Below, piece by piece: positions 1 through 64,000 of a stretch of DNA of 64,000 nucleotides. The DNA comes from an uncultured Eubacterium sp. Lineage in GTDB: Bacteria > Bacillota_A > Clostridia > Lachnospirales > Lachnospiraceae. A model generated the notes under the pieces. The model saw only the letters and a program-made list of their open reading frames with translations, did no database searches and was not told the origin of the DNA. Position 1 is the stretch's first letter. Every line of letters begins with the position of its first letter. The DNA is taken from NCBI GenBank assembly GCA_948468465.1, contig CAOKJJ010000002.1:1-64000 (forward strand), written 5' to 3'. The translations under genes and the position numbers were made by a program.

Positions 1-39
1 GATGCGCATGCCAATCCTGCCATAATCTATCTCTTTCAT
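1..39 (-). CDS. XRE-family regulator, N-terminal end only (runs off the left edge)
   Basis: The first 13 codons on the minus strand read MKEIDYGRIGMRI, preceded by a good ribosome binding site (GGAGG, about 6 nt upstream of the ATG at 39). They match the start of the regulator at 46461-46805 (MRELDYGRMGMRI). By inference this is a second helix-turn-helix regulator of that type, heading a transcription unit to the left of the window. Only the start is visible, so its length and targets are unknown. Its upstream region (84-404) has the same layout as that of the element B regulator. Confidence 0.6.
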   Translation of the reverse strand, partial: MKEIDYGRIGMRI

Positions 40-83
40 AATGCCTCCATTTGCTGTTTGTGCTGCCATATGCCGCAGCTGCA

Positions 84-404
84 AAACATAACATTCTCTT
101 ATAAAATGTTATGTTTTCCGTGTGTAATTATATGTCCCAAAACCCGCATAAAATAAGGAAAAACCAGCATTTTGGGATTTATGGGGATGCCCGGAAAACA
201 AAAAATGTGAAGCAGCAGGCCGCAGCGGAAACAACGTATTTTGTTTTTGGATTTGTCGAAATTTTTGGCTATTTTTGCCAGGTTTTGCGCTGCTGTCTTT
301 GTCAAAATCAGCGAATAGTGCCAATTTTTTCATTAGTATTGCAAAAAAAAAGAAATTGGTATAGAATATAAAAAGATAACAATTTATAAGATAATGTTAT
401 CTTT
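84..404. promoter_or_regulatory. candidate invertible promoter (diverged copy) upstream of the partial XRE gene
   Basis: Two 33-bp sequences, 84-116 and 372-404, are inverted copies of each other with 4 mismatches. Each is itself palindromic (ATAAC...GTTAT arms). Just inside the right copy is a sigma-A-like promoter on the plus strand: TTGCAA at 339-344, 17 bp, TAGAAT at 362-367. As it stands it points away from the regulator at 1-39. Inversion would put its -10 near 121-126 on the minus strand, reading into that regulator. The repeats could instead be operators for the regulator. Confidence 0.4.
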
Positions 405-523
405 AAGAAGCTTATGTATTTGTAATTCATTCTATCAGGGTTTGTATTTTTTCAGATCATCTTTAGATCCTATATAGGTCATATTGAAATTTTCCAAATA
501 ACAGCAGGCAGAGAAATCGTTCC

Positions 524-658
524 GTAACAGTTCAGGTAGGTCTGCGCATTTACTGCGCAGACCGTATGATAATGTAGTGGCTGCAGGCATCCGGCCCATC
601 GCGAAGCGATTTTTAATGGCTGGATGCGTAACAGTTCAAGGGTTATCTGAACTGTTAC
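524..658. repeat. palindromic intergenic repeat element
   Basis: The element is bounded by a 12-bp inverted repeat (GTAACAGTTCAG at 524-535 and its complement at 647-658). A further direct copy of the motif is at 628-639. Inside are a perfect stem (GGTCTGCGCA at 539-548 with TGCGCAGACC at 554-563), a GCATCC/GGATGC stem (about 585-627) and a small ATCGCGAAGCGAT hairpin (598-610). It lies downstream of the 3' end of the SpoIID-like gene and looks like a REP/MITE-type folded repeat. No coding sequence is supported here. Confidence 0.6.
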
Positions 659-722
659 ATCGTTCTTGATTTCCATGCCTGCTATTTTACATAACTTCTT
701 GATTTACCTTTTCTCTGCCGCT

Positions 723-1124
723 CTAAGCAAGCTCTGCGATCCTTGATACTCCAACATATATTTCAGAAATCTTATACCATGTTCTGAAATCCACATCCCC
801 GGTAACCGGCAGTCCAAAAACAGACTGGAACTGTTCTACCGCTTCCTGTGTCCTTGGACCGTAAATACCATCTGCCGTAATTGTCGGCAGTGCAGGGTAC
901 GCTCTTGCGATACGATTAAGCTGCTCCTGCATCTGGCGGACTTTGCTGCCGGTAGATCCTATCGTCAGTACTACGCCCGGCCAGGAGGACGGAATGCCTG
1001 AGATCTCTTCTGCGGTATTGATATACATGTTGCTGCCGTAGTAATAGCGAAGGATTTCGATCGCAGAATATCCCTGATCTGCTCCTGTCAGACACGGACT
1101 AAAATAATTTCCTTTTTCAAACAT
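723..1124 (-). CDS. SpoIID-like/peptidoglycan-binding protein, C-terminal segment of the split gene
   Basis: Host sequence starts at codon Q (QGYSAIEILRYYYG), the end of the SpoIID signature. It continues into a peptidoglycan-binding-1 domain (GSTGSKVRQMQEQLNRI, then DGIYGPRTQEAVEQFQ) and stops at 723. The first 16 residues of this frame, including the apparent ATG at 1124, are encoded by element B and are not part of the original protein. Joining at the GAT core (1077-1079 with 47324-47326) puts this piece in frame behind the middle segment, giving WGSKYLGD|QGYSAIEIL. The product should bind cell-wall peptidoglycan. Whether the lone fragment is translated is unknown. Confidence 0.85.
   Translation of the reverse strand: MFEKGNYFSPCLTGADQGYSAIEILRYYYGSNMYINTAEEISGIPSSWPGVVLTIGSTGSKVRQMQEQLNRIARAYPALPTITADGIYGPRTQEAVEQFQSVFGLPVTGDVDFRTWYKISEIYVGVSRIAELA
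1077..1079 (-). other. element B attachment site, left end (core GAT on the minus strand)
   Basis: The minus strand here reads ...CAGGAGCAGAT|CAGGGATAT. The element side has half-site TTTAGTCC-N8-CAGGAGC, an inverted copy of the half-site at the other end of the element. The three bases GAT are shared with 47324-47326. Joining the two host flanks restores the SpoIID-like reading frame. Confidence 0.8.
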
Positions 1125-1128
1125 GCTC

Positions 1129-1227
1129 TGGACTTCGTATTCTGATCATGATATACTAAATCTACATTACTGTTCACACCTGCGGTGCTCACAGTAACAA
1201 ATCTACAAAAACCTGTGTTCTGTTACT
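1129..1227 (+). promoter_or_regulatory. promoter and possible operator of the two small genes
   Basis: TGGACT (1129-1134), a 17-bp spacer and TATACT (1152-1157) form a sigma-A-like promoter at the element B left end, reading inward. Downstream is a 7-bp inverted repeat, AGTAACA (1193-1199) and TGTTACT (1221-1227), that could be an operator. Confidence 0.5.
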
Positions 1228-1241
1228 CAGGAGGTGATCAT

Positions 1242-1433
1242 ATGCCAAGTGCAGCAGATATTATCAAAGATTCTGTAAATGAATTTTCCAGACTGCAAAA
1301 TTGGATGTTATCTGTTAAAGCCAAAAATGATATGGAAACTTATGAATCCATGCACGACAGATATATCGAATTAAAAGTAACACTAACAAGCTTAGGCGTA
1401 AATCTTGCAGAATTGGACAAGATCAAAGACTAG
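1242..1433 (+). CDS. small helical protein, first of a paralogous pair (unknown; candidate excision factor)
   Basis: This 63-residue protein starts at ATG 1242 behind a near-perfect ribosome binding site (AGGAGGTGATC). It is charged and predicted to be mostly helical, with no signal peptide or membrane segment. It matches its 63-residue neighbour along its whole length: ETYES-(M/L), L-K-(V/A)-TL/IL, GVNL, DKIKD/DRIKE. I do not recognise the family. It is the first gene inside the element B left attachment site. Small proteins next to att sites are sometimes recombination directionality factors, as in SPbeta and the C. difficile skin element, but that role here is only inferred. Confidence 0.7.
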   Translation: MPSAADIIKDSVNEFSRLQNWMLSVKAKNDMETYESMHDRYIELKVTLTSLGVNLAELDKIKD

Positions 1434-1447
1434 TGGAGGTGAAAAAA

Positions 1448-1639
1448 ATGCCAAACACATTAGAGGTCGCAAGAGATGCGATTGAACAATTTCAAAAAGT
1501 TCAGAAACATATGTTAATCGCAAAAAAAGAAAACGCAGCAGAAACATATGAAAGTTTAAAGGAGGACTACTTGTCATTGAAAGCCATTTTAAATGTTGCA
1601 GGCGTTAATCTTACTGATATTGACAGAATTAAAGAATAA
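1448..1639 (+). CDS. small helical protein, second of a paralogous pair (unknown)
   Basis: This 63-residue paralogue of the gene just upstream starts 14 bp after it with its own strong ribosome binding site (GGAGGTG), so the two should be co-transcribed. Conserved positions are spread over the whole length and end in GVNLTDIDRIKE. The pair looks like a tandem duplication. A rho-independent terminator follows directly. The function is unknown; excision control, DNA binding or a small structural role would all fit. Confidence 0.7.
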   Translation: MPNTLEVARDAIEQFQKVQKHMLIAKKENAAETYESLKEDYLSLKAILNVAGVNLTDIDRIKE

Positions 1640-1661
1640 AATCTGGATCGGGAAGTAATTA

Positions 1662-1690
1662 GGGTGCAAATTTTCTTAGCACCCTTTTTA
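1662..1690 (+). terminator. rho-independent terminator of the small-gene pair
   Basis: GGGTGC (1662-1667) pairs with GCACCC (1679-1684) across an 11-nt loop and is followed by a T run. It closes the two-gene plus-strand unit. Confidence 0.85.
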
Positions 1691-1711
1691 TAATCTCATA
1701 CAGTGCTGTGC

Positions 1712-1875
1712 TAGAGCGTGTTTGAAAAATCATTCCCGCGATCTGCACTCCCCACTTTGCGGATAATTCATCCCAAATTTAATCAACATAGCCCGCTATG
1801 CCTCATAAATTTGGGATAAATTCTCCACAAAGTGTGAAGCACATCTCACGGAAAGCATTTTTCAAACACGCTCTA
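1712..1875. repeat. 164-bp long-hairpin repeat (MITE-like)
   Basis: Perfect 19-bp terminal inverted repeats (TAGAGCGTGTTTGAAAAAT at 1712-1730 and its complement at 1857-1875) continue inward as an imperfect palindrome (CCCAAATTT near 1780, AAATTTGGG near 1807). The whole unit can fold into one long hairpin. No coding potential is seen. It is a non-autonomous repeat between the small-gene pair and the recombinases. Confidence 0.7.
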
Positions 1876-1930
1876 AGGAACTGGCGATAAATAACTCATG
1901 TATCTGACTTGTCTAAATCTTCGCCAGTTC

Positions 1931-3526
1931 CTAATGGTGGAAAAATTGACAGCTGACAGCACCTTCATCCCGATAATCCCAGACAATCTGCACTCTTTTC
2001 CCCGGATAAACAATCACGGCCTGAAGAATATCCGCCGTCATATCTTCTGATAATTTTTCTATTTCCGCAAATTTATCTTCCCTCTTTTCATTCATACTGC
2101 CATGATCCATTGTCATTTCCAGTTCCAGTTTTTCTATCTGAGCCGAAACATCCCTGCATTTTTCCAGTGCAGCCCTTTTAAGCCTGAGATAGCCTTCCTT
2201 TTCCAATTCCCCAAAAGCAAACTTTTCATACAGCTCCCGCATATGGCTTTCCAGGCTGTTACGGGATTGTTTCAGCATACAAAGCTTTTTCCTGAAATCA
2301 TTTTTCTTTAAAACATCTTGGTTCGCTATTTGACAACGCTGCCTCTCCTCCCATACCCGACTGATATCTACCGCATATTTCACCTGTTCCCGGATATTTT
2401 TCGCAACGATCTCCAATAAATCTGCCTGTGGAATGCGCTCCTGCGGGCAGGCATAGGCATCCGTCATACTGGATGTCATACAAGTATAGTATGGCTTTTT
2501 CCTGCTGCCGACACACGTCATGCATCGCCCGCATATCCCGCACCGCACTTTTTTATACAGCAGATGTTCCGTCTTTCGGACTGCACCGCGCTGTGCATAT
2601 GCACGCAGCTTCTGCTGTGCCTGATCAAATTCTGCCTTGGAAATAATGCCCTCATGGGCATGTTCAACTGTAATCCATTCCGCCTTATTTACCTTCACCT
2701 GACGGATATTTCCTGCTCCCTCACGCTTTTTCCTGCCAAATACTGCTTTTCCGGTATAACGCTCATCCCGCAGTATTTTTATGACTGTTTCCGGCGTCCA
2801 GAAGTTATCTTCCCGTATGCAGTTCCAGACCGTGCGGCCGCATCCGTTCATTCGTTTGTACTGCATAGGCGTCAGAATGTGTCTTTGATTCATCTCACGG
2901 GCAATCTGCAGTGTGGACATCCCGTCTGCCGCCATGCAAAAAATGATGCGGACATTTCCAGCCGCATCCGGATCCGGTATGATACGGTTTTTGTGGTCTG
3001 CGTCTTTTACATATCCATAAGGCGCAAAGGCCGCTGCATATTTTCCCTGCTGCGCCTGAAAACGCAACGCGTTTTTTACTTTATCAGATATATCACGGCT
3101 GTAAATATCATGAAGCAGCGTTTGAAATGCTATCTCAAGACTTTCCGCTGACGCCGCGTTCCAACTATCAAAACTGTCATTTACCGCAATAAAACGAACA
3201 CCTAAAAACGGAAACACCCGTGAAATGTAATTTCCGACTTCCAGATAATTGCGCCCAAATCTAGATAAATCTTTTACCACTATACACTGAATCCGTCCCT
3301 CTTTTACCTGCTTTAACATTTCCATGACCGCAGGCCGCTTAAAATTTCTGCCGCTCCATCCATCATCGCAAAATTCTGCAATCTGTGCATGCTTAAATTC
3401 AGGCTGTTTACTAATAAAATCCGAAATAAGATTCCTCTGGTTTGCGATACTGTCCGACTCTGTTTTCTCAACTTGTTTCAAATCCTGGTCCTCATATGAA
3501 ATACGCAGATAGCGTGCAATTGTCAG
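1931..3526 (-). CDS. large serine recombinase, third of the trio
   Basis: It has a resolvase catalytic domain, the recombinase domain, a zinc ribbon (CGICGRCMTC... with later Cys) and a C-terminal coiled coil, about 530 residues. The catalytic-serine motif RYLRISYEDQD lies upstream of the first TTG (3481). The start must therefore be further up, probably CTG at 3526 behind GAGG, since an in-frame stop lies near 3560 and no ATG or GTG is available. Other active-site features are VVKDLSRFGRNYLEVGNY and the YSRDIS region. It ends about 850 bp from the element B left att site. It most likely takes part in integration or excision of B with the two recombinases upstream; the division of labour is unknown. 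Confidence 0.85.
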   Translation of the reverse strand: MTIARYLRISYEDQDLKQVEKTESDSIANQRNLISDFISKQPEFKHAQIAEFCDDGWSGRNFKRPAVMEMLKQVKEGRIQCIVVKDLSRFGRNYLEVGNYISRVFPFLGVRFIAVNDSFDSWNAASAESLEIAFQTLLHDIYSRDISDKVKNALRFQAQQGKYAAAFAPYGYVKDADHKNRIIPDPDAAGNVRIIFCMAADGMSTLQIAREMNQRHILTPMQYKRMNGCGRTVWNCIREDNFWTPETVIKILRDERYTGKAVFGRKKREGAGNIRQVKVNKAEWITVEHAHEGIISKAEFDQAQQKLRAYAQRGAVRKTEHLLYKKVRCGICGRCMTCVGSRKKPYYTCMTSSMTDAYACPQERIPQADLLEIVAKNIREQVKYAVDISRVWEERQRCQIANQDVLKKNDFRKKLCMLKQSRNSLESHMRELYEKFAFGELEKEGYLRLKRAALEKCRDVSAQIEKLELEMTMDHGSMNEKREDKFAEIEKLSEDMTADILQAVIVYPGKRVQIVWDYRDEGAVSCQFFHH

Positions 3527-3559
3527 AAAACATCCCTCTTTTCCTTCAAAAAATGCTTT

Positions 3560-4573
3560 TCAATAATACTTTTCAATAATGCTTTTTTTCTCTGCAGAAA
3601 TTTTTTGCACAGCCTGAAATACTTCTTCTGTTATGATCGGAGCATGCGTATTCCGTACAATCGTCCATTCGGATGCAGGAAGCATTTTCTGCCTTTTGCC
3701 TTCATAAAAAGATGCTCTTTTGCGTCCCTGTACCATATGCCCCAAATATACCTGATTGCTTAAAATCTTCCTTATCGTCTGCGCCTGCCATAAGACATCC
3801 GCATAACGCTCACATGCTGTAAACCCTTTCAAATAACGGTAATGTGACGGCGAAGGAATCCCTTTCTGATTGAAGCTGTCCGCAATGTCCCGACAGCTCC
3901 TGCCCATCCGGCGCATTTCAAAGATTTCCCGTACAATCGGCGCTGTTTCCTCATCCGGTTCTATCCGGCGCGAATCAAACGCGCACTTTCGGTAGCCATA
4001 TGCCGCCCATGCACCGGTAAATTCTCCCCTTTGCTGCCGGGCCACATACGATGCGCCGACTTTTTTTGAAATATCCCTGCTGTACATTTCATTCATTATA
4101 TTTTTTAATGGAATCATGTACTCATCACTGATGCGCTCTGCCTTCAGTGAATCAAAATGATCCGTCACCGACAAAAAACGAATGCCTAAAAAAGGAAAAA
4201 CCCGTTCCAGATAATTACCCGTTTCAAGGTAATTACGTCCGAAACGCGAAAGATCTTTCACAACAATGCAGTCTATCCTGCCTGCTCTTACATCTTTCAT
4301 AAGTCTTTCAAACTCCGGCCGTTCAAAATGAATTCCCGTCTGCCCGTTATCGCAGTATATTCCGCAAAGCTCCATATCTTCCTGCTGTTCAATAAACCCG
4401 CGGATCAGTTCTTTTTGATTTTCTATCGTATCCGAGCCCTTTTTTTTACTGTCTTCAATGGAAAGCCTTGCATAACCGCCTGCATGGTACATGCGCTTTT
4501 TTTCCGTTTGTGCCTGTGTTTCTATACCTGCAGACAGCTGCAGCGGATTTACCTTCCGCTTTGTCCTTGCCAT
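3560..4573 (-). CDS. serine recombinase, second of the trio, short form
   Basis: It starts at MARTKRKV behind a strong ribosome binding site (GGGGGAGG), 337 residues. The catalytic domain is complete (GGYARLSIEDSKKKGSDTIE; KDLSRFGRNYLETGNY) and the recombinase domain follows. The protein stops soon after it (AVQKISAEKKSIIEKYY), so the zinc ribbon and coiled coil of the other two are missing. It may be a naturally short partner in a heteromeric system, or it may have been truncated; the next ORF begins almost directly after it. It has the same orientation and operon as both neighbours. Confidence 0.85.
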   Translation of the reverse strand: MARTKRKVNPLQLSAGIETQAQTEKKRMYHAGGYARLSIEDSKKKGSDTIENQKELIRGFIEQQEDMELCGIYCDNGQTGIHFERPEFERLMKDVRAGRIDCIVVKDLSRFGRNYLETGNYLERVFPFLGIRFLSVTDHFDSLKAERISDEYMIPLKNIMNEMYSRDISKKVGASYVARQQRGEFTGAWAAYGYRKCAFDSRRIEPDEETAPIVREIFEMRRMGRSCRDIADSFNQKGIPSPSHYRYLKGFTACERYADVLWQAQTIRKILSNQVYLGHMVQGRKRASFYEGKRQKMLPASEWTIVRNTHAPIITEEVFQAVQKISAEKKSIIEKYY

Positions 4574-4649
4574 GATACCGCCTCCCCCTTCAGATCTTTT
4601 TACTGTCCACAGTCCCATATCATTTACTTAAACTTTTCACAGTCAGACA

Positions 4650-6227
4650 CTACTCCCAAAACGCATCCCTCCAATTGAACACAATTTCCAAACGCTTATT
4701 ACAGCATACAAATATTCTTTTAACAAGTGACGCAACCAAAGTCCGGTCAAGTTCTGTGATATCCCATTCGCCTCCCTCTCTGCTGGCTGCAATTGCCTGT
4801 TCCATTTCCTCACGAATATGATCCGCCTGCTCCTCTGTCTCTGCTAAATGCGCGGTATAATCCCGTTTCAGCGTCACATATTCTTCTTGGCTGATCACCC
4901 CATCCGACAGGCTTTCAAAAAGTGAATGCAGCAGATGACGGTATCTTTCCGCTTCTTCTCTCTTTTTCTCCAAACGGTCTTTATATTTGCTGACGCCTGC
5001 CTCACGCTGCCTCGCTTCTTCCGCCATCCGCTGTAATCCGCAAATTCCTATCATATTTTGTATCTGTTTGCTTAGCGAAACAAACACCATGTTCTCCAGC
5101 ACGCTGTCCCGTATACTGTGAGCAGAACATTTTTTCTCATTTTTATGTGCTGCACAGACATAATAAACGTATTTCTTTTTTTTAGACGGTACTGTTTTGC
5201 GTATCATAGACGCCCCGCATTCCCCGCAGTATACAATGCCTGAAAACAGTTCTGCCCTGCTGCTGCCCGGACTTGTGCGTGTGTCTCGTGCGAGCACCTG
5301 CTGTACAATCGAAAAATCATTCGGCGAAATAATCGCTTCATGTGCACCTGGCACAATATCCCATTCCGCGCGCGGTTTCACGATGCGGCGCTTTACTTTA
5401 TAGCTGGGCGTCGTATTCTTACCCTGCGCAAGCATGCCCGTGTACACCTCATTTTTCAGTATCCGCAAAACCGCAGCCGCATTCCAGCAGGAATGCGCAT
5501 GTGTACAAAACGGAGTGGAAAACCGCATCCCCAGCGATTTTTTATAATCCATCGGCGCCAGAATCCCATTTTCATTCAAACGGTCTGCAATGTCTCCGGC
5601 GCTTATGCCGTCCATTTTCCAGCGAAAAATATCCCTCACCACCTCCGCGGCATATACATCCGCAACCAGATGATTTTTATTTTCCGGATCTTTTAAATAC
5701 CCGTATACAGCAAAAGCTCCGGTAAAGTCACCCCGCCTTCGCTTGATCTCCAGCTGGCTTCGTATTTTTACGGAAGTATCCCTGCAGTACGCCTCATTGA
5801 TCAGATTTTTAAAAGGGATCATCAGGCTGTCTGCTTCTTTATTGCTGTTTAGGCTGTCATAGCCGTCATTGATTGCGATAAATCGCACGCCCAGAAACGG
5901 GAATATTCGTTCGATATACTCTCCCGCATCCAGATAGTTTCTGCCAAAGCGAGACAAATCCTTTACTACGATGCAGTCTATCTTCCCTGCCTTTACATCC
6001 GTCATCATTTCCTGAAAAGCGGGACGTTCAAAGCTGGATCCGGAAAAACCGTCGTCCACTCTCATCCCGCATTCCATAAGCTCCGGATGACGGTGAAAAT
6101 AATCGCGAATCAGCTCCTTCTGCCCCGTAACGCTGTTGCTTTCCTCCCGGTCGGCATCTTCATGCGACAGACGTACATAGCCGCAGGCATTCCATGACTT
6201 TTTGCTTTTTACCGCACTGCTCAGCAT
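4650..6227 (-). CDS. large serine recombinase, first of the trio
   Basis: This 525-residue full-length protein has the catalytic domain with nucleophile Ser in GYVRLSHEDAD and arginines in KDLSRFGRNYLDAGEY, a recombinase domain (about 170-290), a zinc ribbon (CGECGASM...CAAHKNEKKCSAH) and a coiled coil (about 400-470). The start overlaps the end of the DUF6870-like gene by 7 bp, which implies translational coupling. It is the most complete candidate integrase of element B. Tandem recombinase sets of this kind are known on some Gram-positive integrative elements. Confidence 0.92.
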   Translation of the reverse strand: MLSSAVKSKKSWNACGYVRLSHEDADREESNSVTGQKELIRDYFHRHPELMECGMRVDDGFSGSSFERPAFQEMMTDVKAGKIDCIVVKDLSRFGRNYLDAGEYIERIFPFLGVRFIAINDGYDSLNSNKEADSLMIPFKNLINEAYCRDTSVKIRSQLEIKRRRGDFTGAFAVYGYLKDPENKNHLVADVYAAEVVRDIFRWKMDGISAGDIADRLNENGILAPMDYKKSLGMRFSTPFCTHAHSCWNAAAVLRILKNEVYTGMLAQGKNTTPSYKVKRRIVKPRAEWDIVPGAHEAIISPNDFSIVQQVLARDTRTSPGSSRAELFSGIVYCGECGASMIRKTVPSKKKKYVYYVCAAHKNEKKCSAHSIRDSVLENMVFVSLSKQIQNMIGICGLQRMAEEARQREAGVSKYKDRLEKKREEAERYRHLLHSLFESLSDGVISQEEYVTLKRDYTAHLAETEEQADHIREEMEQAIAASREGGEWDITELDRTLVASLVKRIFVCCNKRLEIVFNWRDAFWE

Positions 6228-6487
6228 TTTGCCCGCATGTAAGAAATCATTCTTTCTTCCAGTGTCGTATCCGTATCCGCAAAACTTACTTTTACTACAT
6301 ACGCACCGTGACGATAACAGTATGGATTGCCGATCTGACTGATAAAATCTATCATACGCTCCTTTTTCGAAAGCTCTGCGTTCACAGTTACCTCCTGTAT
6401 ATCTTTTAATTCACCGAGTTCTGCCGTTCTTAAGTCTGCCGCCTGCATCCTTTTGATATCTTCTGGTGTAATTGCCTGTACATCCAT
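6221..6487 (-). CDS. DUF6870-like small protein coupled to the recombinases
   Basis: This 88-residue soluble protein contains QIGNPYCYRHGAYVVKVSF followed by TLEERMISYM. I recognise it as the DUF6870-type protein that recurs beside recombinases in Lachnospiraceae, but I could not check this. It has no known activity. Its stop overlaps the start of the first recombinase, so the two are probably translated together, and a role in regulating or assisting recombination is possible. Confidence 0.6.
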   Translation of the reverse strand: MDVQAITPEDIKRMQAADLRTAELGELKDIQEVTVNAELSKKERMIDFISQIGNPYCYRHGAYVVKVSFADTDTTLEERMISYMRAKC

Positions 6488-6565
6488 AGAAATCAGAAAT
6501 CCTCTGCGCTTTTTTTCATTCTATGTATGTTCTGCCTGTACACATGACATCAAAATCAAAAAATC

Positions 6566-8257
6566 TTATTTTTCTGCCAGCATGACCCTGCACCTCTTTT
6601 TATAACATGCAATGCCATATTTGATAATCTTCTCTATTCCGTCGTCTTCCAGGTCATCTTCATATCTCGTATGCTCGATCTGCTTTAATGCCTCCTTACA
6701 TGCCGCGTCCAGATTTCCGTCATGCGCATATTTCACTTCTATAATAATCCCCATGTCTCCAGTATCCGGTTCCACAAGAATATCCGCATATCCTTCGCCC
6801 ATTTCCCTGTTGGAGGAAATTCCCCACCGCGTTTTCACGCCCAATATTCCAAGCAACACTCCATGATAAAAGTTTTCTTTCATATCTTTTCTTACGGCCG
6901 TATCACGGATGCTGATCGTTTTGCGCAGATACTGCGTAAAAATCCTCTCCACCTGTTCCGCATCTTCCTGCTGCATCGCGTCACAGAAACGGTTCAGCAT
7001 ATCCCCGTCTTCCCGGACATTTTCTCTAAACAATTCCATAATCTGCGTTACAAAAATATCCCGGATCTCCAGATTTGGAATGGCCAGCTTCATCCGCTTT
7101 CCCTCCGCCTTTCCCCGCTGCGTCAGATATCCGGTTGTAAAAAGCAGGCTCCAGATATTGTCTATCGTTTCATAAATCTCTTCATACGTCAGTTCCTGAT
7201 GGATTTCCTTTACAATGATCTCACCCGCCACCAGGCTCTCAATCTCCTTCTTTGTCGTGGCATTTGCAGATTCCCGGATAAAACGTTTCACTGCGTCGTT
7301 GCTGCTGGTGTTGATCCAGTAATTCTCTGGCTGTGCCTCCTTATTGTCCAATAAAGAATCACAGTAATTTAAAACATCCCACGGGCAATAAATATCCATA
7401 TTTCCAAACTGATATCCATCGTACCACTTCTTTGCTACATGATAACTATCCAGATATCCATAATACTCTAACAACGACTTTACTTCTGTATCGGTAAATC
7501 CAAAATACTCACTGAACCTTTCTCCTGTAACAGAACATACTTTCAAATTATTCAGTCCGGTAAAAATACTCTCCTTTGAAATCCTAAGACACCCTGTCAG
7601 TACTGCAAGTTTCAGGCTTCTGTTTGTCTTTAACGCCTCTCCAAGCAGATTACGGATCAGCGAAATCATCTGATCATAGTATCCATTCGCATGAGCCTTC
7701 GCCAACGGAACGTCATATTCGTCAATCAGTAAAACAGCCTTTGTATGATGATGCTTTTCCAGCATTTCTGACAATATTTTCAGACTGCCGCAAAACGCAG
7801 ACTCGTCCATGCTGCTGTCCAAAAGTTTTTGATATTCCATCTTGTCATTGTCACTTAGCGCATCGCTTTCCAAAAGGTACTGCACGCTTGCTGCCGCCCT
7901 TCTTATCTCGTGGGCTCCCATCCGAAACGCCATTTCAAAATTCCGTCCGTCCATCCCTTTCAAAGAAACAAATACGACCGGATATTTGCCCATATATTCC
8001 TCACATAACGCAGCCTCTTTTGAAATTTCCAGCCCGTCAAAAATACTTTTATCCCCCTGCAGGGAAAAAAAATTCTCCAGCATGCTCATATTCAGCGATT
8101 TTCCGAACCTTCTGGGACGGGTAAACAAATTCACTTCTCCCCAGCTGAAAAGAAGTTCTTTAATAAGTCCTGTTTTATCTATATAGTAAAAATCGTCGGT
8201 ACGAAGCTTTTCAAAATCGTCGATTCCAATCGGCAGTTTTTTCTTTCTCATCTCCAT
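6566..8257 (-). CDS. AAA-ATPase-like / PD-(D/E)XK nuclease-fold protein (DUF1703 type)
   Basis: This 563-residue protein opens with the family signature (LPIGIDDFEKLRTDDFYYID, then FTRPRRFGKSLNMSML, a Walker-A-like loop) and has a Walker B region VLLIDEYDVPLAKA. The C-terminal domain has the PD-(D/E)XK pattern (ADILVEPD...IIIEVKYA). Such proteins form large families in gut Firmicutes and Bacteroidetes, and their biological role is unsettled. It lies between the glycan operon and the recombinases and may be cargo or part of the mobile module. The start is the first Met with a nearby purine-rich site. Confidence 0.85.
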   Translation of the reverse strand: MEMRKKKLPIGIDDFEKLRTDDFYYIDKTGLIKELLFSWGEVNLFTRPRRFGKSLNMSMLENFFSLQGDKSIFDGLEISKEAALCEEYMGKYPVVFVSLKGMDGRNFEMAFRMGAHEIRRAAASVQYLLESDALSDNDKMEYQKLLDSSMDESAFCGSLKILSEMLEKHHHTKAVLLIDEYDVPLAKAHANGYYDQMISLIRNLLGEALKTNRSLKLAVLTGCLRISKESIFTGLNNLKVCSVTGERFSEYFGFTDTEVKSLLEYYGYLDSYHVAKKWYDGYQFGNMDIYCPWDVLNYCDSLLDNKEAQPENYWINTSSNDAVKRFIRESANATTKKEIESLVAGEIIVKEIHQELTYEEIYETIDNIWSLLFTTGYLTQRGKAEGKRMKLAIPNLEIRDIFVTQIMELFRENVREDGDMLNRFCDAMQQEDAEQVERIFTQYLRKTISIRDTAVRKDMKENFYHGVLLGILGVKTRWGISSNREMGEGYADILVEPDTGDMGIIIEVKYAHDGNLDAACKEALKQIEHTRYEDDLEDDGIEKIIKYGIACYKKRCRVMLAEK

Positions 8258-8370
8258 TTCTTTCCACGCTCCTTCCAGCTTTCTGTTAAGGCTCTGTTAT
8301 AAAATAAACATTTCCTTGCGCTCCTAAACTCATTATATCAACTGGGCGGTGGGATTGCCATAAAAACTTT

Positions 8371-10374
8371 TTAATCTGCGCCATGCCCGTCTATGGCTTG
8401 AAGCGGTACACGGTACATCCGGCCGTCTATGGCAAGTATAACCGCATAGTCCTTGTTTTCTTCCTGTTCTATTTCAGCAAAAACCGCAGAATATTTCCCA
8501 TCAAACACATCTGTCCTGCCGGGAGCTTTTTCCTGTATAACATCATAATAGGCATATTCATCCGTATCATGATCATACAATTCCACATACACTTTCTGTT
8601 CAAAAGAATTTGTACCCTTTTTATAAATGCTCCCTTTGATCATAAAATTGTCATATGCATACATATTTACGTCGCTGACAATATCCGCACTGTCTGCCTC
8701 ATGAATCTGTTCCGTATTTAAGCTGATATCTCCGTTGCGCATCATATAAATCTGCGTCAAACCCATATCCGCAATGTGCGATACATAAAAATATCCGCCA
8801 TAGTTTTCATTTAAATAGGCAGCCGCACGCTGCGCATAGTCATCTGACGTAAATCGCACCTTCTCCAAATCTCCGAGCAGTACATCGCCTAAAAATGTGT
8901 TATTATACATCATATATTCATTTTGCGTCATCAGAAAATTTTTAAATTCCCCTGCCTGCAGTCTGTCAAACGGACCGTCTTTTTTATAATAGCCCATATG
9001 ATTTGTAACATAAAAATGGTCTTCATCCGCATGAACCCATTCTGTCAGCTGCTGCAGATTTGCTTTTTGGCTGCTGCTTACGGTCTGTGAGAGATCTGCA
9101 TAGCTGCGTTGAATCATCATAAGCATTACAATCGCCACAGCAAAAGAATCATACTTTCGAAGCTCGGCATTTTCTATGTAAATATCTTCCAAAAACTGAA
9201 TAATCAGAATCATCACGGTCAACCATATACAGACACGAACCTGTGAAAACTGATCATTTCCATGTAAAAAGCAAGCCATATAAGCGGCCATTACAGCAAT
9301 GCAAATATAAACTGTCCGTCTGCTTTTCTCTTTCGAAGCTGACAGATAAAACAGAAAAAGAAAAATCAGCACTCCATAAAATAACGGCGTATCAAAAAAA
9401 CGTATCGGATAATTTCTGGTAAATGCCAGTATTTTTTGAAATCCGTGACGGGAACTGTCGGATAACTGCCGGATTTTCAGAAGCGTTTCGAGCGGAACCT
9501 GATAGCCCAGTACGACCTCATTTTTTACAAGCATATCATATGTATTTTTTGAAATTCCAAGCGATTCATATTCCGACTGACAGACATAATAATCCGGCCA
9601 GCCAAAGTTATCTATATATTGATAATTCTGCATATATGATACATATTCCTGAATCTGCGGGTATCTGCGGATATAAAAATCATGAAAACATTCCATGAAA
9701 ATACTAACAGCAGCTGCAGATGCAATTACCAGCAGAATAAAACTTCCTCTTTTTTTATTTTCTCCCCGCATAGATTTGTATAATCGGTATCCGCACGGAA
9801 CAGCCATTATCAGTCCAGCCAGGACAACAGAAAAATCCCACCATAAATATCCTGTTACAAAAAATATAAACACCGCTGCCAGATAACGTCTTCTATGCAG
9901 TTTTCCGTCCGCTATCTGATATAACAGAAAATACGCTGCCGCCGCACAGACAGAGCCGGTCTTTGTATAACTGATACGTGCATAGCATTCGTACCCAAGC
10001 AAAAACAAAAAAACAAAACATACGATATATCTGCCCCAGTTACGTTTGTCCTGCAAAACAATAAGCGTAATCACCATAAAGCAAATAAAAATACATACAT
10101 ACTGCAGCAATGCATACCATGGAACATGTGGAATGGCCAGGTACAGTTTTTTTATGATATAGCCTGTAACCAAATTGACATATCCGTATCCCGTACCATG
10201 ATCCGTGTGTGATCCTGCAAAAATATGACACAAAAACTGATCGTTTTGAGAAGCAAAACGCACATCGCAAACCAGCTGATAAAAAATTACGCATGCCGCA
10301 TTTAATAAAAACACCTTCCAGAAAATCTTTTTATTCCCTGCAGAAAGCTTATCGTTCGCATGTTGTTTTATCAT
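8371..10374 (-). CDS. multi-pass membrane protein, GT-C glycosyltransferase-like (paralogue of its neighbour)
   Basis: It is about 667 residues, starting at MIKQHAND behind GGAGGAGAA (4-bp gap to an overlapping region of the upstream gene). About ten or more hydrophobic helices span residues 20-420. A large extracytoplasmic domain follows, ending in a beta-rich module (NSFEQKVYVELYDHDTDEYAYYD...MYRVPLQA). The first external loop holds acidic residues, as in GT-C enzymes that use polyprenyl-phosphate sugars. The same layout and C-terminal module are found in the next gene. No name is recognised; transfer of lipid-linked sugars outside the membrane is inferred. It is the last gene of the glycan operon. 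Confidence 0.6.
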   Translation of the reverse strand: MIKQHANDKLSAGNKKIFWKVFLLNAACVIFYQLVCDVRFASQNDQFLCHIFAGSHTDHGTGYGYVNLVTGYIIKKLYLAIPHVPWYALLQYVCIFICFMVITLIVLQDKRNWGRYIVCFVFLFLLGYECYARISYTKTGSVCAAAAYFLLYQIADGKLHRRRYLAAVFIFFVTGYLWWDFSVVLAGLIMAVPCGYRLYKSMRGENKKRGSFILLVIASAAAVSIFMECFHDFYIRRYPQIQEYVSYMQNYQYIDNFGWPDYYVCQSEYESLGISKNTYDMLVKNEVVLGYQVPLETLLKIRQLSDSSRHGFQKILAFTRNYPIRFFDTPLFYGVLIFLFLFYLSASKEKSRRTVYICIAVMAAYMACFLHGNDQFSQVRVCIWLTVMILIIQFLEDIYIENAELRKYDSFAVAIVMLMMIQRSYADLSQTVSSSQKANLQQLTEWVHADEDHFYVTNHMGYYKKDGPFDRLQAGEFKNFLMTQNEYMMYNNTFLGDVLLGDLEKVRFTSDDYAQRAAAYLNENYGGYFYVSHIADMGLTQIYMMRNGDISLNTEQIHEADSADIVSDVNMYAYDNFMIKGSIYKKGTNSFEQKVYVELYDHDTDEYAYYDVIQEKAPGRTDVFDGKYSAVFAEIEQEENKDYAVILAIDGRMYRVPLQAIDGHGAD

Positions 10375-10378
10375 CTTC

Positions 10379-12490
10379 TTATTCTCCTCCACGCCTCTTT
10401 GAAAGAGGAATTCTATAGATTTTATCATCCGCTGTTAAAATAAAGTTCATACGATTAAATTCACCCAGAGATTCCGGCATCGCTATATTGGCATATATAT
10501 TTGAATATTTTCCGTGATAAATATCATCAAAGCACCTGTATTCTCTTTTTGTCGCCGTATAGTAATGCACCTCATCTGTTTCCGTGTCGATGATTTCAAT
10601 ATAGCAGTCCTGCTCGTATGAATTACTGTTATTGACGAACGCATAACCTTCCACCATAAGATTTGAATCTTCTATATAATATCCCAGATCATGCTCAACC
10701 GGACCGCTGCCTTCTGCAAGCTTAGGCAGCTGCAGTTCACCGGCATAACACATATACACATTCGCATAACCTACTTCTTTTACTTTATCCAGCTTCGCGT
10801 CTTCGTCATAATGCTCCTGCACATAAGTAAGAAAAATATTTGTAAAGTATCCTTCTATATCATCCGATACAAGAAAATATATGTGGTCTGCATCCAGCAT
10901 CTCTTTTAACGGATTCGCAACCTGATAGCGGTTTAAAGCCTCCGTGTGACACGGCCACAAATATGTTCCCATACAAAAAACATTCTGAAAATAGTTTTTT
11001 GGAATGTTTTCAAACGTATCAAAACACCATTTCAAATAAACAGATTCCCTGCTTGGCAAGAGATACAAATGAGCCTTGTCTGCTGTTATGACATCCATAA
11101 TTCTTTTGCTTTTCTGTGGACTGGTTGCATGTGACCCTCCATAATCAAAAAATGGTCCTGTGAGCAGCGACACGGAATCCGACAAATACAAAATAAAAGC
11201 GAGAGCTATTGCCGGAATCATACCGCGGACAGTCATTCGCTGCATGCTTATCCTCTCTCTTTTCTCTCCAGACATAAAATAAATTAAAAACAAACAGGAA
11301 GCATAAATAATTCCTGCATCTATATAAGGCTGCAGTACACGACCTTTCAAAAACAAGTAATAATTTTCCGCGGTCATCAGCGCCATAATCAACAGCAAGC
11401 AAAACATCTTGCTTCCTGAAACAGACAAATAAAAAATCATCGACAAAATCAAAAAACAGCCAAATCCAAATCTTTTTATGTACGTTACAGGTATTTCCCG
11501 CATAAATGCCCGCATATTTTCTAATCGAAATACTTCCATCAGCAGTCCGCTCTGTTTATCCTGCTTTGCAATGTTTCCAATCTCTTCCAGCATATCTTCC
11601 GTTAGTATTTCAGGATCATACAAATCATTATTATAGATCATCGTCAGATCATTTTCAGATATCCCCAATGCAGCGTATTCGTTCGCATGTTGTTCATAAT
11701 CATATATCGTGTAATCAACCACAGCACTTTTTCGGCTGTTTTGATCATAATAACGATTCCAGTCATCATCCAAAGAATACAAATATGCATTCAGACTTCC
11801 GAAAATCTGACTGACGCACAGAACAGCTGCTATTGGCAGCATAATCATGATTATTTTGTTAACATTCAGCCTTTTTTCTTTCCATGCAGCAAGAACTTCT
11901 ATGATGCAAATTCCTATCATTAATCCTAATACAGAACTTACTGCTGCCCTTCGGTATAAAATTCCTAACGTAATCTGCACAATTCCAACAGCATGAGTCC
12001 ATGTCTGCTTTGTTTCAAAGACAGCTTTTAACAGAAAAAAAATTCCTGTTGATATGAGTACGAACCCTGTCTTTGTAAATGTTATTTTAGTATAACATTC
12101 ATATCCAAAAAAGAATTTCAAAAAAATATCCACGAGAAACAAATTTGCATAAAATCCTGAAGTTAAAAAATAATATGTTAATGCTGTAAATGCCCCTAAG
12201 ACAAAAACAACCTGCAGAACTGTATACCAGGCTATATTGGGAAATATGCCTGCAAGTCCTTTGATCAGGTAGCCTAAGAAAATATGATTATAAACCAAAT
12301 GTACGTCATTTTCTCCTGACGTACTGCCATATGCTATCTCTCCTAAATAGTAATCATCGCTTTTCTGAGACGGCATAAATAGCAAAAACAAGATACATAA
12401 AATAACAAAATTGATTGCAAATGCCTTGCATGCATTGACAAGCTTTATTTGGTTATGCAGACAACACCGCTGCTTTCTTAAGCTATTCAT
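10379..12490 (-). CDS. multi-pass membrane protein, GT-C glycosyltransferase-like (paralogue of its neighbour)
   Basis: It is about 703 residues. I chose the start MNSLRKQR at 12490 because GGGGAGG lies 9 nt upstream. The N-terminal two-thirds is multi-spanning. The first external loop has SQKSDDYYLGE, a paired-acid feature like that of GT-C transferases. The C-terminal soluble module (NSNSYEQDCYIEIIDTETDE...IYRIPLSKR) matches the end of the following gene, so the two are tandem paralogues. It follows the UbiA-type gene by 53 bp. A role in adding polyprenyl-phosphate-linked sugars to the surface polymer is inferred. Confidence 0.6.
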   Translation of the reverse strand: MNSLRKQRCCLHNQIKLVNACKAFAINFVILCILFLLFMPSQKSDDYYLGEIAYGSTSGENDVHLVYNHIFLGYLIKGLAGIFPNIAWYTVLQVVFVLGAFTALTYYFLTSGFYANLFLVDIFLKFFFGYECYTKITFTKTGFVLISTGIFFLLKAVFETKQTWTHAVGIVQITLGILYRRAAVSSVLGLMIGICIIEVLAAWKEKRLNVNKIIMIMLPIAAVLCVSQIFGSLNAYLYSLDDDWNRYYDQNSRKSAVVDYTIYDYEQHANEYAALGISENDLTMIYNNDLYDPEILTEDMLEEIGNIAKQDKQSGLLMEVFRLENMRAFMREIPVTYIKRFGFGCFLILSMIFYLSVSGSKMFCLLLIMALMTAENYYLFLKGRVLQPYIDAGIIYASCLFLIYFMSGEKRERISMQRMTVRGMIPAIALAFILYLSDSVSLLTGPFFDYGGSHATSPQKSKRIMDVITADKAHLYLLPSRESVYLKWCFDTFENIPKNYFQNVFCMGTYLWPCHTEALNRYQVANPLKEMLDADHIYFLVSDDIEGYFTNIFLTYVQEHYDEDAKLDKVKEVGYANVYMCYAGELQLPKLAEGSGPVEHDLGYYIEDSNLMVEGYAFVNNSNSYEQDCYIEIIDTETDEVHYYTATKREYRCFDDIYHGKYSNIYANIAMPESLGEFNRMNFILTADDKIYRIPLSKRRGGE

Positions 12491-12542
12491 CCTAACATTC
12501 CTCCCCATTCCAGTGCTTAAATTTACACGGAACGCCCTTCTT

Positions 12543-13391
12543 TTAAGCATATAATAGTAGATACATACATATGCTGTACCATATACCAAGTACGATTAAC
12601 CATTTATCCTTTAGGACAACTTCTACCGGATCACCATCTGAATCTCCCTCAATATCAAAACTATATTTCATTAAAATAACCATTACGATCGGTACCGTCC
12701 ACACAGTCCCTTGTTCTGGCTGTTCTATCGCCCAAAGCGCGTAAAAGGTATCTGTTAATCCAAGAAACACATACATATTTTTATCCAGAAAATCAAAAGT
12801 ATAATCAAGCAAAACATCTCTTGTAATTCCTGCTGCCTGCTCTTTCCATTCATTCCTGCGTTTTCCAAGCCCCAGATAAAAAGTAGCCGAAAATATGGTC
12901 AGATACAGCCAGCCGGATACTTCTATCTGCGTGACCATCGCTCCGTAAAGCAGTCGCAAAATAAATCCACAAGATAAAATGATAACATCCAGTATCGGCA
13001 TATTTTTTAACCCCATGCTGTACCAAATATTCAAAATCAGATATCCGAAAAGATACAACGCACCATCACCAGGATTACTGGTAAAATAATTACATCCTAA
13101 AGCCAACATAATACAAACAAAGATAAACACACGAGCTGTTTTGAAATTGATTTCACCACAGGCAATTGGTCTGTTCTTTTTTATTGCATGCAATCTGTCT
13201 TTCTCCGCATCCTGCAAATCATTAAAAATATATACCGCTGAACAGGCAAAACAGAATGCCAAAAATCCGACTGCCGCCCATCTGATCTTATCTGACTCAA
13301 ACATTGATTTGCTAAAAAATAATGGCACAAATATAAGTATATTTTTAACATAATGCTTTACTCTCATTAATTTAATATATTTTTTCATCAC
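12543..13391 (-). CDS. UbiA-family prenyltransferase, polyprenyl-phosphate phosphoribosyltransferase-like
   Basis: This 282-residue membrane protein of about nine helices has the first aspartate-rich motif YIFNDLQDAEKDRLHAIKKN followed by RPIACG. This is the pattern of decaprenyl-phosphate 5-phosphoribose synthase (Rv3806c type) within the UbiA superfamily. The second motif region near GLGKRRNEW is also present. Such enzymes make polyprenyl-phosphoribose, a donor for pentofuranose residues. The partner phosphatase and the DprE1/DprE2 oxidoreductases are not in the window. It lies directly upstream of two GT-C-like proteins that could use such a donor. Confidence 0.8.
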   Translation of the reverse strand: MMKKYIKLMRVKHYVKNILIFVPLFFSKSMFESDKIRWAAVGFLAFCFACSAVYIFNDLQDAEKDRLHAIKKNRPIACGEINFKTARVFIFVCIMLALGCNYFTSNPGDGALYLFGYLILNIWYSMGLKNMPILDVIILSCGFILRLLYGAMVTQIEVSGWLYLTIFSATFYLGLGKRRNEWKEQAAGITRDVLLDYTFDFLDKNMYVFLGLTDTFYALWAIEQPEQGTVWTVPIVMVILMKYSFDIEGDSDGDPVEVVLKDKWLIVLGIWYSICMYLLLYA

Positions 13392-13400
13392 GCACCTGTC

Positions 13401-15119
13401 TCACTTTTCATATACATACACAATGTAAGAATATGGAAACGTCTTATCTTCAAATTTTTCACGCAACTGCAATCCTAACTGATCTGCATTTACAATTTCT
13501 ACTCTTGAAAAAACATACTTTCCTTTTAGCTCTTCAAATACCGCAATGTCTATGTTCAATTCTGCAGCATCCGGCTGTGGTTCCGGCGCATATCCATAAG
13601 AAACTGTTGCAGAAAACATATAAGCGCGTCCGCCCCAGTGATCAAAATAATTCCTATTCGTTGGGTCCTTTTCCAACTCTGGTGCAATCAAAGTGCGAAA
13701 CCTCTCTTTGTATTCCTGTGAATAATTGCTTATATATCCATCTAAAGTAGCGATTCCATTATATTCAAGCACTGCCGGATGCATCCCATATGCTACGGCA
13801 TACTCTCCATTATAATCAATCGCCTTTTTCACTTTCTGAAACAGCTCCTCCTGATAAAATTGCTCATATGTAAAATTATCTGTCTGTTTACCCGAATTGG
13901 CTGCAGTTCGGCTCCTGATATTTAATGAAATATGGTTGTACATGGATGGATAAATAAAAATTACAGCGATCGCACATCCACATAAAAAAAATGAAGCTCT
14001 GATATGCTTTTTTTGTGCAATACGAAACAAAATTACGGCAAATGAAAGATACCACAGAAACGGATTAAACCATAAAGTCCTGGCAAACGAGAATCCTGCT
14101 AATGGCGGAACAAATCGCTCGACCATTTTTCTGAAAGGTTCATATTTATCAAATCCATACACGCATGCATTACAAAAAATCCACGTGATCAACCAGTTAA
14201 ATTTGTCTTTTAATATATTTACAGGTTCTTTTTTCCACACATAACTTAAATTCAAATATATAAAGTAGCAAATACAAAACGGAAAAACAAAATATTGGTG
14301 CAATACCTGCGAATGATAATGTCCATATCGAAACGCCATGCGAATTGCACCACAAACATTCTTTATGTCTGCATACGATGTAATGAAAGATGTACGAATA
14401 GACGACACCTCGGAAAACAGCATCATATAAAACAGCCTGTATTCCGTCGCGGCATATCCAACCGCAAGTGCCGCAAGCGCAAGCAGCATGTTCGCATTTG
14501 CTTTCTTTTTTACAATCCAGCTGCATACAAAAAACATAAGGATATAAATACAAATAAAAAATCCAAATAACGAAAATTCTGAAAAAACCGGATATAGGCA
14601 CAGGCAAATATACCATCTCCAGTCAGACTGCTCCTCCAGACACCATAAAATGCCAAATAAAAAAGGAATAGATGCAAATGAAAATCCCGACGTTGGAAAC
14701 GTTGGCAATATTCCATACAAAAATCCACATAAAGCCACGAGATTATGATATTGGCAGTATTCTTCTTTCAAAATTACTTTTCCTAAAAAAACACAGCTGC
14801 CGACCGAAATTACTATTTTTAACAAAAAACCAGCAACATATGCCTCAAAAACTGGCATCAGCATAAACAGCCAATGATATGCTTTCCATTCCGAACACAA
14901 ATAATTTCTATCTGTTCCGCCAAGAAACGGCACCTTTGCGTTCTGTGCCCAGAACAAATGATGATCTTTGAGCATTTTCAGCCATGCAATATTTGAATCC
15001 AGATTATCATGAACCGGCACATAAACAGACTTTCCATAAAAAGCCACATAAAGCACTGTCACGATGATAAACAATGCAACAAAAAAATAGCTCCAGTTTT
15101 GCTTTAATTTGCTCTTCAT
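13401..15119 (-). CDS. multi-pass membrane protein, DUF6044-like, polysaccharide-associated
   Basis: This 572-residue protein has an N-terminal helix, then a loop with VPVHDNLDSNIAWLKML and many further helices (to about residue 420), and an extracytoplasmic C-terminal domain. It resembles the DUF6044-type proteins found in Gram-positive polysaccharide loci, which have a GT-C-like layout. The 4-bp overlap with pseF (ATGA type) shows it is in the operon. It probably acts outside the membrane on lipid-linked sugars or polymer; the reaction is unknown. Confidence 0.55.
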   Translation of the reverse strand: MKSKLKQNWSYFFVALFIIVTVLYVAFYGKSVYVPVHDNLDSNIAWLKMLKDHHLFWAQNAKVPFLGGTDRNYLCSEWKAYHWLFMLMPVFEAYVAGFLLKIVISVGSCVFLGKVILKEEYCQYHNLVALCGFLYGILPTFPTSGFSFASIPFLFGILWCLEEQSDWRWYICLCLYPVFSEFSLFGFFICIYILMFFVCSWIVKKKANANMLLALAALAVGYAATEYRLFYMMLFSEVSSIRTSFITSYADIKNVCGAIRMAFRYGHYHSQVLHQYFVFPFCICYFIYLNLSYVWKKEPVNILKDKFNWLITWIFCNACVYGFDKYEPFRKMVERFVPPLAGFSFARTLWFNPFLWYLSFAVILFRIAQKKHIRASFFLCGCAIAVIFIYPSMYNHISLNIRSRTAANSGKQTDNFTYEQFYQEELFQKVKKAIDYNGEYAVAYGMHPAVLEYNGIATLDGYISNYSQEYKERFRTLIAPELEKDPTNRNYFDHWGGRAYMFSATVSYGYAPEPQPDAAELNIDIAVFEELKGKYVFSRVEIVNADQLGLQLREKFEDKTFPYSYIVYVYEK

Positions 15120-15817
15120 TCCTGATTTGCTGCTCCTTTTAAAACAGTATATTTCATTTCTGCTATTTTCCAGTCTGATTCATGATCAATATCCTGCACC
15201 TCCAGTTCATCCAATATAATAGGCACCACACTGCCTTTCACCAAATTGCCATACGTTAAAAATGACTTCACATTGAAACAATAAAACTGACCAGCATCAT
15301 GATAAATCGGTTCCAAATCCTGTGAACGTCTGTCTATATTTTGTTCATTAATAAAAGACAAGCATTCATTGCAAATGCGCATTCCTCTCTGTGGAGGAAA
15401 TGAAAACCTTACAACCGGCATTACTGTATCAGCATTTTCCTGTTTCAAAAGTTCCATTCCAAATTTCAGCTTTTGCGGCGTAATAAAGGGTGCTGTTGGA
15501 TAAATACAACATGCATGCTCAAAATGCTTTCCCATTTTATCATACTGTCCTATCACTTCTTTCAGTACATCTGCTGTTGTTGCTAAATCATCCGCATTTT
15601 CTTTGCTTCTTATAAATGGCACTATAGCGCCTTCTTTTTTTGCAATTTCGCAAATTTGCTCATCATCTGTTGATACCATTACCTCGTCAAATATCTCACT
15701 TTCAAGTGCAGCTTTAATGGAATACGTAATGATAGGTTTTCCGCAAAATTCTCTGATATTTTTATATGGAATACGCTTACTTCCTCCCCTTGCAGTAATA
15801 ATCGCTATTTTATTCAT
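15116..15817 (-). CDS. pseF: CMP-pseudaminic acid cytidylyltransferase (PseF)
   Basis: This 233-residue protein is the normal size for the family. The N-terminal nucleotide-binding signature ITARGGSKRIPYKNIREFCG is followed by KPIITYSIKAA, typical of CMP-nonulosonate cytidylyltransferases (NeuA/PseF/LegF). It couples pseudaminic acid to CTP to give the activated donor CMP-Pse in the cytoplasm. PseC, PseG, PseI and PseB are just upstream in the same operon, which favours pseudaminic over sialic acid. It overlaps the following membrane-protein gene by 4 bp. Legionaminic-type substrate specificity cannot be fully excluded. Confidence 0.88.
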   Translation of the reverse strand: MNKIAIITARGGSKRIPYKNIREFCGKPIITYSIKAALESEIFDEVMVSTDDEQICEIAKKEGAIVPFIRSKENADDLATTADVLKEVIGQYDKMGKHFEHACCIYPTAPFITPQKLKFGMELLKQENADTVMPVVRFSFPPQRGMRICNECLSFINEQNIDRRSQDLEPIYHDAGQFYCFNVKSFLTYGNLVKGSVVPIILDELEVQDIDHESDWKIAEMKYTVLKGAANQE

Positions 15818-15893
15818 TTATTTCACTCATTTCTTCTTTCATCTATTTACATTTGATCACTTCTGCATCATCCATTTGTATTTCAAAACCTCG

Positions 15894-17069
15894 TTACACA
15901 AAAGCTTTTACACAGGCAATTACCCGATCCTGTTCTTTTTCTGACATCATAGGATACAACGGCAGACTGATCATGCACGCATACAATTTTTCTGCATTGC
16001 TGCATTTCACATTCGCATACCCATGCTTTTGATAATATGGATGCCTGTACACAGGCACATAATGCACATTTACGCCGATCCCCCGTTCCCGCAGCTTTAT
16101 AAACACCTCTTTTCTGTCATGCCTTAAAAATTTAAGGATATATAAGTGCCATCCGCTTTGTGCCTCTTCCATCTGGTATGGCGTTTCCAAATCAGCATCA
16201 TCCGCAAACGCCTGCTGATAGTTTTCCGCCAGAATACGCCGCCGTTCCAGGAAACCATCCAGTTTTTTCATTTGGCTGATTCCAAGGGCGCACTGGATGT
16301 CCGTCATCCGGTAATTGTAGCCTAGCAGCTGCTGTTCGTAATACCATGGGCCTTCCGGACGAAACAGATGTTCTTCCACCCTTGTAATGCCATGGCTGCG
16401 AAGCATCAGCAGCTTTTGATGCAATGCTTCGTCGTTTGTCATCACCATGCCGCCCTCTCCGGTAGTAATTGGCTTCACAGGATGAAAGCTGAATGTTGTC
16501 ATGTCGGAAATGCATCCGATTTTTCTGCCTTTATATACGGCGCCAAGCGCATGCGCCCCGTCCTCGATCACAAGCAGCTGGTGTTCCCTTGCAATCTCAT
16601 GAATCTCATCCAGGTCACACGGCTGTCCGGCAAGGTGGACGGGAATGATTGCTTTTGTGCGGGAAGTTATTTTTTTCCTGACCTGCGCAGGGTCAATGTT
16701 GTAAGTACGCGCGTCAATGTCCGCAAATACCGGCACGGCGCCGCAGTATAAGACACAGTTGGCAGAAGCCGCAAATGTAATCGGCGTGGTAATCACCTCA
16801 TCTCCCGGCCCGATGCCAGCCGCCAGGCAGGCTATGTGCAAAGCCGCCGTTCCGTTTGACACCGCGACCGCATAACGTGCCCCGGTATATTCTGCCACGA
16901 GGCGTTCAAATTCTTCGATTTTAGGGCCTGTGGTAAGGTAATCGCTGCGCAGTACATCCGTGACAGCCTGAATGTCTGCTTCGTCTATACACTGTCTCCC
17001 ATATGGAATATAATCTCTTTCACTCATTTTTCGTTCTCTGCTCCGTTGTTCCGCCGGTTTTGCCGGCAT
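15894..17069 (-). CDS. pseC: UDP-4-keto-6-deoxysugar aminotransferase (PseC)
   Basis: This DegT/DnrJ/EryC1-family PLP enzyme has about 377-391 residues. The start is either 17069 or MSERDYIPYG at 17027, neither with a strong ribosome binding site; the latter fits the family better. It has TGPKIEEFE, the EDGAHALGA motif and the PLP lysine in SFHPVKPITTGEGG. In the pseudaminate route PseC adds the C4 amino group to the PseB product UDP-2-acetamido-2,6-dideoxy-L-arabino-4-hexulose. Its position between pseG and pseF supports this assignment. Confidence 0.9.
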   Translation of the reverse strand: MPAKPAEQRSRERKMSERDYIPYGRQCIDEADIQAVTDVLRSDYLTTGPKIEEFERLVAEYTGARYAVAVSNGTAALHIACLAAGIGPGDEVITTPITFAASANCVLYCGAVPVFADIDARTYNIDPAQVRKKITSRTKAIIPVHLAGQPCDLDEIHEIAREHQLLVIEDGAHALGAVYKGRKIGCISDMTTFSFHPVKPITTGEGGMVMTNDEALHQKLLMLRSHGITRVEEHLFRPEGPWYYEQQLLGYNYRMTDIQCALGISQMKKLDGFLERRRILAENYQQAFADDADLETPYQMEEAQSGWHLYILKFLRHDRKEVFIKLRERGIGVNVHYVPVYRHPYYQKHGYANVKCSNAEKLYACMISLPLYPMMSEKEQDRVIACVKAFV

Positions 17070-17077
17070 GTCTCATT

Positions 17078-18118
17078 TCATCCGTTTTCATCCGTTTTCT
17101 CATTCATGCTGCATAAATCCCCAAGCTGTTTTGCAATGCGCACCGCGCCCTGCCCGTCCACAAGCTCCCGCATCCTATTAGAGCGTTCCGCGCGCAGTTC
17201 CTGCCGGCTGCGGCATGCATCCAGCAGCAATGCGGCATTTTCAAAAATATCTGCATTCCGCACGTCGCCCGCATAATCTATCAGATGCGCTTCCTGAAAA
17301 TAACCCGCGTTGTCCAGCTGGTTGTCTGCAAACGAATAAGATACAGTTGGCGTCCCGCAGGCACACAGCTCGTACAGCGTTGTTCCCGCGGCCGAAACAG
17401 CCACGTCCGCCTGCATCATGTAGTCTTTCATATTTTTCACGGCTTTATGGAAATGGATGCCCGCGTGCCCGCAAAACTGGCCGCACAATGCATCATACTG
17501 CTTGTAATACGCCCCGCATATTACCGTAATGTTTTCATATGGCTCCCTGCACAGCCGGTTTAAAAGCCTTTCCAAAATCCCGAAGCGGTCTGTTCCGCCG
17601 GACAAAAGCAAAAGGTTTTTCACCTGCGGCCGAATGATTTTCTTTCCGGGAGACCAAAACTGCTTTCCGAGCGGAACATAGCTTGTTCCCAGCAAAAGCT
17701 GCGTGTCCGGATATCTTTGCGGATAGCAGAATTTTTTCCAATAACCGGCATAGCAGACCAGCGCGTGGACGGGAGCATCCGCTGCGCCAAGGTCGTCGAT
17801 ATATGCGGTCTTCACCCATCTGGAAACTTTGCGTAAATATGCCGGCGTGGCCATATAGCTGTCAACGAGCAGGACAGCGTTTTGGGCATATTGCAGGACC
17901 TGCTTCAGCGCGTCCAGTTCCCCTTCCATGTCATCCCATCTTGTATGCAGCACAACTGCGCGAAAGCCCCGTCCTGCAATCAGTTCCAGCGCCTGTTCAT
18001 CCGCGAGGATGAATTTCACCTGCCCGCCGTTTTCCGCCGCTGCCTCCGCAATGGAAAGGCAGCGCATCACATGCCCCGTGGCTATGAAGCTGTTCATGTC
18101 CGTTCTGATATAAAGCAT
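17078..18118 (-). CDS. pseG: UDP-2,4-diacetamido-trideoxyaltropyranose hydrolase (PseG)
   Basis: It starts at MLYIRTDMNSFIATGH (18118), where GAGG precedes the ATG. It is 346 residues with a GT-B-like fold. The N-terminal motif TDMNSFIATGHVMRCLSIA contains the His of the PseG active site. LLLLSGGTDRFGILERLL and the late AAGTTLYELCACGTPTVSY segment are the UDP-binding half. It releases UDP from the diamino sugar before condensation by PseI. Length and gene order match pseudaminate clusters. Confidence 0.9.
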   Translation of the reverse strand: MLYIRTDMNSFIATGHVMRCLSIAEAAAENGGQVKFILADEQALELIAGRGFRAVVLHTRWDDMEGELDALKQVLQYAQNAVLLVDSYMATPAYLRKVSRWVKTAYIDDLGAADAPVHALVCYAGYWKKFCYPQRYPDTQLLLGTSYVPLGKQFWSPGKKIIRPQVKNLLLLSGGTDRFGILERLLNRLCREPYENITVICGAYYKQYDALCGQFCGHAGIHFHKAVKNMKDYMMQADVAVSAAGTTLYELCACGTPTVSYSFADNQLDNAGYFQEAHLIDYAGDVRNADIFENAALLLDACRSRQELRAERSNRMRELVDGQGAVRIAKQLGDLCSMNEKTDENG

Positions 18119-18163
18119 TCTAATATCCTCGCAAATCATCTGCACAATTCAGGCGCATTACTG

Positions 18164-19177
18164 TTATTGGTCAGCAGCAATCCCCCTTGCGGCATTTTTT
18201 AACGCATCAGGCACAGCTTGTGCACTGCATCCGCGGAATATCGTTTCTCCAAACGTGCGCACGCCTACCACCGGCGGGTGCTCCTGCCTTGTGCCGTCTA
18301 AAAATCCTGTTTCACCATCCAATAGACGCAGCCACCAGAGCACATCCTGAAAGCCAAGCAGATTTCGAAAGCCCACCGTACTGGATATCCTGGGATTGAT
18401 CTCAAAGATATAATAATCCCCTCCCTGCTTTCGCATCTGTATGTTGATGAAACCTTTCAGCGACAGTTTTTCTGCCGCGACTCTGGCGATATGATACAGC
18501 TTTTCATCTTCCACAAGCTCCGCCATGCTGGTCATCCCGCCGGAAAGCGTCCGCCGAAAGGCCATGCACCTGGTCTGCGTGCCATCTGAAAATACGCCCA
18601 TCGTATACTCTTCTTCCGGCGATCCGACATACTCCTGCACAACTGCGTCTGGAATCACTGCCAGCGCAAGGTCATACTCCTGGCGGTTATTTGCGACTCT
18701 GACATGTTTCGAGCCGCACCCTCTGTCAGCTTTTACGACAACCGGATATGCGTCCGCCTCCATATCGCCGGGCCGCCATGTCCTGGGGCTTTTTAATCCA
18801 ACTGCCTTAACTGCCCGTGCCGTTTCCGATTTGCTCAGGGCTATGCTTAACAGCTTTTGATCCTGTATCATCAGGCGGATCCCTGCCTGTTCAAACAAAC
18901 GCCTGTTTTGGTCAAATACGATAATCTCCCCTTCCGTCATTGGAAGGATGTGCGTAATGGCCCGCCTGCCGCATTCTTTCAGTAAAACATCCACATATTG
19001 TTCTGCGTCTGCATAAGGCGGCACAAGAAAAAACTCACCCGCATCCGCACGCCCGCTGGCATACGGCGTAATGTCACAACTAAGCAGGCTTTCTTTGGCA
19101 AATTCCTTTCTAAGATGCCGGATGACGCTGCTGCCGATGTCTCCGCCAACCGCCGTGATTAAATAACGTGCCTTCAT
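18164..19177 (-). CDS. ATP-grasp ligase (CarB-like), nonulosonate-cluster associated
   Basis: It has 337 residues: an N-terminal pre-ATP-grasp Rossmann half (LITAVGGDIGSSVIRHLRKE), then the ATP-grasp fold with PVVVKADRGCGSKHVRV, QEYVGSPEEEYTMGV and metal ligands in FEINPRISSTVGFRN. Such enzymes join a carboxylate to an amine or similar acceptor using ATP. It overlaps the phosphoesterase by 4 bp and lies inside the pse block. No PseH acetyltransferase is seen in that block, so attaching an unusual acyl or aminoacyl group to the pseudaminate precursor is possible. The substrate is unknown. Confidence 0.8.
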   Translation of the reverse strand: MKARYLITAVGGDIGSSVIRHLRKEFAKESLLSCDITPYASGRADAGEFFLVPPYADAEQYVDVLLKECGRRAITHILPMTEGEIIVFDQNRRLFEQAGIRLMIQDQKLLSIALSKSETARAVKAVGLKSPRTWRPGDMEADAYPVVVKADRGCGSKHVRVANNRQEYDLALAVIPDAVVQEYVGSPEEEYTMGVFSDGTQTRCMAFRRTLSGGMTSMAELVEDEKLYHIARVAAEKLSLKGFINIQMRKQGGDYYIFEINPRISSTVGFRNLLGFQDVLWWLRLLDGETGFLDGTRQEHPPVVGVRTFGETIFRGCSAQAVPDALKNAARGIAADQ

Positions 19178-19869
19178 GTATCTTCCCCCATTTTTTGTGC
19201 CAGATATTGGATCAGCTGCCTGTCTTCGCCATCTAACGCAAGTTCCCGCAGCAGCTTTTTTTGATCCGTCCGGACATTTTGAAACAAAAGCTCCTCATTT
19301 TCCACATCTATGAGACAGTAGCCGCATCCCCTGCCGTCCCTTGGCTGCCCCAGGGAGCCTGGATTCAGCAGCATTGCATGCCCGGCCATCCGGCACATCC
19401 TGTAATGCGTGTGCCCCGAAATCACGATGTCATAGCCGCTGTAAAGGGCGGGATCTACTACGGTGTCCGGATATATTCTGCCTTCCAGAAAACTTTCCAT
19501 AGAGCCGTGCACGACAAACACCCTCTTTCCGTCCAGTTCCATTTCCAAAGACTGCGGGAGCTGATTTAAATATTCCAGGTCGGCGCCGCATAGCTGTTTT
19601 TCATAGCTTTTGCCGTATTTTTGAGCTAACCTGGCGCGTTCCGTGCTTTTCGGCGCCGCATGCAGGTAATAAGAATCATGGTTGCCTGCCACCGCATACA
19701 AATCCGGCAGCTGTCTAAGACACTTTATGACTTCTTCCTGATGCGTGAAATAACCCATGATGTCACCGCAGAAAATAAACCGCTTTACACCGCATGCCTG
19801 CGCCTGTGCAAGCATTGCCTCTAACGCCTGGATATTTCCGTGGATGTCCGAAAACACGGCTGTTTTCAT
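19174..19869 (-). CDS. YfcE/MJ0936-type metallophosphoesterase
   Basis: This 231-residue protein has all the calcineurin-like metal motifs: FSDIHGNIQALE, FCGDIMGYFT, VAGNHDSY, VVHGSMESF and SGHTHYRM. It is a small cytoplasmic phosphodiesterase/phosphatase fold. It overlaps the SDR gene upstream and the ATP-grasp gene downstream by 4 bp each, so the three form a tightly coupled block within the pse genes. A role in removing phosphate from a modified sugar or lipid intermediate is inferred; the substrate is unknown. Confidence 0.85.
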   Translation of the reverse strand: MKTAVFSDIHGNIQALEAMLAQAQACGVKRFIFCGDIMGYFTHQEEVIKCLRQLPDLYAVAGNHDSYYLHAAPKSTERARLAQKYGKSYEKQLCGADLEYLNQLPQSLEMELDGKRVFVVHGSMESFLEGRIYPDTVVDPALYSGYDIVISGHTHYRMCRMAGHAMLLNPGSLGQPRDGRGCGYCLIDVENEELLFQNVRTDQKKLLRELALDGEDRQLIQYLAQKMGEDT

Positions 19870-20612
19870 CTTGGCTGGAACCTCTCCCTAAAATTTTGTG
19901 CATCCCAGTTTTCCACAAACCTTGCAATAATGTCCCCTGCGATCTCATCCGCGGGGCGCAGCATCCCTTTTTCATAATAGGCCCGAAACATCCCTGCCTG
20001 GCTGCAGACCGTATCATCCGTCTGTCTGATTTTTTCCTGCATCGGCGTATCTACCACGCCTGGTTCATAAGAGACGATTTTTACCCGCGGGTTTTCCAGC
20101 TGCACTGTTTTTAAAAACATGTTTGCATACGCCTTGGCCGCACAGTAAAGCCCCCAGCCTTCGATCGGCTTATCCGCCGCGCCGCTGTCCATATGAATGA
20201 TTTTAAGCTCGATGTTTTTCGCATGATGCAGTTCCAGCAGCCCGTTTATGAGAAAGACCATGTCCGTTACATTGGCCGTTACATTCTGCCGGATATCCTC
20301 CGGCGCATAGGTGCCTGCACGCAGCAAAGGTTCCAGGCAAAAGGCAGTATGCACGCATGCCATATTTTCAATGGGGCTGTCATGCAGCTTTTGCAGAAGC
20401 GTCCGCATGCCGTCCGACGCAGAAGCCTCCTGCCTGACAGGCACAATTTTGGAGCATGCATACTCCTGGGCAAACAGGCTTTGAATCAGGTTTTGAAACT
20501 TTTCTTTCTTTCGATGCAGGCAGTATACTTTTTCTACCGCAGGGCTTTGCAGCGCCTTCCTTACCACGCTGCTGCCAATGCCCCCGGTTGTTCCCGTAAC
20601 AATCAGCTGCAT
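19866..20612 (-). CDS. short-chain dehydrogenase/reductase in the pse block
   Basis: It starts at MQLIVTGTTGGIGSSVV (20612), overlapping the end of pseI by 10 bp; 248 residues. The Rossmann glycine motif TGTTGGIG and the catalytic YCAAK are present (GWGLYCAAKAYANMF). The substrate cannot be read from the sequence. It sits between PseI and the phosphoesterase, so it may reduce or epimerise a pseudaminate-related intermediate or substituent. Confidence 0.82.
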   Translation of the reverse strand: MQLIVTGTTGGIGSSVVRKALQSPAVEKVYCLHRKKEKFQNLIQSLFAQEYACSKIVPVRQEASASDGMRTLLQKLHDSPIENMACVHTAFCLEPLLRAGTYAPEDIRQNVTANVTDMVFLINGLLELHHAKNIELKIIHMDSGAADKPIEGWGLYCAAKAYANMFLKTVQLENPRVKIVSYEPGVVDTPMQEKIRQTDDTVCSQAGMFRAYYEKGMLRPADEIAGDIIARFVENWDAQNFRERFQPR

Positions 20613-21667
20613 TTGTCGCTTCCTCCTATCAGCTCCATCCGCATCGGCGTGCCGCGTTTTATGTCGCACAATGCCGTCTGCCCCAGCACTTCATTGTAGC
20701 AGGACGGCGCCAGCCCGTATCCCGGCCGGATGACCCTGACATTTTCCTTTGTAATCCGTTCCCCTTTTTTGATGTCCCGCACGCAGAATACGGACCTGCG
20801 AAAAATCAGGCTATCTTTTTCCTGCTCTGTCGGACCATAGCAGACCCGCCCGATGGCTTTTTGCGCCTGCCGCACGTCCTGCACCATCTGCCGGAACTCA
20901 TTCGGCTCCATAGAAAAGGAAGCGTCCGGATTTTCAATTCCGCGGTCCAGGCAAAAATGCTTTTCTATGATGCAGGCGCCCATTGCAGCGGCTGCCACCG
21001 CGCCCACAGAGCCCATCGAATGATCCGATAATCCTGTCGGTACCTGAAACGTTTCCCGCATGCTGACCATCGTCCGAAGGTTCATTTCATCCGTAACCGC
21101 CGGGTAGGCGCTGGCACACTTCAACAGTGCCACCTGCTCGTTGCCCTGGCTGCGCACCGCCAAAACGGCGGCCTCTATTTCTCCCAAAGACGCCATTCCG
21201 ACAGACAATATCATGGGCTTTCCCTTTGCTGCCGCATATTTTAACAACGGCAGGTCCACAATCTCAAAAGAGGCTATTTTATAACATTCGACCCCGATGC
21301 CTTCCAAAAAGTCAACAGCCGACGCATCAAACGGCGTGGAAAAAAAGTCAATGCCGACACGGTCTGCCTCTTCCTTCAGTCGCGCCTGCCATTCCCACGG
21401 CGTATGCGCCTTTTGATACAGCTGATACAGCGTTTCCCCTGCCCACGTGCCGTCCGCAATGCGAAAATACGGCGCGTCACAGTCAATCGTCATCGTATCC
21501 GGCGTATACGTCTGTATCTTGACGCAGTCCGCTCCGGACTCCTTTGCGGCATGAATGATTTCTTTTGCCCGTTCCAGACTTCCGGCATGGTTCGCGGACA
21601 TTTCCGCAATGATGTATACCGGATGCCCGTCCCCGATGCAGTGTTTTTTGCTCACATGCATTTCCAT
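20603..21667 (-). CDS. pseI: pseudaminic acid synthase (PseI/NeuB family)
   Basis: This 354-residue protein starts behind GGGGAG. The NeuB-type TIM barrel (AEMSANHAGSLERAKEIIHA, KIQTYTPDTMTID) is followed by a C-terminal SAF antifreeze-like domain (SVFCVRDIKKGERITKENVR...GLAPSCYNEVLGQ). It condenses phosphoenolpyruvate with the 6-deoxy diacetamido sugar to make the nine-carbon acid. Flanking pseB and pseG/C/F make PseI the best subfamily call, with LegI/NeuB as alternatives. Confidence 0.9.
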   Translation of the reverse strand: MEMHVSKKHCIGDGHPVYIIAEMSANHAGSLERAKEIIHAAKESGADCVKIQTYTPDTMTIDCDAPYFRIADGTWAGETLYQLYQKAHTPWEWQARLKEEADRVGIDFFSTPFDASAVDFLEGIGVECYKIASFEIVDLPLLKYAAAKGKPMILSVGMASLGEIEAAVLAVRSQGNEQVALLKCASAYPAVTDEMNLRTMVSMRETFQVPTGLSDHSMGSVGAVAAAAMGACIIEKHFCLDRGIENPDASFSMEPNEFRQMVQDVRQAQKAIGRVCYGPTEQEKDSLIFRRSVFCVRDIKKGERITKENVRVIRPGYGLAPSCYNEVLGQTALCDIKRGTPMRMELIGGSDKCS

Positions 21668-21685
21668 ACGAAATCTCCCCTTTAT

Positions 21686-22684
21686 TTAAGCATGATGGTC
21701 AATGTCCGTTTTCAGCAGCCGCCGGATGTCCTCCACGCCAAGCCACTGGCTGTTCGTGCCGGAGCTGTATTCAAACCCAGGCTCCACGAACTTTCCGCCA
21801 GGAATTAAATCCGTATCGCCCCACCAGTTGTAATGCGGATACACAATATAGTGCCTGTCATATTCACACGTATGCGGCGCATCCTCTTTTGTCACCATCA
21901 CCTCATGCAGCTTTTCGCCTTCCCGGATCCCAATCTCTGTCGTCTCGCACTCCGGCAGCATCGCCCGTGCCAGGTCCGTAATCTTAAACGATGGGATTTT
22001 GGAGATAAACGTCTCACCGCCCCTGGCCTCTTCCAGCGCCTTAATCACAAGCTGCACGCCCTGCTCCAGGCTGATCCAGAAACGCGTCATCCTGTAATCC
22101 GTAATCGGCAGCTTCGTTTCGCCGTTTTCTATCATCTTCTGAAAAAACGGTATGACAGACCCCCGGCTCCCCGCCACATTTCCATACCGAACGACCGCAA
22201 ACCGTGTCCCATCTGCCCCGGAATAGGCATTTGCCGCCGTAAACAGCTTGTCCGACACCAGCTTTGTCCCGCCGTACAGGTTCACGGGGTTGACCGCCTT
22301 GTCCGTGGACAGCGCGACGACTTTTTTCACGCCCTCCCGCAAAGCCGCGTTAATGACGTTCATCGCACCGTTGATGTTTGTTTTAATCGCTTCATTCGGA
22401 TTGTACTCACAGACCGGCACCTGCTTGAGCGCCGCCGCATGGATGACATAGTCCGCGCCGCGCATCGCCATCGCAAGCCGTGCGCCGTCCCTTACGTCCC
22501 CGATAAAATACCGCAGCACTTTTTTATGTTCCCGATATGCATTGTCCATCACGAACTGCTTGTACTCATCCCTTGAATAAATAATGATCTTCTTTGGATC
22601 GTAATGCTCCAGCACATAGTCCACAAAATGATGCCCGAAAGAGCCTGTGCCTCCGGTCACTAAAATTACTTTTCCATTTAACAT
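21686..22684 (-). CDS. pseB: UDP-GlcNAc 4,6-dehydratase, 5-inverting (PseB)
   Basis: This 332-residue extended SDR opens with VTGGTGSFGHHFVDYVLEHY and continues with IIIYSRDEYKQFVM, typical of PseB/FlaA1. The catalytic region is STDKAVNPVNLYGGTKLVSD (YxxxK). It converts UDP-GlcNAc to UDP-2-acetamido-2,6-dideoxy-L-arabino-4-hexulose, the first step to pseudaminic acid. It is the first gene of the compact pse block, 92 bp after the candidate transferase gene. Confidence 0.92.
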   Translation of the reverse strand: MLNGKVILVTGGTGSFGHHFVDYVLEHYDPKKIIIYSRDEYKQFVMDNAYREHKKVLRYFIGDVRDGARLAMAMRGADYVIHAAALKQVPVCEYNPNEAIKTNINGAMNVINAALREGVKKVVALSTDKAVNPVNLYGGTKLVSDKLFTAANAYSGADGTRFAVVRYGNVAGSRGSVIPFFQKMIENGETKLPITDYRMTRFWISLEQGVQLVIKALEEARGGETFISKIPSFKITDLARAMLPECETTEIGIREGEKLHEVMVTKEDAPHTCEYDRHYIVYPHYNWWGDTDLIPGGKFVEPGFEYSSGTNSQWLGVEDIRRLLKTDIDHHA

Positions 22685-22776
22685 CTTTAAACAACCTTCC
22701 TATAAAATTTTATCCTGCCCTCAAAAATCATTGACATACCAGTAATCAAAATACATGTTTTAACAAATTGTAATCG

Positions 22777-23934
22777 TCAAGTCACTCTTCCATGCTTTAT
22801 AATCTCAATGATGTGACTATCACATAGTCCAAATCTTTTTAACTGCTGTATCATTTCTTTTTTCGTAATATATTTCAGCAACGTATTGCTTTTTATATTT
22901 TGTTCGTACAGTCCATCAAAATACAGAAAATGAGGGCGGCAGCTGTATGCCTGCATATACAGCAAAATGCTCGACGCAAACATAAATACCACTTCTTTCC
23001 CTTTGATATACGGCAAAATTACCTCCGCTGGAATTGAATTATCAATTTCCTGCACCCTGATCTGTTCATCAAACATATAATTTGTTTCATCCCTTGGATG
23101 TCGTTTTAAAAGAATATTTTTATATCGGCCGTTTATATAATTTTGAAATTTTTCAATATATGGTCCAGCATCTTCACAAAAATCAGAGAGCCTATTTGTA
23201 AATACGACCGCATCTATTTGTTCAAAATCATATTCTGATATTTGATGATATACTTTTTTTACTATTTTCTGAAACAACGCTTCATCTGTGTAGGTAAAAT
23301 CAAACAGCTGCCGTATATTTTTATAATCCCTGTATATCATTTGATCCGGATGACTGCTGAATTTTTCACAATGCTTTGTTGTATTAAGCCGATAATGATA
23401 TCCAGGATTGGCATAACCCATTTTCGCTATCAAAAATCCCTGCCAATCATAAAAATTTTTCCAATGCTTTTGCAAATATCTCATTCCACGTTCTGCATAA
23501 TCTCCAGTTCCATCTTCCAATATCACAATCTTTTTGTCATTTCCTGCCCCTATAAACATTCCGGAAACAATCCCAGCGTCAGTTAACACTACAGCAATAT
23601 CATACTCATCATATGACAGATAGTTTTTAATATATTTCCTACAATAATTCATCTGTTGTTTTGTCAATGCATACAAAAACATTTGAATAAACATGATGCA
23701 TTTTTTTCTGACAGGAATTGTCACAAAACTCTCTGATCTCCGAATTATTTCTTTAAATATCCCGCTCTTTTTACAATACTCACTCATGTATTCACCCTTG
23801 TAACCGTTTGGAAAACACAGTGCTGTCCAATCATAATCTCTGCCATATGTACAGTAATACCAAATAAATTGATGAAGATTATGGGGATTATATATAAGTG
23901 CAACTCCTTTTTTTCTCCTGTTTTTAATTCCCAT
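22777..23934 (-). CDS. candidate nonulosonate (pseudaminate/sialate-type) transferase
   Basis: It is about 385 residues from MGIKNRRKKG (GGGAG upstream); a start at 23976 is also possible. It is soluble, with no membrane segment. Bacterial sialyl- and polysialyltransferases share a (D/E)(D/E)G motif and a KxHP motif; here these are VILEDGTGDYAERG and ILLKRHPRDE, followed by a Ser-rich FASSILLY. Spacing and order agree with that superfamily. It is directly upstream of pseB, so transfer of CMP-pseudaminate to the glycan is the best guess. The assignment rests on motifs only. Confidence 0.55.
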   Translation of the reverse strand: MGIKNRRKKGVALIYNPHNLHQFIWYYCTYGRDYDWTALCFPNGYKGEYMSEYCKKSGIFKEIIRRSESFVTIPVRKKCIMFIQMFLYALTKQQMNYCRKYIKNYLSYDEYDIAVVLTDAGIVSGMFIGAGNDKKIVILEDGTGDYAERGMRYLQKHWKNFYDWQGFLIAKMGYANPGYHYRLNTTKHCEKFSSHPDQMIYRDYKNIRQLFDFTYTDEALFQKIVKKVYHQISEYDFEQIDAVVFTNRLSDFCEDAGPYIEKFQNYINGRYKNILLKRHPRDETNYMFDEQIRVQEIDNSIPAEVILPYIKGKEVVFMFASSILLYMQAYSCRPHFLYFDGLYEQNIKSNTLLKYITKKEMIQQLKRFGLCDSHIIEIIKHGRVT

Positions 23935-23968
23935 CACGTCTCCCAAAGCATATTTTATAAACGATAGT

Positions 23969-25360
23969 TTATACATCCAACAGCGCAAGAAGATTTCTCA
24001 GTTGAATATTCACACAATTATTAAATTGAACCATTAAATTCAATGTAGCAAAATCAATCCAAAAATATCCTGGCAATAACCTATCTCCTAATTCATCCAA
24101 TTGAACTTCAATAATCACATTTCTGTTTTCTTCATGATAAAATCTTCCACCTTCTTCTGAAAGAATAACATCTTTTATTACTCCTTCATTTTTTTCTAAT
24201 TTCTTCATAAAAAAACTTTCAATCTCATTCCACTGATTCCACGGATTTGTCGGTTCTAGCTGTATAACAGGTCCTACTTCTGCTCCATCAAAGCAACCAA
24301 TTTCCGGCTTTACACACACTAAAAACTTTCTGACCCCATTTTCAATGCATGTAAAAATCCCCAAAATGGCTTTTCCATTCGCTTCAATCAGCGGCTGTTC
24401 CCAATATTTTACTTCTCGACCTTCAATTTCAATATTGCAATATATGACTTTGAAATCATATGGATTTTTACAGACAATTTCTTTTTTATTAATTTCCCAA
24501 CTTTTCAAACTTTTTAGCGGTACTAATCTGGAACGTTTTTTTCGATGCATTTTATAATCATTTATTTGATTGAAAATAGCATGCATTTTGTCAAAAGAAA
24601 TCTCACCAAACATAGAACTGCACAAAGCTTTATCCCTAAATATCTTTTGTACTTTTTCTGTCTCATCGGCCAACAACATATCTTTCGAAAACGGAATGCA
24701 CGATAATACCGTTCGTGTATCCATGTTGACCAGATTATCTATCTTCATCAATTCTTTGATCTGGCCTAAAGTCATCCAGCAATGACTGTCCAGTACATCT
24801 ATTGACTCATTCACATAAATAATCATATTTCTGTTTCTTTTCTTGTAAAACCTAGATGATTGTTCAGATTGAATCTGATCTACAATAAGCTGATATTTCA
24901 TAGAATCAATAAAATATTCCAAATAATCTGGTGTATTACCTCCATGCATGCGTGTAAAATTACTCTTCGTAGCCTGAATTGTTGGTGATATCTGTATTTT
25001 ATTCACATTACCGGGTTCTATCTTTGCCTGCATTAAAAAATTCAGCTGTCCATTGATTTTCTTACAAATAATTCCTAGATATCCTATCTCATCCTGTATG
25101 ATAATTGGTTGTTCTTTAATAATCTTATCTTCTTCAATCTCCTGATATCCTGCCAGCTGAAAAAAGCTATTATTTTTATTCCTTATATAGCCATCATTTT
25201 CATCATAGTACCAAAAACCATTATATAAAAAATCTATTTTACTAATCTTAACATACATATCTTTTTGCCGAACTTCAATCCATCTGTGAATGTCCTCTAA
25301 AGTATTAACAGATCCTTCAATATTTCTCCAAGAATTAATAATATCGTAAACAAAGCCCAT
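23969..25360 (-). CDS. NDP-hexose 2,3-dehydratase (EvaA/TylX3 family)
   Basis: It is about 463 residues from MGFVYDIINSW behind GAAGGGAAA. It contains two tandem copies of the family module, as is normal for this family: the first has QATKSNFTRMHGGNTPDYLE, and the second has PVIQLEPTNPWNQWNEIESF in the same place. It removes water across C2-C3 of an NDP-4-keto-6-deoxyhexose, the first step to 2-deoxysugars. In known routes a 3-ketoreductase acts next, and a Gfo/Idh-type gene is directly upstream. It is rare outside actinomycete antibiotic clusters, which makes its presence here notable. Confidence 0.85.
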   Translation of the reverse strand: MGFVYDIINSWRNIEGSVNTLEDIHRWIEVRQKDMYVKISKIDFLYNGFWYYDENDGYIRNKNNSFFQLAGYQEIEEDKIIKEQPIIIQDEIGYLGIICKKINGQLNFLMQAKIEPGNVNKIQISPTIQATKSNFTRMHGGNTPDYLEYFIDSMKYQLIVDQIQSEQSSRFYKKRNRNMIIYVNESIDVLDSHCWMTLGQIKELMKIDNLVNMDTRTVLSCIPFSKDMLLADETEKVQKIFRDKALCSSMFGEISFDKMHAIFNQINDYKMHRKKRSRLVPLKSLKSWEINKKEIVCKNPYDFKVIYCNIEIEGREVKYWEQPLIEANGKAILGIFTCIENGVRKFLVCVKPEIGCFDGAEVGPVIQLEPTNPWNQWNEIESFFMKKLEKNEGVIKDVILSEEGGRFYHEENRNVIIEVQLDELGDRLLPGYFWIDFATLNLMVQFNNCVNIQLRNLLALLDV

Positions 25361-25376
25361 TTTATTTCCCTTCGTT

Positions 25377-26345
25377 TCATCTGTTTTCAGAATCATCCAA
25401 AATATTCTGTACCAGTTTAGCTTGTAATAACATTTCTTGATACATTTTTACACGTCTATTCTTATCAACTATTTCGTTACAAAATTCTTCTATCGAGTGT
25501 TTGAAATGCGAGTCTTTTGGTAAATGAATCTTATTTACCTTCTCTGGCGTATCTATACATACAACTGGCTCATAGTCCGATGGAGCTGTAAAAATACGAT
25601 CTGTAAAAATTCTCCCAATGCTCCCCCATATTTCTAAACTGCATTGATAATGGCAATCCATTCCAAACCCAATTTGACAAATCAGCCCATTGTCATTCGA
25701 TAAAGTTGCACTGCCAAACATATCTACCTCATATCCTGGAAGATAATTCAACTGAGCTGTATTAACTTTAACCGTATTTCCTAATAACAATGTAGCCATT
25801 TTAATAGCATACCCTCCTGCATCCAACAAAGCTCCGCCACCTAATTTCCTACTATAACGAAAATCATCCGTATTTCGCAGTGGAAAACCAAAAGCAGTCT
25901 TTATAAGTCGTATCTGACCAATTTCTCCACGTTGAATGATTTCTTTTATATAACCGATCTGCAAATGATACTGAAACATATAATTTTCATGCAACGCTAA
26001 CTGCCTGTTCTGCGCTAATTCTATCAACTCTTTCGTCTGTTCATATTTTATTGTAGCCGGCTTTTCAAGCAATACATGTTTGCCTGCTTCCAGTGCTTTT
26101 TTTGCCCATTTATAATGTAATGCAGGGGGTTGTGGAATATACACAGCATTAATATCATCACGCTTTATAATACCCTCAAAATCTTTCTCACTTTCTAGAC
26201 CATAATCTTTACGAAATACTTCTAATTTATCTTTGTTATATTCTTCAGCTACCGCTTTTACGCTTATGCCATCCATATTCATCACTTCTGGCAAAAATCG
26301 TCGATATGCTATCTCAGAACAGCCAAGAATACCAACTGTTAACAT
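25377..26345 (-). CDS. Gfo/Idh/MocA oxidoreductase, probable NDP-hexose 3-ketoreductase
   Basis: It is 322 residues starting at MLTVGILGCSEIAYRRF behind AGGAGG. The Rossmann motif GILGCSEIA and the family lysine in HVLLEKPATIKYEQ are present. A middle segment GGGALLDAGGYAIKMATLLL is typical. In 2-deoxysugar routes a member of this family reduces the 3-keto product of the 2,3-dehydratase, and here that dehydratase gene follows by 17 bp. The 4-aminotransferase gene lies 20 bp upstream, so the three form one sugar module. Confidence 0.82.
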   Translation of the reverse strand: MLTVGILGCSEIAYRRFLPEVMNMDGISVKAVAEEYNKDKLEVFRKDYGLESEKDFEGIIKRDDINAVYIPQPPALHYKWAKKALEAGKHVLLEKPATIKYEQTKELIELAQNRQLALHENYMFQYHLQIGYIKEIIQRGEIGQIRLIKTAFGFPLRNTDDFRYSRKLGGGALLDAGGYAIKMATLLLGNTVKVNTAQLNYLPGYEVDMFGSATLSNDNGLICQIGFGMDCHYQCSLEIWGSIGRIFTDRIFTAPSDYEPVVCIDTPEKVNKIHLPKDSHFKHSIEEFCNEIVDKNRRVKMYQEMLLQAKLVQNILDDSENR

Positions 26346-26365
26346 TTCTGATCCTCCTGCTAAAA

Positions 26366-27499
26366 CTAACAAAAACTCAATATCTGTTTCACCATTTCTG
26401 CAACATAAAACGCATCATTTTCAGTCATATCTGCATAAATCGGAAGCCTTAACACCTTCCTTCCATAATCTTCGGTAACTGGACATTTTTCAGGCTGATA
26501 TCCCATTTTTAATCCCATTGGTGAAGAATGAAGTGGTACATAACAAATATATGCATATATGTCCTTTGCTTTTAACTTTTCTACCAACCTGTCCCTTATT
26601 TCAGCCTTCGGCAGAATTATATTATACATATGGCCATTGTGTTTTATATGCTCTGGCAATGCTGGACAACTCAATAATTCTTTCTTTTCTAACTCTGCCA
26701 TCTGTTCTTGATATATATTCCAGACCTTCATTCGTTTATCCATAATTTCATAAAACCATTCCATTTGAGCATACAGCATAGCAGCCAACACATCTGACGG
26801 CAAAAACGAAGAGCCGATATCATGCCATGTATACTTGTCTGTCATTCCTTTTAATACCTGACGCCTGTTTGTACCTTTTTCACGTATAATTTCCGCTCGA
26901 TCTAAATATTTTTCATCACGAATAACAAGCGCACCACCTTCTCCCATAGAATAGTTTTTTGTTTCATGGAAACTATAACATCCAAAATCACCCAATGTTC
27001 CGGCATATCGTCCTCTATATGTCGATCCAACAGCCTGTGCTGCATCTTCAATTACAAATAATCCATGCTTCCTAGCTATCGCATTGATCGCATCCATCTC
27101 ACACGGTACTCCCGCATAGTCAACGGTGTAGATGGCTTTTGTTTTATCCGTAATAAGTTCTTCGATTTTGTTTTCGTCAATATTCATAGTATCTGATTTT
27201 ATATCACAAAATACCGGTTTTGCTCCCCTCAGCATAAATGCGTTAGCTGTTGAGGAAAATGTAAATGATGGAACTATGACTTCATCTCCAATTTGTAGAT
27301 CAATCAAAAGAGATGCCATTTCTAATGATGTAGTACCAGAAGTTGTCAAAAGTATATTTTTAATTCCCATCAATTCCTCAAATTTTGTATAAACTTTTTG
27401 CGTATATGTACCATCTCCAGATGTTCTACAACTATTCAATGCATCCGCTACATACATCAATTCCTTTTTCGTAATAGAAGGTTTATTAAAAGGTATCAT
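26366..27499 (-). CDS. WecE/RffA-like dTDP-4-keto-6-deoxyhexose aminotransferase
   Basis: It is 377 residues. I chose start MIPFNKPSITKKEL (27499) because GGAGAAGATT precedes it, and the family begins this way. It has TTSGTTSLEMASLL, EDAAQAVGSTYRGR, PLP lysine in SFHETKNYSMGEGGAL and the WecE-like REKGTNRRQVLKGMTDKYTW. WecE makes dTDP-4-amino-4,6-dideoxygalactose. With the adjacent 2,3-dehydratase the product here could be a 4-amino-2,4,6-trideoxyhexose. RmlA/RmlB-type enzymes for the precursor are not in the window. Confidence 0.85.
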   Translation of the reverse strand: MIPFNKPSITKKELMYVADALNSCRTSGDGTYTQKVYTKFEELMGIKNILLTTSGTTSLEMASLLIDLQIGDEVIVPSFTFSSTANAFMLRGAKPVFCDIKSDTMNIDENKIEELITDKTKAIYTVDYAGVPCEMDAINAIARKHGLFVIEDAAQAVGSTYRGRYAGTLGDFGCYSFHETKNYSMGEGGALVIRDEKYLDRAEIIREKGTNRRQVLKGMTDKYTWHDIGSSFLPSDVLAAMLYAQMEWFYEIMDKRMKVWNIYQEQMAELEKKELLSCPALPEHIKHNGHMYNIILPKAEIRDRLVEKLKAKDIYAYICYVPLHSSPMGLKMGYQPEKCPVTEDYGRKVLRLPIYADMTENDAFYVAEMVKQILSFC

Positions 27500-27515
27500 A
27501 ATCTTCTCCATGTAT

Positions 27516-28916
27516 TTAAATGTCTACTAACTTACCATATAATGTTTTCCCGGCATCATTTTTGGGCAATGATTGTATAAATCTTACTGAAAATGCTGCA
27601 TTATTTAACTTTGTTATTTCAGTAATATACTTTTTTACATCAGCCAGCAATGTATGGTTGGTAATAAAAATTGTCATACTGTCATCTATTCCTGTGCATG
27701 CACAGTCTAATTCCGGGTATCTGCTTTTAATCAGCCTTTCCGCTTCATCCAGATTAACTCTGTTCCCAAAGATTTTTAAAAATCTTTTCTTTCGTCCCAC
27801 AATATAATAAAACCCATCCGTATCTCTCTTTGCCATATCCCCTGTGATCAGTCTTCTTCTGCATTCGTCTCCTTTTTCAAGATCAACGGCACATTCCGCA
27901 TAACCTAACATGACATTCGGTCCCTCATATACTAGTTCTCCTATTACATTCGGACCCAATATTTCCTCTCCAGATGCGTCAAGCAGTGAAAACTTCCCTC
28001 CAGGTATGGCAATCCCCATACTGCCGGATTTTTCAGATGCATACTGATATGGAAGATACGACATACGTGCAGTTGCCTCCGTCTGTCCATACATAATATA
28101 AAAATGTATATGATGCTGTCTGGCAAACTCCGCAAATTTTTTATGAAGTTCCACCGAAAGCTTTCCACCCGCTTGTGTCATAGCGCGCAGCGACGGAAGA
28201 TCCATTTCATAAAAATTCAACCGATCCAACATTTCATAAGTATATGGAACCCCTCCAAAAGAAGTTGCTTCATATTCCAGAAACTGGTTCCAAAATTCTT
28301 TCTGCATCAGTGTTTTTTCTGTCATGATTACAGCTGCACCTGAGAATAAATGGCTATTAATGATTGACAATCCATATGTATAATTCATTGGCAAAGTAGT
28401 AATTGCCCGCTCTGTCGCACTTAATTCCAAATACTCTGCTATTGACTGCATGTTTGCTTTTACATTATCATAACTTAACCTGACGAGTTTCGGACTGCCT
28501 GTAGACCCTGATGTTGTTAACAAAAGAGAAAGCTCTTCATGCATTGACACACAGTTCTCAAATTCCGTCTTTAAAAGCACATAATGAAACGCACTATAGA
28601 CTTCTTTATAAAAAAACTTATTCCTATTTGATTCCGGCATCCAAATATATGCAGGCTTATATTGGCTGATCAACGACTCAAGAAGCAAATCCTCTATGCC
28701 ATCTGCTAACATTAACGGTACAATACGATGATTTAAGCAAGCCACATATCCGACTAGGGCACCTGTTTCATTTCTGCACAGGCAAAATATAAGGCACCGC
28801 CCACCAATTATATCCGCAATTTTATTTGTTTCCGTTTCCAGTTTTTTATAGCTGTATCTGTTCCCATCTTCCGAAATAACAGCCGTATTTTCATAATGCT
28901 TTTTTAAATCCCACAT
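27516..28916 (-). CDS. acyl-adenylate-forming ligase (ANL superfamily)
   Basis: It is about 466 residues from MWDLKKHYEN, with GGAG 9 nt upstream. ANL core motifs are LLLTTSGSTGSPKLVRLSYD (A3), MYGQTEATARMSY (A5), LITGDMAKRD (A7) and the C-terminal catalytic lysine in LPKNDAGKTLYGKL. It should activate a carboxylic acid as its adenylate and load it on CoA or on the acyl carrier protein encoded 900 bp downstream in the operon. Together with the SDR, ACP, LuxC and LuxE genes it suggests synthesis of an acyl substituent for a sugar. The acid is unknown. Confidence 0.85.
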   Translation of the reverse strand: MWDLKKHYENTAVISEDGNRYSYKKLETETNKIADIIGGRCLIFCLCRNETGALVGYVACLNHRIVPLMLADGIEDLLLESLISQYKPAYIWMPESNRNKFFYKEVYSAFHYVLLKTEFENCVSMHEELSLLLTTSGSTGSPKLVRLSYDNVKANMQSIAEYLELSATERAITTLPMNYTYGLSIINSHLFSGAAVIMTEKTLMQKEFWNQFLEYEATSFGGVPYTYEMLDRLNFYEMDLPSLRAMTQAGGKLSVELHKKFAEFARQHHIHFYIMYGQTEATARMSYLPYQYASEKSGSMGIAIPGGKFSLLDASGEEILGPNVIGELVYEGPNVMLGYAECAVDLEKGDECRRRLITGDMAKRDTDGFYYIVGRKKRFLKIFGNRVNLDEAERLIKSRYPELDCACTGIDDSMTIFITNHTLLADVKKYITEITKLNNAAFSVRFIQSLPKNDAGKTLYGKLVDI

Positions 28917-28964
28917 ATTCAAAATCTCCATCATTCAGATTATTTACAAGGACAGCACTGTTCT

Positions 28965-29705
28965 TTACCTTCCTCCATCTACACGAAGAACCTGCCCTGT
29001 AATAAAACTGCTACGATCAGAAATTAAAAAGGCAACCATCTCTGCAACTTCTTCAGGCTGCGCTAGTCTTTTTAACCTGATCCCTTCCAATTCTTTTTCT
29101 ATCTTTTCCCTTTTCATTGTCTTGATTAAGTCTGTATCGGTCATTCCAGGTGCAACAGCATTCACTCTGATTCCAAACTGCGCCAGTTCATCAGATAATT
29201 TTTTCGTCGCCCCTATCATTGCTGCCTTGCTTGCAGCATATTCCAGCTGTGCAAGCTCCCCATCCAATGCTGTAACCGAGGACATATTTACGATAGCTCC
29301 ATATTGGTTTCGTACCATGTTTTTCAAAATTCTCTGCAGAAATAACATTGGTCCAAAAAAATTCACTTCAAACACTTCCCTGATTTCTGCCATCTTTGTC
29401 ATCTGAAAGAGCCTGTTAGCACCTGTAATTCCTGCATTATTTACAATTGCATCAATCGGTACTTTTGCAGATAAAATCTGCGTTGCGCCTCTTTTAATTT
29501 CATCTTCCTTCATCAAGTCAAAATAAACAGGTTCGACTGTTATATGATGCCTGCTCTGTAATTGTTCAATAAATCCATTCATTTCCGACGACGGCTGCCT
29601 CATACACGCCCATATATTTGCTCCATATTCCGCACATTTCGCTACAACAGCCCTTCCAATGCCACGATTAGAACCAGTGACAACAATGTTCTTTTTCTTA
29701 AGCAT
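28965..29705 (-). CDS. FabG-like 3-oxoacyl-ACP reductase (SDR)
   Basis: This 246-residue classical SDR has VTGSNRGIGRAVVAK, NNAG, the catalytic Ser/Tyr/Lys (NMSSVTALDG; YAASKAAMIGATKKL) and a C-terminal FITGQVLRVDGGR. It is probably the reductase of the acyl module, giving a beta-hydroxyacyl chain on the adjacent ACP. The ACP gene is 47 bp upstream. Confidence 0.85.
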   Translation of the reverse strand: MLKKKNIVVTGSNRGIGRAVVAKCAEYGANIWACMRQPSSEMNGFIEQLQSRHHITVEPVYFDLMKEDEIKRGATQILSAKVPIDAIVNNAGITGANRLFQMTKMAEIREVFEVNFFGPMLFLQRILKNMVRNQYGAIVNMSSVTALDGELAQLEYAASKAAMIGATKKLSDELAQFGIRVNAVAPGMTDTDLIKTMKREKIEKELEGIRLKRLAQPEEVAEMVAFLISDRSSFITGQVLRVDGGR

Positions 29706-29751
29706 ATATCTCCCTCAAATCTATACGGCACTCTGTTAACTATCCATATCC

Positions 29752-29988
29752 TTACATCTGAATATCATATTTTTGTAAAATCTCCATTCCTTTTTGAAAA
29801 TCAGAAAACTCAATGATATCTTCTGTCTCCATTTCTATTTCAAATACGTTTTCCAACTCCGCTATCAGGTTCATATGTCCGATGCTGTCCCATGCTTGTA
29901 TTTCCTGATATTTTAATTTTTCCACGTCTTGAGGCTCAACCTCTAATATCTCCTGAAATACCTTCTTATACTTTTCTATATTACTCAT
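29752..29988 (-). CDS. acyl carrier protein of the glycan operon
   Basis: This protein of about 78 residues starts at MSNIEKYKKV (AAAGGA 8 nt upstream). The 4'-phosphopantetheine attachment serine is in WDSIGHMNLIAELE, within the usual four-helix layout and with an acidic composition. It differs in sequence from housekeeping AcpP. It lies between the FabG-like and GNAT genes and so is a dedicated carrier for an acyl group. Confidence 0.88.
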   Translation of the reverse strand: MSNIEKYKKVFQEILEVEPQDVEKLKYQEIQAWDSIGHMNLIAELENVFEIEMETEDIIEFSDFQKGMEILQKYDIQM

Positions 29989-30049
29989 TTTCATACTTCC
30001 TTTCTCTCAGTGTATTTTCTGCACTTTTATCCAAATATTCCGTTTCATT

Positions 30050-30772
30050 TTAAAAATGACCCACAAACACATATGTCTGCTCATCCAAAATATATCCTAA
30101 ACTCATATGGACACTTGCTGCGCCCCTATTATTTGATGAATATGCACTTTTCATTTTTTTCCCTTTGCGTCGGACAGCCTCTTTTATCTCACAATAGTTC
30201 ATTGCCGTGCCCAGGCCGGACTTCAGATATTCCGCATAAACTCCCCCAAGAAACGGGAAAAATATTCCTTTTCCAAGATCTTTATAGGTGAAAAATCCAA
30301 CACTACGCCCTTTCCATTCCATCTTATAAACCTCTGTTCCTCTTTGTATTTCTTCCTGAATCCAGCCTTTATATCTATCATTTGCCTGTTTTCTTGTAAA
30401 ATATGGATCCATGGATACCCTGTCATACTGAAAAAGTCCTGCATCAATTTCTGCAAACAACTCTTCTTTATCATCTTCATTCATTGCTGCATATTTTACT
30501 TCATCCGTAATCCTTTTTTGAATCCTATTCAGCTCTGGCAGTTTTACTTCATGATGACACATTGTCATTGTTTCTATAAACAAATATCCATTCAGCTGTA
30601 AATACCAACAAATATCCATCATTTTTACTGGTACTTTGATAACGGTATATTCTGTCTCATAATACTTTCGCTCCCGCTTTAGGTCTTGTACCGTATCATT
30701 CTGTTCTACAATCACTTCAATGCAATCCACCCCCATATTCCTTTGTTCCCATAGGGCATGTATCAATCTCAT
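30050..30772 (-). CDS. GNAT-family N-acyltransferase, WecD-like
   Basis: This 240-residue protein has the GNAT core in its C-terminal half: SVGFFTYKD, GVYAEYLKSGLGTAMNYCEI for the acyl-CoA loop, SSNNRGAASVHMSLGY. It resembles WecD-type dTDP-4-amino-sugar acetyltransferases, and the operon also has a WecE-like aminotransferase. It should acylate the 4-amino group, either from acetyl-CoA or from the ACP-bound acyl group made nearby. It overlaps the GT2 gene by 4 bp. Confidence 0.75.
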   Translation of the reverse strand: MRLIHALWEQRNMGVDCIEVIVEQNDTVQDLKRERKYYETEYTVIKVPVKMMDICWYLQLNGYLFIETMTMCHHEVKLPELNRIQKRITDEVKYAAMNEDDKEELFAEIDAGLFQYDRVSMDPYFTRKQANDRYKGWIQEEIQRGTEVYKMEWKGRSVGFFTYKDLGKGIFFPFLGGVYAEYLKSGLGTAMNYCEIKEAVRRKGKKMKSAYSSNNRGAASVHMSLGYILDEQTYVFVGHF

Positions 30773-31719
30773 TTCTCTTCCTCCGATATATTAATCGTAT
30801 CCTTAATAACATACTGCGGCGAATCATTGATACAAATATAAATCCGCCCGATATATTCACCAATAAGTCCCAGCATAAGCATCAACATCCCATTTGCTAT
30901 TAATAAAATAGCTGCTAAAGAACTGTAACCAACCGGCACATTGGGATTTAATAATTTTTGGACAATCGTACGTATTCCCCAAAAAAAACCTGCTGCTGAA
31001 AAGCAAAAACCTATGATGGATGCAAAACGCAATGGTTTTACTGAAAATGCAGTCAAACCATTTGCAAGCAGTGCAAGTGATTTTCTAAATGTAAAGCCTG
31101 AAGGAAATATATCTCCACGATTTCTCTGCTCCATCGGCACCGTCTTTATTCTGGCAGTAATTCTGAGAATTAATCCCTCTAAATACGGATACGGATTTTT
31201 GTAGTGTATTGCCTCATCACATACAAACTTTTTCATTACATTGAAATTTTCAAATCGAAGATTTTTCGGCTTCTCCAGCATAATTTGTGACATAATCATA
31301 TTGACATTGCTGCCAAAATTTTTAAATGCAGACTGTTTTTTTTGTCTATATTGCGCTGTTGCATAATCACATTCATCATTTTCCACAGGTTCCAATAATC
31401 TCCACAATTCATATACCGGGCATTGATAATCATCGTCCAAATCAAACACATATTGCCCTTTGGCCACTGCATAGCCGGCAAGCACTGCTGCATGTTTTCC
31501 CATATTTTTAGCAAAATTTATAACTTTAATTCTTGTATTTTGTGCCGCTATTTCTGCCAGTTTACAATAGACCTGATCTGGAGAGCAATCATTCACTGCG
31601 ATAATTTCATATGTATACCCAGCACGTTCAGATACTGTGGCGATAATTTCATCAATTACCATTTTTATAGTATGTTCACTTCTATAACATGGGATTACAA
31701 AACTTAACAGTATTGCCAT
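30769..31719 (-). CDS. GtrB/ArnC-like polyprenyl-phosphate glycosyltransferase (GT2)
   Basis: It is 316 residues. The GT2 catalytic domain (FVIPCYRSEHTIKMVIDEI, VNDCSPDQVY, FDLDDDYQCP) is followed by two C-terminal membrane helices (about 230-255 and 265-290) and the GEYIGRIYICINDSPQYVI tail typical of GtrB/ArnC. It transfers a sugar, here probably the acylated deoxyaminosugar, from its nucleotide to polyprenyl phosphate on the cytoplasmic face. The Wzx-like flippase and GT-C-like proteins of the operon could then use the lipid-linked sugar outside. Confidence 0.88.
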   Translation of the reverse strand: MAILLSFVIPCYRSEHTIKMVIDEIIATVSERAGYTYEIIAVNDCSPDQVYCKLAEIAAQNTRIKVINFAKNMGKHAAVLAGYAVAKGQYVFDLDDDYQCPVYELWRLLEPVENDECDYATAQYRQKKQSAFKNFGSNVNMIMSQIMLEKPKNLRFENFNVMKKFVCDEAIHYKNPYPYLEGLILRITARIKTVPMEQRNRGDIFPSGFTFRKSLALLANGLTAFSVKPLRFASIIGFCFSAAGFFWGIRTIVQKLLNPNVPVGYSSLAAILLIANGMLMLMLGLIGEYIGRIYICINDSPQYVIKDTINISEEEK

Positions 31720-31734
31720 TTCAACACCCTTTCT

Positions 31735-32955
31735 TTACAGTTTCACGATTTTTCTCGATAACTGCAGAATGAAATCTGCTCCATCCCACACAAGACTAAA
31801 TTCTGTTGCCTTTCCAATTGGAACAATTCTATCAATTCCAGACAGTTTTTCTCTTATAACATAGCTACAAATCTCATTCTTGTGTATTCCAAAATAGGTT
31901 AATGTCTGACATCTGCCGGTAATCACTTTTTTTAAACAATCCATATTCTCTGCCGCATATTCCAAAAAAAATCCGCCGGCACACTTATACTTCAATAGCT
32001 CCTTATCCAATTCTGTTACCATTACCCTATGAATCAAACTGTCAGTTGCTACATATTCCTTAATAGATTTCCCATCTATTGCCATTTTGCACAATGTCAC
32101 ATATTTTTCTACAGCTGTCACCGGCTCCGTCACATAATTTTTTTTTCTTAATTCTGCATACATTTCTTCCCAAAAAACATCGCGCGCTATATTGATATCT
32201 TCATCTTTTCCAAGCCAATATATTAAGATGGGAGAAGAACATGCATTTTGATCAAATAAATATGTATCATTATAAAAATTCTCTGCTACATTTCCTTTTG
32301 ATTCACACTGTATGTATGTTTTAGCATCCATAACACATAACGAATACCGGTCTGCGAATGTCATCTCTAACGTCCGCGACGGCAACTCTGCTTTTCTGAT
32401 TTCAGCAATAGCTCTGTCTCCACCCCAAATAATCCTTGCATCACACAACAGGGAAAAAAAGCTGTTTGTGTTCCTGTTATGCGGAAATGTTATGACAGAA
32501 ATTCTGTCTTTCATTGTCTTAAATTTTTCATTATTAAGAACACTTTCTATTCCCCTGCAAATAATTTCCACCTGCGGATATTCTTTTGTTGAAACCCTTA
32601 CAATGCATGCATTTCCTGCCAACAATCCAGCCACCAAACTATATGCAAAATTAACCGGAACATTAGATGGGGCAAGATGAAACGTTAATCCTTTTCCTAG
32701 CCTGTCTAAAATGCTGATCCCATAACCTTTCTTGCATTTGCTGATATTTCCTCTACGACAAAAAAATGCAAATGTAATAACATCAGCATATACCTGTGCC
32801 TCCTTATCTCTCATAAGAAAAGTAGACAACTTATCCAAGAACTCGACCGTTTGATCCGCAAAGGGAACCGTAGCCCCAAGTTCTGACATTTTATGAAACT
32901 GATCCGTACCTGCCATAATTTTTATATCAAGAAAATATCTCTGCATAGGTATCAC
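31735..32955 (-). CDS. LuxC-like acyl-CoA/acyl-protein reductase
   Basis: This 406-residue protein of the LuxC family (aldehyde dehydrogenase superfamily) has FHLAPSNVPVNFAYSLVAGL in the nucleotide-binding region and the catalytic cysteine in FDQNACSSPILIYW. It reduces an activated acyl group to the aldehyde. The start overlaps the luxE-like gene by 29 bp; MAGTDQFHKM at 32916 is an alternative start. Glycan loci such as the Vibrio cholerae O1 rfb tetronate genes contain LuxC/LuxE-like enzymes with an ACP and an acyl ligase, so an acyl-substituent role fits better than bioluminescence. Confidence 0.85.
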   Translation of the reverse strand: MIPMQRYFLDIKIMAGTDQFHKMSELGATVPFADQTVEFLDKLSTFLMRDKEAQVYADVITFAFFCRRGNISKCKKGYGISILDRLGKGLTFHLAPSNVPVNFAYSLVAGLLAGNACIVRVSTKEYPQVEIICRGIESVLNNEKFKTMKDRISVITFPHNRNTNSFFSLLCDARIIWGGDRAIAEIRKAELPSRTLEMTFADRYSLCVMDAKTYIQCESKGNVAENFYNDTYLFDQNACSSPILIYWLGKDEDINIARDVFWEEMYAELRKKNYVTEPVTAVEKYVTLCKMAIDGKSIKEYVATDSLIHRVMVTELDKELLKYKCAGGFFLEYAAENMDCLKKVITGRCQTLTYFGIHKNEICSYVIREKLSGIDRIVPIGKATEFSLVWDGADFILQLSRKIVKL

Positions 32956-34054
32956 TGCACCCCCTTATTTCAGCATTTCTTATTCTTCCAAGTATCTGAA
33001 AATACTTCCCTTTACGTCCACATGGACAATCATCTTCCCCCATCAAAATCCCTTCATCTTCTGTCAGCAGCGAATGTCCCGGATACGATTCAGGCAATAT
33101 GGAAAGTACCTGAACAATCCCCCTTTTTCCGATCTTTGCCACCGAAAAATCCTGTGTATCCCGAATGATAATGTCCGAATAACTGCTCGCATGCAGATGA
33201 CCGCATTCACACTCTACATAAACCGTACCGGTTTGCTCAACCATTCCATAGTAATCATAAATTCTGGTTATCCCGCATACTTCTTCTAATGACTTATGAA
33301 ATATATCTCTGGACACTTCCTCTTTTTCCATTTTTTTCCACCCACCGCCATGTACTAACACCGCATGTGTCAAATCCGGGCAAAACCCTGTCTCCGCTAA
33401 TTTCTTATAAAAATGCTGCCATATCATAAAGGTAAAACCAAACAAAAATATTTGTTCTTTCTGATGTCTATTCAAAAATTCCATCAGCGCATTTACATCC
33501 AGATTCATATCCTCATCTAATGCATACATCCGATCTTTTCCAAAAACAGAAAATCCCGTAATTCCAGCTCCTCGTGCAGAAAATAATTTTCTATTCTTAA
33601 TTACAGATGGAGAATCCACAATTATCATTGGCATTCTTGATTTTCCGAAATAAGATTTCATAATCTTAGCTAAAATTTTTGTCTGCAGCAATGATGTATG
33701 TTTATCCAGATAGATTTTCGACACTCTTTGTCCCGTCGTTCCCGAAGAAGTCATGATCTTAAATACTTCTTCTTGACGGATGCTCTTCAAATCATATTCC
33801 TTAAACAACCTTACCGGTAAAAAAGGCACTGCCGCAATATCTGAAATATTTGAAATGTAATTTCGATTGATTTGCAACACATCCAGCAACTTCCTGTACT
33901 CACCACAATTCTCATAATGATGTAAAGTCAATCTTTTTAAATTTTTTAGTAAAAATTCTTTTTTTTTCTGCTTTTCAAGTGCATATGGCTGTATATCTTC
34001 TAATTCTTCGTATGTCATCATTTTTCCTAACCATCCATTTCTTAAATGCTCCAT
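32927..34054 (-). CDS. LuxE-like acyl-protein synthetase
   Basis: This 375-residue protein of the LuxE family has the adenylate motif IMTSSGTTGQRVSKIYLD and later RIYDYYGMVEQTGTVYVECE, with a Cys pair CECGHLH and CPCGRKG near the C-terminus. It activates a carboxylic acid and hands it to LuxC. Its start abuts the wzx stop, and its end overlaps the luxC-like start. The pair probably makes an aldehyde or alcohol intermediate for sugar acylation. Confidence 0.85.
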   Translation of the reverse strand: MEHLRNGWLGKMMTYEELEDIQPYALEKQKKKEFLLKNLKRLTLHHYENCGEYRKLLDVLQINRNYISNISDIAAVPFLPVRLFKEYDLKSIRQEEVFKIMTSSGTTGQRVSKIYLDKHTSLLQTKILAKIMKSYFGKSRMPMIIVDSPSVIKNRKLFSARGAGITGFSVFGKDRMYALDEDMNLDVNALMEFLNRHQKEQIFLFGFTFMIWQHFYKKLAETGFCPDLTHAVLVHGGGWKKMEKEEVSRDIFHKSLEEVCGITRIYDYYGMVEQTGTVYVECECGHLHASSYSDIIIRDTQDFSVAKIGKRGIVQVLSILPESYPGHSLLTEDEGILMGEDDCPCGRKGKYFQILGRIRNAEIRGCSDTYAEIFS

Positions 34055-35446
34055 CTAATATAATGCTGCTCTGATCCATCCATAAATTTCATGCCTATTC
34101 CTTATGATATAAAGAAACCCTACAGTCATAAATATCAAATAAACAATGTAGCGAATTACCACATACCTGCAAACCTTTAAAAACAAAAAACCTCCTCCTA
34201 CAGCCAATAATAAAAAAAATATAAAAAATTTATCTGAAAATAATCCTTTATTTAATTCTTGTCCTAATTTCCTACTCAAAATAAATAGTACCAAATATGA
34301 AAAAACTGACGTATATGCCGCTGCTATTCCTCCAAATAAAGGTATCAATATGGCATTTAACAGTACATTTGTACCTCCTGCTATCAATACGCAAGCAGCA
34401 ACCCTGCCTGTTTTTTTATAAAATGTTCCTACAGTTGTATAAAAGGAATACATTGCCATCAAACAAGAACCTACAATAAAAGGCGGTATATAATAAAAAT
34501 TGATGTAAGAGGGCGGCGCAAGTATTTTTATAATCTCAGGAGATATCATGTATAATAACAACGTTATCTGGCCTAAAAAAATCAAATACCACTTCTGGAC
34601 TTTTTTCACATTTTCCAATTCCCCCTCTTTCAAAACGGTATATATCCATACCTGCAGCACTCCATTCGTTGCCTGAAGCACTGCGTACAAGACATATCCG
34701 ACATTATAAGTTAACGCGTAAACAGCTGTTTCATCAGCTCCATAAAAACCAGTTATCATAATATTGTCACAATTTTGCATCAACATATAAGAAATGGAAC
34801 TTAGTATAGAAGGCACAGATATTTTTAATGCATAGTTCCAGAAATCCTTGTTAATTATTTTTCTTCTCCCTTTTACCATATAAACATATAGGCACACTGC
34901 AACCGTTGCAATGCCAGCCGTACTTCCGACAATTCTTGCATACAAAGCATATTTACGAAATAAACTTACCAATATTACTGCCAATAAAAGCTGTAATACA
35001 TTAGGCAAAATTAGAAGTATCGTTTTTAGAATATACCGATTTTCCATATTTAAAGAATGATTAAAATAATTAATTACAAAAAAAGCATATGAATGAAAGA
35101 GCGTACAGATTATAACAAGCCACGATATATGAAAACCAAAAATAACATTGCCAAACAAAATGACACCACTAAATACTGTAAATACAATTGTAGAAAGTAT
35201 TAAAACAGATGCTCTGAAAAAATGGATCTCCTCCTCATAATCCATATATCCATTCCCTAAACCTATAAATAAATTTGCTCCAACTAATGGAACAAAAATA
35301 GAAACTGTCGAATAATAGGTACTATAGGCCCCAAATGCTGATTGTGTCATCATTCTTGTAAAAATAGCTGTCCCTAAAAGAACTATCCCCTGTCCAATCC
35401 CATTTCCGATAATATATAATATAGCTGCCTTTAGAAAAGAGTTCAT
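34055..35446 (-). CDS. Wzx-like polysaccharide flippase (MATE/MVF superfamily)
   Basis: It is about 463 residues from MNSFLKAAILYIIGNG, with a 4-bp ATGA overlap with the upstream gene. It is multi-spanning (about 12-14 helices), has the N-terminal GNGIGQGIVLLGTAIFTRMM region typical of Wzx/RfbX proteins, and is rich in hydrophobic residues throughout. It should flip a lipid-linked sugar or oligosaccharide across the membrane. The operon also has an ABC exporter, so Wzx may serve a separate lipid-linked side-chain sugar. Confidence 0.85.
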   Translation of the reverse strand: MNSFLKAAILYIIGNGIGQGIVLLGTAIFTRMMTQSAFGAYSTYYSTVSIFVPLVGANLFIGLGNGYMDYEEEIHFFRASVLILSTIVFTVFSGVILFGNVIFGFHISWLVIICTLFHSYAFFVINYFNHSLNMENRYILKTILLILPNVLQLLLAVILVSLFRKYALYARIVGSTAGIATVAVCLYVYMVKGRRKIINKDFWNYALKISVPSILSSISYMLMQNCDNIMITGFYGADETAVYALTYNVGYVLYAVLQATNGVLQVWIYTVLKEGELENVKKVQKWYLIFLGQITLLLYMISPEIIKILAPPSYINFYYIPPFIVGSCLMAMYSFYTTVGTFYKKTGRVAACVLIAGGTNVLLNAILIPLFGGIAAAYTSVFSYLVLFILSRKLGQELNKGLFSDKFFIFFLLLAVGGGFLFLKVCRYVVIRYIVYLIFMTVGFLYIIRNRHEIYGWIRAALY

Positions 35447-37104
35447 CTGCCGCCACACCCTTTTTCCTTCCGTATATTCCATTTAAACACCGCAATCCCT
35501 TTCATCAGATCACTCATGCCAACTCCAAAAACCACACACATAAACGGCATAAAATTGCTTTTATACCTTCCCTGTGCCTCCATCAGAACCAATGCCAATG
35601 CAAACAAGCATAAAACACCCGCAATATAAAACAACATCTGCATCTGTCCATACGGCCTTTTCCGGATCACTGCCGCAAGAAATCCGCAGGCAATGACGGC
35701 ACAAAAAATCAGAAAAAAGATTCTCGGCACAATCACAAATAAAATTTCTCCGATCCAGGAACCCTGAATCAGATTCCCATCGCCCGAAAATGTCCAGTAG
35801 TAATAATCTTCGCTGCACCAGTCAATAAAAAATTTATGCCTGATTAAACGAAACAGTGCCTGCGGTTCCTTGCTGTATGCATCCATTAATTTTCCATAAA
35901 AAATCTGGTCAATTACTTTTTGATCCGTATGTTCTTCAAAAACCTGATCAATATACTGCTGCACATCAAGATTCCACACGCCATTTCCTTCTTTGCACAG
36001 ACCTTTATATATTGTAGCTGAGTAAGAACCTTTCCCCTTAAATGTATCCGCCTGCAGCTGCGTGCGTACGGCTGCGATTCCTCCTTTTACAATCACCCAC
36101 GCAAGGATAAGCATCACTGCATATTGCAGCAAAACGAAAACCGCCGCTTTTATCTGCTTATTTCTCGCAGAAAAAAGCAGTCTTCCTTCATATAAAATAC
36201 CTGTCAAAACCAAACACGGCGCCAAAATCATGAGAAGGTTTTTATAAATGCAGGCAAATCCCAATAAGCTTCCTATTGCAACACAGCATCCCCATCTTTT
36301 CACATACGCATTCTTATGCTTATTGCCCTGCTTGTTTTTACAGCCTGTTTCATGCTCATTTTCACACTTGTTTTCCTCGTTTATTACATTTATATTCTCG
36401 TACATGTCCTTTGACATGTTCTCTGCCGTACAGTAATAAGCATACGCGCATAGCAGCAGCGATAAGAAAAACTGTGACATATGTTCACACGACGGAACTG
36501 CTGCGTAAATGATCATAGACGGACATAGCGCGTAACCAAAACCTGCTGCCGCACCTGTTTTCTGACTGCCTGTCATCCGGCTGACAGCCGCATATACTGC
36601 AATCGGAATCAAAGATGTCACAAACGCATTCCAAACCTGTGCATTCCATATGGACGAACCGAATATTTTTAAAATCAGACGCAGCGTCAGCGCATATGCT
36701 CCCAAATATGGATATCTTGCCAGATATTCCCGGTCGCCGTCCCCTGTTGCCGCATACTCATAACAAGTATAAAAATCGGATATCGGTTCTGCCTGCAGCA
36801 AACCTATGACAAACAGGCGAACTGCATATGCAGCAGAAAACATAAACATGCAAAGCAACATCTTTTTTTTGCCTGTCATTTTCTCCGGAACAGCCAGCCA
36901 TGCAGCGCATATGCAGCAAAACAGCGTACCGGCGATTACAAAGGATGATATTCGCTGTGTTTTCCACGCCTGATCCAGCACACCTGGCAAAGCTGCAGGC
37001 ACCACCAAGCCAAAAGGAAATAACGCCAGAAATACAAACAACATTTTCGTCAGTATATCCGCGGTTTTGTTTTCGCCTTTGAATCTTTTCCATTTATCGC
37101 TCAT
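35443..37104 (-). CDS. GT39-like integral membrane glycosyltransferase
   Basis: It is about 553 residues from MSDKWKRFKG, overlapping the upstream gene by 11 bp. It is multi-spanning. The first external loop holds acidic residues (EPISDFYTCYEYAATGDGDRE), and PYLGAYALTLRLILKIFGSS and a Lys/Asn-rich cytoplasmic insert (about 245-275) follow. The PMT/GT39 dolichyl-phosphate-mannose-type layout suggests transfer of a sugar from a polyprenyl-phosphate donor outside the membrane. The substrate is unknown. Confidence 0.7.
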   Translation of the reverse strand: MSDKWKRFKGENKTADILTKMLFVFLALFPFGLVVPAALPGVLDQAWKTQRISSFVIAGTLFCCICAAWLAVPEKMTGKKKMLLCMFMFSAAYAVRLFVIGLLQAEPISDFYTCYEYAATGDGDREYLARYPYLGAYALTLRLILKIFGSSIWNAQVWNAFVTSLIPIAVYAAVSRMTGSQKTGAAAGFGYALCPSMIIYAAVPSCEHMSQFFLSLLLCAYAYYCTAENMSKDMYENINVINEENKCENEHETGCKNKQGNKHKNAYVKRWGCCVAIGSLLGFACIYKNLLMILAPCLVLTGILYEGRLLFSARNKQIKAAVFVLLQYAVMLILAWVIVKGGIAAVRTQLQADTFKGKGSYSATIYKGLCKEGNGVWNLDVQQYIDQVFEEHTDQKVIDQIFYGKLMDAYSKEPQALFRLIRHKFFIDWCSEDYYYWTFSGDGNLIQGSWIGEILFVIVPRIFFLIFCAVIACGFLAAVIRKRPYGQMQMLFYIAGVLCLFALALVLMEAQGRYKSNFMPFMCVVFGVGMSDLMKGIAVFKWNIRKEKGCGGR

Positions 37105-39970
37105 AGCATAATTCCTGATCCTGCACATAATATTGCAGCAGCCGTGGATCTTCCTTTTCCCATTTTTCCTTAAAATATTTTCCGTTGCGCTCCATAAGCT
37201 TCGTATGCTTCAAGCTCCCTGCATGGGTTGTCTGGTGCGGCAGATGCATAATAGACATATATGGACAATATGCCAGTTCATATCCGGCATGACGGATTTT
37301 CAAGGACAAGTCGGTATCCTCAAAACAGGTCGGATCGTAAAATTCGTCAAAACATCCTATCTGATCAAACAGTTCATGCTTCATCACAAAACCGCTTGTC
37401 GCCAAATAGGCAATATCCGTCCGATACCAAACTTTTCCACTGCTGATGGCGCGGTTCGGCATATAATCCACAATCGGCCCTTTGATTTTACCAGGTGCGA
37501 ACCATCCGGCATTCCATGCCACGGCGCCGATATCAGGCTGACCTTCTAATATTTGTAATGCCTGGTCCATCCAATAGCTGTTCAGCACCCATTGATCACT
37601 GTCTAAAAAGCATAAATATTTACCTTTTGCATGTGCTGCCGCAAGATTTCTGCCTGAAGAGCATCCGTTTTTTGTATTGCGCAGCAGCCGGATTTTCTCG
37701 TTGTATGTTTTTTTCAGCCATTCATAAGAACCGTCTCTGCTTCCGTTATCCACAACGATCACTTCATATTGATACCGCCCGTTATGTGCAAGAAGCGTGT
37801 TCAGGCATCTGGAAATTACTTGTCTGTTGTTATAATTGAGCACAATGACTGATATGCTGTACGCCGCTTTGCAGCGGACACCTGCTTTATTTAAGATGGC
37901 TTCACATCTTGCAAACCAGTTATTTTGAGATATAAATACACTTGGATCAGACAGTTTTTTCTTTGAGGATTTTATATATGCCGCCCATTGTTCTTTTTCA
38001 TCTGAGCAAAATACATTCGGATATTTTTGTATGTCATCCAGATTTGTCGCAAGCACTCTCACATGCATCGCAATGTATTCAAATATTTTCAGCGGAGAAA
38101 CATAACTTCCGATTTCGCTGTTTTTAAACGGCAGCAGCGCAATATCGGTATACGCTAAATATGCCGGCAGCTGTGTCTGCTTTTTCAGTCCCAGAAAATG
38201 CACATTTTTTCGTTTTCTTTTTACCCTGCTTCTGCAGCCAGAAGGATCTCCGATCAGATGAATCTCACAGTCCGGACATTTCGCCGCAATATAATCTATT
38301 TTTTCCCAGTCAAACCATTCGCCCCATAACGACCCAAAATATAACAGCGTTTGCCTGCCTTTTTTCAAGTCTTTTGGACATCTGTATTTTTTGCAGGGAT
38401 TAAAAATCTCAGAATCAACTGCATTTGGCAAATATAAATATTCACGGCTGCAAGATTCTCTTACCTTTTCACCGAGTTTTTTTGCCGTAACCGTTAGTAA
38501 ATCCGCTTTGTTTAAAAAACGTTCAAATACGTGAGCCTCATAAAACATCGTTCCCAGCGACGTATCCCAGTTGTCGATATGCTCATACACGGTAAACGCT
38601 CCTGCCTTTTTTGCCAGATCCAGATAAGGTTCAAATTTTGCATATGGAATTTCAAAAATAACGATTGTATGACCATTCATCAGCAGCCGAAACCATTCCT
38701 CATCCACTTCGTCAATCATCCTGTGCTCATTGGCAGGAATCAGCATGTCCGGAACATTTTTTTCCGTACACGGAAAGCCATAAATGTAATGCACCTGGCA
38801 GCCTAATGCGTTAAAGCTGCGTGCCAGCTGTGCCGATCTCTGTCCGCCTCCGACATCATAATATGGTACAGACGCAAAGATCACTATATGGTCTGTCGTT
38901 TTCAAACGAACTGCATCTGTCTGCATGACATCTGCAATCCCATCCTGAGCCGCCGCCTGTTTCAAGCAGCTTTTGACGTATTCCAAATCGTCAAATTGAT
39001 TTAATCGCTTTGCTGAGGTATCTTTTTTCATAATCCTGCACAATAACCACTCCAAAAAATCTCTTCGGTCATGTGTGTAAACACATTGAAGCATCGTACG
39101 CTTCACAAACAGGCTCATGCGGTAAATGTTCCCGCTTTGCATCGCCGCAATCCGATGCATCGCTTTTTGCATCATGTGCTTGGAATATTGCTGTTCTGTT
39201 TTCAGTCGGTTATTCTGTATTTCCAGCTTTTCTTTTTGTTCTGTCAATTTTTTTATTTCCTGTTTATCAGCTTGAAATATCTGTTGATACGTATGGTCAA
39301 ACGCCCCCATAAGATCTCCGGCAGTTCGGCGGTTTTTGCATGCTTTCTTATTTGCGTAAACAAGAAAAAGCTGCGTGCCTCCATACAGGCTTTTCGGAAT
39401 CCTCGTACAATCCATATGATTGACAAACACAAGCGTAAAATCAGCTATATGAAGCGGTATATCATACAGATCAAAAATATTGCAGTGCTCTTCGATCGCA
39501 AGTGTTTCATGAAATGGTATTAAAATAAGCAAATAATTTTTTACATATTTTACTATATTTTGAGCCGCTGCCCATGGATGTTCCAAATGCTCCAGTACAT
39601 TTGACGTATATCCCACATCCGTACAAAATGCAGCCATTTGTGAATCAGCCATTTGCCCAGTTACAATATCTCCTACGTAAAACTGATAGTCCGGATAAGT
39701 CTTTCCTGCCAGTGAAACCGCGCGATCTGAAAAATCCACACCCGATACTTCTGTGGCAAAAACATGGTGCAGAACATCAACCGCCTGCCCTCCCGCACAT
39801 CCAAAATCACAAATGGACATTTTGCGGTCTTTGATGTCTTCTGTCAGCCATGCCGGCATAAGCCGCACGGCTATATCTGCAAAAAATGCTGTCTGCTCTT
39901 TTCCCTGCATCTTTTCCCAATCATGATCAAATCGGTAATCCCAGTATGTTTTCGTATTTTTATCATTCAT
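37094..39970 (-). CDS. three-domain methyltransferase-GT4-GT2 protein
   Basis: This 958-residue protein has an N-terminal class I methyltransferase (about 30-200; SICDFGCAGGQAVDVLHHVF, GVDFSDRAV). Next come a coiled coil (about 230-275, EIKKLTEQKEKLEIQNNRL), a GT-B/GT4-type domain (about 355-690; PYYDVGGGQRSAQLARSFNA, LLPFKNSEIGSYVSPLKIFEY) and a GT2 domain (about 705-950; SVIVLNYNNRQVISRCLNTL, CFLDSDQWVLNSYWMDQALQ). Fused methyl- and glycosyltransferases with coiled coils often cap or size ABC-exported polymers, as WbdD does. It overlaps the wzt-like gene by 4 bp. Confidence 0.85.
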   Translation of the reverse strand: MNDKNTKTYWDYRFDHDWEKMQGKEQTAFFADIAVRLMPAWLTEDIKDRKMSICDFGCAGGQAVDVLHHVFATEVSGVDFSDRAVSLAGKTYPDYQFYVGDIVTGQMADSQMAAFCTDVGYTSNVLEHLEHPWAAAQNIVKYVKNYLLILIPFHETLAIEEHCNIFDLYDIPLHIADFTLVFVNHMDCTRIPKSLYGGTQLFLVYANKKACKNRRTAGDLMGAFDHTYQQIFQADKQEIKKLTEQKEKLEIQNNRLKTEQQYSKHMMQKAMHRIAAMQSGNIYRMSLFVKRTMLQCVYTHDRRDFLEWLLCRIMKKDTSAKRLNQFDDLEYVKSCLKQAAAQDGIADVMQTDAVRLKTTDHIVIFASVPYYDVGGGQRSAQLARSFNALGCQVHYIYGFPCTEKNVPDMLIPANEHRMIDEVDEEWFRLLMNGHTIVIFEIPYAKFEPYLDLAKKAGAFTVYEHIDNWDTSLGTMFYEAHVFERFLNKADLLTVTAKKLGEKVRESCSREYLYLPNAVDSEIFNPCKKYRCPKDLKKGRQTLLYFGSLWGEWFDWEKIDYIAAKCPDCEIHLIGDPSGCRSRVKRKRKNVHFLGLKKQTQLPAYLAYTDIALLPFKNSEIGSYVSPLKIFEYIAMHVRVLATNLDDIQKYPNVFCSDEKEQWAAYIKSSKKKLSDPSVFISQNNWFARCEAILNKAGVRCKAAYSISVIVLNYNNRQVISRCLNTLLAHNGRYQYEVIVVDNGSRDGSYEWLKKTYNEKIRLLRNTKNGCSSGRNLAAAHAKGKYLCFLDSDQWVLNSYWMDQALQILEGQPDIGAVAWNAGWFAPGKIKGPIVDYMPNRAISSGKVWYRTDIAYLATSGFVMKHELFDQIGCFDEFYDPTCFEDTDLSLKIRHAGYELAYCPYMSIMHLPHQTTHAGSLKHTKLMERNGKYFKEKWEKEDPRLLQYYVQDQELCYER

Positions 39971-41262
39971 ATCCGGTCTGCTCCCATCCTATATGCAACT
40001 GTCGTATCCACATCATAGATTCCAAGTATGGTTCCTGGTGTATCCATCTTAAAATAGCAGGCGCCTTCAATATACTCATAATAAGACATGCACGCTTCTC
40101 TGCGGTCCTCCAGTGCAACTGCCAGATAATATTCTCCGTCCGCAAGTGCTGACGCAAATGTAAAGGCAATCATTTGCTCCTGTCCGTGCTGCAGCCTTAT
40201 ATTCTGATCAGATGTAGTCTTTACGATCAGATCTGTGCCTTCTTTATTTTTAATCGAAAACGCGAGTGACAGATACTTAAGGTCTGATTTCCCGCACATT
40301 TCCAGACACAAGTCAAACCGAATCTCTATCCGGATGCTGTCCTTCGCACGGAATACACTTTTTTTATTCCCCTTTTCATCATACAGGCCGACAGAGGTAA
40401 TGATCCCCATATGTGTTCCCCAATGTGCAATGCTGTCTGCAAATAATTTTGGATCTGCATGCAGATTTTTGTCCAATGCACGCTTTTGCAAAGACGGCGG
40501 CTCATGCACTCCGTCCTGTATCGTGTCAGCATGCATAAATGCAACATATTTTGCACTGATATCAGTCGGATCGCCGATTTCCACCAGTCTGCCCTGATGC
40601 ATCCAGATCGCCGTATCGCAAAATGTACGCATAACCGCAACATCATGTCCCACATACAGAATCGTAACTCCCTGTTCCCGAAACTGTTTAAATTTCCGGA
40701 AACACTTAGCCTGAAAGCGCATATCCCCTACACTCAATATTTCATCTACAATCAAAATATCCGGCTCTGCATGAATGGCACACGAAAATGCCAGGCGTGC
40801 AAACATCCCGCTGGAATAGGTTTTTACCGGCTGGTTTATGTAGTCTCCAATTTCCGCAAAACCAATAATCTGTTCCAGCTTCTGCTGCATCTGCTCCTTC
40901 GTAAATCCCATTAACGTTCCATAGAAAAATATATTTTCCATGCCGGTATATTCCATGTTAAAACCCGTTCCCAGTTCCAGCAGGGATGAAATCGTCCCGG
41001 CTACGGACAAGCTGCCATAGGTAGGCTCATAAATTCCAGTTATCATTTTCAGCAGTGTGGATTTTCCGGAACCATTCGTTCCCATAATGCCGACAATTTC
41101 CCCTTGTTGTACATGAAAACTGATATCGTTGACCGCATAGAAATCCGTATGCAGATTTTTTCCTGAAAAACTGAACGCCTCTTTCAGCCTGTCTGTCGGC
41201 GTATGGTAAATCTTAAATACTTTTGAGATATGATCTGCTTTTATTTTGTATTCTGTTCCCAT
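39967..41262 (-). CDS. wzt: polysaccharide ABC exporter ATPase (Wzt-like) with carbohydrate-binding C-domain
   Basis: This 431-residue protein has Walker A (GTNGSGKSTLLKMITG), signature (YSSGMFARLAF), Walker B (DILIVDEILSVGD) and H-loop (YVGHDVAVMRT). The C-terminal 180 residues form a beta-rich Wzt_C domain (GIITSVGLYDEKGNKKSVFRAKDS) that in homologues recognises the modified end of the polymer. It works with the permease encoded 33 bp upstream. Coupling to the methyltransferase-containing gene fits a terminus-recognition system. Confidence 0.92.
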   Translation of the reverse strand: MGTEYKIKADHISKVFKIYHTPTDRLKEAFSFSGKNLHTDFYAVNDISFHVQQGEIVGIMGTNGSGKSTLLKMITGIYEPTYGSLSVAGTISSLLELGTGFNMEYTGMENIFFYGTLMGFTKEQMQQKLEQIIGFAEIGDYINQPVKTYSSGMFARLAFSCAIHAEPDILIVDEILSVGDMRFQAKCFRKFKQFREQGVTILYVGHDVAVMRTFCDTAIWMHQGRLVEIGDPTDISAKYVAFMHADTIQDGVHEPPSLQKRALDKNLHADPKLFADSIAHWGTHMGIITSVGLYDEKGNKKSVFRAKDSIRIEIRFDLCLEMCGKSDLKYLSLAFSIKNKEGTDLIVKTTSDQNIRLQHGQEQMIAFTFASALADGEYYLAVALEDRREACMSYYEYIEGACYFKMDTPGTILGIYDVDTTVAYRMGADRI

Positions 41263-41295
41263 TACCTATAGCTCCCGTTTCTGTCCGCAGTCCTC

Positions 41296-42105
41296 TCAGA
41301 CAACATCTGCAAAATGAGGCTTCAGCCTTGTATAAATATGAATTCCGATCCACAATATGACTGCTGTAAATATCCAAAAATACATGCCGAGCAGCGGCCT
41401 TTCCCAAAACCAGCGTCTGCCTAAAACAGCGTCCCTGTACCCTTCCACGAGGTAGTAAAACGGATTCAGCTTGAGAAGCAGCTGCACGCGCACCGAAAAC
41501 ATCTCCATGCTCCAAGCAATCGGCGTTCCCCACATTCCCATTAATAACACAATGCTGATGATCTGGTTTAAATCTCTGAAAAAAACCATGATGGACGATG
41601 TGATCAGAGACATCGCGTACACAAGCATCGCTGCCGCAAACATATAGTATAAAATCTGCACCAGTTCTAACCGCGGCAGATACCCGAAGCATGCACAGAT
41701 TAAAATAACAACAGCACAGAAAAAAATGTGTATGTACAAGCTGGATGCGATCTTTACCAATGGAAGAATAGTAACGTTAAACTTCACTTTTTTAATCAAA
41801 TAGCTATATTCCAGAAAGCTGTTTCCCGCGCAGGAAAATGCTTCTGAGATATACAGCCACGGCACAATCCCACAGATAAACCACAGCACAAACGGAACAT
41901 CTCCTACATCACCGCTGCGGAATCCAAACTGAAAAACTGCCCAGTATACAAGCATTGTCATAAATGGCTGTAAAATTCCCCAAAACAGACCCAAATAAGT
42001 ACCTGAAAATCTCTGTTTCACATCTTTACGTGATAAGTCCGCCAGCAAACGCCTGTCATGATAGATTTCCCCAAACAGCTGTCCGGTTGTTTCCCATCGT
42101 CTCAT
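41296..42105 (-). CDS. wzm: polysaccharide ABC exporter permease (Wzm-like)
   Basis: This 269-residue ABC-2-type permease has six predicted membrane helices and the family segment VKQRFSGTYLGLFWGILQPF after the N-terminal amphipathic region. The later NPFYYLVEGYRDAVLGR segment is typical of Wzm/TagG. It exports a lipid-linked polysaccharide or teichoic-acid-like polymer with the Wzt-like ATPase. It starts directly after wecB. Confidence 0.92.
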   Translation of the reverse strand: MRRWETTGQLFGEIYHDRRLLADLSRKDVKQRFSGTYLGLFWGILQPFMTMLVYWAVFQFGFRSGDVGDVPFVLWFICGIVPWLYISEAFSCAGNSFLEYSYLIKKVKFNVTILPLVKIASSLYIHIFFCAVVILICACFGYLPRLELVQILYYMFAAAMLVYAMSLITSSIMVFFRDLNQIISIVLLMGMWGTPIAWSMEMFSVRVQLLLKLNPFYYLVEGYRDAVLGRRWFWERPLLGMYFWIFTAVILWIGIHIYTRLKPHFADVV

Positions 42106-43224
42106 TTATTCTGACCCGTCCATCCATCTGCAAATATAATCTGCAATTCGTTCACTGGCTCTGCCGTCTCCATAAGGATTTACCGCTCTTGCCATCTTTT
42201 CATATTGTGTGCCGCATTCTATCAGATTGGCTGCTTCACGAACAATATCCTCCTGCCTGACCCCTGCCACTTTTACCGTGCCAGCCGCTACTGCTTCCGG
42301 CCGCTCCGTCTGCGTACGAAGCACCAGAACAGGCACTCCGCATGCCGGCGCCTCTTCCTGCAGCCCGCCGGAATCCGTCATGACCAAAAAGCATCTCGTT
42401 AACAGATTGTGCATGTCTTCCACATCAATCGGCGGCATCAAACAAACATTTGCCACATTCTCAAGTATTGGAACAGCTGTATTTCTTATCTTTGGATTCA
42501 AATGCAGCGGATAAACAAATATCATATCCGTATATGTCTCAGCCAGCCTTTTCACAGCCTGACAGATATTTTCCAGCGGCCGCCCGATATTTTCGCGCCT
42601 GTGCGCCGTAATGAGTACACACCGTTTTTCTGTCAGGGGCAGATCGCTGAGCCTTTTTTCTTTAAACAGATAGTCAGGCTTCACCGTATACCGAAATGCA
42701 TCTATGACCGTATTGCCGGTAACAAATACATGATCCGTTATGTTTTCTCTCCGCAGATTTTCTTTATTCCTTTCTGTCGGAGCAAAATGCAGCTGCGCAA
42801 TTCTGCCTGTCAGACTGCGGTTCATCTCTTCTGGAAATGGAGAATACTTATCATACGTGCGCAGTCCTGCTTCTACATGCCCCACCGGTATCTGCTGGTA
42901 GAACGCCGCCAGTGCTGCTGCAAATGACGTCGAAGTATCCCCATGCACCAAAATAAGATCCGGCTTTTCTTTGATCAATATTTTCTCAAACTGCTCTAAA
43001 ACACGGGATGTAATCGTCGTCAAGGTCTGCTCGCTGCTCATAATCGCAAGATTATACTTCGCATGTATGCCGAAAATATCCATGACCTGAGCAAGCATTT
43101 CCCTGTGCTGTCCGGTCAGACAGACAATGCTCTCAAAATGACTGCGTTTCTGCAGCTCGATAACCAATGGACACATTTTAACCGCTTCCGGTCTTGTTCC
43201 AAAAACTGACATTATTTTTCTCAT
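42106..43224 (-). CDS. wecB: UDP-GlcNAc 2-epimerase, non-hydrolysing (WecB/MnaA)
   Basis: This 372-residue protein opens with VFGTRPEAVKMCPLVIELQ, then has LVHGDTSTSFAAALAAFY, ITAHRRENIG and TDSGGLQEEAPACGVPVLVL with RTQTERPEAV. It interconverts UDP-GlcNAc and UDP-ManNAc, providing ManNAc for the polymer or its linkage unit. It overlaps the glycosyltransferase upstream by 4 bp. Confidence 0.94.
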   Translation of the reverse strand: MRKIMSVFGTRPEAVKMCPLVIELQKRSHFESIVCLTGQHREMLAQVMDIFGIHAKYNLAIMSSEQTLTTITSRVLEQFEKILIKEKPDLILVHGDTSTSFAAALAAFYQQIPVGHVEAGLRTYDKYSPFPEEMNRSLTGRIAQLHFAPTERNKENLRRENITDHVFVTGNTVIDAFRYTVKPDYLFKEKRLSDLPLTEKRCVLITAHRRENIGRPLENICQAVKRLAETYTDMIFVYPLHLNPKIRNTAVPILENVANVCLMPPIDVEDMHNLLTRCFLVMTDSGGLQEEAPACGVPVLVLRTQTERPEAVAAGTVKVAGVRQEDIVREAANLIECGTQYEKMARAVNPYGDGRASERIADYICRWMDGSE

Positions 43225-44333
43225 GTTACCTCACTTAATATCTCATTGATGGCGGCTGTTCTGGCCATCCAGCTGTTTTCCTTCCGAAAACGATGCAGCT
43301 GCTTCGAATCGGAAAACGGACGTTTTAACTTTTTTCTGACTATCATCTCAATATCATCCAAAGTTTCATAAAGGCATACATAATCCTGCAGCTTTACAGT
43401 CTCTCTGCTTTTTACAGCCAGCACCGGTTTATTCATAGATAAATATTCATAGATTTTGACAGGATTGATCGTATCCAGCCAGGAAGTCTGCTTAAAATTA
43501 TAAAGGCATACATCGAATGTCTGTATGACCCGCGCCAGCTCCCTGTTTTCTTTGACACCCAAATACCGAACTCTCGGATTCCCTGTTAAATTTTCTATTT
43601 CTTTCAGATAATTTTTCCCTGCCAGAACAATCTCATATTTTGAATCCAGTGCCAGAAGCTTTTCTATTACTGCCAGGTCAAACCAACTGTCCATCGTTCC
43701 GATATATCCGAATACCCTGATATTTTCCAGGTTCAGCGCACTGTATGCGATTCTTTTTTCTTCCGACGCAGTCAGAAAACGGTCTGATACCGCATTTGGC
43801 ACGAGATAAACGTGTTCCCTTGCTGCTGCGGCTGCATCATAAATCTGCTGACTTGTTACGATGACCGCGTCCGCCATATGGCAAAGCTGTCTTTTATTTC
43901 TTTTCAGCGTCATTTTCAGCAATATAGAAGAAACCAGCATGTCCTCTTCATCCATCTTGTCATAAACAACAGGTTTGTGTTTGATATGCCTGATCAGCGT
44001 ATACCAGCCACTGTATCCACTCCAGATTACATCACAATATGCGATCAGACTGCGAAGCTGCAGCAGTTCTGTCCAGTTATTCATGCCAAAAATATCTAAA
44101 ACTTCTATGCTTTTATGAAGTGTAAGGCTGCCATTTAAGCGGATTACCTTAAGACGCCCATAAGACTTCTTTTCTCCCGCAAAGGAACGGCCTCCTTTTA
44201 ACAGCCAGCGGATCAGGCTCACCGTAGGTTCTACATAAAACACCTCGTGCCTTTTTGCGAGGCATTCTGCAATCTGCTGTGGTCTCTGCTTCATATCGTC
44301 ATAATACACAGGGGAAAAATACAGTATTTTCAT
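43221..44333 (-). CDS. GT-B-fold glycosyltransferase (GT4-like)
   Basis: It starts at MKILYFSPVYYDDMKQRPQQ (44333), with AGGAGG upstream and a 4-bp overlap with the previous gene; 370 residues. It has a two-Rossmann GT-B layout: the acceptor half with VDP-like FYVEPTVSL, the donor half with VFGYIGTMDSWFDLAVIEKL, and the ENRELARVIQTFDVCLYNFK, INPVKIYEYLSMNKP pattern that carries the conserved acidic residue. It is cytoplasmic. Its sugar and acceptor are unknown. Confidence 0.82.
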   Translation of the reverse strand: MKILYFSPVYYDDMKQRPQQIAECLAKRHEVFYVEPTVSLIRWLLKGGRSFAGEKKSYGRLKVIRLNGSLTLHKSIEVLDIFGMNNWTELLQLRSLIAYCDVIWSGYSGWYTLIRHIKHKPVVYDKMDEEDMLVSSILLKMTLKRNKRQLCHMADAVIVTSQQIYDAAAAAREHVYLVPNAVSDRFLTASEEKRIAYSALNLENIRVFGYIGTMDSWFDLAVIEKLLALDSKYEIVLAGKNYLKEIENLTGNPRVRYLGVKENRELARVIQTFDVCLYNFKQTSWLDTINPVKIYEYLSMNKPVLAVKSRETVKLQDYVCLYETLDDIEMIVRKKLKRPFSDSKQLHRFRKENSWMARTAAINEILSEVT

Positions 44334-46471
44334 CTTCTGACCCTCCTGCCGTTTTGCAGCATCCGCAGCATTTTGACCGCCAGCATTTCCGGCATGCAAA
44401 GCATAAACAGATCAAAATATGCATACTTTTTATTTAAATAACGATATTTCCATATTTGATTCATATTTTTCTGTTTCCTGGCAGCTGCAAATGCCTGCAT
44501 TTCTTTTTCATATGGATAATGAATGTCTCTGCGTTCAAGCTCCTGCACAAGCAGATACATGGAAAGCATCCGATTGTTATAGTAATCCTGCCTGCTGTTC
44601 ATATCAGCGAGTATACCTGTCTGATTCCTGCTGTGCCTTCGATAACGAACAAGCGTCTGATTGACAAACGCCACGTTTCCATGCGCTGACACACAGGCTG
44701 CAATCCACTGGTCACAGTACGTCTTTCTATAAAACGGCATTGCCTTTCGAACCAAATCCGTCCGGGCAATCATGCTGCATCCGGCAGTACAATTATCTGC
44801 AAGATAATGCGCTGTCTGCTTTCTTCCGTGCACATATTTCAGTCCTTTTCTCATCTTCCGCAGGCTTTTGTATATCCTTTTTCCATGTTCATCCATCACA
44901 GACATATCGCTGTAAGCCATAACCGCATGTTCCTTCTGTACCGCCTTTACAAGCAGTTCCAATTTATTGTCTTCCCATACATCATCCTGATCACAAAACG
45001 CAACAAAATCCCCTGCTGCCATCCGCACTAATTTTTCAAACGTACGATCCGATCCGGCGTTTTGTCTGCTCCTGCACAGCGTAACCTTTTGATTTGCACC
45101 AAAGCAGGCATCCGCTGTTTTTTGTATGTCTTCAAAAAGAACCTGATCCGAACAATCATCCATAACGATGACTTCGAAATTTTGATAACTCTGTCTGCAA
45201 ATAGAAACAAACAGCTGTCTCAGCCACTTTCTGTTTGGATTATATACCGCGATTAAAATAGAAATCCGGATGGAGCCATACAAATGACGCCCCATTTTCG
45301 CATATGCCTTCTGCATGCGTTTCTTTACCATCTTCCAGTCATAGGCAGCTATCTTCTTCTTGTTATAATCTCCATACCGATATCTTAACTGCTTATCTGA
45401 CAGCAATTCCAAAATACATGTTTTTATCTGATGCACATCTGAAGGAAAAAACAGCCTGCCGCCAACTCCATCCTCAATCAATTCCCTGTTTCCGCGAATA
45501 TCAGAAACAATGCAAGGCAGCCCTGCAGCCATTGCCTCCATCAATGCGGCAGGCAGCCCCTCCTGCAAGGAAGGAAATATAAAAATATCCGCACCTTGGT
45601 ATACCTGTGTCATATCATCAAGAAATCCTGGCATGCGTACATGATCCGCAATTCCCAGTTTATGCGCCTGGGCCGTTAACTGTTCCTGCATCGTCCCTTG
45701 TCCGCAGATCAAATAACAGATATTTTTTCCGCAAAGCTGTGCAAGTGCAGACAATACTGCCTTATGATTTTTTCGCCTGCTTAATTCACCAACAGATAAA
45801 AGCACGATTCCATCCTTTGGAAATTTAAATTTCCTGCATAGCTGCCGCTTTATTTCCTGCGCCGTTTGTCTGTCTATACATCGTTCTGATGCAAACCTCT
45901 GCGTATCAATGCCTACTCCTGGGATATAGCAAACCTCTCCCGCCTTCAGATTTCGTTTTGCGAAGCAATAGTCTTCTCTGTTTACGGTAAGCAGCACGTC
46001 TGTCCAATACGACAGCAGCTTTTCCGCCGGATAATACAGCATCCATTTTCCAATGGATGCACCCTTATAAAAATGAAAACCATGTGCCGTATAAATGACT
46101 CTGATCCCATGTGAATGTGCGGCGATCCGCGTCAGCGCCCCGCCGATCGGAGAATGGCAATGCACCCAGGCAAAACCGTATTTCTCCATCATTTTCGAAA
46201 GCTGCTCATAAGCTCTGATACAGTCAGAAGCAGGCCATAGCTTTCTGGGACAGTCCCACTGGTGACAGATGACGTTGCTGTCCGATAATTTCTTCAAAAG
46301 CAAAGCAATCTGCTTTGTACCGCATGTATTTCCCTTTTTGAAATTACAGGCAACGTGTACTTCATAGCCTATGTCCTGCATCAAACGGATATTTGGTAAA
46401 TTAAACTGATCTATCATAGATGCGACGGACGCTGTCATCAACACTCTCTGTCTGACATTTTTATGCTTCAT
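44330..46471 (-). CDS. bifunctional glycosyltransferase (GT4 + GT2)
   Basis: This 713-residue protein has an N-terminal GT4 domain (about 10-395): CHSPIGGALTRIAA, VIYTAHGFHFYKGAS, EKLLSYWTDVLLTVN, FPSLQEGLPAALMEAMAAGL, as in EpsD/CapM-like transferases. A GT2 domain follows (about 405-640): RISILIAVYNPNRKWLRQLF, VMDDCSDQ, FCDQDDVWEDNKLELL, with DQWIAA as a later motif. It probably adds two successive sugars of the repeat. It is the first structural gene after the regulator and overlaps it by 11 bp. Confidence 0.88.
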   Translation of the reverse strand: MKHKNVRQRVLMTASVASMIDQFNLPNIRLMQDIGYEVHVACNFKKGNTCGTKQIALLLKKLSDSNVICHQWDCPRKLWPASDCIRAYEQLSKMMEKYGFAWVHCHSPIGGALTRIAAHSHGIRVIYTAHGFHFYKGASIGKWMLYYPAEKLLSYWTDVLLTVNREDYCFAKRNLKAGEVCYIPGVGIDTQRFASERCIDRQTAQEIKRQLCRKFKFPKDGIVLLSVGELSRRKNHKAVLSALAQLCGKNICYLICGQGTMQEQLTAQAHKLGIADHVRMPGFLDDMTQVYQGADIFIFPSLQEGLPAALMEAMAAGLPCIVSDIRGNRELIEDGVGGRLFFPSDVHQIKTCILELLSDKQLRYRYGDYNKKKIAAYDWKMVKKRMQKAYAKMGRHLYGSIRISILIAVYNPNRKWLRQLFVSICRQSYQNFEVIVMDDCSDQVLFEDIQKTADACFGANQKVTLCRSRQNAGSDRTFEKLVRMAAGDFVAFCDQDDVWEDNKLELLVKAVQKEHAVMAYSDMSVMDEHGKRIYKSLRKMRKGLKYVHGRKQTAHYLADNCTAGCSMIARTDLVRKAMPFYRKTYCDQWIAACVSAHGNVAFVNQTLVRYRRHSRNQTGILADMNSRQDYYNNRMLSMYLLVQELERRDIHYPYEKEMQAFAAARKQKNMNQIWKYRYLNKKYAYFDLFMLCMPEMLAVKMLRMLQNGRRVRR

Positions 46472-46805
46472 TCATAATCTCCGCGACAGATTTCATAATA
46501 CGCACATACATAGAATAACTGTCCGCCGTCTTTACATCTGATTTTTTATCAGACACGCTCCACATATCTTCCAGTGCATTTGACGGATTTGCCACACCCC
46601 AAAGCAATTCATCCGCATCCGCATGCAGTGCGCCGCAAATATTGACAAATGTCTCCAGGCTCATAATCCTGCTGCCCCGCTCAATATGTCCCATAAACGA
46701 CATACTAATGCCAGCTTTTTTTGCAAGTTCTTCCTGTGACCAGCCTTTTGTCTTGCGTACCTGACGAATTCTCATACCCATTCTGCCGTAATCCAACTCC
46801 CTCAT
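46461..46805 (-). CDS. XRE-family transcriptional regulator heading the glycan operon
   Basis: I chose MRELDYGRMGMRIRQVR (46805) because GGGAGGTG lies just upstream; 114 residues. The helix-turn-helix covers about 10-65 (KTKGWSQEELAKKAGISMSF, HIERGSRIMSLETFVNICGA), and the C-terminal tail has no recognised effector domain. It is the first gene of the operon and translationally linked to the GT gene. The palindromes at 46859-46889 may be its operator or recombination sites. A homologous N-terminus starts at 39, outside the element. Confidence 0.9.
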   Translation of the reverse strand: MRELDYGRMGMRIRQVRKTKGWSQEELAKKAGISMSFMGHIERGSRIMSLETFVNICGALHADADELLWGVANPSNALEDMWSVSDKKSDVKTADSYSMYVRIMKSVAEIMNEA

Positions 46806-46858
46806 AAACACCTCCCTCTCACTGATGCGCAACAAAAGCAAACAGAGCCTTGAATTTT

Positions 46859-47187
46859 ATACATAACATTTTATAACAAATTGTTATGTACAAAAAAAAC
46901 ATGTGTAATGCTGAAAAGCCTGTATTTAAGCGGCTTTCAGATATTATTTCCAAGAATGAAACTCCTTTTTTTCATGCATTTTATAATAGTTGTCCTTATT
47001 CTCATTGGATTTTATCTGTAGTATAATCTGAAATGTTTTTATGAATTTTGCATAAAAATAATCTGGATTTTTGTAAGAAAACAAAGAAAAACTGGAATTT
47101 TTAACAATTTTTTCTTTAGGGTTGCAAAAAATGATCGTTTGATATAAAATACTTTCAAGCAACAATTTGTTATAAAATGTTATGTAT
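46859..47187. promoter_or_regulatory. candidate invertible promoter switch of the glycan operon (OFF orientation)
   Basis: Perfect 27-bp inverted repeats lie at 46859-46885 and 47161-47187 (minus-strand start ATACATAACATTTTATAAC for the right copy). They enclose 275 bp. Just inside the right repeat is the only good promoter seen: TTGCAA (47122-47127), 17 bp, TAAAAT (47145-47150), reading right, away from the operon. Inverting the segment would place the -10 at 46896-46901 on the minus strand, with a leader of about 84 nt to the regulator start. No protein gene in the segment is convincing. The repeats are also palindromic, so an operator role is possible. Confidence 0.55.
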
Positions 47188-47200
47188 TAGAATTTTCGTT

Positions 47201-47560
47201 TCATAAAAACAGGACCAGAAAACTTAAAATAAGTTCCCGGTCCTGTTTTTTCTGATCAGCAGCTTCCTCAAAAACCACTGCTGATCCCCGCCCTTTTAAA
47301 TTTAGTCCTATTATAGCAGGCGCATCCCCTAGATATTTGGACCCCCACTGCGTCATCCAATTTGGACACGATACCCTCTGTCCGTCACAATACTGTGTCA
47401 AAATCGGCTGACGTACATTTGGCCTGGAAAGATAGTTTTGAAACATTTCATCTACAATGAGTGAAATATTCGAAAAAATGTTTCTTCCATAAGACCATTT
47501 CTGATCAAATGCCGTAGAAGAAGTAATTGTAAAATTATATCCTTTGTTTCGGTACCCCAT
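47201..47560 (-). CDS. SpoIID-like protein, middle segment of the split gene
   Basis: Host-derived codons run from R (47556) through NKGYNFTITSSTAFDQKWSY to QYCDGQRVSCPNWMTQWGS and KYLGD at 47324. This is the core of a SpoIID domain. The first residues (MG) are encoded by element A, and the 44-residue tail after GD (APAIIGLNLKGRG...) by element B, so the apparent ORF is a chimera. Removing both elements joins it in frame to EWYR upstream and QGYSAIEIL downstream. The host piece is only about 230 bp. Confidence 0.85.
   Translation of the reverse strand: MGYRNKGYNFTITSSTAFDQKWSYGRNIFSNISLIVDEMFQNYLSRPNVRQPILTQYCDGQRVSCPNWMTQWGSKYLGDAPAIIGLNLKGRGSAVVFEEAADQKKQDRELILSFLVLFL
47209..47250 (+). terminator. 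rho-independent terminator at the right end of element B
   Basis: CAGGACC...ACTT pairs with AAGT...GGTCCTG across a short A-rich loop, followed by a T run at about 47245. In the present orientation of the candidate switch it would stop the outward transcript within about 90 nt, before the host gene fragment. Confidence 0.8.
47324..47326 (-). other. element B attachment site, right end (core GAT on the minus strand)
   Basis: The minus strand reads host TATCTAGGG|GAT| then element GCGCCTG-N8-GGACTAAA. The element half-site is the inverted partner of the one at the left end, placing the exchange dinucleotide (GA) at the centre of symmetry. Confidence 0.8.
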
Positions 47561-49250
47561 AATCCATACTCATTCGGGATTGAAGAAACTCATCCAGATT
47601 AATTTTGAAACGGATGTTTATATTGTCTTTTCTAATATCAATGCGTTCAATCAGCTTGTTTACCAGAACCCTCTTCCTGGAAACATCAGCGTTTTGGAAG
47701 ATTTCTTTCCATGTGGGAAGTTTCCTGTGGATTTCCTCCCATTCCTTTGCAGATACAGAGGATTGTTCTATTTCTGCCTTTATCTGGTTTACTTTATCGT
47801 TTTGCGCCTGTTCCCGCATTTCATGTTCTTCGATTACTGACATCAATCTTTCCAGGCTCATAGCATAGCTGCCAGTCATAGCTTCTGGTATTTTACGGTT
47901 CATGAAATCAAGTTCATTCCTGATTTTCTCAAGTTCCTTTTTCTTTTTTGCTAATTCCGATTCTTTTTTTCTTTTTTCTTCACTCTGTTTTTGATTGATT
48001 AACTGAAAAATATCTTCTTTTTCCTGTAGTTTTTCAATGTAGTCAGACAAAACTTCAAATACAACTCTGTCAACTTCATCAGCTCTGAATTGCTTTGTCT
48101 TATCATGAGGAACACCCTGCCATGCCTGATTACATTTATAAATAGGAATTTTGCTTGTACGTCTTTCTCCTGTATTTTTAATCGTCCAATAATTGTATTT
48201 ACTTCCATTTACCATTTTACCACCGCAATAGCCGCAATGCAAGATATCAATCAAAGGAAGCGTACCATCATTTCTGCTGATTACGGTTACATTCTGATTT
48301 TCGAGTTTCTTTGTATACTTGCTGGCACGCAATGCCCGTTTATCCTGTACCCGGTTCCATGTATCATCATCAATAATCCTGATTTCTTCATTCGGTTCAT
48401 TCGCTATAATCCAGTCTTTGCTGTCCAGAGTCCGGTATTTTCCATTGATTTTTTCTCTGCGTTTGTATGCAGTACGTCCAGAATAAATCGGATTTGTCAA
48501 GATACTTGTAATAGTTTCCCCTCTCCAGTTCTTTTTATCAGGAGCAAGTTGCCGGTATTCTTCATTCTCATTTAAGATTTTGGCAATTTTTACAGAACCA
48601 AACTCCATATCAAGTGATAAACGGTAAATATATTTTACTATTTCGGTTTCATCTGGACATATCACCAATTTTTTTAATAACCGTCCATGTTTGCTCAATT
48701 CACTGGAATTTTCCAGTATATACCCGTAAGGAGCTTTTCCACCCATAAATTTCCCTCCGGCTACCAGTTTCTGGGCTGTATCTTTTACTCTCATTCCTGT
48801 GTCTGCACTGCTTTTTTGAGCGTTTCCATATCTAAAAGCTAACATGATCTGCCCCGCTACATCATCTGCCTCCGGAGAGATGCAACCTTCTTTTGCCGAA
48901 TATACATCAACTCCTAAGTCTTTCAGGTTCATGACATAAACACACATTTCCCATAGCCTGCGCCCGATACGGTCATCCTTATAGACAACTAATATATCAT
49001 ACTCTTTATTTACAGCGTCTTGATAGGCTTCTTGTAAAGCAACTCTATCCTGAACAGAATTTTTATAACCGCTAACCCCTCCCTCAAAGTATTCCTTACC
49101 ATCAAATTTCCAATCTTTATGTTGATAGATGAAATCTAAAATAATCTGCCTTTGTACCTTTAAATCTCCATCAGCTTCAAGTTGTTGATGAGAACTTACC
49201 CTTAATAATATTCTTACCCGTTTCATTGCTTCTGTTTCTTTTTTTACCAT
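47535..49250 (-). CDS. large serine recombinase, element A integrase
   Basis: It is about 571 residues from MVKKETEAMKRVRILLRVSS (49250; AAAGGAG upstream). The catalytic Ser is in LLRVSSHQQ and arginines in YKDDRIGRRLWEM. A recombinase domain, a zinc ribbon (CGYCGGKMVNG...CNQAW) and a long coiled coil (about 425-470) follow. The last codons (KQRI) and the stop come from the host gene across the att core. In the excised circle the same frame would instead run for 31 codons into the other element end (61709-61805) to a stop followed by a terminator. Confidence 0.92.
   Translation of the reverse strand: MVKKETEAMKRVRILLRVSSHQQLEADGDLKVQRQIILDFIYQHKDWKFDGKEYFEGGVSGYKNSVQDRVALQEAYQDAVNKEYDILVVYKDDRIGRRLWEMCVYVMNLKDLGVDVYSAKEGCISPEADDVAGQIMLAFRYGNAQKSSADTGMRVKDTAQKLVAGGKFMGGKAPYGYILENSSELSKHGRLLKKLVICPDETEIVKYIYRLSLDMEFGSVKIAKILNENEEYRQLAPDKKNWRGETITSILTNPIYSGRTAYKRREKINGKYRTLDSKDWIIANEPNEEIRIIDDDTWNRVQDKRALRASKYTKKLENQNVTVISRNDGTLPLIDILHCGYCGGKMVNGSKYNYWTIKNTGERRTSKIPIYKCNQAWQGVPHDKTKQFRADEVDRVVFEVLSDYIEKLQEKEDIFQLINQKQSEEKRKKESELAKKKKELEKIRNELDFMNRKIPEAMTGSYAMSLERLMSVIEEHEMREQAQNDKVNQIKAEIEQSSVSAKEWEEIHRKLPTWKEIFQNADVSRKRVLVNKLIERIDIRKDNINIRFKINLDEFLQSRMSMDYGVPKQRI
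47550..47556 (-). other. element A attachment site, left end (core GGTACCG on the minus strand)
   Basis: Seven bases are shared with 61805-61811. The site lies inside the 3' end of the element A integrase frame (Y-G-V-P|K-Q-R-I) and, in another frame, inside the SpoIID-like gene (Y-R|N-K-G-Y). Confidence 0.85.
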
Positions 49251-49326
49251 AAAATTTCTCCTTTCCTTATTGTTGCGCTGTCTTATGATATACTCATGAG
49301 CGATAAACTTTGCCATACTTCAATAA

Positions 49327-49569
49327 TCATGCTTTTTCGATATACTCGTTTAACATTCCTGCTAAAATACTTTTTACTTCTGCTATAATGGAATCATCCT
49401 GAAAACTGCACGGAAATTCTAAAGTGATTTTCATACCGTTATCCTCCGTCTCTATGTATTCAAATGCCTGACTATCCACTGATTTCCCCAAGTTTCTGCC
49501 TTTTACTCTCATTTTATGAATGGAAAGATTGTCTGATACGTATACGGAATCCGTTTGTTTTACACGCAT
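49327..49569 (-). CDS. small protein upstream of the integrase (unknown)
   Basis: It is about 80 residues from MRVKQTDSVYVSDNLSIHKM (GGAGGTG upstream). It is soluble, with basic N-terminal and acidic C-terminal halves (IIAEVKSILAGMLNEYIEKA). No family is recognised. It lies 77 bp upstream of the integrase on the same strand, so co-expression and a role as a directionality or accessory factor are possible but unproven. Confidence 0.6.
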   Translation of the reverse strand: MRVKQTDSVYVSDNLSIHKMRVKGRNLGKSVDSQAFEYIETEDNGMKITLEFPCSFQDDSIIAEVKSILAGMLNEYIEKA

Positions 49570-49812
49570 ACATAACACCTCCCCATACCCGGCGCACATC
49601 TGAATAAAAGAGGTAAAAAGCACTGGGCTTTGATATTATAATTACTTTTTTTAGAGAAATAAAGATGTTGGATAGGTCTTGAAATTTTTGGTATAAGCAT
49701 ACCTGATACCTCCTTGTTTTTTGTGGATAGTCTTTACAACTAGTTAGCCACAACAAACAATTTGGATTTCAGAGACTTTTTAGCAACTTTTAAGTCCAAG
49801 GAAAAGACAAAT

Positions 49813-49883
49813 TGCACAAAAAAATCACTTAAAAAACCTATTTCTAAGTTCTAAAGTGATTTTTCTATCCGATTTTTTGTGCA
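49813..49883. terminator. nested hairpin terminator after the DUF4160-like gene
   Basis: AAAATCACTT (49821-49830) pairs with AAGTGATTTT (about 49855-49864), enclosed by a weaker TGCACAAA/TTTGTGCA pair (about 49813-49883), with T/A runs on both sides. The rest of 49570-49953 holds no supported gene and probably contains the promoter for the small protein and integrase. Confidence 0.65.
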
Positions 49884-49953
49884 TTTTTCACGAAATTTAT
49901 CTTTTTTATACTGTTCCCAAAAGTGCTTCATTTTCCTAGAAAAAAAATTGATT

Positions 49954-50232
49954 TCAACAATAGAATTTGATTTCGTCTGTTACGAAAAATTTCTTCCATG
50001 CGGAACAAATAAGAAAAAACTGCGCTGATATAAATACCATTAACTGATTTAATTCTTTCTTTGGAATCTGACTTCCGTTACCTGCCACAATACAGCCGCC
50101 TTTTTTTGTCAGCCATATCTTTGTACTATTTGGAGATGGTTTCCCTTTCGATATATGTACATGGATTGGTTCATCATTCTCATTAGCCCAAAAGTAAATC
50201 TTATAACCGCTTACTGTGAATAAATTAGGCAA
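49954..50232 (-). CDS. DUF4160 family protein
   Basis: It is about 92 residues. The TTG start at 50232 (M/LPNLFTVSGYKIYFW) has GGAGG 8 nt upstream; the longer frame upstream has no good site. The DUF4160 pattern PNLFTVSGYKIYFWANENDE and PIHVHI is clear. Such genes usually pair with a small DUF2442-like partner, here the gene just upstream, and are often seen near mobile elements. The function is unknown; the arrangement recalls toxin-antitoxin pairs. Confidence 0.75.
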   Translation of the reverse strand: MPNLFTVSGYKIYFWANENDEPIHVHISKGKPSPNSTKIWLTKKGGCIVAGNGSQIPKKELNQLMVFISAQFFLICSAWKKFFVTDEIKFYC

Positions 50233-50494
50233 TCTGGATTCCTCCTTCTGCCGCATACTGATACAGCAAATGCGCATTGCTTTGGAGTAATTGCTCAAAC
50301 AGGGCAATTTCTTCATCTGAATACCCTTTTCTTTGAATCCATTTATATTCCGGGAGTTCACATCTTGCGTAGTCGAAGCCGTCCTCTGTCGGTCGTTCAA
50401 AATGAACAATTACTTTCTGTACATTATTTTCTTCTATAATCTGTGAGTGTACAATCTCGGTTTCATCAAATAACGTCATGTACGGATACATCAT
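50225..50494 (-). CDS. small acidic protein paired with DUF4160 (unknown)
   Basis: It is about 89 residues from MMYPYMTLFDETEIVHSQ (AAAGGAG upstream) and overlaps the start of the DUF4160 gene by 8 bp. It is acidic and soluble. It occupies the place of a DUF2442-like partner, but I do not recognise a named domain. The pair is translated together. Confidence 0.65.
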   Translation of the reverse strand: MMYPYMTLFDETEIVHSQIIEENNVQKVIVHFERPTEDGFDYARCELPEYKWIQRKGYSDEEIALFEQLLQSNAHLLYQYAAEGGIQIA

Positions 50495-50607
50495 AGCTTT
50501 TACACTCCTTTCTTTGTTTTTATTATATCCCCATCTATTGCAAAATACAATCAGTATTTTCGACTGCATCATTAACAATCCACTGTTTACCCTCATAGGC
50601 ATCTTTC

Positions 50608-51255
50608 CTAAACAGAATATACGATTTCCATGAAACTATCTTTATTTTTTAATGCTTCTTCCAATAATCCCTGTTTGGATAGGGAAACATAGACAGCCGC
50701 CGCTTCTGCCTGACAGTTAATGGATTTCTGCGGATTAAATTCTATATCCGTGAAAGCGTTATATTCCATTAAGGGTATTGTTAATTCCTCATGCAAATGT
50801 AAAGTATTGATATAAAGCCAGTTATAAAAACAGGTTTTAGGCTCTGTTGCAAATCGTTTTCCATCAAATTCAAAAGCAATGATTCTTCCGCTGTTTTTCA
50901 GGCGTTCATCTCTTTTCGCAAGTTTTGAAGATACATCTAACAAATCTGTATACGGCCCGCCTTTTTCAAATATCTTTCCGGCTTGAAATGCGGATTCAAC
51001 AGAAAATTCTTTTCCATTTTCTGATTTCATCATGAGATGGAACGCACTCAATTTTACACCAAGTTCATCTTCGGATTTACTGGATATTTCTAAAACTTTT
51101 TTCCCGGGATTTTCTTTCAAGTATGACTGATGCAGGCTGTTAATACATCTTCTTTTTTGCTTTTCAGAAAATCCGTTGAAAAATTCAAACTCAATATTTT
51201 CCCTGATACAATACTGGTTATCTAAAAATACAACAAAAACAGGTCTGACTGCCAT
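50608..51255 (-). CDS. NADAR-type protein, DarT1-associated antitoxin-like
   Basis: This 215-residue protein carries EISSKSEDELGVKLSAFHLM, FSVESAFQAGKIFEKGGPYT, DLLDVSSKLAKRDERLKNSG, FYNWLYINTL and DIEFNPQKSINCQAEA. From memory this is the pattern of DarT1-associated NADAR antitoxins, which remove ADP-ribose from DNA bases. No DarT-like ADP-ribosyltransferase is adjacent. Its ATG shares one base with the stop of the alpha/beta-hydrolase gene (TAATG), so the two are coupled. It may be an orphan immunity gene or part of a new two-gene system. Confidence 0.7.
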   Translation of the reverse strand: MAVRPVFVVFLDNQYCIRENIEFEFFNGFSEKQKRRCINSLHQSYLKENPGKKVLEISSKSEDELGVKLSAFHLMMKSENGKEFSVESAFQAGKIFEKGGPYTDLLDVSSKLAKRDERLKNSGRIIAFEFDGKRFATEPKTCFYNWLYINTLHLHEELTIPLMEYNAFTDIEFNPQKSINCQAEAAAVYVSLSKQGLLEEALKNKDSFMEIVYSV

Positions 51256-51785
51256 TAGTTTTCTCTCCTTATTAATTCTTCAAACAGTTTTTTGTACGTA
51301 GTCCCAGAAAGTCTGTGGTTTCCCTCTATTTCGTGTATTTCGGCATTTCTAAGATAATTTTTTGTGAACCTGGAATCTAATACATCATCATCTTTTCCAA
51401 GAATTACAAAAGTACTGCAAGATGTTTCATGAAGCCTTTTATGATAGGCAAGTTCTGTTAATTCCTTTAAATCACGCAGAAATTCTTCTGGATATACCGG
51501 TATCAATTCCCGAATGTATCTTGTCGGCGGAATACAGGGATTGGTAAGCAGACATGAAATATTCAGTTCAGCTCCCATTATGTAAGCAAAAAATCCTCCA
51601 AAAGAATTTCCTGCGATAAAATTGATATTTTTTATGGTGTATAATCCATCTATAACATTGTATGGAGAACGCTTCTCATAAGCTATCTGCGGTGAACAAA
51701 TCTCTGAAACAGGATATAACTCTGTTAAGATTCTGTAATTCGTATTTTCGGCAGTTCCATACAAACCATGTAAATTTAAAATCAT
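51255..51785 (-). CDS. alpha/beta-hydrolase, YqiA-like esterase
   Basis: This 176-residue protein has an N-terminal ILNLHGLYGTAENTN (oxyanion region), nucleophile elbow GNSFGGFFAYIMG (G-N-S-F-G), a catalytic-acid region VILGKDDDVLD and a His in IEGNHRLSG. It is a small YqiA/UPF0227-type fold. AAGGAG lies 11 nt upstream of the start. It is coupled to the NADAR-type gene; the substrate is unknown. Confidence 0.8.
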   Translation of the reverse strand: MILNLHGLYGTAENTNYRILTELYPVSEICSPQIAYEKRSPYNVIDGLYTIKNINFIAGNSFGGFFAYIMGAELNISCLLTNPCIPPTRYIRELIPVYPEEFLRDLKELTELAYHKRLHETSCSTFVILGKDDDVLDSRFTKNYLRNAEIHEIEGNHRLSGTTYKKLFEELIRREN

Positions 51786-51854
51786 CTATGCAAAAATCTC
51801 CTTGTATAATCTTTTGGTAGATATAGTACTTTCCGTCAGTTTTCTATCTTGCTG

Positions 51855-53024
51855 TTACACACTATACCCCTCATCATTGAGTAAAATCTTTGTTTGCATT
51901 ACAGTCGGTATTTCTTTCAAAAAATAATCAGTAATAGATACCAGACTATGCCTTAGATAATCCGCTTCATTTTGCCAGTTCTTCAATGGTTCTTTCAATG
52001 AAACAGATAAAATCGTGCTTATATGGTGTCCAAAGATATCTATATCAGTTTCGGGAACATCATTCTCTGACTTCTGCAAAACAATCCTTTTTAACTCTGG
52101 ATGCCGCAAAAGAAATTTTTCTGACAGTTGTTTCAGTAATTTATCAGCTTTTCCGTAATGTATCATAGCTTTCTGTTCAGACGATTCAAACAGCCGAAGC
52201 GACATATAAGGATTATTATCATATGTTTCCAAACGCCAGCATAAATAGTAATTTATTTTACTGTCAGAGTTAATTCCCTCAATGAAAGGAAATTCTGTCC
52301 ACGGGGATTTTCCATCTGAATCATCCCCCTGTTGGATTTTAAAAGTATCAGAGTTCTGTTTCCACATAGATTCCGGATAGTATGAACGAAAGATATCACG
52401 CATAAAATTATATTGAGCAATGCGGCTATGGGAAAGATTATCATTTAAGTAGTTTTCATAATTCATTGCTTTTTTATATTGCCAGTCTCTTTCTTTTGAA
52501 GCATCCGAAGCAATTCTTTCCCGGAGACTGTCAATATAGATATCTAAACTTCTGTTGACATTTTCATATTTTTCTATAACAGACAAAAAAGATTCTTTGT
52601 TAATTTTACAGTCTGCCATGACATCATGATAAAAGTCACTGCAATAATAAGTATGGAAAAGAACCGTTCGGATTTTTACAGATTCATCAATCCCCAGAAC
52701 TTTTTTACTACGCAACAGGCATTTGCGGTAATCTGTAACTTCACCCTCATACTGCATACTGCCTATCCTATGGTCGATTACTAAAACACGGTTCAGCCCC
52801 CGTAGATTTACAAGGATATCAATACCATCATCTTTCCATTGACAGACATCTATTTTCTGGCTATCTGGCAATTCATCTTCACCCATAAAGGCTAAGAGAT
52901 CTTTTGCCATATAAAATAATGGATTCTTTGGCTCTGACTTATCATTATACCAAAGTAAACACCAACAGAGAAAAGTATACTCTGTAGAACAATCTCCTGC
53001 AAATGTGAAAAAATTCTGTTCCAT
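51855..53024 (-). CDS. PD-(D/E)XK superfamily-like protein with altered active site
   Basis: It is about 389 residues from MEQNFFTFAG (AAAGGGG upstream). The N-terminal half follows the PDDEXK_4 pattern: an early TEYTFLCWCLLWY helix, then DDGIDILVNLRGLNRVLVID and HRIGSMQYEGEVTDYRKCLL. The usual E-x-K reads D-H-R, so nuclease activity may be lost or changed. The C-terminal half is unrecognised. It follows the phosphatase-like gene by 17 bp. Confidence 0.45.
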   Translation of the reverse strand: MEQNFFTFAGDCSTEYTFLCWCLLWYNDKSEPKNPLFYMAKDLLAFMGEDELPDSQKIDVCQWKDDGIDILVNLRGLNRVLVIDHRIGSMQYEGEVTDYRKCLLRSKKVLGIDESVKIRTVLFHTYYCSDFYHDVMADCKINKESFLSVIEKYENVNRSLDIYIDSLRERIASDASKERDWQYKKAMNYENYLNDNLSHSRIAQYNFMRDIFRSYYPESMWKQNSDTFKIQQGDDSDGKSPWTEFPFIEGINSDSKINYYLCWRLETYDNNPYMSLRLFESSEQKAMIHYGKADKLLKQLSEKFLLRHPELKRIVLQKSENDVPETDIDIFGHHISTILSVSLKEPLKNWQNEADYLRHSLVSITDYFLKEIPTVMQTKILLNDEGYSV

Positions 53025-53041
53025 GATAAAATCCCCTTTTT

Positions 53042-53506
53042 TCAATCAACAGTTTTCTTGTTTAATTTCTCCAATGCGTCAAATACCTTATGGTATACTA
53101 CCTGATTTGGATAGTATCTGTAATCGGCAAAGATAGAGATTCCTGTTTTTTGGAAATGTTCTAATATTGCCGCCGCACACGCAGAACTTCGGCTTTCCCC
53201 ATATTCACACTGGCATATAATATCTAATCCATCTGCTTTTGCAGTATAGATAAATTCTGCCAGATCATCCGCTTCGGTAAAATAAGTATCATAAGTCAGG
53301 TTATATTTCGGCAGGACAGACAAATCAATGTCATGTACCGCAACCTGAAAAACACGGCTTGCCTTACCAGAATAATCTACAGGGATATAAGAATCATCCC
53401 GAAATGGAGTGGGCGGGTCATAAAAGCTGATAACCGCTGTATTTTTCGGAAAATCCGTCTGTAAAAGTTTTTCTACTGCTTTTCTGGAATAGATATTTAC
53501 ATTCAT
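53042..53506 (-). CDS. CX5R protein tyrosine phosphatase-like protein
   Basis: It is 154 residues from MNVNIYSRKAVEKLL (GAGGTG upstream). The phosphate-binding loop is CEYGESRSSACAAA (C-x5-R-S), preceded by IICQ where typical enzymes have HC. An N-terminal acidic DPPTPF loop could give the general acid. It resembles small dual-specificity-like phosphatases on Firmicute mobile elements. It lies directly after the resolvase gene. Confidence 0.7.
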   Translation of the reverse strand: MNVNIYSRKAVEKLLQTDFPKNTAVISFYDPPTPFRDDSYIPVDYSGKASRVFQVAVHDIDLSVLPKYNLTYDTYFTEADDLAEFIYTAKADGLDIICQCEYGESRSSACAAAILEHFQKTGISIFADYRYYPNQVVYHKVFDALEKLNKKTVD

Positions 53507-53513
53507 GTATTTC

Positions 53514-54101
53514 TCACCTCTCAACAATATTCAGATATTTGTATATAGTTGGATATGATAAGGAACAAAGCCGGGAAAGCTCCTTTTTATTAATTTCCCC
53601 TTTCTTGTACTTTGGATAATGCTTGTAAAATATATGTGGGATGTTATTTTCGGTAGTGGCAGGTCTTCCAACTATCTTTCCTTTTGCTTTTGCGTGTTCC
53701 ATTCCGCTTTTTACCCTCTGGCTTATCATGTTCCTTTCAAGTTCAGCAAAAACCCCCATCAATTTTAACATTCCCTCTGTCATGGGGTCAAGTTCCTTAC
53801 TGCAATCTACAATGAATGTGCCAAGAACCAGTTTGATTTGTTTTTCTTTTGCAAGTTCTATAATGTCGCAGAGTTGTTTGGTGCTCCGGGTGATTCTGCT
53901 GACTTCTGTTGCGTAAATGGTATCACCCTCTTTTACAACATTCAGAAGCTTTGCTAATTCCGCACGGTTTATTTTTGTGCCGCTCTCATATTCCATATAG
54001 ATTGTTTCATCCGTTGCACCCTGTTGTTTTAGTTCTCGGACTTGTCGGGTAATGTCCTGTAAATCTTCATTCGTGGAACATCTTGCATATCCATAAACCA
54101 T
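53514..54101 (-). CDS. small serine recombinase (resolvase/invertase type)
   Basis: This 195-residue protein has catalytic Ser in YGYARCSTNEDLQDITRQV, EVSRITRSTKQLCDII and helix E FAELERNMISQRVKSGMEHA, then GRPATT and a C-terminal helix-turn-helix (KKELSRLCSLSYPTIYKYL). It is the size of Hin/Tn3 resolvases, so it should catalyse local inversion or resolution rather than element integration. AAGGAGG lies upstream. Whether it acts on any inverted repeat in this window is unknown. Confidence 0.92.
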   Translation of the reverse strand: MVYGYARCSTNEDLQDITRQVRELKQQGATDETIYMEYESGTKINRAELAKLLNVVKEGDTIYATEVSRITRSTKQLCDIIELAKEKQIKLVLGTFIVDCSKELDPMTEGMLKLMGVFAELERNMISQRVKSGMEHAKAKGKIVGRPATTENNIPHIFYKHYPKYKKGEINKKELSRLCSLSYPTIYKYLNIVER

Positions 54102-54123
54102 AGAAGCCTCCTTTTTCAGTGCA

Positions 54124-54852
54124 TCAAAATATCATGTGTCTTGCCCTTGCCATGCAGGCATGAAAAGCCCAATCCAGACAATCCAGATAGATTCCGTTTG
54201 GTTCTACATAGTTTTCTTTCAGTTCCTTACGGATAGTCGTCTGAAATTCCATATATTCCTGATAACTCCAATATTCGGCACGCTTTGTTTTTTCATGAGA
54301 ATACCAATCCATCTGGTAACTGTCAGGGGTATCAGGTATGCACGGAGCACACTTTAAACCCAGTTCATATTGATGCCTTTTTCTTTTAAGCGTGGCAACC
54401 TGCAATAGAGAATCATTCACTGGAATATGAAAATATTTTCTTGTATCTTTTACAGACCAGTATCTTGTGTTCATATTGGATTCAATAATTGTTAGATGCA
54501 ACAAGGCGAAGTTCAGCCATTTTTGAGCAATTCCATATGTCTGTCCACTTGTTTCATTAAATATCTGCATAATTAATTCACATAGTTCATGGTGTGTTTT
54601 ATCAAATGTTTCTTGACCGTTATCAGCTTCGTTTGCCGATTGTAAGAGATTTGGAATTCTATCAGAAAGAAGATGCTCTGTTATTAAGATTAGGTTACCC
54701 TGTCTGCTGTCATTCATTTGAACCGGGAACAGTCCTCGCCGACCGGAATCCAGAAAAGCTCCGTGTATCGCTTTTAATATGATTTGTGAATGGTCATCTT
54801 CTCCATTAATGTTATAGTGCTTGTATAACAAATATTCTGTTTCCCTATTCAT
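54124..54852 (-). CDS. uncharacterised 242-residue protein
   Basis: It starts at MNRETEYLLYKHYNING behind AAAGGAG, 22 bp upstream of the resolvase gene. It is soluble, with many aromatic and His residues and no signal peptide. The segments IFNETSGQTYGIAQKWLNFA and YLDCLDWAFHACMARARHMI are distinctive, but no family is recognised. It is probably cargo of element A. Confidence 0.75.
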   Translation of the reverse strand: MNRETEYLLYKHYNINGEDDHSQIILKAIHGAFLDSGRRGLFPVQMNDSRQGNLILITEHLLSDRIPNLLQSANEADNGQETFDKTHHELCELIMQIFNETSGQTYGIAQKWLNFALLHLTIIESNMNTRYWSVKDTRKYFHIPVNDSLLQVATLKRKRHQYELGLKCAPCIPDTPDSYQMDWYSHEKTKRAEYWSYQEYMEFQTTIRKELKENYVEPNGIYLDCLDWAFHACMARARHMIF

Positions 54853-55002
54853 TGTGTTCTCCTTTTAATTTTTGATAACATCTGTCATAAATTATAAATG
54901 AAATGGTGTGTTATATTTCATTTATAGTTCTGATGCAGAATCCTATGTAATCTTAATGGTTTCTCCATACAGAAAACTATAAATGAAAAGAGATGTTTGT
55001 TT

Positions 55003-56400
55003 TTATATCTGATTTTTTAGTATTGCTTCACACCGCATTACTTTTTCACTTTCATTTAGATTATCATTTAAAATAACTTCCATTATAGCTTTCTTTTGAG
55101 CCTGACGGATAGGAATAATATTTGTTTTAGCTTCATTATTCTGCGTAAGTTCTTTCTTTATGTTTTTTATTTCCTTGTAGTTTCTCCAACATAAATAAAT
55201 GGCTACTCCCACAAATACAACTGGCAAAATCGACATAGCAATAGAAATAATAATTATCCCTATACCATTTTGGATAGTGGCTAAAGGCATAAAAAGCAAT
55301 GCTATTGGAATTGGAATGCCGCATACTCCTAACCAAATCCAAACAAATTTCAACCAACATTTTTTCTTTCTGTCGTTTAGAACAGAACATTCATTGTCAT
55401 ATTGCCGTTTTATATTTTCTATAGAAACATCTTCCGGGTCGATCTTTCCTTTAACAGAATCTTCGCATTCATCAGATATTAAGCGATTGCCTGATTTCAT
55501 TCGAGTTCCAACAGAACCTCTAAAATTGCCCGAAACAAAACATTCATATTTTTGCCCGCTGAATTCATAAATAACATGATAGACTGGACAATACCATATC
55601 TGGCAAATTTCATCGGAATCAAATTCCATGTGCAAATCTGCATATGCCTGACCGGGAATTTTCCCGATGCACTCTTTCTTTGCCATTGACTTCGCTTTAG
55701 ACAGTTCAGTATCAACATCACTTTCATTTAGCGGTTTCGATTGCCTGATTACCATTCCATCTTTAACTGCTTCTTGCGAATAAGGAATTTTCTGATTTTC
55801 TACTGAATCTGAATGAAATATTATACTTGAAAATAAATCATCAGCAGCATGATTTTCCAAATGCATGGGAAATGGATATTCCTTATCATGATAGTAAGTA
55901 TGATTCCCTCTTATCTCACCGGAATTCCTTTTCCGTCCGGTTTCCTTTTCGTATGAGACATTTTCAGTAACAGGTACAGTCACTTCTCTGGGTTCCCAAG
56001 GCTTGGTAAGTGCATCTCCGGAATAACCTTTTGCTGTGGATGTGAAAGGATGCAATACACCGCTTTTCCATCTTTTCGCTTTTGTGTCATAATAATCAAA
56101 TCCAGATTTTTTATGTTCCTCTCCAAAACGGTCAAAATAATGAATCTGCTGTTCATAATGTGTTTCCTGTTCCGTCCAACGTTCTTTAAAAATACTGACT
56201 GCATTCCATTTAGCTGTATAACTGATTTCTAATCGTTCTACGGGATAATACTCCTTATCAATCGAAACAAGGCGGCTATGGCAAATTGCTTCAACAGGTG
56301 ATGTTTCTTTTTCGCTTAGGTATCGAATTACCTCTTTCCAAACAGTAGATTTTTGAACAGAAAACGGAATAACAAAGGTTTCTCTATTTTCAAAATTCAT
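55003..56400 (-). CDS. uncharacterised membrane protein
   Basis: It is about 465 residues from MNFENRETFVIPFSVQKS (AAGGAGGG upstream). A large soluble N-terminal part is followed by two hydrophobic helices near residues 370-430 (WIWLGVCGIPIPIALLFMPL; GIIIISIAMSILPVVFVGVA) and a charged tail. IWYCPVYHVIYEFSGQKYEC and CFVSGNFRGSVGTR may form a small domain. No family is recognised. It lies 19 bp downstream of the 150-residue gene, so the two are probably co-transcribed. Confidence 0.7.
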   Translation of the reverse strand: MNFENRETFVIPFSVQKSTVWKEVIRYLSEKETSPVEAICHSRLVSIDKEYYPVERLEISYTAKWNAVSIFKERWTEQETHYEQQIHYFDRFGEEHKKSGFDYYDTKAKRWKSGVLHPFTSTAKGYSGDALTKPWEPREVTVPVTENVSYEKETGRKRNSGEIRGNHTYYHDKEYPFPMHLENHAADDLFSSIIFHSDSVENQKIPYSQEAVKDGMVIRQSKPLNESDVDTELSKAKSMAKKECIGKIPGQAYADLHMEFDSDEICQIWYCPVYHVIYEFSGQKYECFVSGNFRGSVGTRMKSGNRLISDECEDSVKGKIDPEDVSIENIKRQYDNECSVLNDRKKKCWLKFVWIWLGVCGIPIPIALLFMPLATIQNGIGIIIISIAMSILPVVFVGVAIYLCWRNYKEIKNIKKELTQNNEAKTNIIPIRQAQKKAIMEVILNDNLNESEKVMRCEAILKNQI

Positions 56401-56419
56401 AGATTTTTCCCTCCTTGGA

Positions 56420-56872
56420 TTACTCTCCAAAATAATATACTTCTTCCTCATACCTGTTACAAAGCCTGGTAAAAGCTGATTCAAAGTCAGACATTTCAAC
56501 TTCGGTATAATCATGGATAAATTCTTCTACACAAATCATCCCATCTGTAAACCAGCGTTGGTGTTCCTCGTTATCTCCCATATAGGAAATCGACCTTAAA
56601 ACGGCTTCTGTAAACTTTCCACAGGCATCAAATTCCCATTGTTTTATGTTGTCTGGATAATTATTAATTGAAGAAAAAATTGCTAAACGGTCTGTCAGGG
56701 CAGTATCTGAACATGAAATCATACAATGTTTGATATGTACCGTCAAATATTTCCATGTATCTAAAAATAAAGTCTTAAAAATATCTAATGACATTCCCCG
56801 ACAGGCTTCCAAATCATTCAACAACTGATCCCAATTATTTTTTAATTCTTCCCGGTCATTTTGAGCTTTCAC
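56420..56872 (-). CDS. uncharacterised 150-residue protein
   Basis: The GTG start at 56872 has GGAGG 6 nt upstream. The protein is acidic, soluble and helical (NNWDQLLNDLEACRGMSLDI; VEEFIHDYTEVEMSDFESAF). No domain is recognised. The gene is upstream of and close to the membrane-protein gene. Confidence 0.65.
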   Translation of the reverse strand: MKAQNDREELKNNWDQLLNDLEACRGMSLDIFKTLFLDTWKYLTVHIKHCMISCSDTALTDRLAIFSSINNYPDNIKQWEFDACGKFTEAVLRSISYMGDNEEHQRWFTDGMICVEEFIHDYTEVEMSDFESAFTRLCNRYEEEVYYFGE

Positions 56873-57016
56873 CTTTTACCTCCTTCGGTTGTTTACAATC
56901 ATAATATTTTCTATAAGCGATACCTTTCAGCAAGGAAATCTCTTGATATATTGATTATAATAAGTCCTCTGGGATGTACAAGGGCACTTAATAATTTCAT
57001 AATATTTAGGTGTATG

Positions 57017-57874
57017 TCAGGATTTCATTTTCTGGCATGGTTTTTCCTGCCCGTTCCTGCAATATTTCCTTATTACACAATCACAGCACAATGGACGTCT
57101 GCTTGTGCAGATTTCTCCATAACCTGTTGCACAATACGACCACAAAATATAATCCACTTCCGCAACATGCCTGTTTAAGATATCTGCAATTTCCCTGACA
57201 ATTTCCATTGCTTCAAATACTGGAACAATTTCCAGTTCTGAACAGGCTAATATACTGTTTCCCAGTATCCGGCGGACATGTCTGTCAGGTTTTGCAAGGT
57301 CATAACCGACATTCCGCAGATATTCCGCTGTCAGGGCTTCGCTCAATTGTTTCATCTTATTTTCACTGTCAGATTGTGAGAGTGTTTCTATCAGTGTTTG
57401 AAAAGAGGAATCTTTCTCTATAAAACGCTTGTAGTAACTGTCAATACTTCCGAAAGTATCTTCCCATTGTTTTAATTTTCTGATATTATCAGGAATCAAA
57501 CCTTTTAATTGATTATTAGTGCTTATGCCTGCCAATTTCTGTACTTTGATTTCCTCTTTCAGTGTTTCTACAGAACAGGAGAGTAGAGTATCGGCATCAT
57601 AGTTTTGGAAAATTTTATCTATAGACAGGATTCTTCCTGTGCTTTCATCAATATCTTTCTCCACACGCTCCCATGAAATTCCCGAACTCAACATAGCGTA
57701 TACCATGCCCCGGATATGGTCGCTGATTGTAAAGTGTTTTCCCTGTTCCCTTTTTTCAATCTGCTTCTTTACGTGAGTATTCTCCCACAATTTTTTCCCA
57801 TGCAGAACAGTTTTTAAATATTCCCCCATGATTTCTACTGATTCTGCGGTTCTTGCAATCGCTTCTTTGTTCAT
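57017..57874 (-). CDS. EndoIII-like HhH-GPD protein with iron-sulfur loop
   Basis: It is 285 residues. The C-terminal CTSRRPLCCDCVIRKYC matches the C-x6-C-x2-C-x5-C [4Fe-4S] loop of endonuclease III/MutY. YLRNVGYDLAKPDRHVRRIL gives the catalytic-Asp region (P-D-x-H-V). The N-terminal 150 residues are unlike EndoIII. DNA base excision or DNA binding is inferred. It overlaps the small XRE gene upstream by 4 bp (ATGA), so the two act as a unit. Confidence 0.7.
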   Translation of the reverse strand: MNKEAIARTAESVEIMGEYLKTVLHGKKLWENTHVKKQIEKREQGKHFTISDHIRGMVYAMLSSGISWERVEKDIDESTGRILSIDKIFQNYDADTLLSCSVETLKEEIKVQKLAGISTNNQLKGLIPDNIRKLKQWEDTFGSIDSYYKRFIEKDSSFQTLIETLSQSDSENKMKQLSEALTAEYLRNVGYDLAKPDRHVRRILGNSILACSELEIVPVFEAMEIVREIADILNRHVAEVDYILWSYCATGYGEICTSRRPLCCDCVIRKYCRNGQEKPCQKMKS

Positions 57875-58119
57875 TTGTTTTTTTCTCCTTTTTCTGGCTG
57901 TTGATACTGTCTCGGACAGGAGTGCTTTACTTCAATAAACAATTCCGGGCTGACATTCAGCGCAAGACAGATAGCCCTTAAATCATCTGCATATAATGTA
58001 CGTTTTCCATTCAAAATAGCATTGAATGTATTCTTTGGAATCCCTGCTTTTTCCGCAACGGCCACTTGCTTCAATCCATTTTCATCTATATATGCACGAA
58101 CTTTCTGATAAACAGACAT
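57871..58119 (-). CDS. small XRE/Cro-type regulator coupled to the EndoIII-like gene
   Basis: This 82-residue protein has a helix-turn-helix KQVAVAEKAGIPKNTFNAIL followed by LYADDLRAICLALNVSPELF. It overlaps the EndoIII-like gene and is transcribed divergently from the XRE gene at 58403. The two probably form the repressor pair controlling element A, or this one may autoregulate the EndoIII-like unit. Confidence 0.88.
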   Translation of the reverse strand: MSVYQKVRAYIDENGLKQVAVAEKAGIPKNTFNAILNGKRTLYADDLRAICLALNVSPELFIEVKHSCPRQYQQPEKGEKNK

Positions 58120-58321
58120 ATTCCGTATCTCCTTTTTCTATTTCTACTATAAAAGTACTGCTGAAATAGTCAAGAGTACTTAATAATTTGGTAACATTGT
58201 AACATTTTAGTAATATTTAATGTGCCTGAGAATTTTATGAGCATACTGTTTTTCATCCCCCTTTCACTTCCAGAATTTCATGATTTTTTACCATAATATC
58301 ACAGTAATACTGTATTTTCAA

Positions 58322-58380
58322 GTTAAAAATCCAGTTTTTCATGATTTTTAACTTTACTTTTCAGATTCTGTGTGTATAAT
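58322..58380 (+). promoter_or_regulatory. promoter and operator palindrome of the divergent XRE gene
   Basis: A perfect 10-bp inverted repeat (GTTAAAAATC at 58322-58331, GATTTTTAAC at 58343-58352) abuts TTTACT (58353-58358), 16 bp, TATAAT (58375-58380). A related TTTCATGATTTTT lies near 58277. This is a likely autoregulatory operator in the 58120-58402 divergent region. Confidence 0.65.
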
Positions 58381-58402
58381 TAGAATAGAATAAAGGCAGG
58401 TG

Positions 58403-58723
58403 ATGGAATTGAAATATGAAATAGGCGGGCGAATCCGCAAATATCGAGAAGCATGTGGGATAAGCCAGGTACAGTTAGCTGAAAAACTGGGGATAAGCAA
58501 TAACAGGGTTTCAAATTGGGAACAGGGAATCAACAGGCCAGATGCAGATATTCTTGCTGACATATGCAGAGCATTAAATATTTCCCCAAGTGAATTGTTG
58601 GATGTCCGTTTATCTTCTGATGAACTGAATGAGAAAGAACGGGAGATTATCCGGGCATATCGTTCAAAGCCGGAATTACAGCCGGCAGTAGATATTTTAC
58701 TGGGGATTTCCGGTGATTCATAA
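58403..58723 (+). CDS. XRE-family regulator, divergent, of element A
   Basis: It is about 106 residues (ATG 58403; GTG 58400 is possible; AAGGCAGG upstream). The helix-turn-helix is SQVQLAEKLGISNNRVSNWE followed by RPDADILADICRALNISPSE. The C-terminal ELNEKEREIIRAYRSKPELQ is typical of such repressors. It is the only plus-strand gene of element A and a candidate lysogeny-type repressor. Confidence 0.9.
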   Translation: MELKYEIGGRIRKYREACGISQVQLAEKLGISNNRVSNWEQGINRPDADILADICRALNISPSELLDVRLSSDELNEKEREIIRAYRSKPELQPAVDILLGISGDS

Positions 58724-59240
58724 TTTGTTATGGGAAACCTTATATATTTTTGAGATTAGATTAAAGTAACTGTTTTTATCTTGTTCATAAAAATTCATGA
58801 AACCGTCAGGATATTTTGTGAAACAAGATGCATCTAACCGAGATGGAAAAGAACAGTGTTACCTATATATTTATCCATATGGAAAAGAAAACAGGCTCAA
58901 AATGGAAGAGAACCTTTGAGAAAGGGTGTAGACCATGAAACATTTACAGGAAAAACAGACGCTTCTAAAATCCCACGTTTAAACATATATCTGATTTGAT
59001 TTACGCGGTCAATGAGGGAAATATCCTTGTATTCATGGATATTGAACGAATGCCGTAAGGGTTCATGCAAACAGCTTGCTGTAGGGTATGGTACCAGGAT
59101 GGGAGAAAATTTTTCAAACATCCAACTCCTTGTATATCTGCGTATGAAAATAGCCATTGAAATTCCATCAATGGCTATTTATTAAATATCCATCCTCTAT
59201 TTATGGTGGTGAATGGTAGAGAAATCATAAACTTTTGAAA
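58724..59240. other. 517-bp intergenic stretch with a bidirectional terminator
   Basis: A strong hairpin at 59149-59181 (AATAGCCATTGA / TCAATGGCTATT) has T runs on both strands and should end the primase transcript. The remaining sequence has only short, unsupported frames (for example an 86-codon minus-strand frame at 58897-59157 with no ribosome binding site or recognisable domain). I see no gene here. Confidence 0.6.
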
Positions 59241-61559
59241 TTAAAATTCCAAATCATTTTCTGAAAAGTTATCTATCTCTCCACCATCCTCTATCATAGA
59301 TGGAGGAGTAATGTAAGGTATACGGAATTGCTTTATTCTTACCCCGTCATAAAAACTTCCTCTCGCATTGCTCTTATGTTTGTATCCGGCTTCAGTCATT
59401 GCTTTTTTAAATGCGGGGCAGCTTTTGATATGTTCACCTGTATTTATGCAGTAATCCTTATAATTATTATAGAGTTCACCTGCTTTTTCAGAATAGGCCC
59501 TGTCAGTTTCACAGCATTCAAACAGATAATTTTGAATCCAATTATTTTCAGCCCGATATGTTTTAATTGCTTGTTTTACAATTTCCGGCTGTGATATTTT
59601 ATAATCTGATTCTATGAATTTCTGCGCTCCCTGTATCATCCATGATAATACAGCACCCCCGGAGTTTTGAAATAAGTATTCTGTATAATTTTTTATTTCC
59701 TCACTGTCATGAATAACAGTCTGAAAAGGCACAACAACCAATCTGCGCCATGTTCCGTTATCCAATGCTTCAACAGATGGAAGATGGTTGGTACATAGAA
59801 CAGTTGTATGTGTTGGTATAAATGAAAATGGATTTTTATATTTTTTCTCTGCATATATCATGTCTGTAGAACATAATTGTTTTAAAGAAGCTGTATCAAG
59901 CTGTCTGCCGTCTTCCAGTTCCGAAGCAATTACCAGACGTTTCCCACGCAGTTCAGCAAATTCATTCTTTTTATTTATCCGGGAATTTTTTATAAGTATC
60001 TCCGCTGATAGATTGCCGGAATAATTTCCCATAACCATAGAAAGCAGATTAAAAAACGTGCTTTTACCATTTTTTCCTGTACCGTAAGCAATAATAAGGT
60101 TCTCACAATATACCTTTCCGATCAGACACATTCCGGCGATATACTGTAAGTACTGTTTTAATGATTGATTATGATTGGTAATGGTTTCCAAAAAGTTCTG
60201 AAATAACTCTGCGTTTTGTAAATCTGGGCTTACTGTTGTCATCTTTGTACAATAATCCAAGGAATTATGTGGATTTTGTGTTCCTGTCCGCAAGTTTATG
60301 ATACCAGCAGGGGTATTTAATAAAAATCCGTCTTTGTCGAGTTTTTCTATATCAATTTCAACCATAGGCTGTGCTTCGGATAAAACGGCAGTAATACAGG
60401 AAGCGTTACGACGTTTCATAACAAATTTCCGATAATTTTCAGCATTCTTAATATTTCCTTTTACGCTTTCCTGCTTCGAAACATCATCATTTATGATCGC
60501 ATTATTTTCCTCTTTTCTGGCTTCTGTCAGTAAAGAAGAAACCTCTTTTAATTGATATGTTGTCAGAAGCTGTACAAAACGATGGATTTTGGTTTTACTT
60601 TCAACCCATACTTTACCATTGTAATAAAGATAGTCCGTTGCGGTAGAATAACGGACAACATCTTTAAATACCTTTACGAATACATTCGTCTGTCCTAAAT
60701 CCGTAAAATCATTTGGTTTCAATGTTTCTGCTTTCGAAAACAATTCGTATAATTCCGGCGGAAGATAATCAGGACTGTTCTCCGTTTTTTCATGATAATG
60801 TTTACAAACACTTTCCCAGATACTGATTAGTTCTGTTTCTTCCATAGGCGGTACACATTTTTTAATTTCGCTACAAAATGCGGAATATGCTTTATCAGAT
60901 TCTCCCCAGCGTGTGACTACACGGGTTGCATAGTCAAAAAGTGTACTATGTCGTTTCCCATAAGGAATAATACTGTTATTTTCTGGAAAACTATTCTTAT
61001 TAAATGATTCCTGAATATCTATTTCAACTGTTTCCATAAAATCTGACAATACAATATCTCCATCATAAAATTCTATCTGCGGATTTTCAACACCAAAGAA
61101 AAAACGGGCAGAATCCTTTGCATTAGCATCAAATGCTGTAAAATAGGCGCATACTTTATTTTTCAGTTTTTGATATTCTGTACTGTTTTCAATCAGCCTG
61201 TCAGGAAAATATACATGGAACTTCGGACGTGCCGCCTTTCCATCTTTTATTTTCATGTGGTTTCTTGAAAATACAATATAAAAACATACATTCGGAAACT
61301 GTTCCTTAATATCAACAGGATATATCCAATCGGAAGAATTATCACTGTCAGAATTATCAATATCGAACATGGTACAGTTTGATTGGATAAAATGCTCTTT
61401 TTTTCTGTGATTATTCTTGTACCTGGCACACACATGGTCATGGGATACGGCTGTCTTTAAATCATTTTCGGAACTTATTTGAATCTCATTCGGATAAAAC
61501 TGATTGCTTGCAGTCTGGCATGTGTTGCTGTAAAATAGTGTAAAATTGGTTTTTGTCAT
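59241..61559 (-). CDS. P4-family primase-helicase (D5/SF3)
   Basis: This 772-residue protein starts behind AGGAGG. The N-terminal primase-like part has a DxD-type TMFDIDNSDSDNSSDW and RPKFHVYFPD. The middle is a D5_N-like linker. An SF3 helicase follows with Walker A AYGTGKNGKSTFFNLLS, Walker B-like RLVIASELEDGRQLD and sensor TTVLCTNHLPSVEALDNGTW with arginine finger RRLVVVPF. It should start replication of the excised element. It lies at the right end of element A, reading inward. Confidence 0.9.
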   Translation of the reverse strand: MTKTNFTLFYSNTCQTASNQFYPNEIQISSENDLKTAVSHDHVCARYKNNHRKKEHFIQSNCTMFDIDNSDSDNSSDWIYPVDIKEQFPNVCFYIVFSRNHMKIKDGKAARPKFHVYFPDRLIENSTEYQKLKNKVCAYFTAFDANAKDSARFFFGVENPQIEFYDGDIVLSDFMETVEIDIQESFNKNSFPENNSIIPYGKRHSTLFDYATRVVTRWGESDKAYSAFCSEIKKCVPPMEETELISIWESVCKHYHEKTENSPDYLPPELYELFSKAETLKPNDFTDLGQTNVFVKVFKDVVRYSTATDYLYYNGKVWVESKTKIHRFVQLLTTYQLKEVSSLLTEARKEENNAIINDDVSKQESVKGNIKNAENYRKFVMKRRNASCITAVLSEAQPMVEIDIEKLDKDGFLLNTPAGIINLRTGTQNPHNSLDYCTKMTTVSPDLQNAELFQNFLETITNHNQSLKQYLQYIAGMCLIGKVYCENLIIAYGTGKNGKSTFFNLLSMVMGNYSGNLSAEILIKNSRINKKNEFAELRGKRLVIASELEDGRQLDTASLKQLCSTDMIYAEKKYKNPFSFIPTHTTVLCTNHLPSVEALDNGTWRRLVVVPFQTVIHDSEEIKNYTEYLFQNSGGAVLSWMIQGAQKFIESDYKISQPEIVKQAIKTYRAENNWIQNYLFECCETDRAYSEKAGELYNNYKDYCINTGEHIKSCPAFKKAMTEAGYKHKSNARGSFYDGVRIKQFRIPYITPPSMIEDGGEIDNFSENDLEF

Positions 61560-61626
61560 CGTGTTTACCTCCTATTTTCCATACAGAGAGATTGTCTCTG
61601 AAATTTTTGTATTTGAGGGCATAAAA

Positions 61627-61669
61627 AACAGCCATGTTGTTATCCCAAAAGATAACTAACATGACTGTT
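61627..61669 (-). terminator. terminator placed for the circular-form integrase
   Basis: On the minus strand a long stem (AACAGTCATGTTAGTTATC / GATAACAACATGGCTGTT) is followed by six Ts. It lies 40 nt after the stop of the cryptic integrase tail (61709-61711), so in the excised circle it would terminate integrase transcription. Confidence 0.75.
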
Positions 61670-61708
61670 TTCGTTAGTTTTTAGAATTATGGCTTGTCCG
61701 GTCAATGA

Positions 61709-61805
61709 TTACCGATATTCGACGGAATAAGCAGATTTCCCTGTCATTTTGATAATCAATTCATTCAGTGTAAGGGCTTTGCAACCCTGAATCACCGTGT
61801 ATTCC
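61709..61805 (-). other. alternative 3' end of the integrase gene (used only in the excised circle)
   Basis: Across the reformed attP (GGTACCG) the integrase frame Y-G-V-P continues as EYTVIQGCKALTLNELIIKM and TGKSAYSVEYR, then stops. It is open for 31 codons in exactly the right frame and is followed by a terminator. In the integrated state this piece has no start. Confidence 0.75.
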
Positions 61806-62493
61806 GGTACCATTCCGTATAAACCCGATTCATCGTAAAAGACATAATCGCCAGTATATTCGCCCGTATCGTCGCATCCGGCCAGGTCGCATAGATCTCG
61901 CTGGATGCGACGTTTTTAATATAATCTTTATATCGGATATAATAATCAGTCGCAGTCGTATCTGTCGGGGCGCCGTCATGCACTACGACATATTCCGGTA
62001 CTACAACTCTGCTAAGTACAATTTCACCGGTCTGACGGACAGGCTTGATCTCGGCTTCTTCGATTTTCGGAGGGAAATTGCCAAACAAGGTATTTGCAGG
62101 AATGACAATGTCGTCCGGCCAGGTGGCTGCCGCGCCTATCGGCTGTAACCGGATATCCTGCACAGCAGTCTGGTCTGAAAGCACCTGAACTCCGTTCACC
62201 GTTACCGGCTGGTAGCCTTCCGCCGTAATCTGAATCGTGTATTGTGCATATGGCTGTGTTTCGGACGGCTCCAGGCTGTATTCCAGCGGCGGTGCCTCCA
62301 AATCAACCTGTTCTGTCTGTCCGGACTCATTCGTACTGATTTCTTCGAATGTACTGTCCGGTTCTCCCGTATAAGAAATCGTAACTCTTGCGTCCGCAAT
62401 CGGATCCCTGTTAACCCTGGATTCCACGCTTACCCGCAGCCTGCCCGTATCCGGCATGTCTGCCTGCGTATGATATATACTCTTCATAAGCAC
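61792..62493 (-). CDS. SpoIID-like protein, N-terminal segment of the split gene
   Basis: The GTG start at 62493 has AAGGA 7 nt upstream. Residues about 15-115 form a carboxypeptidase-regulatory/CNA_B-like beta domain (GRLRVSVESRVNRDPIADAR, TAEGYQPVTVNGVQVL). From about 185 the SpoIID domain starts (DYIKNVASSEIYATWPDATI, ANILAIMSFTMNRVYTEWYR). After R230 the frame enters element A and stops (NTR). No signal peptide is evident. Restored length is 422 residues. SpoIID enzymes are sporulation lytic transglycosylases; that this paralogue is sporulation-specific is inferred. Confidence 0.85.
   Translation of the reverse strand: MLMKSIYHTQADMPDTGRLRVSVESRVNRDPIADARVTISYTGEPDSTFEEISTNESGQTEQVDLEAPPLEYSLEPSETQPYAQYTIQITAEGYQPVTVNGVQVLSDQTAVQDIRLQPIGAAATWPDDIVIPANTLFGNFPPKIEEAEIKPVRQTGEIVLSRVVVPEYVVVHDGAPTDTTATDYYIRYKDYIKNVASSEIYATWPDATIRANILAIMSFTMNRVYTEWYRNTR
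61805..61811 (-). other. element A attachment site, right end (core GGTACCG on the minus strand)
   Basis: The minus strand reads host GAATGGTACCG then element GAATACACGG. The seven bases GGTACCG match 47550-47556. Joining the host flanks gives E-W-Y-R-N-K-G-Y in frame. Confidence 0.85.
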
Positions 62494-62517
62494 ACAAATA
62501 TCCTTCTGTTCTTACTA

Positions 62518-62527
62518 TCAGCATATG
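62518..62527 (-). promoter_or_regulatory. possible sigma-K/E-like -10 of the split gene
   Basis: CATATGCTGA on the minus strand resembles mother-cell sigma -10 elements, with an AC dinucleotide 16 nt upstream. Transcription would start about 17 nt before the GTG. The match is short and tentative. Confidence 0.3.
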
Positions 62528-62551
62528 CAGCCTGCCCGATTGTGTGTAACT

Positions 62552-63226
62552 TTATTCCTGTTCCCGGATAATATTTTTGACCGCTTCCGCCTGATTGCGG
62601 ATATGATTGCGCATCGCGTCTGCCACACGTTCTTTATCCTTCTCCCTTAATGCTTCCAGAATCGTCTTGTGTTCTTTAATCAGCATCGGGTAGTTTTCTT
62701 TTTCCTTTAAATATTCCACACGGTAACGATATATCTGCTCTCTTAAATTATTCAGCAAAGTTACGAGTTTCGGATTGTCAGTCGATTCATAAATAATATC
62801 ATGAAATTCGACATCATAAGCAACGATTTTGCTCAGATTTCCGGTCTGAATCGCATTTTCAAAATTTTTCGCAGCGAGTGTAAGATTTTTGAGCTGTTCC
62901 TCGGTCATCTTATCACATGCAACCTGAACTGCCAGATCATCCAATGCTTCCCGGATTTGCAAAACATCTTCCATATTTTTTTCTGTCATTCTGGCTACCT
63001 CCGCACCTTTTCTTGGTATGGTAACGGCAAGCCCTTCCTGCTCCAGCATCCGGATCGCTTCCCGGATCGGTGTTCGGCTGACGCCTAATTTTGCAGCAAG
63101 CTGCAGTTCCATCAAACGTTCACCTGGTCGTAAATCTCCTTTTAATATGGCCTCTCGCAGTGTTTGAAATACAACATCACGCAAAGGCAGATACGCATTC
63201 ATGTTTAATTTCAAATCTTCTGACAT
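62552..63226 (-). CDS. GntR-family regulator (FadR subfamily, FCD domain)
   Basis: It is 224 residues. The winged helix (RDVVFQTLREAILKGDLRPG, LGVSRTPIREAIRMLEQEGL) is followed by an all-helical FCD effector domain with metal-binding His residues (AYDVEFHDIIYESTDN; RNHIRNQAE). Its ligand is unknown. It lies between ispE (18 bp upstream) and the SpoIID-like gene on the same strand, so the three form a backbone unit. Confidence 0.92.
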   Translation of the reverse strand: MSEDLKLNMNAYLPLRDVVFQTLREAILKGDLRPGERLMELQLAAKLGVSRTPIREAIRMLEQEGLAVTIPRKGAEVARMTEKNMEDVLQIREALDDLAVQVACDKMTEEQLKNLTLAAKNFENAIQTGNLSKIVAYDVEFHDIIYESTDNPKLVTLLNNLREQIYRYRVEYLKEKENYPMLIKEHKTILEALREKDKERVADAMRNHIRNQAEAVKNIIREQE

Positions 63227-63244
63227 TTTCCTACCCTCTGTCTT

Positions 63245-64000
63245 TTATACATTAAATATCGTTGTCACATAAATCTGTCTGGCTAATCCGCTTGCACGCA
63301 GTGCATCTGCAGCGTCTCTTGCCGCGCCCCGTTCCTCAAATAATGCAAATACTGTAGGCCCGCTGCCGCTCATCATCGCATTTAACGCTCCATGTTCCAG
63401 CAAATGTTCCTTGATCTGCGCAATGACCGGATATTCCTTTATCGTCACTTCTTCCAAAATGTTTCCCATATGTGAAGCCATCGCGTTTAAATTCTGCTGC
63501 TTAATATCTGTGATCAGCTGATCAATATCCGGGTGCTTCGTCTGTTCATCTAATGACAGCCTGTCATACACCCATTTCGTGGATACACTGATTCCTGGTT
63601 TTGCAATGACTACCGGACAGCGCGGAACCGCGGGAAGCCTTGTCAGCTTCTCTCCAATGCCTTCTGCGAGAGCGGTTCCCCGCATCAGACAGTACGGTAC
63701 ATCGGCTCCCAGTCTTAATGCCCGCTTTGCAAGCTGCCTTTGCGAAAGCTTAAGATCATACATCAGATTCATTCCATACAGCACCGCGGCCGCGTCCGTG
63801 CTTCCGCCAGCCATACCTGCAGATACGGGAATGCATTTTTTAATATCAATGCGTACTCCCTGCGTAAGCTTAAATTCGTCCATCAAAAGTCTGGCTGCTT
63901 TAAATGCAATATTGTGCTCGTCCACCGGCAGAAATCTTATGTTTGTCGTCAGCTGAATGTCCGGTTCTGCTGTTTTTTCCATCTGTACACTATCGAACAA
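63245..64000 (-). CDS. ispE: 4-diphosphocytidyl-2-C-methyl-D-erythritol kinase (IspE), C-terminal part
   Basis: 251 codons are visible, and the 5' end lies past the right edge; no start is visible. The GHMP kinase ATP loop PVSAGMAGGSTDAAAVLYGM and the C-terminal SGSGPTVFALFEE identify IspE. It phosphorylates CDP-methylerythritol in the MEP isoprenoid pathway. It is a housekeeping gene that marks the chromosomal backbone. Confidence 0.93.
   Translation of the reverse strand: MFDSVQMEKTAEPDIQLTTNIRFLPVDEHNIAFKAARLLMDEFKLTQGVRIDIKKCIPVSAGMAGGSTDAAAVLYGMNLMYDLKLSQRQLAKRALRLGADVPYCLMRGTALAEGIGEKLTRLPAVPRCPVVIAKPGISVSTKWVYDRLSLDEQTKHPDIDQLITDIKQQNLNAMASHMGNILEEVTIKEYPVIAQIKEHLLEHGALNAMMSGSGPTVFALFEERGAARDAADALRASGLARQIYVTTIFNV

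Follow-up and report, generated by a model that had tools for sequence, protein, structure and literature searches.

The question raised by this locus is whether a gene that lies in three pieces, separated by two elements, has been lost by insertion or can still be rebuilt by excision. The window, which is the whole stretch of 64,000 nucleotides analysed here, comes from an uncultured Eubacterium sp. of the family Lachnospiraceae. In the initial annotation, three collinear minus-strand pieces were proposed to form one 422-codon gene for a SpoIID/peptidoglycan-binding protein, interrupted by two elements of different type and with exact in-frame joins at GGTACCG (site A) and GAT (site B). The gene, its sites and the two elements are arranged as follows.

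61805..62493, minus strand: 5' piece of the gene (N), from a GTG start at 62493 to ...EWY/R at site A; matches intact homologues
61805..61811, minus strand: site A core, copy 1, GGTACCG on the gene strand (CGGTACC on the plus strand), with the palindrome GGTACC
47550..61804, minus strand: element A, 14.26 kb, annotated with Pfam; excised length as expected from the core copies
47550..47556, minus strand: site A core, copy 2 (CGGTACC on the plus strand)
47327..47549, minus strand: middle piece of the gene (M), bounds from the re-read sequence
47324..47326, minus strand: site B, copy 1, GAT (ATC on the plus strand), followed by the element end with TATAATAGGACTAAA
1080..47323, minus strand: element B, 46.2 kb, with an XRE regulator, a surface-glycan locus and three serine recombinases (Pfam)
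1077..1079, minus strand: site B, copy 2, GAT (ATC on the plus strand), with the element end with TTTTAGTCCGTG upstream
723..1079, minus strand: 3' piece of the gene (C), with a peptidoglycan-binding domain and the stop at 723

The non-redundant join of 62493-61805, 47549-47327 and 1079-723 gives 1,269 nt, which is 422 codons plus a stop, in frame. The middle piece is real, but the bounds first given for it, 47556-47326, repeat the 7-bp core and end one base into GAT, and the exact piece is 47549-47327. A search of 5.8 billion proteins returned intact homologues of 422 aa whose identity, over 100% of the length, reaches 95%. Intact genes exist at 92-95% identity to that of the window, and an uninterrupted ORF in a related locus (L001, 91%) crosses both junctions, which indicates that both joins are right and did not arise by chance. 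The check proposed with the annotation, a search for intact homologues aligning across the junctions, was therefore positive, and the single gene, its exact in-frame joins at both sites and the anatomy of two different elements within it are all supported.

The identity proposed for the product stood in part. The peptidoglycan-binding domain is present in the 3' piece, whereas the SpoIID assignment of the closest intact homologue appears weak: PF08486 (SpoIID) matched P0003, a homologue with 95% identity, at 19.0 bits, below the curated cut-off of 23, and exceeded that cut-off in P0074 (26.7 bits) and P0254 (23.5 bits). Matches to TIGR02669 reached 26.5 and 30 bits against a cut-off of 83.3, and the AlphaFold model of P0003 was poor (pLDDT 53, pTM 0.34).

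The distribution of the gene points to a role in sporulation. Across 150 genomes of the family, of which 102 had a match to the gene, the gene and spoIVA (TIGR02836) agreed in 147 (101 with both, 1 with the gene only, 2 with spoIVA only and 46 with neither; phi 0.95), where spoIVA was counted from any match at E 1e-30 or better, including genomes with paralogues only, and the two draws of 150 were taken as the same genomes from their common handles. In the nearest genus, spoIVA is present in 12 of 13 genomes, in 10 of them above the cut-off. Moreover, the strict motif AC-N15-17-CATANNNTA, which we take to be the sigma-K consensus, lies upstream of the gene in 39 of 79 loci, the corresponding counts being 13 in 3,740 random windows and 7 in 1,043 regions before other ORFs; 79 of 80 loci were used (L011 had too little upstream sequence), and they are not independent because the loci are related. 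The promoter of the window's own gene misses the strict motif by one base.

62494..62560, minus strand: promoter region of the gene, with the near-match AC-N16-CATATGCTG, whose last base departs from CATANNNTA

By this genomic association, the gene interrupted by the two elements is probably a sporulation gene.

Element A possesses, according to Pfam, a serine recombinase, a small ORF, a resolvase, a NADAR-DarT1 antitoxin, an HTH protein and a D5 primase-like protein. The recombinase is here labelled recA, which is only a name for the recombinase of element A and does not refer to the RecA protein.

47535..49316, minus strand: recA, large serine recombinase of 593 aa; its 3' end runs into the middle piece of the gene
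49327..49623, minus strand: small ORF directly upstream of recA, with a conserved C-terminal part

recA is open in 15 of the 16 elements checked and occurs at the same site in three other genomes of the nearest genus (G005, where it is frameshifted, G006 and G007), with proteins 78-82% identical. A similar small peptide precedes recA in all 13 elements compared, the window included, and from this position the small ORF is a candidate directionality factor; a candidate was assigned in element A and none in element B. Searches of phage records with recA yielded nothing at 60% identity or above and only matches under 60%, while viral contigs contained two loci at 57-61%. The element is mobile, as identical recA genes are found in the inverted elements of G432 and G435, two species with saturated host divergence (L166 and L171), indicating recent transfer. 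In addition, the window and G006 share near-identical cargo, their D5 and DUF4160 genes having diverged far less than the hosts, and recA of this pair is less diverged than the hosts as well. Such horizontal movement implies that some insertions of A-type elements are recent. The inverted orientation of element A in G432 and G435 would be permitted by the palindromic GGTACC. The NADAR-DarT1 antitoxin gene is located at 50608-51255, and no DarT match was found among the neighbours scanned.

Element B carries its three recombinase genes in tandem at one end and a large glycan locus over most of its length.

46461..46841, minus strand: XRE-type regulator heading the glycan locus
8371..46471, minus strand: glycan locus (Pfam)
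4650..6227, minus strand: recB3, serine recombinase of 525 aa, with DUF6870 beside it at 6221-6487
3560..4618, minus strand: recB2, serine recombinase of 352 aa
1931..3481, minus strand: recB1, serine recombinase of 516 aa

The ends of element B form an imperfect inverted repeat (GGACTAAA/TTTAGTCC), which is found again, somewhat altered, at the B ends of other species. The glycan locus encodes NeuB, a Wzm/Wzt-type ABC transporter, glycosyltransferases, aminotransferases, LuxC/LuxE, a polyST-like protein and UbiA, together with several ORFs without a Pfam match. Phage structural and conjugation genes were absent among the 58 window proteins scanned with Pfam, a set that does not contain every small ORF; a relative of recB1 was not found in the viral contigs, and PADLOC, run on 10 window proteins, gave one weak OGG match.

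The same gene is split repeatedly in the nearest genus, where the joined protein was searched in 13 genomes. It is intact in four of them (G002, G003, G004 and G010) and split at site B in six (G001, G005, G006, G007, G008 and G009), three of which (G005, G006 and G007) are split at site A as well, like the window. Of the remainder, G011 carries its split at a third site (C), the match in G012 runs into a contig edge and G013 has no match, so that with the window counted there are seven B cases and four A cases. The junction positions agree at the level of the base, except on the C side of site B, where several species have GAC as against GAT on the M side. Exact in-frame joins at a short repeat are found in the window, G005, G006 and G007, and the pieces of these four are all open; at site B, some species have only GA of the three bases in common. 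recB1 and recB2, whole or in part, adjoin the C piece in the window and in all six genomes split at site B. In G001, recB3 and DUF6870 lie on the contig of the M piece (L037 7502-9368) in reverse orientation, unlike recB1 and recB2, which lie beside the C piece.

The recombinases of G005 are frameshifted, and like frameshifts at A-runs were seen in its spoIVA and in a gene that we label sigE-like, so base-calling error is a possible cause. Recombinase decay was considered as the cause; the like frameshifts in spoIVA and the sigE-like gene do not allow decay to be told from error. G005 also has another island with its own serine recombinases nested in recB3 (L106 16303-20000, L109 11233-15022).

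The cargo at site B differs between species. Glycan cargo throughout element B was considered and rejected, because in G006, G008 and G009 pyr genes come first: pyrCFKD and their usual neighbours lie just inside site B (L111 15600-19998, L117 9796-15762, L119 3535-9566). In G006, one 132-kb contig contains the M and C pieces about 58 kb apart, with pyrCFKD and the neighbouring genes just inside the site; in G008 and G009 the same genes follow M, and the C pieces are on other contigs. The orthologue of this pyr block is the only pyrD match in 12 of the 13 genomes of the genus, and G006 has a second copy at 63%. In the other species the block lies elsewhere, on separate contigs or, in G005, at a distance of 2.8 Mb. 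Since the B interval of G006 holds pyrCFKD, its loss would probably be costly in vegetative cells and would not be so in the mother cell.

Splitting of the gene extends across the family. Among the 102 genomes with a gene match in the family sample of 150, 15 were called split, comprising 4 at site A (two from one piece only), 10 at site C (two incomplete) and 1 at site B; G012, G142, G110 and G079, with partial matches, some at contig ends, were not called split, and G087, in which two matches overlap and one starts at a contig end, is a possible further case. Site C has the core GGATGAC (NWMT/QWGSK); in about 10 of the 102 genomes it is occupied by an element of roughly 3-24 kb whose serine recombinase resembles recB at 24-28% (L121 7478-10785; L136, L137, L138, L139, L141-L142 and L145-L146). 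The join at site C is in frame on both sides in the three cases read (G011, G067 and G037).

A protein search with the N piece revealed many truncated proteins ending at site A among the best 120 of 6,567 matches, in which the single sequences P0242 and P0236 stand for 405 and 316 contigs. Two sister species, G419 and G422, match P0242 at 100% and 99%, and both are split at site A. An intact protein more than 93% identical to the G419 gene was not found among the best 120 of 7,993 scored matches, which represent clustered proteins and not a survey of strains. In a second genus, the N piece is present in 28 of 29 genomes, with short frames in 14 and long frames in 14, a count that rests on open-frame length. 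Eleven of the 14 short-frame loci were fetched in full, and 10 of them have a recA-like gene at site A, the contig of G408 being uninformative. Three draft contigs (G424 C55, G417 C97 and G434 C10) stop some 125-245 bases beyond the N piece at site A, as would be seen if the assembly had forked. In G422 and G419 (L161 and L162) a second break follows CPNWLSKW, at about 10430-10520 in gene orientation and two codons beyond site C; it possibly represents a fourth site.

If insertion had killed the gene, the severed pieces should drift. Instead, they are under purifying selection (dN/dS < 0.05) where the recombinases of element B have diverged at least as far as the chromosome, a comparison based on few independent cases, namely two clades for element B and, for element A, two pairs. 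Between the window and G005, dS is 0.58-0.81 for recB1-3, 0.70 and 0.96 for the neighbouring GntR and GHMP genes, and 0.66-0.82 for the three gene pieces; omega of the C piece is 0.014, with 3 nonsynonymous differences observed against 133 expected if neutral. Within G006, G008 and G009, recB1-3 have dS of 0.83-1.51 (recB1 highest) compared with 0.70-1.03 for the neighbours, and omega of the C piece is 0.037-0.047. Intact pairs gave C-piece omega values of 0.021-0.064 in 5 of the 6 with finite dS. Codon models of split and intact genes yielded omega values of 0.028-0.057 and 0.056 for N, 0.008 and 0.007 for M, and 0.022-0.043 and 0.038 for C, respectively. For element A the co-divergence signal is mixed. 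Two pairs diverge roughly in step with their hosts: in the pair G411-G432, dS is 0.58 for recA, 0.58 for N and 0.56 for the later part, with omega about 0.02, and in G419-G422 recA has 0.18 compared with 0.28 for the gene. The A elements of G411 and G432 are in opposite orientations, so this pair does not represent one undisturbed insertion, and our confidence in excision was lowered slightly for this.

We consider it likely, at a probability of roughly two in three, that the split gene is rebuilt by excision of both elements during sporulation, probably only in the mother cell. As predicted from sequence, recA would join the copies of site A, where the palindromic GGTACC has TA as its central dinucleotide, and at site B the joining would fall to one or more of recB1-recB3; two independent deletions would be needed before the gene becomes readable, the excised circles would be lost with the dying mother cell, and the forespore would keep the split gene and the islands. 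Developmental excision, as suggested in the initial annotation, is consistent with the co-occurrence with spoIVA, the sigma-K-type motif in relatives, the reuse of sites and the purifying selection, but no excised junction or circle was seen, and the promoters of the recombinases are not recognisably of sporulation type: in 12 of 13 elements the 700 bp before recA contain no strict sigma-K motif (the thirteenth has one about 480 bp from recA), none was found near DUF6870/recB3 in any of three cases, and other sigma types before the recombinase genes were scanned crudely. A more specific proposal, whose odds we judge slightly better than even, is an AND gate at the level of DNA, in which a late mother-cell gene in three pieces becomes readable only after two programmed deletions, each carried out by a recombinase system unrelated to the other. 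Under this proposal, elements throughout Lachnospiraceae make repeated use of three fixed in-frame sites, and the larger interval of one clade, having taken in a core pyrimidine operon, would be discardable only in a terminal cell.

Plain insertional loss, in which two mobile elements landed by site preference and left the gene dead in the lineage, would agree with the fact that the elements carry their own recombinases, with the horizontal movement of A-type elements, with the possibly broken recombinases of one carrier, G005, and with the failure to see excision. It is disfavoured for this genome and seems unlikely, since, where the recombinases co-diverged with the host, the severed pieces remain open and strongly constrained by purifying selection, the pieces read keep their frame from species to species, and G419 and G422 lack an intact form among the matches listed. 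Somewhat less probable still is a polymorphism within species, in which elements come and go among strains, selection acts in the intact strains and the element rarely leaves its host species. Such a polymorphism would account for co-divergence together with selection, and intact close relatives as well as the mobility of element A in either orientation fit with it; however, the 405 and 316 split contigs for G419 and G422 had no intact counterpart above 93% among the matches listed, and the core pyr operon in the B interval of G006 sits poorly with casual loss. The surface-glycan locus with its own regulator, and a recA gene with no recognisable sporulation promoter close by, could also be expected if excision were reversible, of low frequency in growing cells and apart from sporulation, giving phase variation of the glycan locus and the gene. 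This we regard as quite improbable, because the target gene tracks spoIVA and has a sigma-K-type motif in relatives, so that rejoining would matter mainly in sporulation, and because the genes next to M in G008 and G009 are pyr genes and not glycan genes.

Excision of both elements in the mother cell would have precedents of several kinds. The fdxN element of heterocyst-forming cyanobacteria undergoes developmental excision by the serine recombinase XisF, but it belongs to another phylum and another developmental programme, and recA and recB1-3 matched the XisF model weakly (72-113 bits, cut-off 375). SCC elements of staphylococci are inserted at rlmH; recA and recB1-3 scored 32-110 bits against the CcrA/B/C models, far below the cut-offs of 700-900, which does not place the present elements in SCC. 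SCC, mentioned in the excerpts of PMC5595907, is alike in being a site-specific island with Ccr-type serine recombinases.

The nearest known system is gin in gerE of Bacillus cereus. According to the excerpts of its description (PMC5595907), gin is likewise an island of non-phage type that carries three serine recombinase genes and interrupts a sporulation gene of the mother cell, with a short core repeat, cargo that varies between strains and precise rejoining in sporulation. It differs in being one element in one gene, with another target, and in having a girA/girB operon with girC apart instead of the tandem recB1-3; as the same excerpts state, excision of gin was demonstrated, whereas excision here is predicted from sequence. 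In skin (sigK) and SPbeta (spsM), as far as the excerpted reports go, a sporulation gene is also interrupted by an element that has a serine recombinase and persists in the germ line (PMC4191935, PMC5025042, PMC6957869), and almost all such intervening elements lie in mother-cell genes (PMC6957869, in excerpt). These are prophages or prophage-like elements that occur singly, in a gene for a sigma factor or for polysaccharide; here, two elements share a SpoIID-like gene, and one of the two carries a glycan locus. Another intervening element in a sigma-K-regulated clostridial gene, yin in yabG of Clostridium botulinum, was seen both integrated and as an excised circle and is reported, in the excerpt of PMC10747680, not to have been found in other strains or species, while here the same sites recur across a family. 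Neither two elements in one gene nor this gene as a target was found in the excerpts of open-licence PMC literature on skin, SPbeta/spsM, vfbin, gin and yin. The new part is two elements in one gene, of a kind known from skin and gin.

In the excerpted literature consulted, developmental excision in spore formers so far concerns a handful of genes with one element each. Here, common gut-type bacteria have a conserved gene that unrelated elements split at as many as two of three fixed sites, and there is evidence from several lineages that the split gene still works. Developmental excision would make sporulation of uncultured Lachnospiraceae testable by a simple junction assay and would account for gene prediction giving only truncated proteins here. 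The recombinases would form a naturally occurring collection of serine recombinases whose sites are defined and partly palindromic, and a surface-glycan island, or a core pyr operon in a sister clade, might be carried within a gene that the lineage does not thereby lose.

Finally, some minor features were observed around the C piece and element B. A second XRE-type gene starts at the left edge of the window (1-110), outside element B, and resembles the XRE gene at 46461-46841 within the element. The C piece of G005 is followed by an XRE gene and glycan genes; a glycan locus may be native to this neighbourhood. Between recB1 and the C piece are two small paralogous ORFs on the plus strand (1242-1433 and 1449-1640), with one relative immediately ahead of the C piece in G005 and another past that piece in G006.
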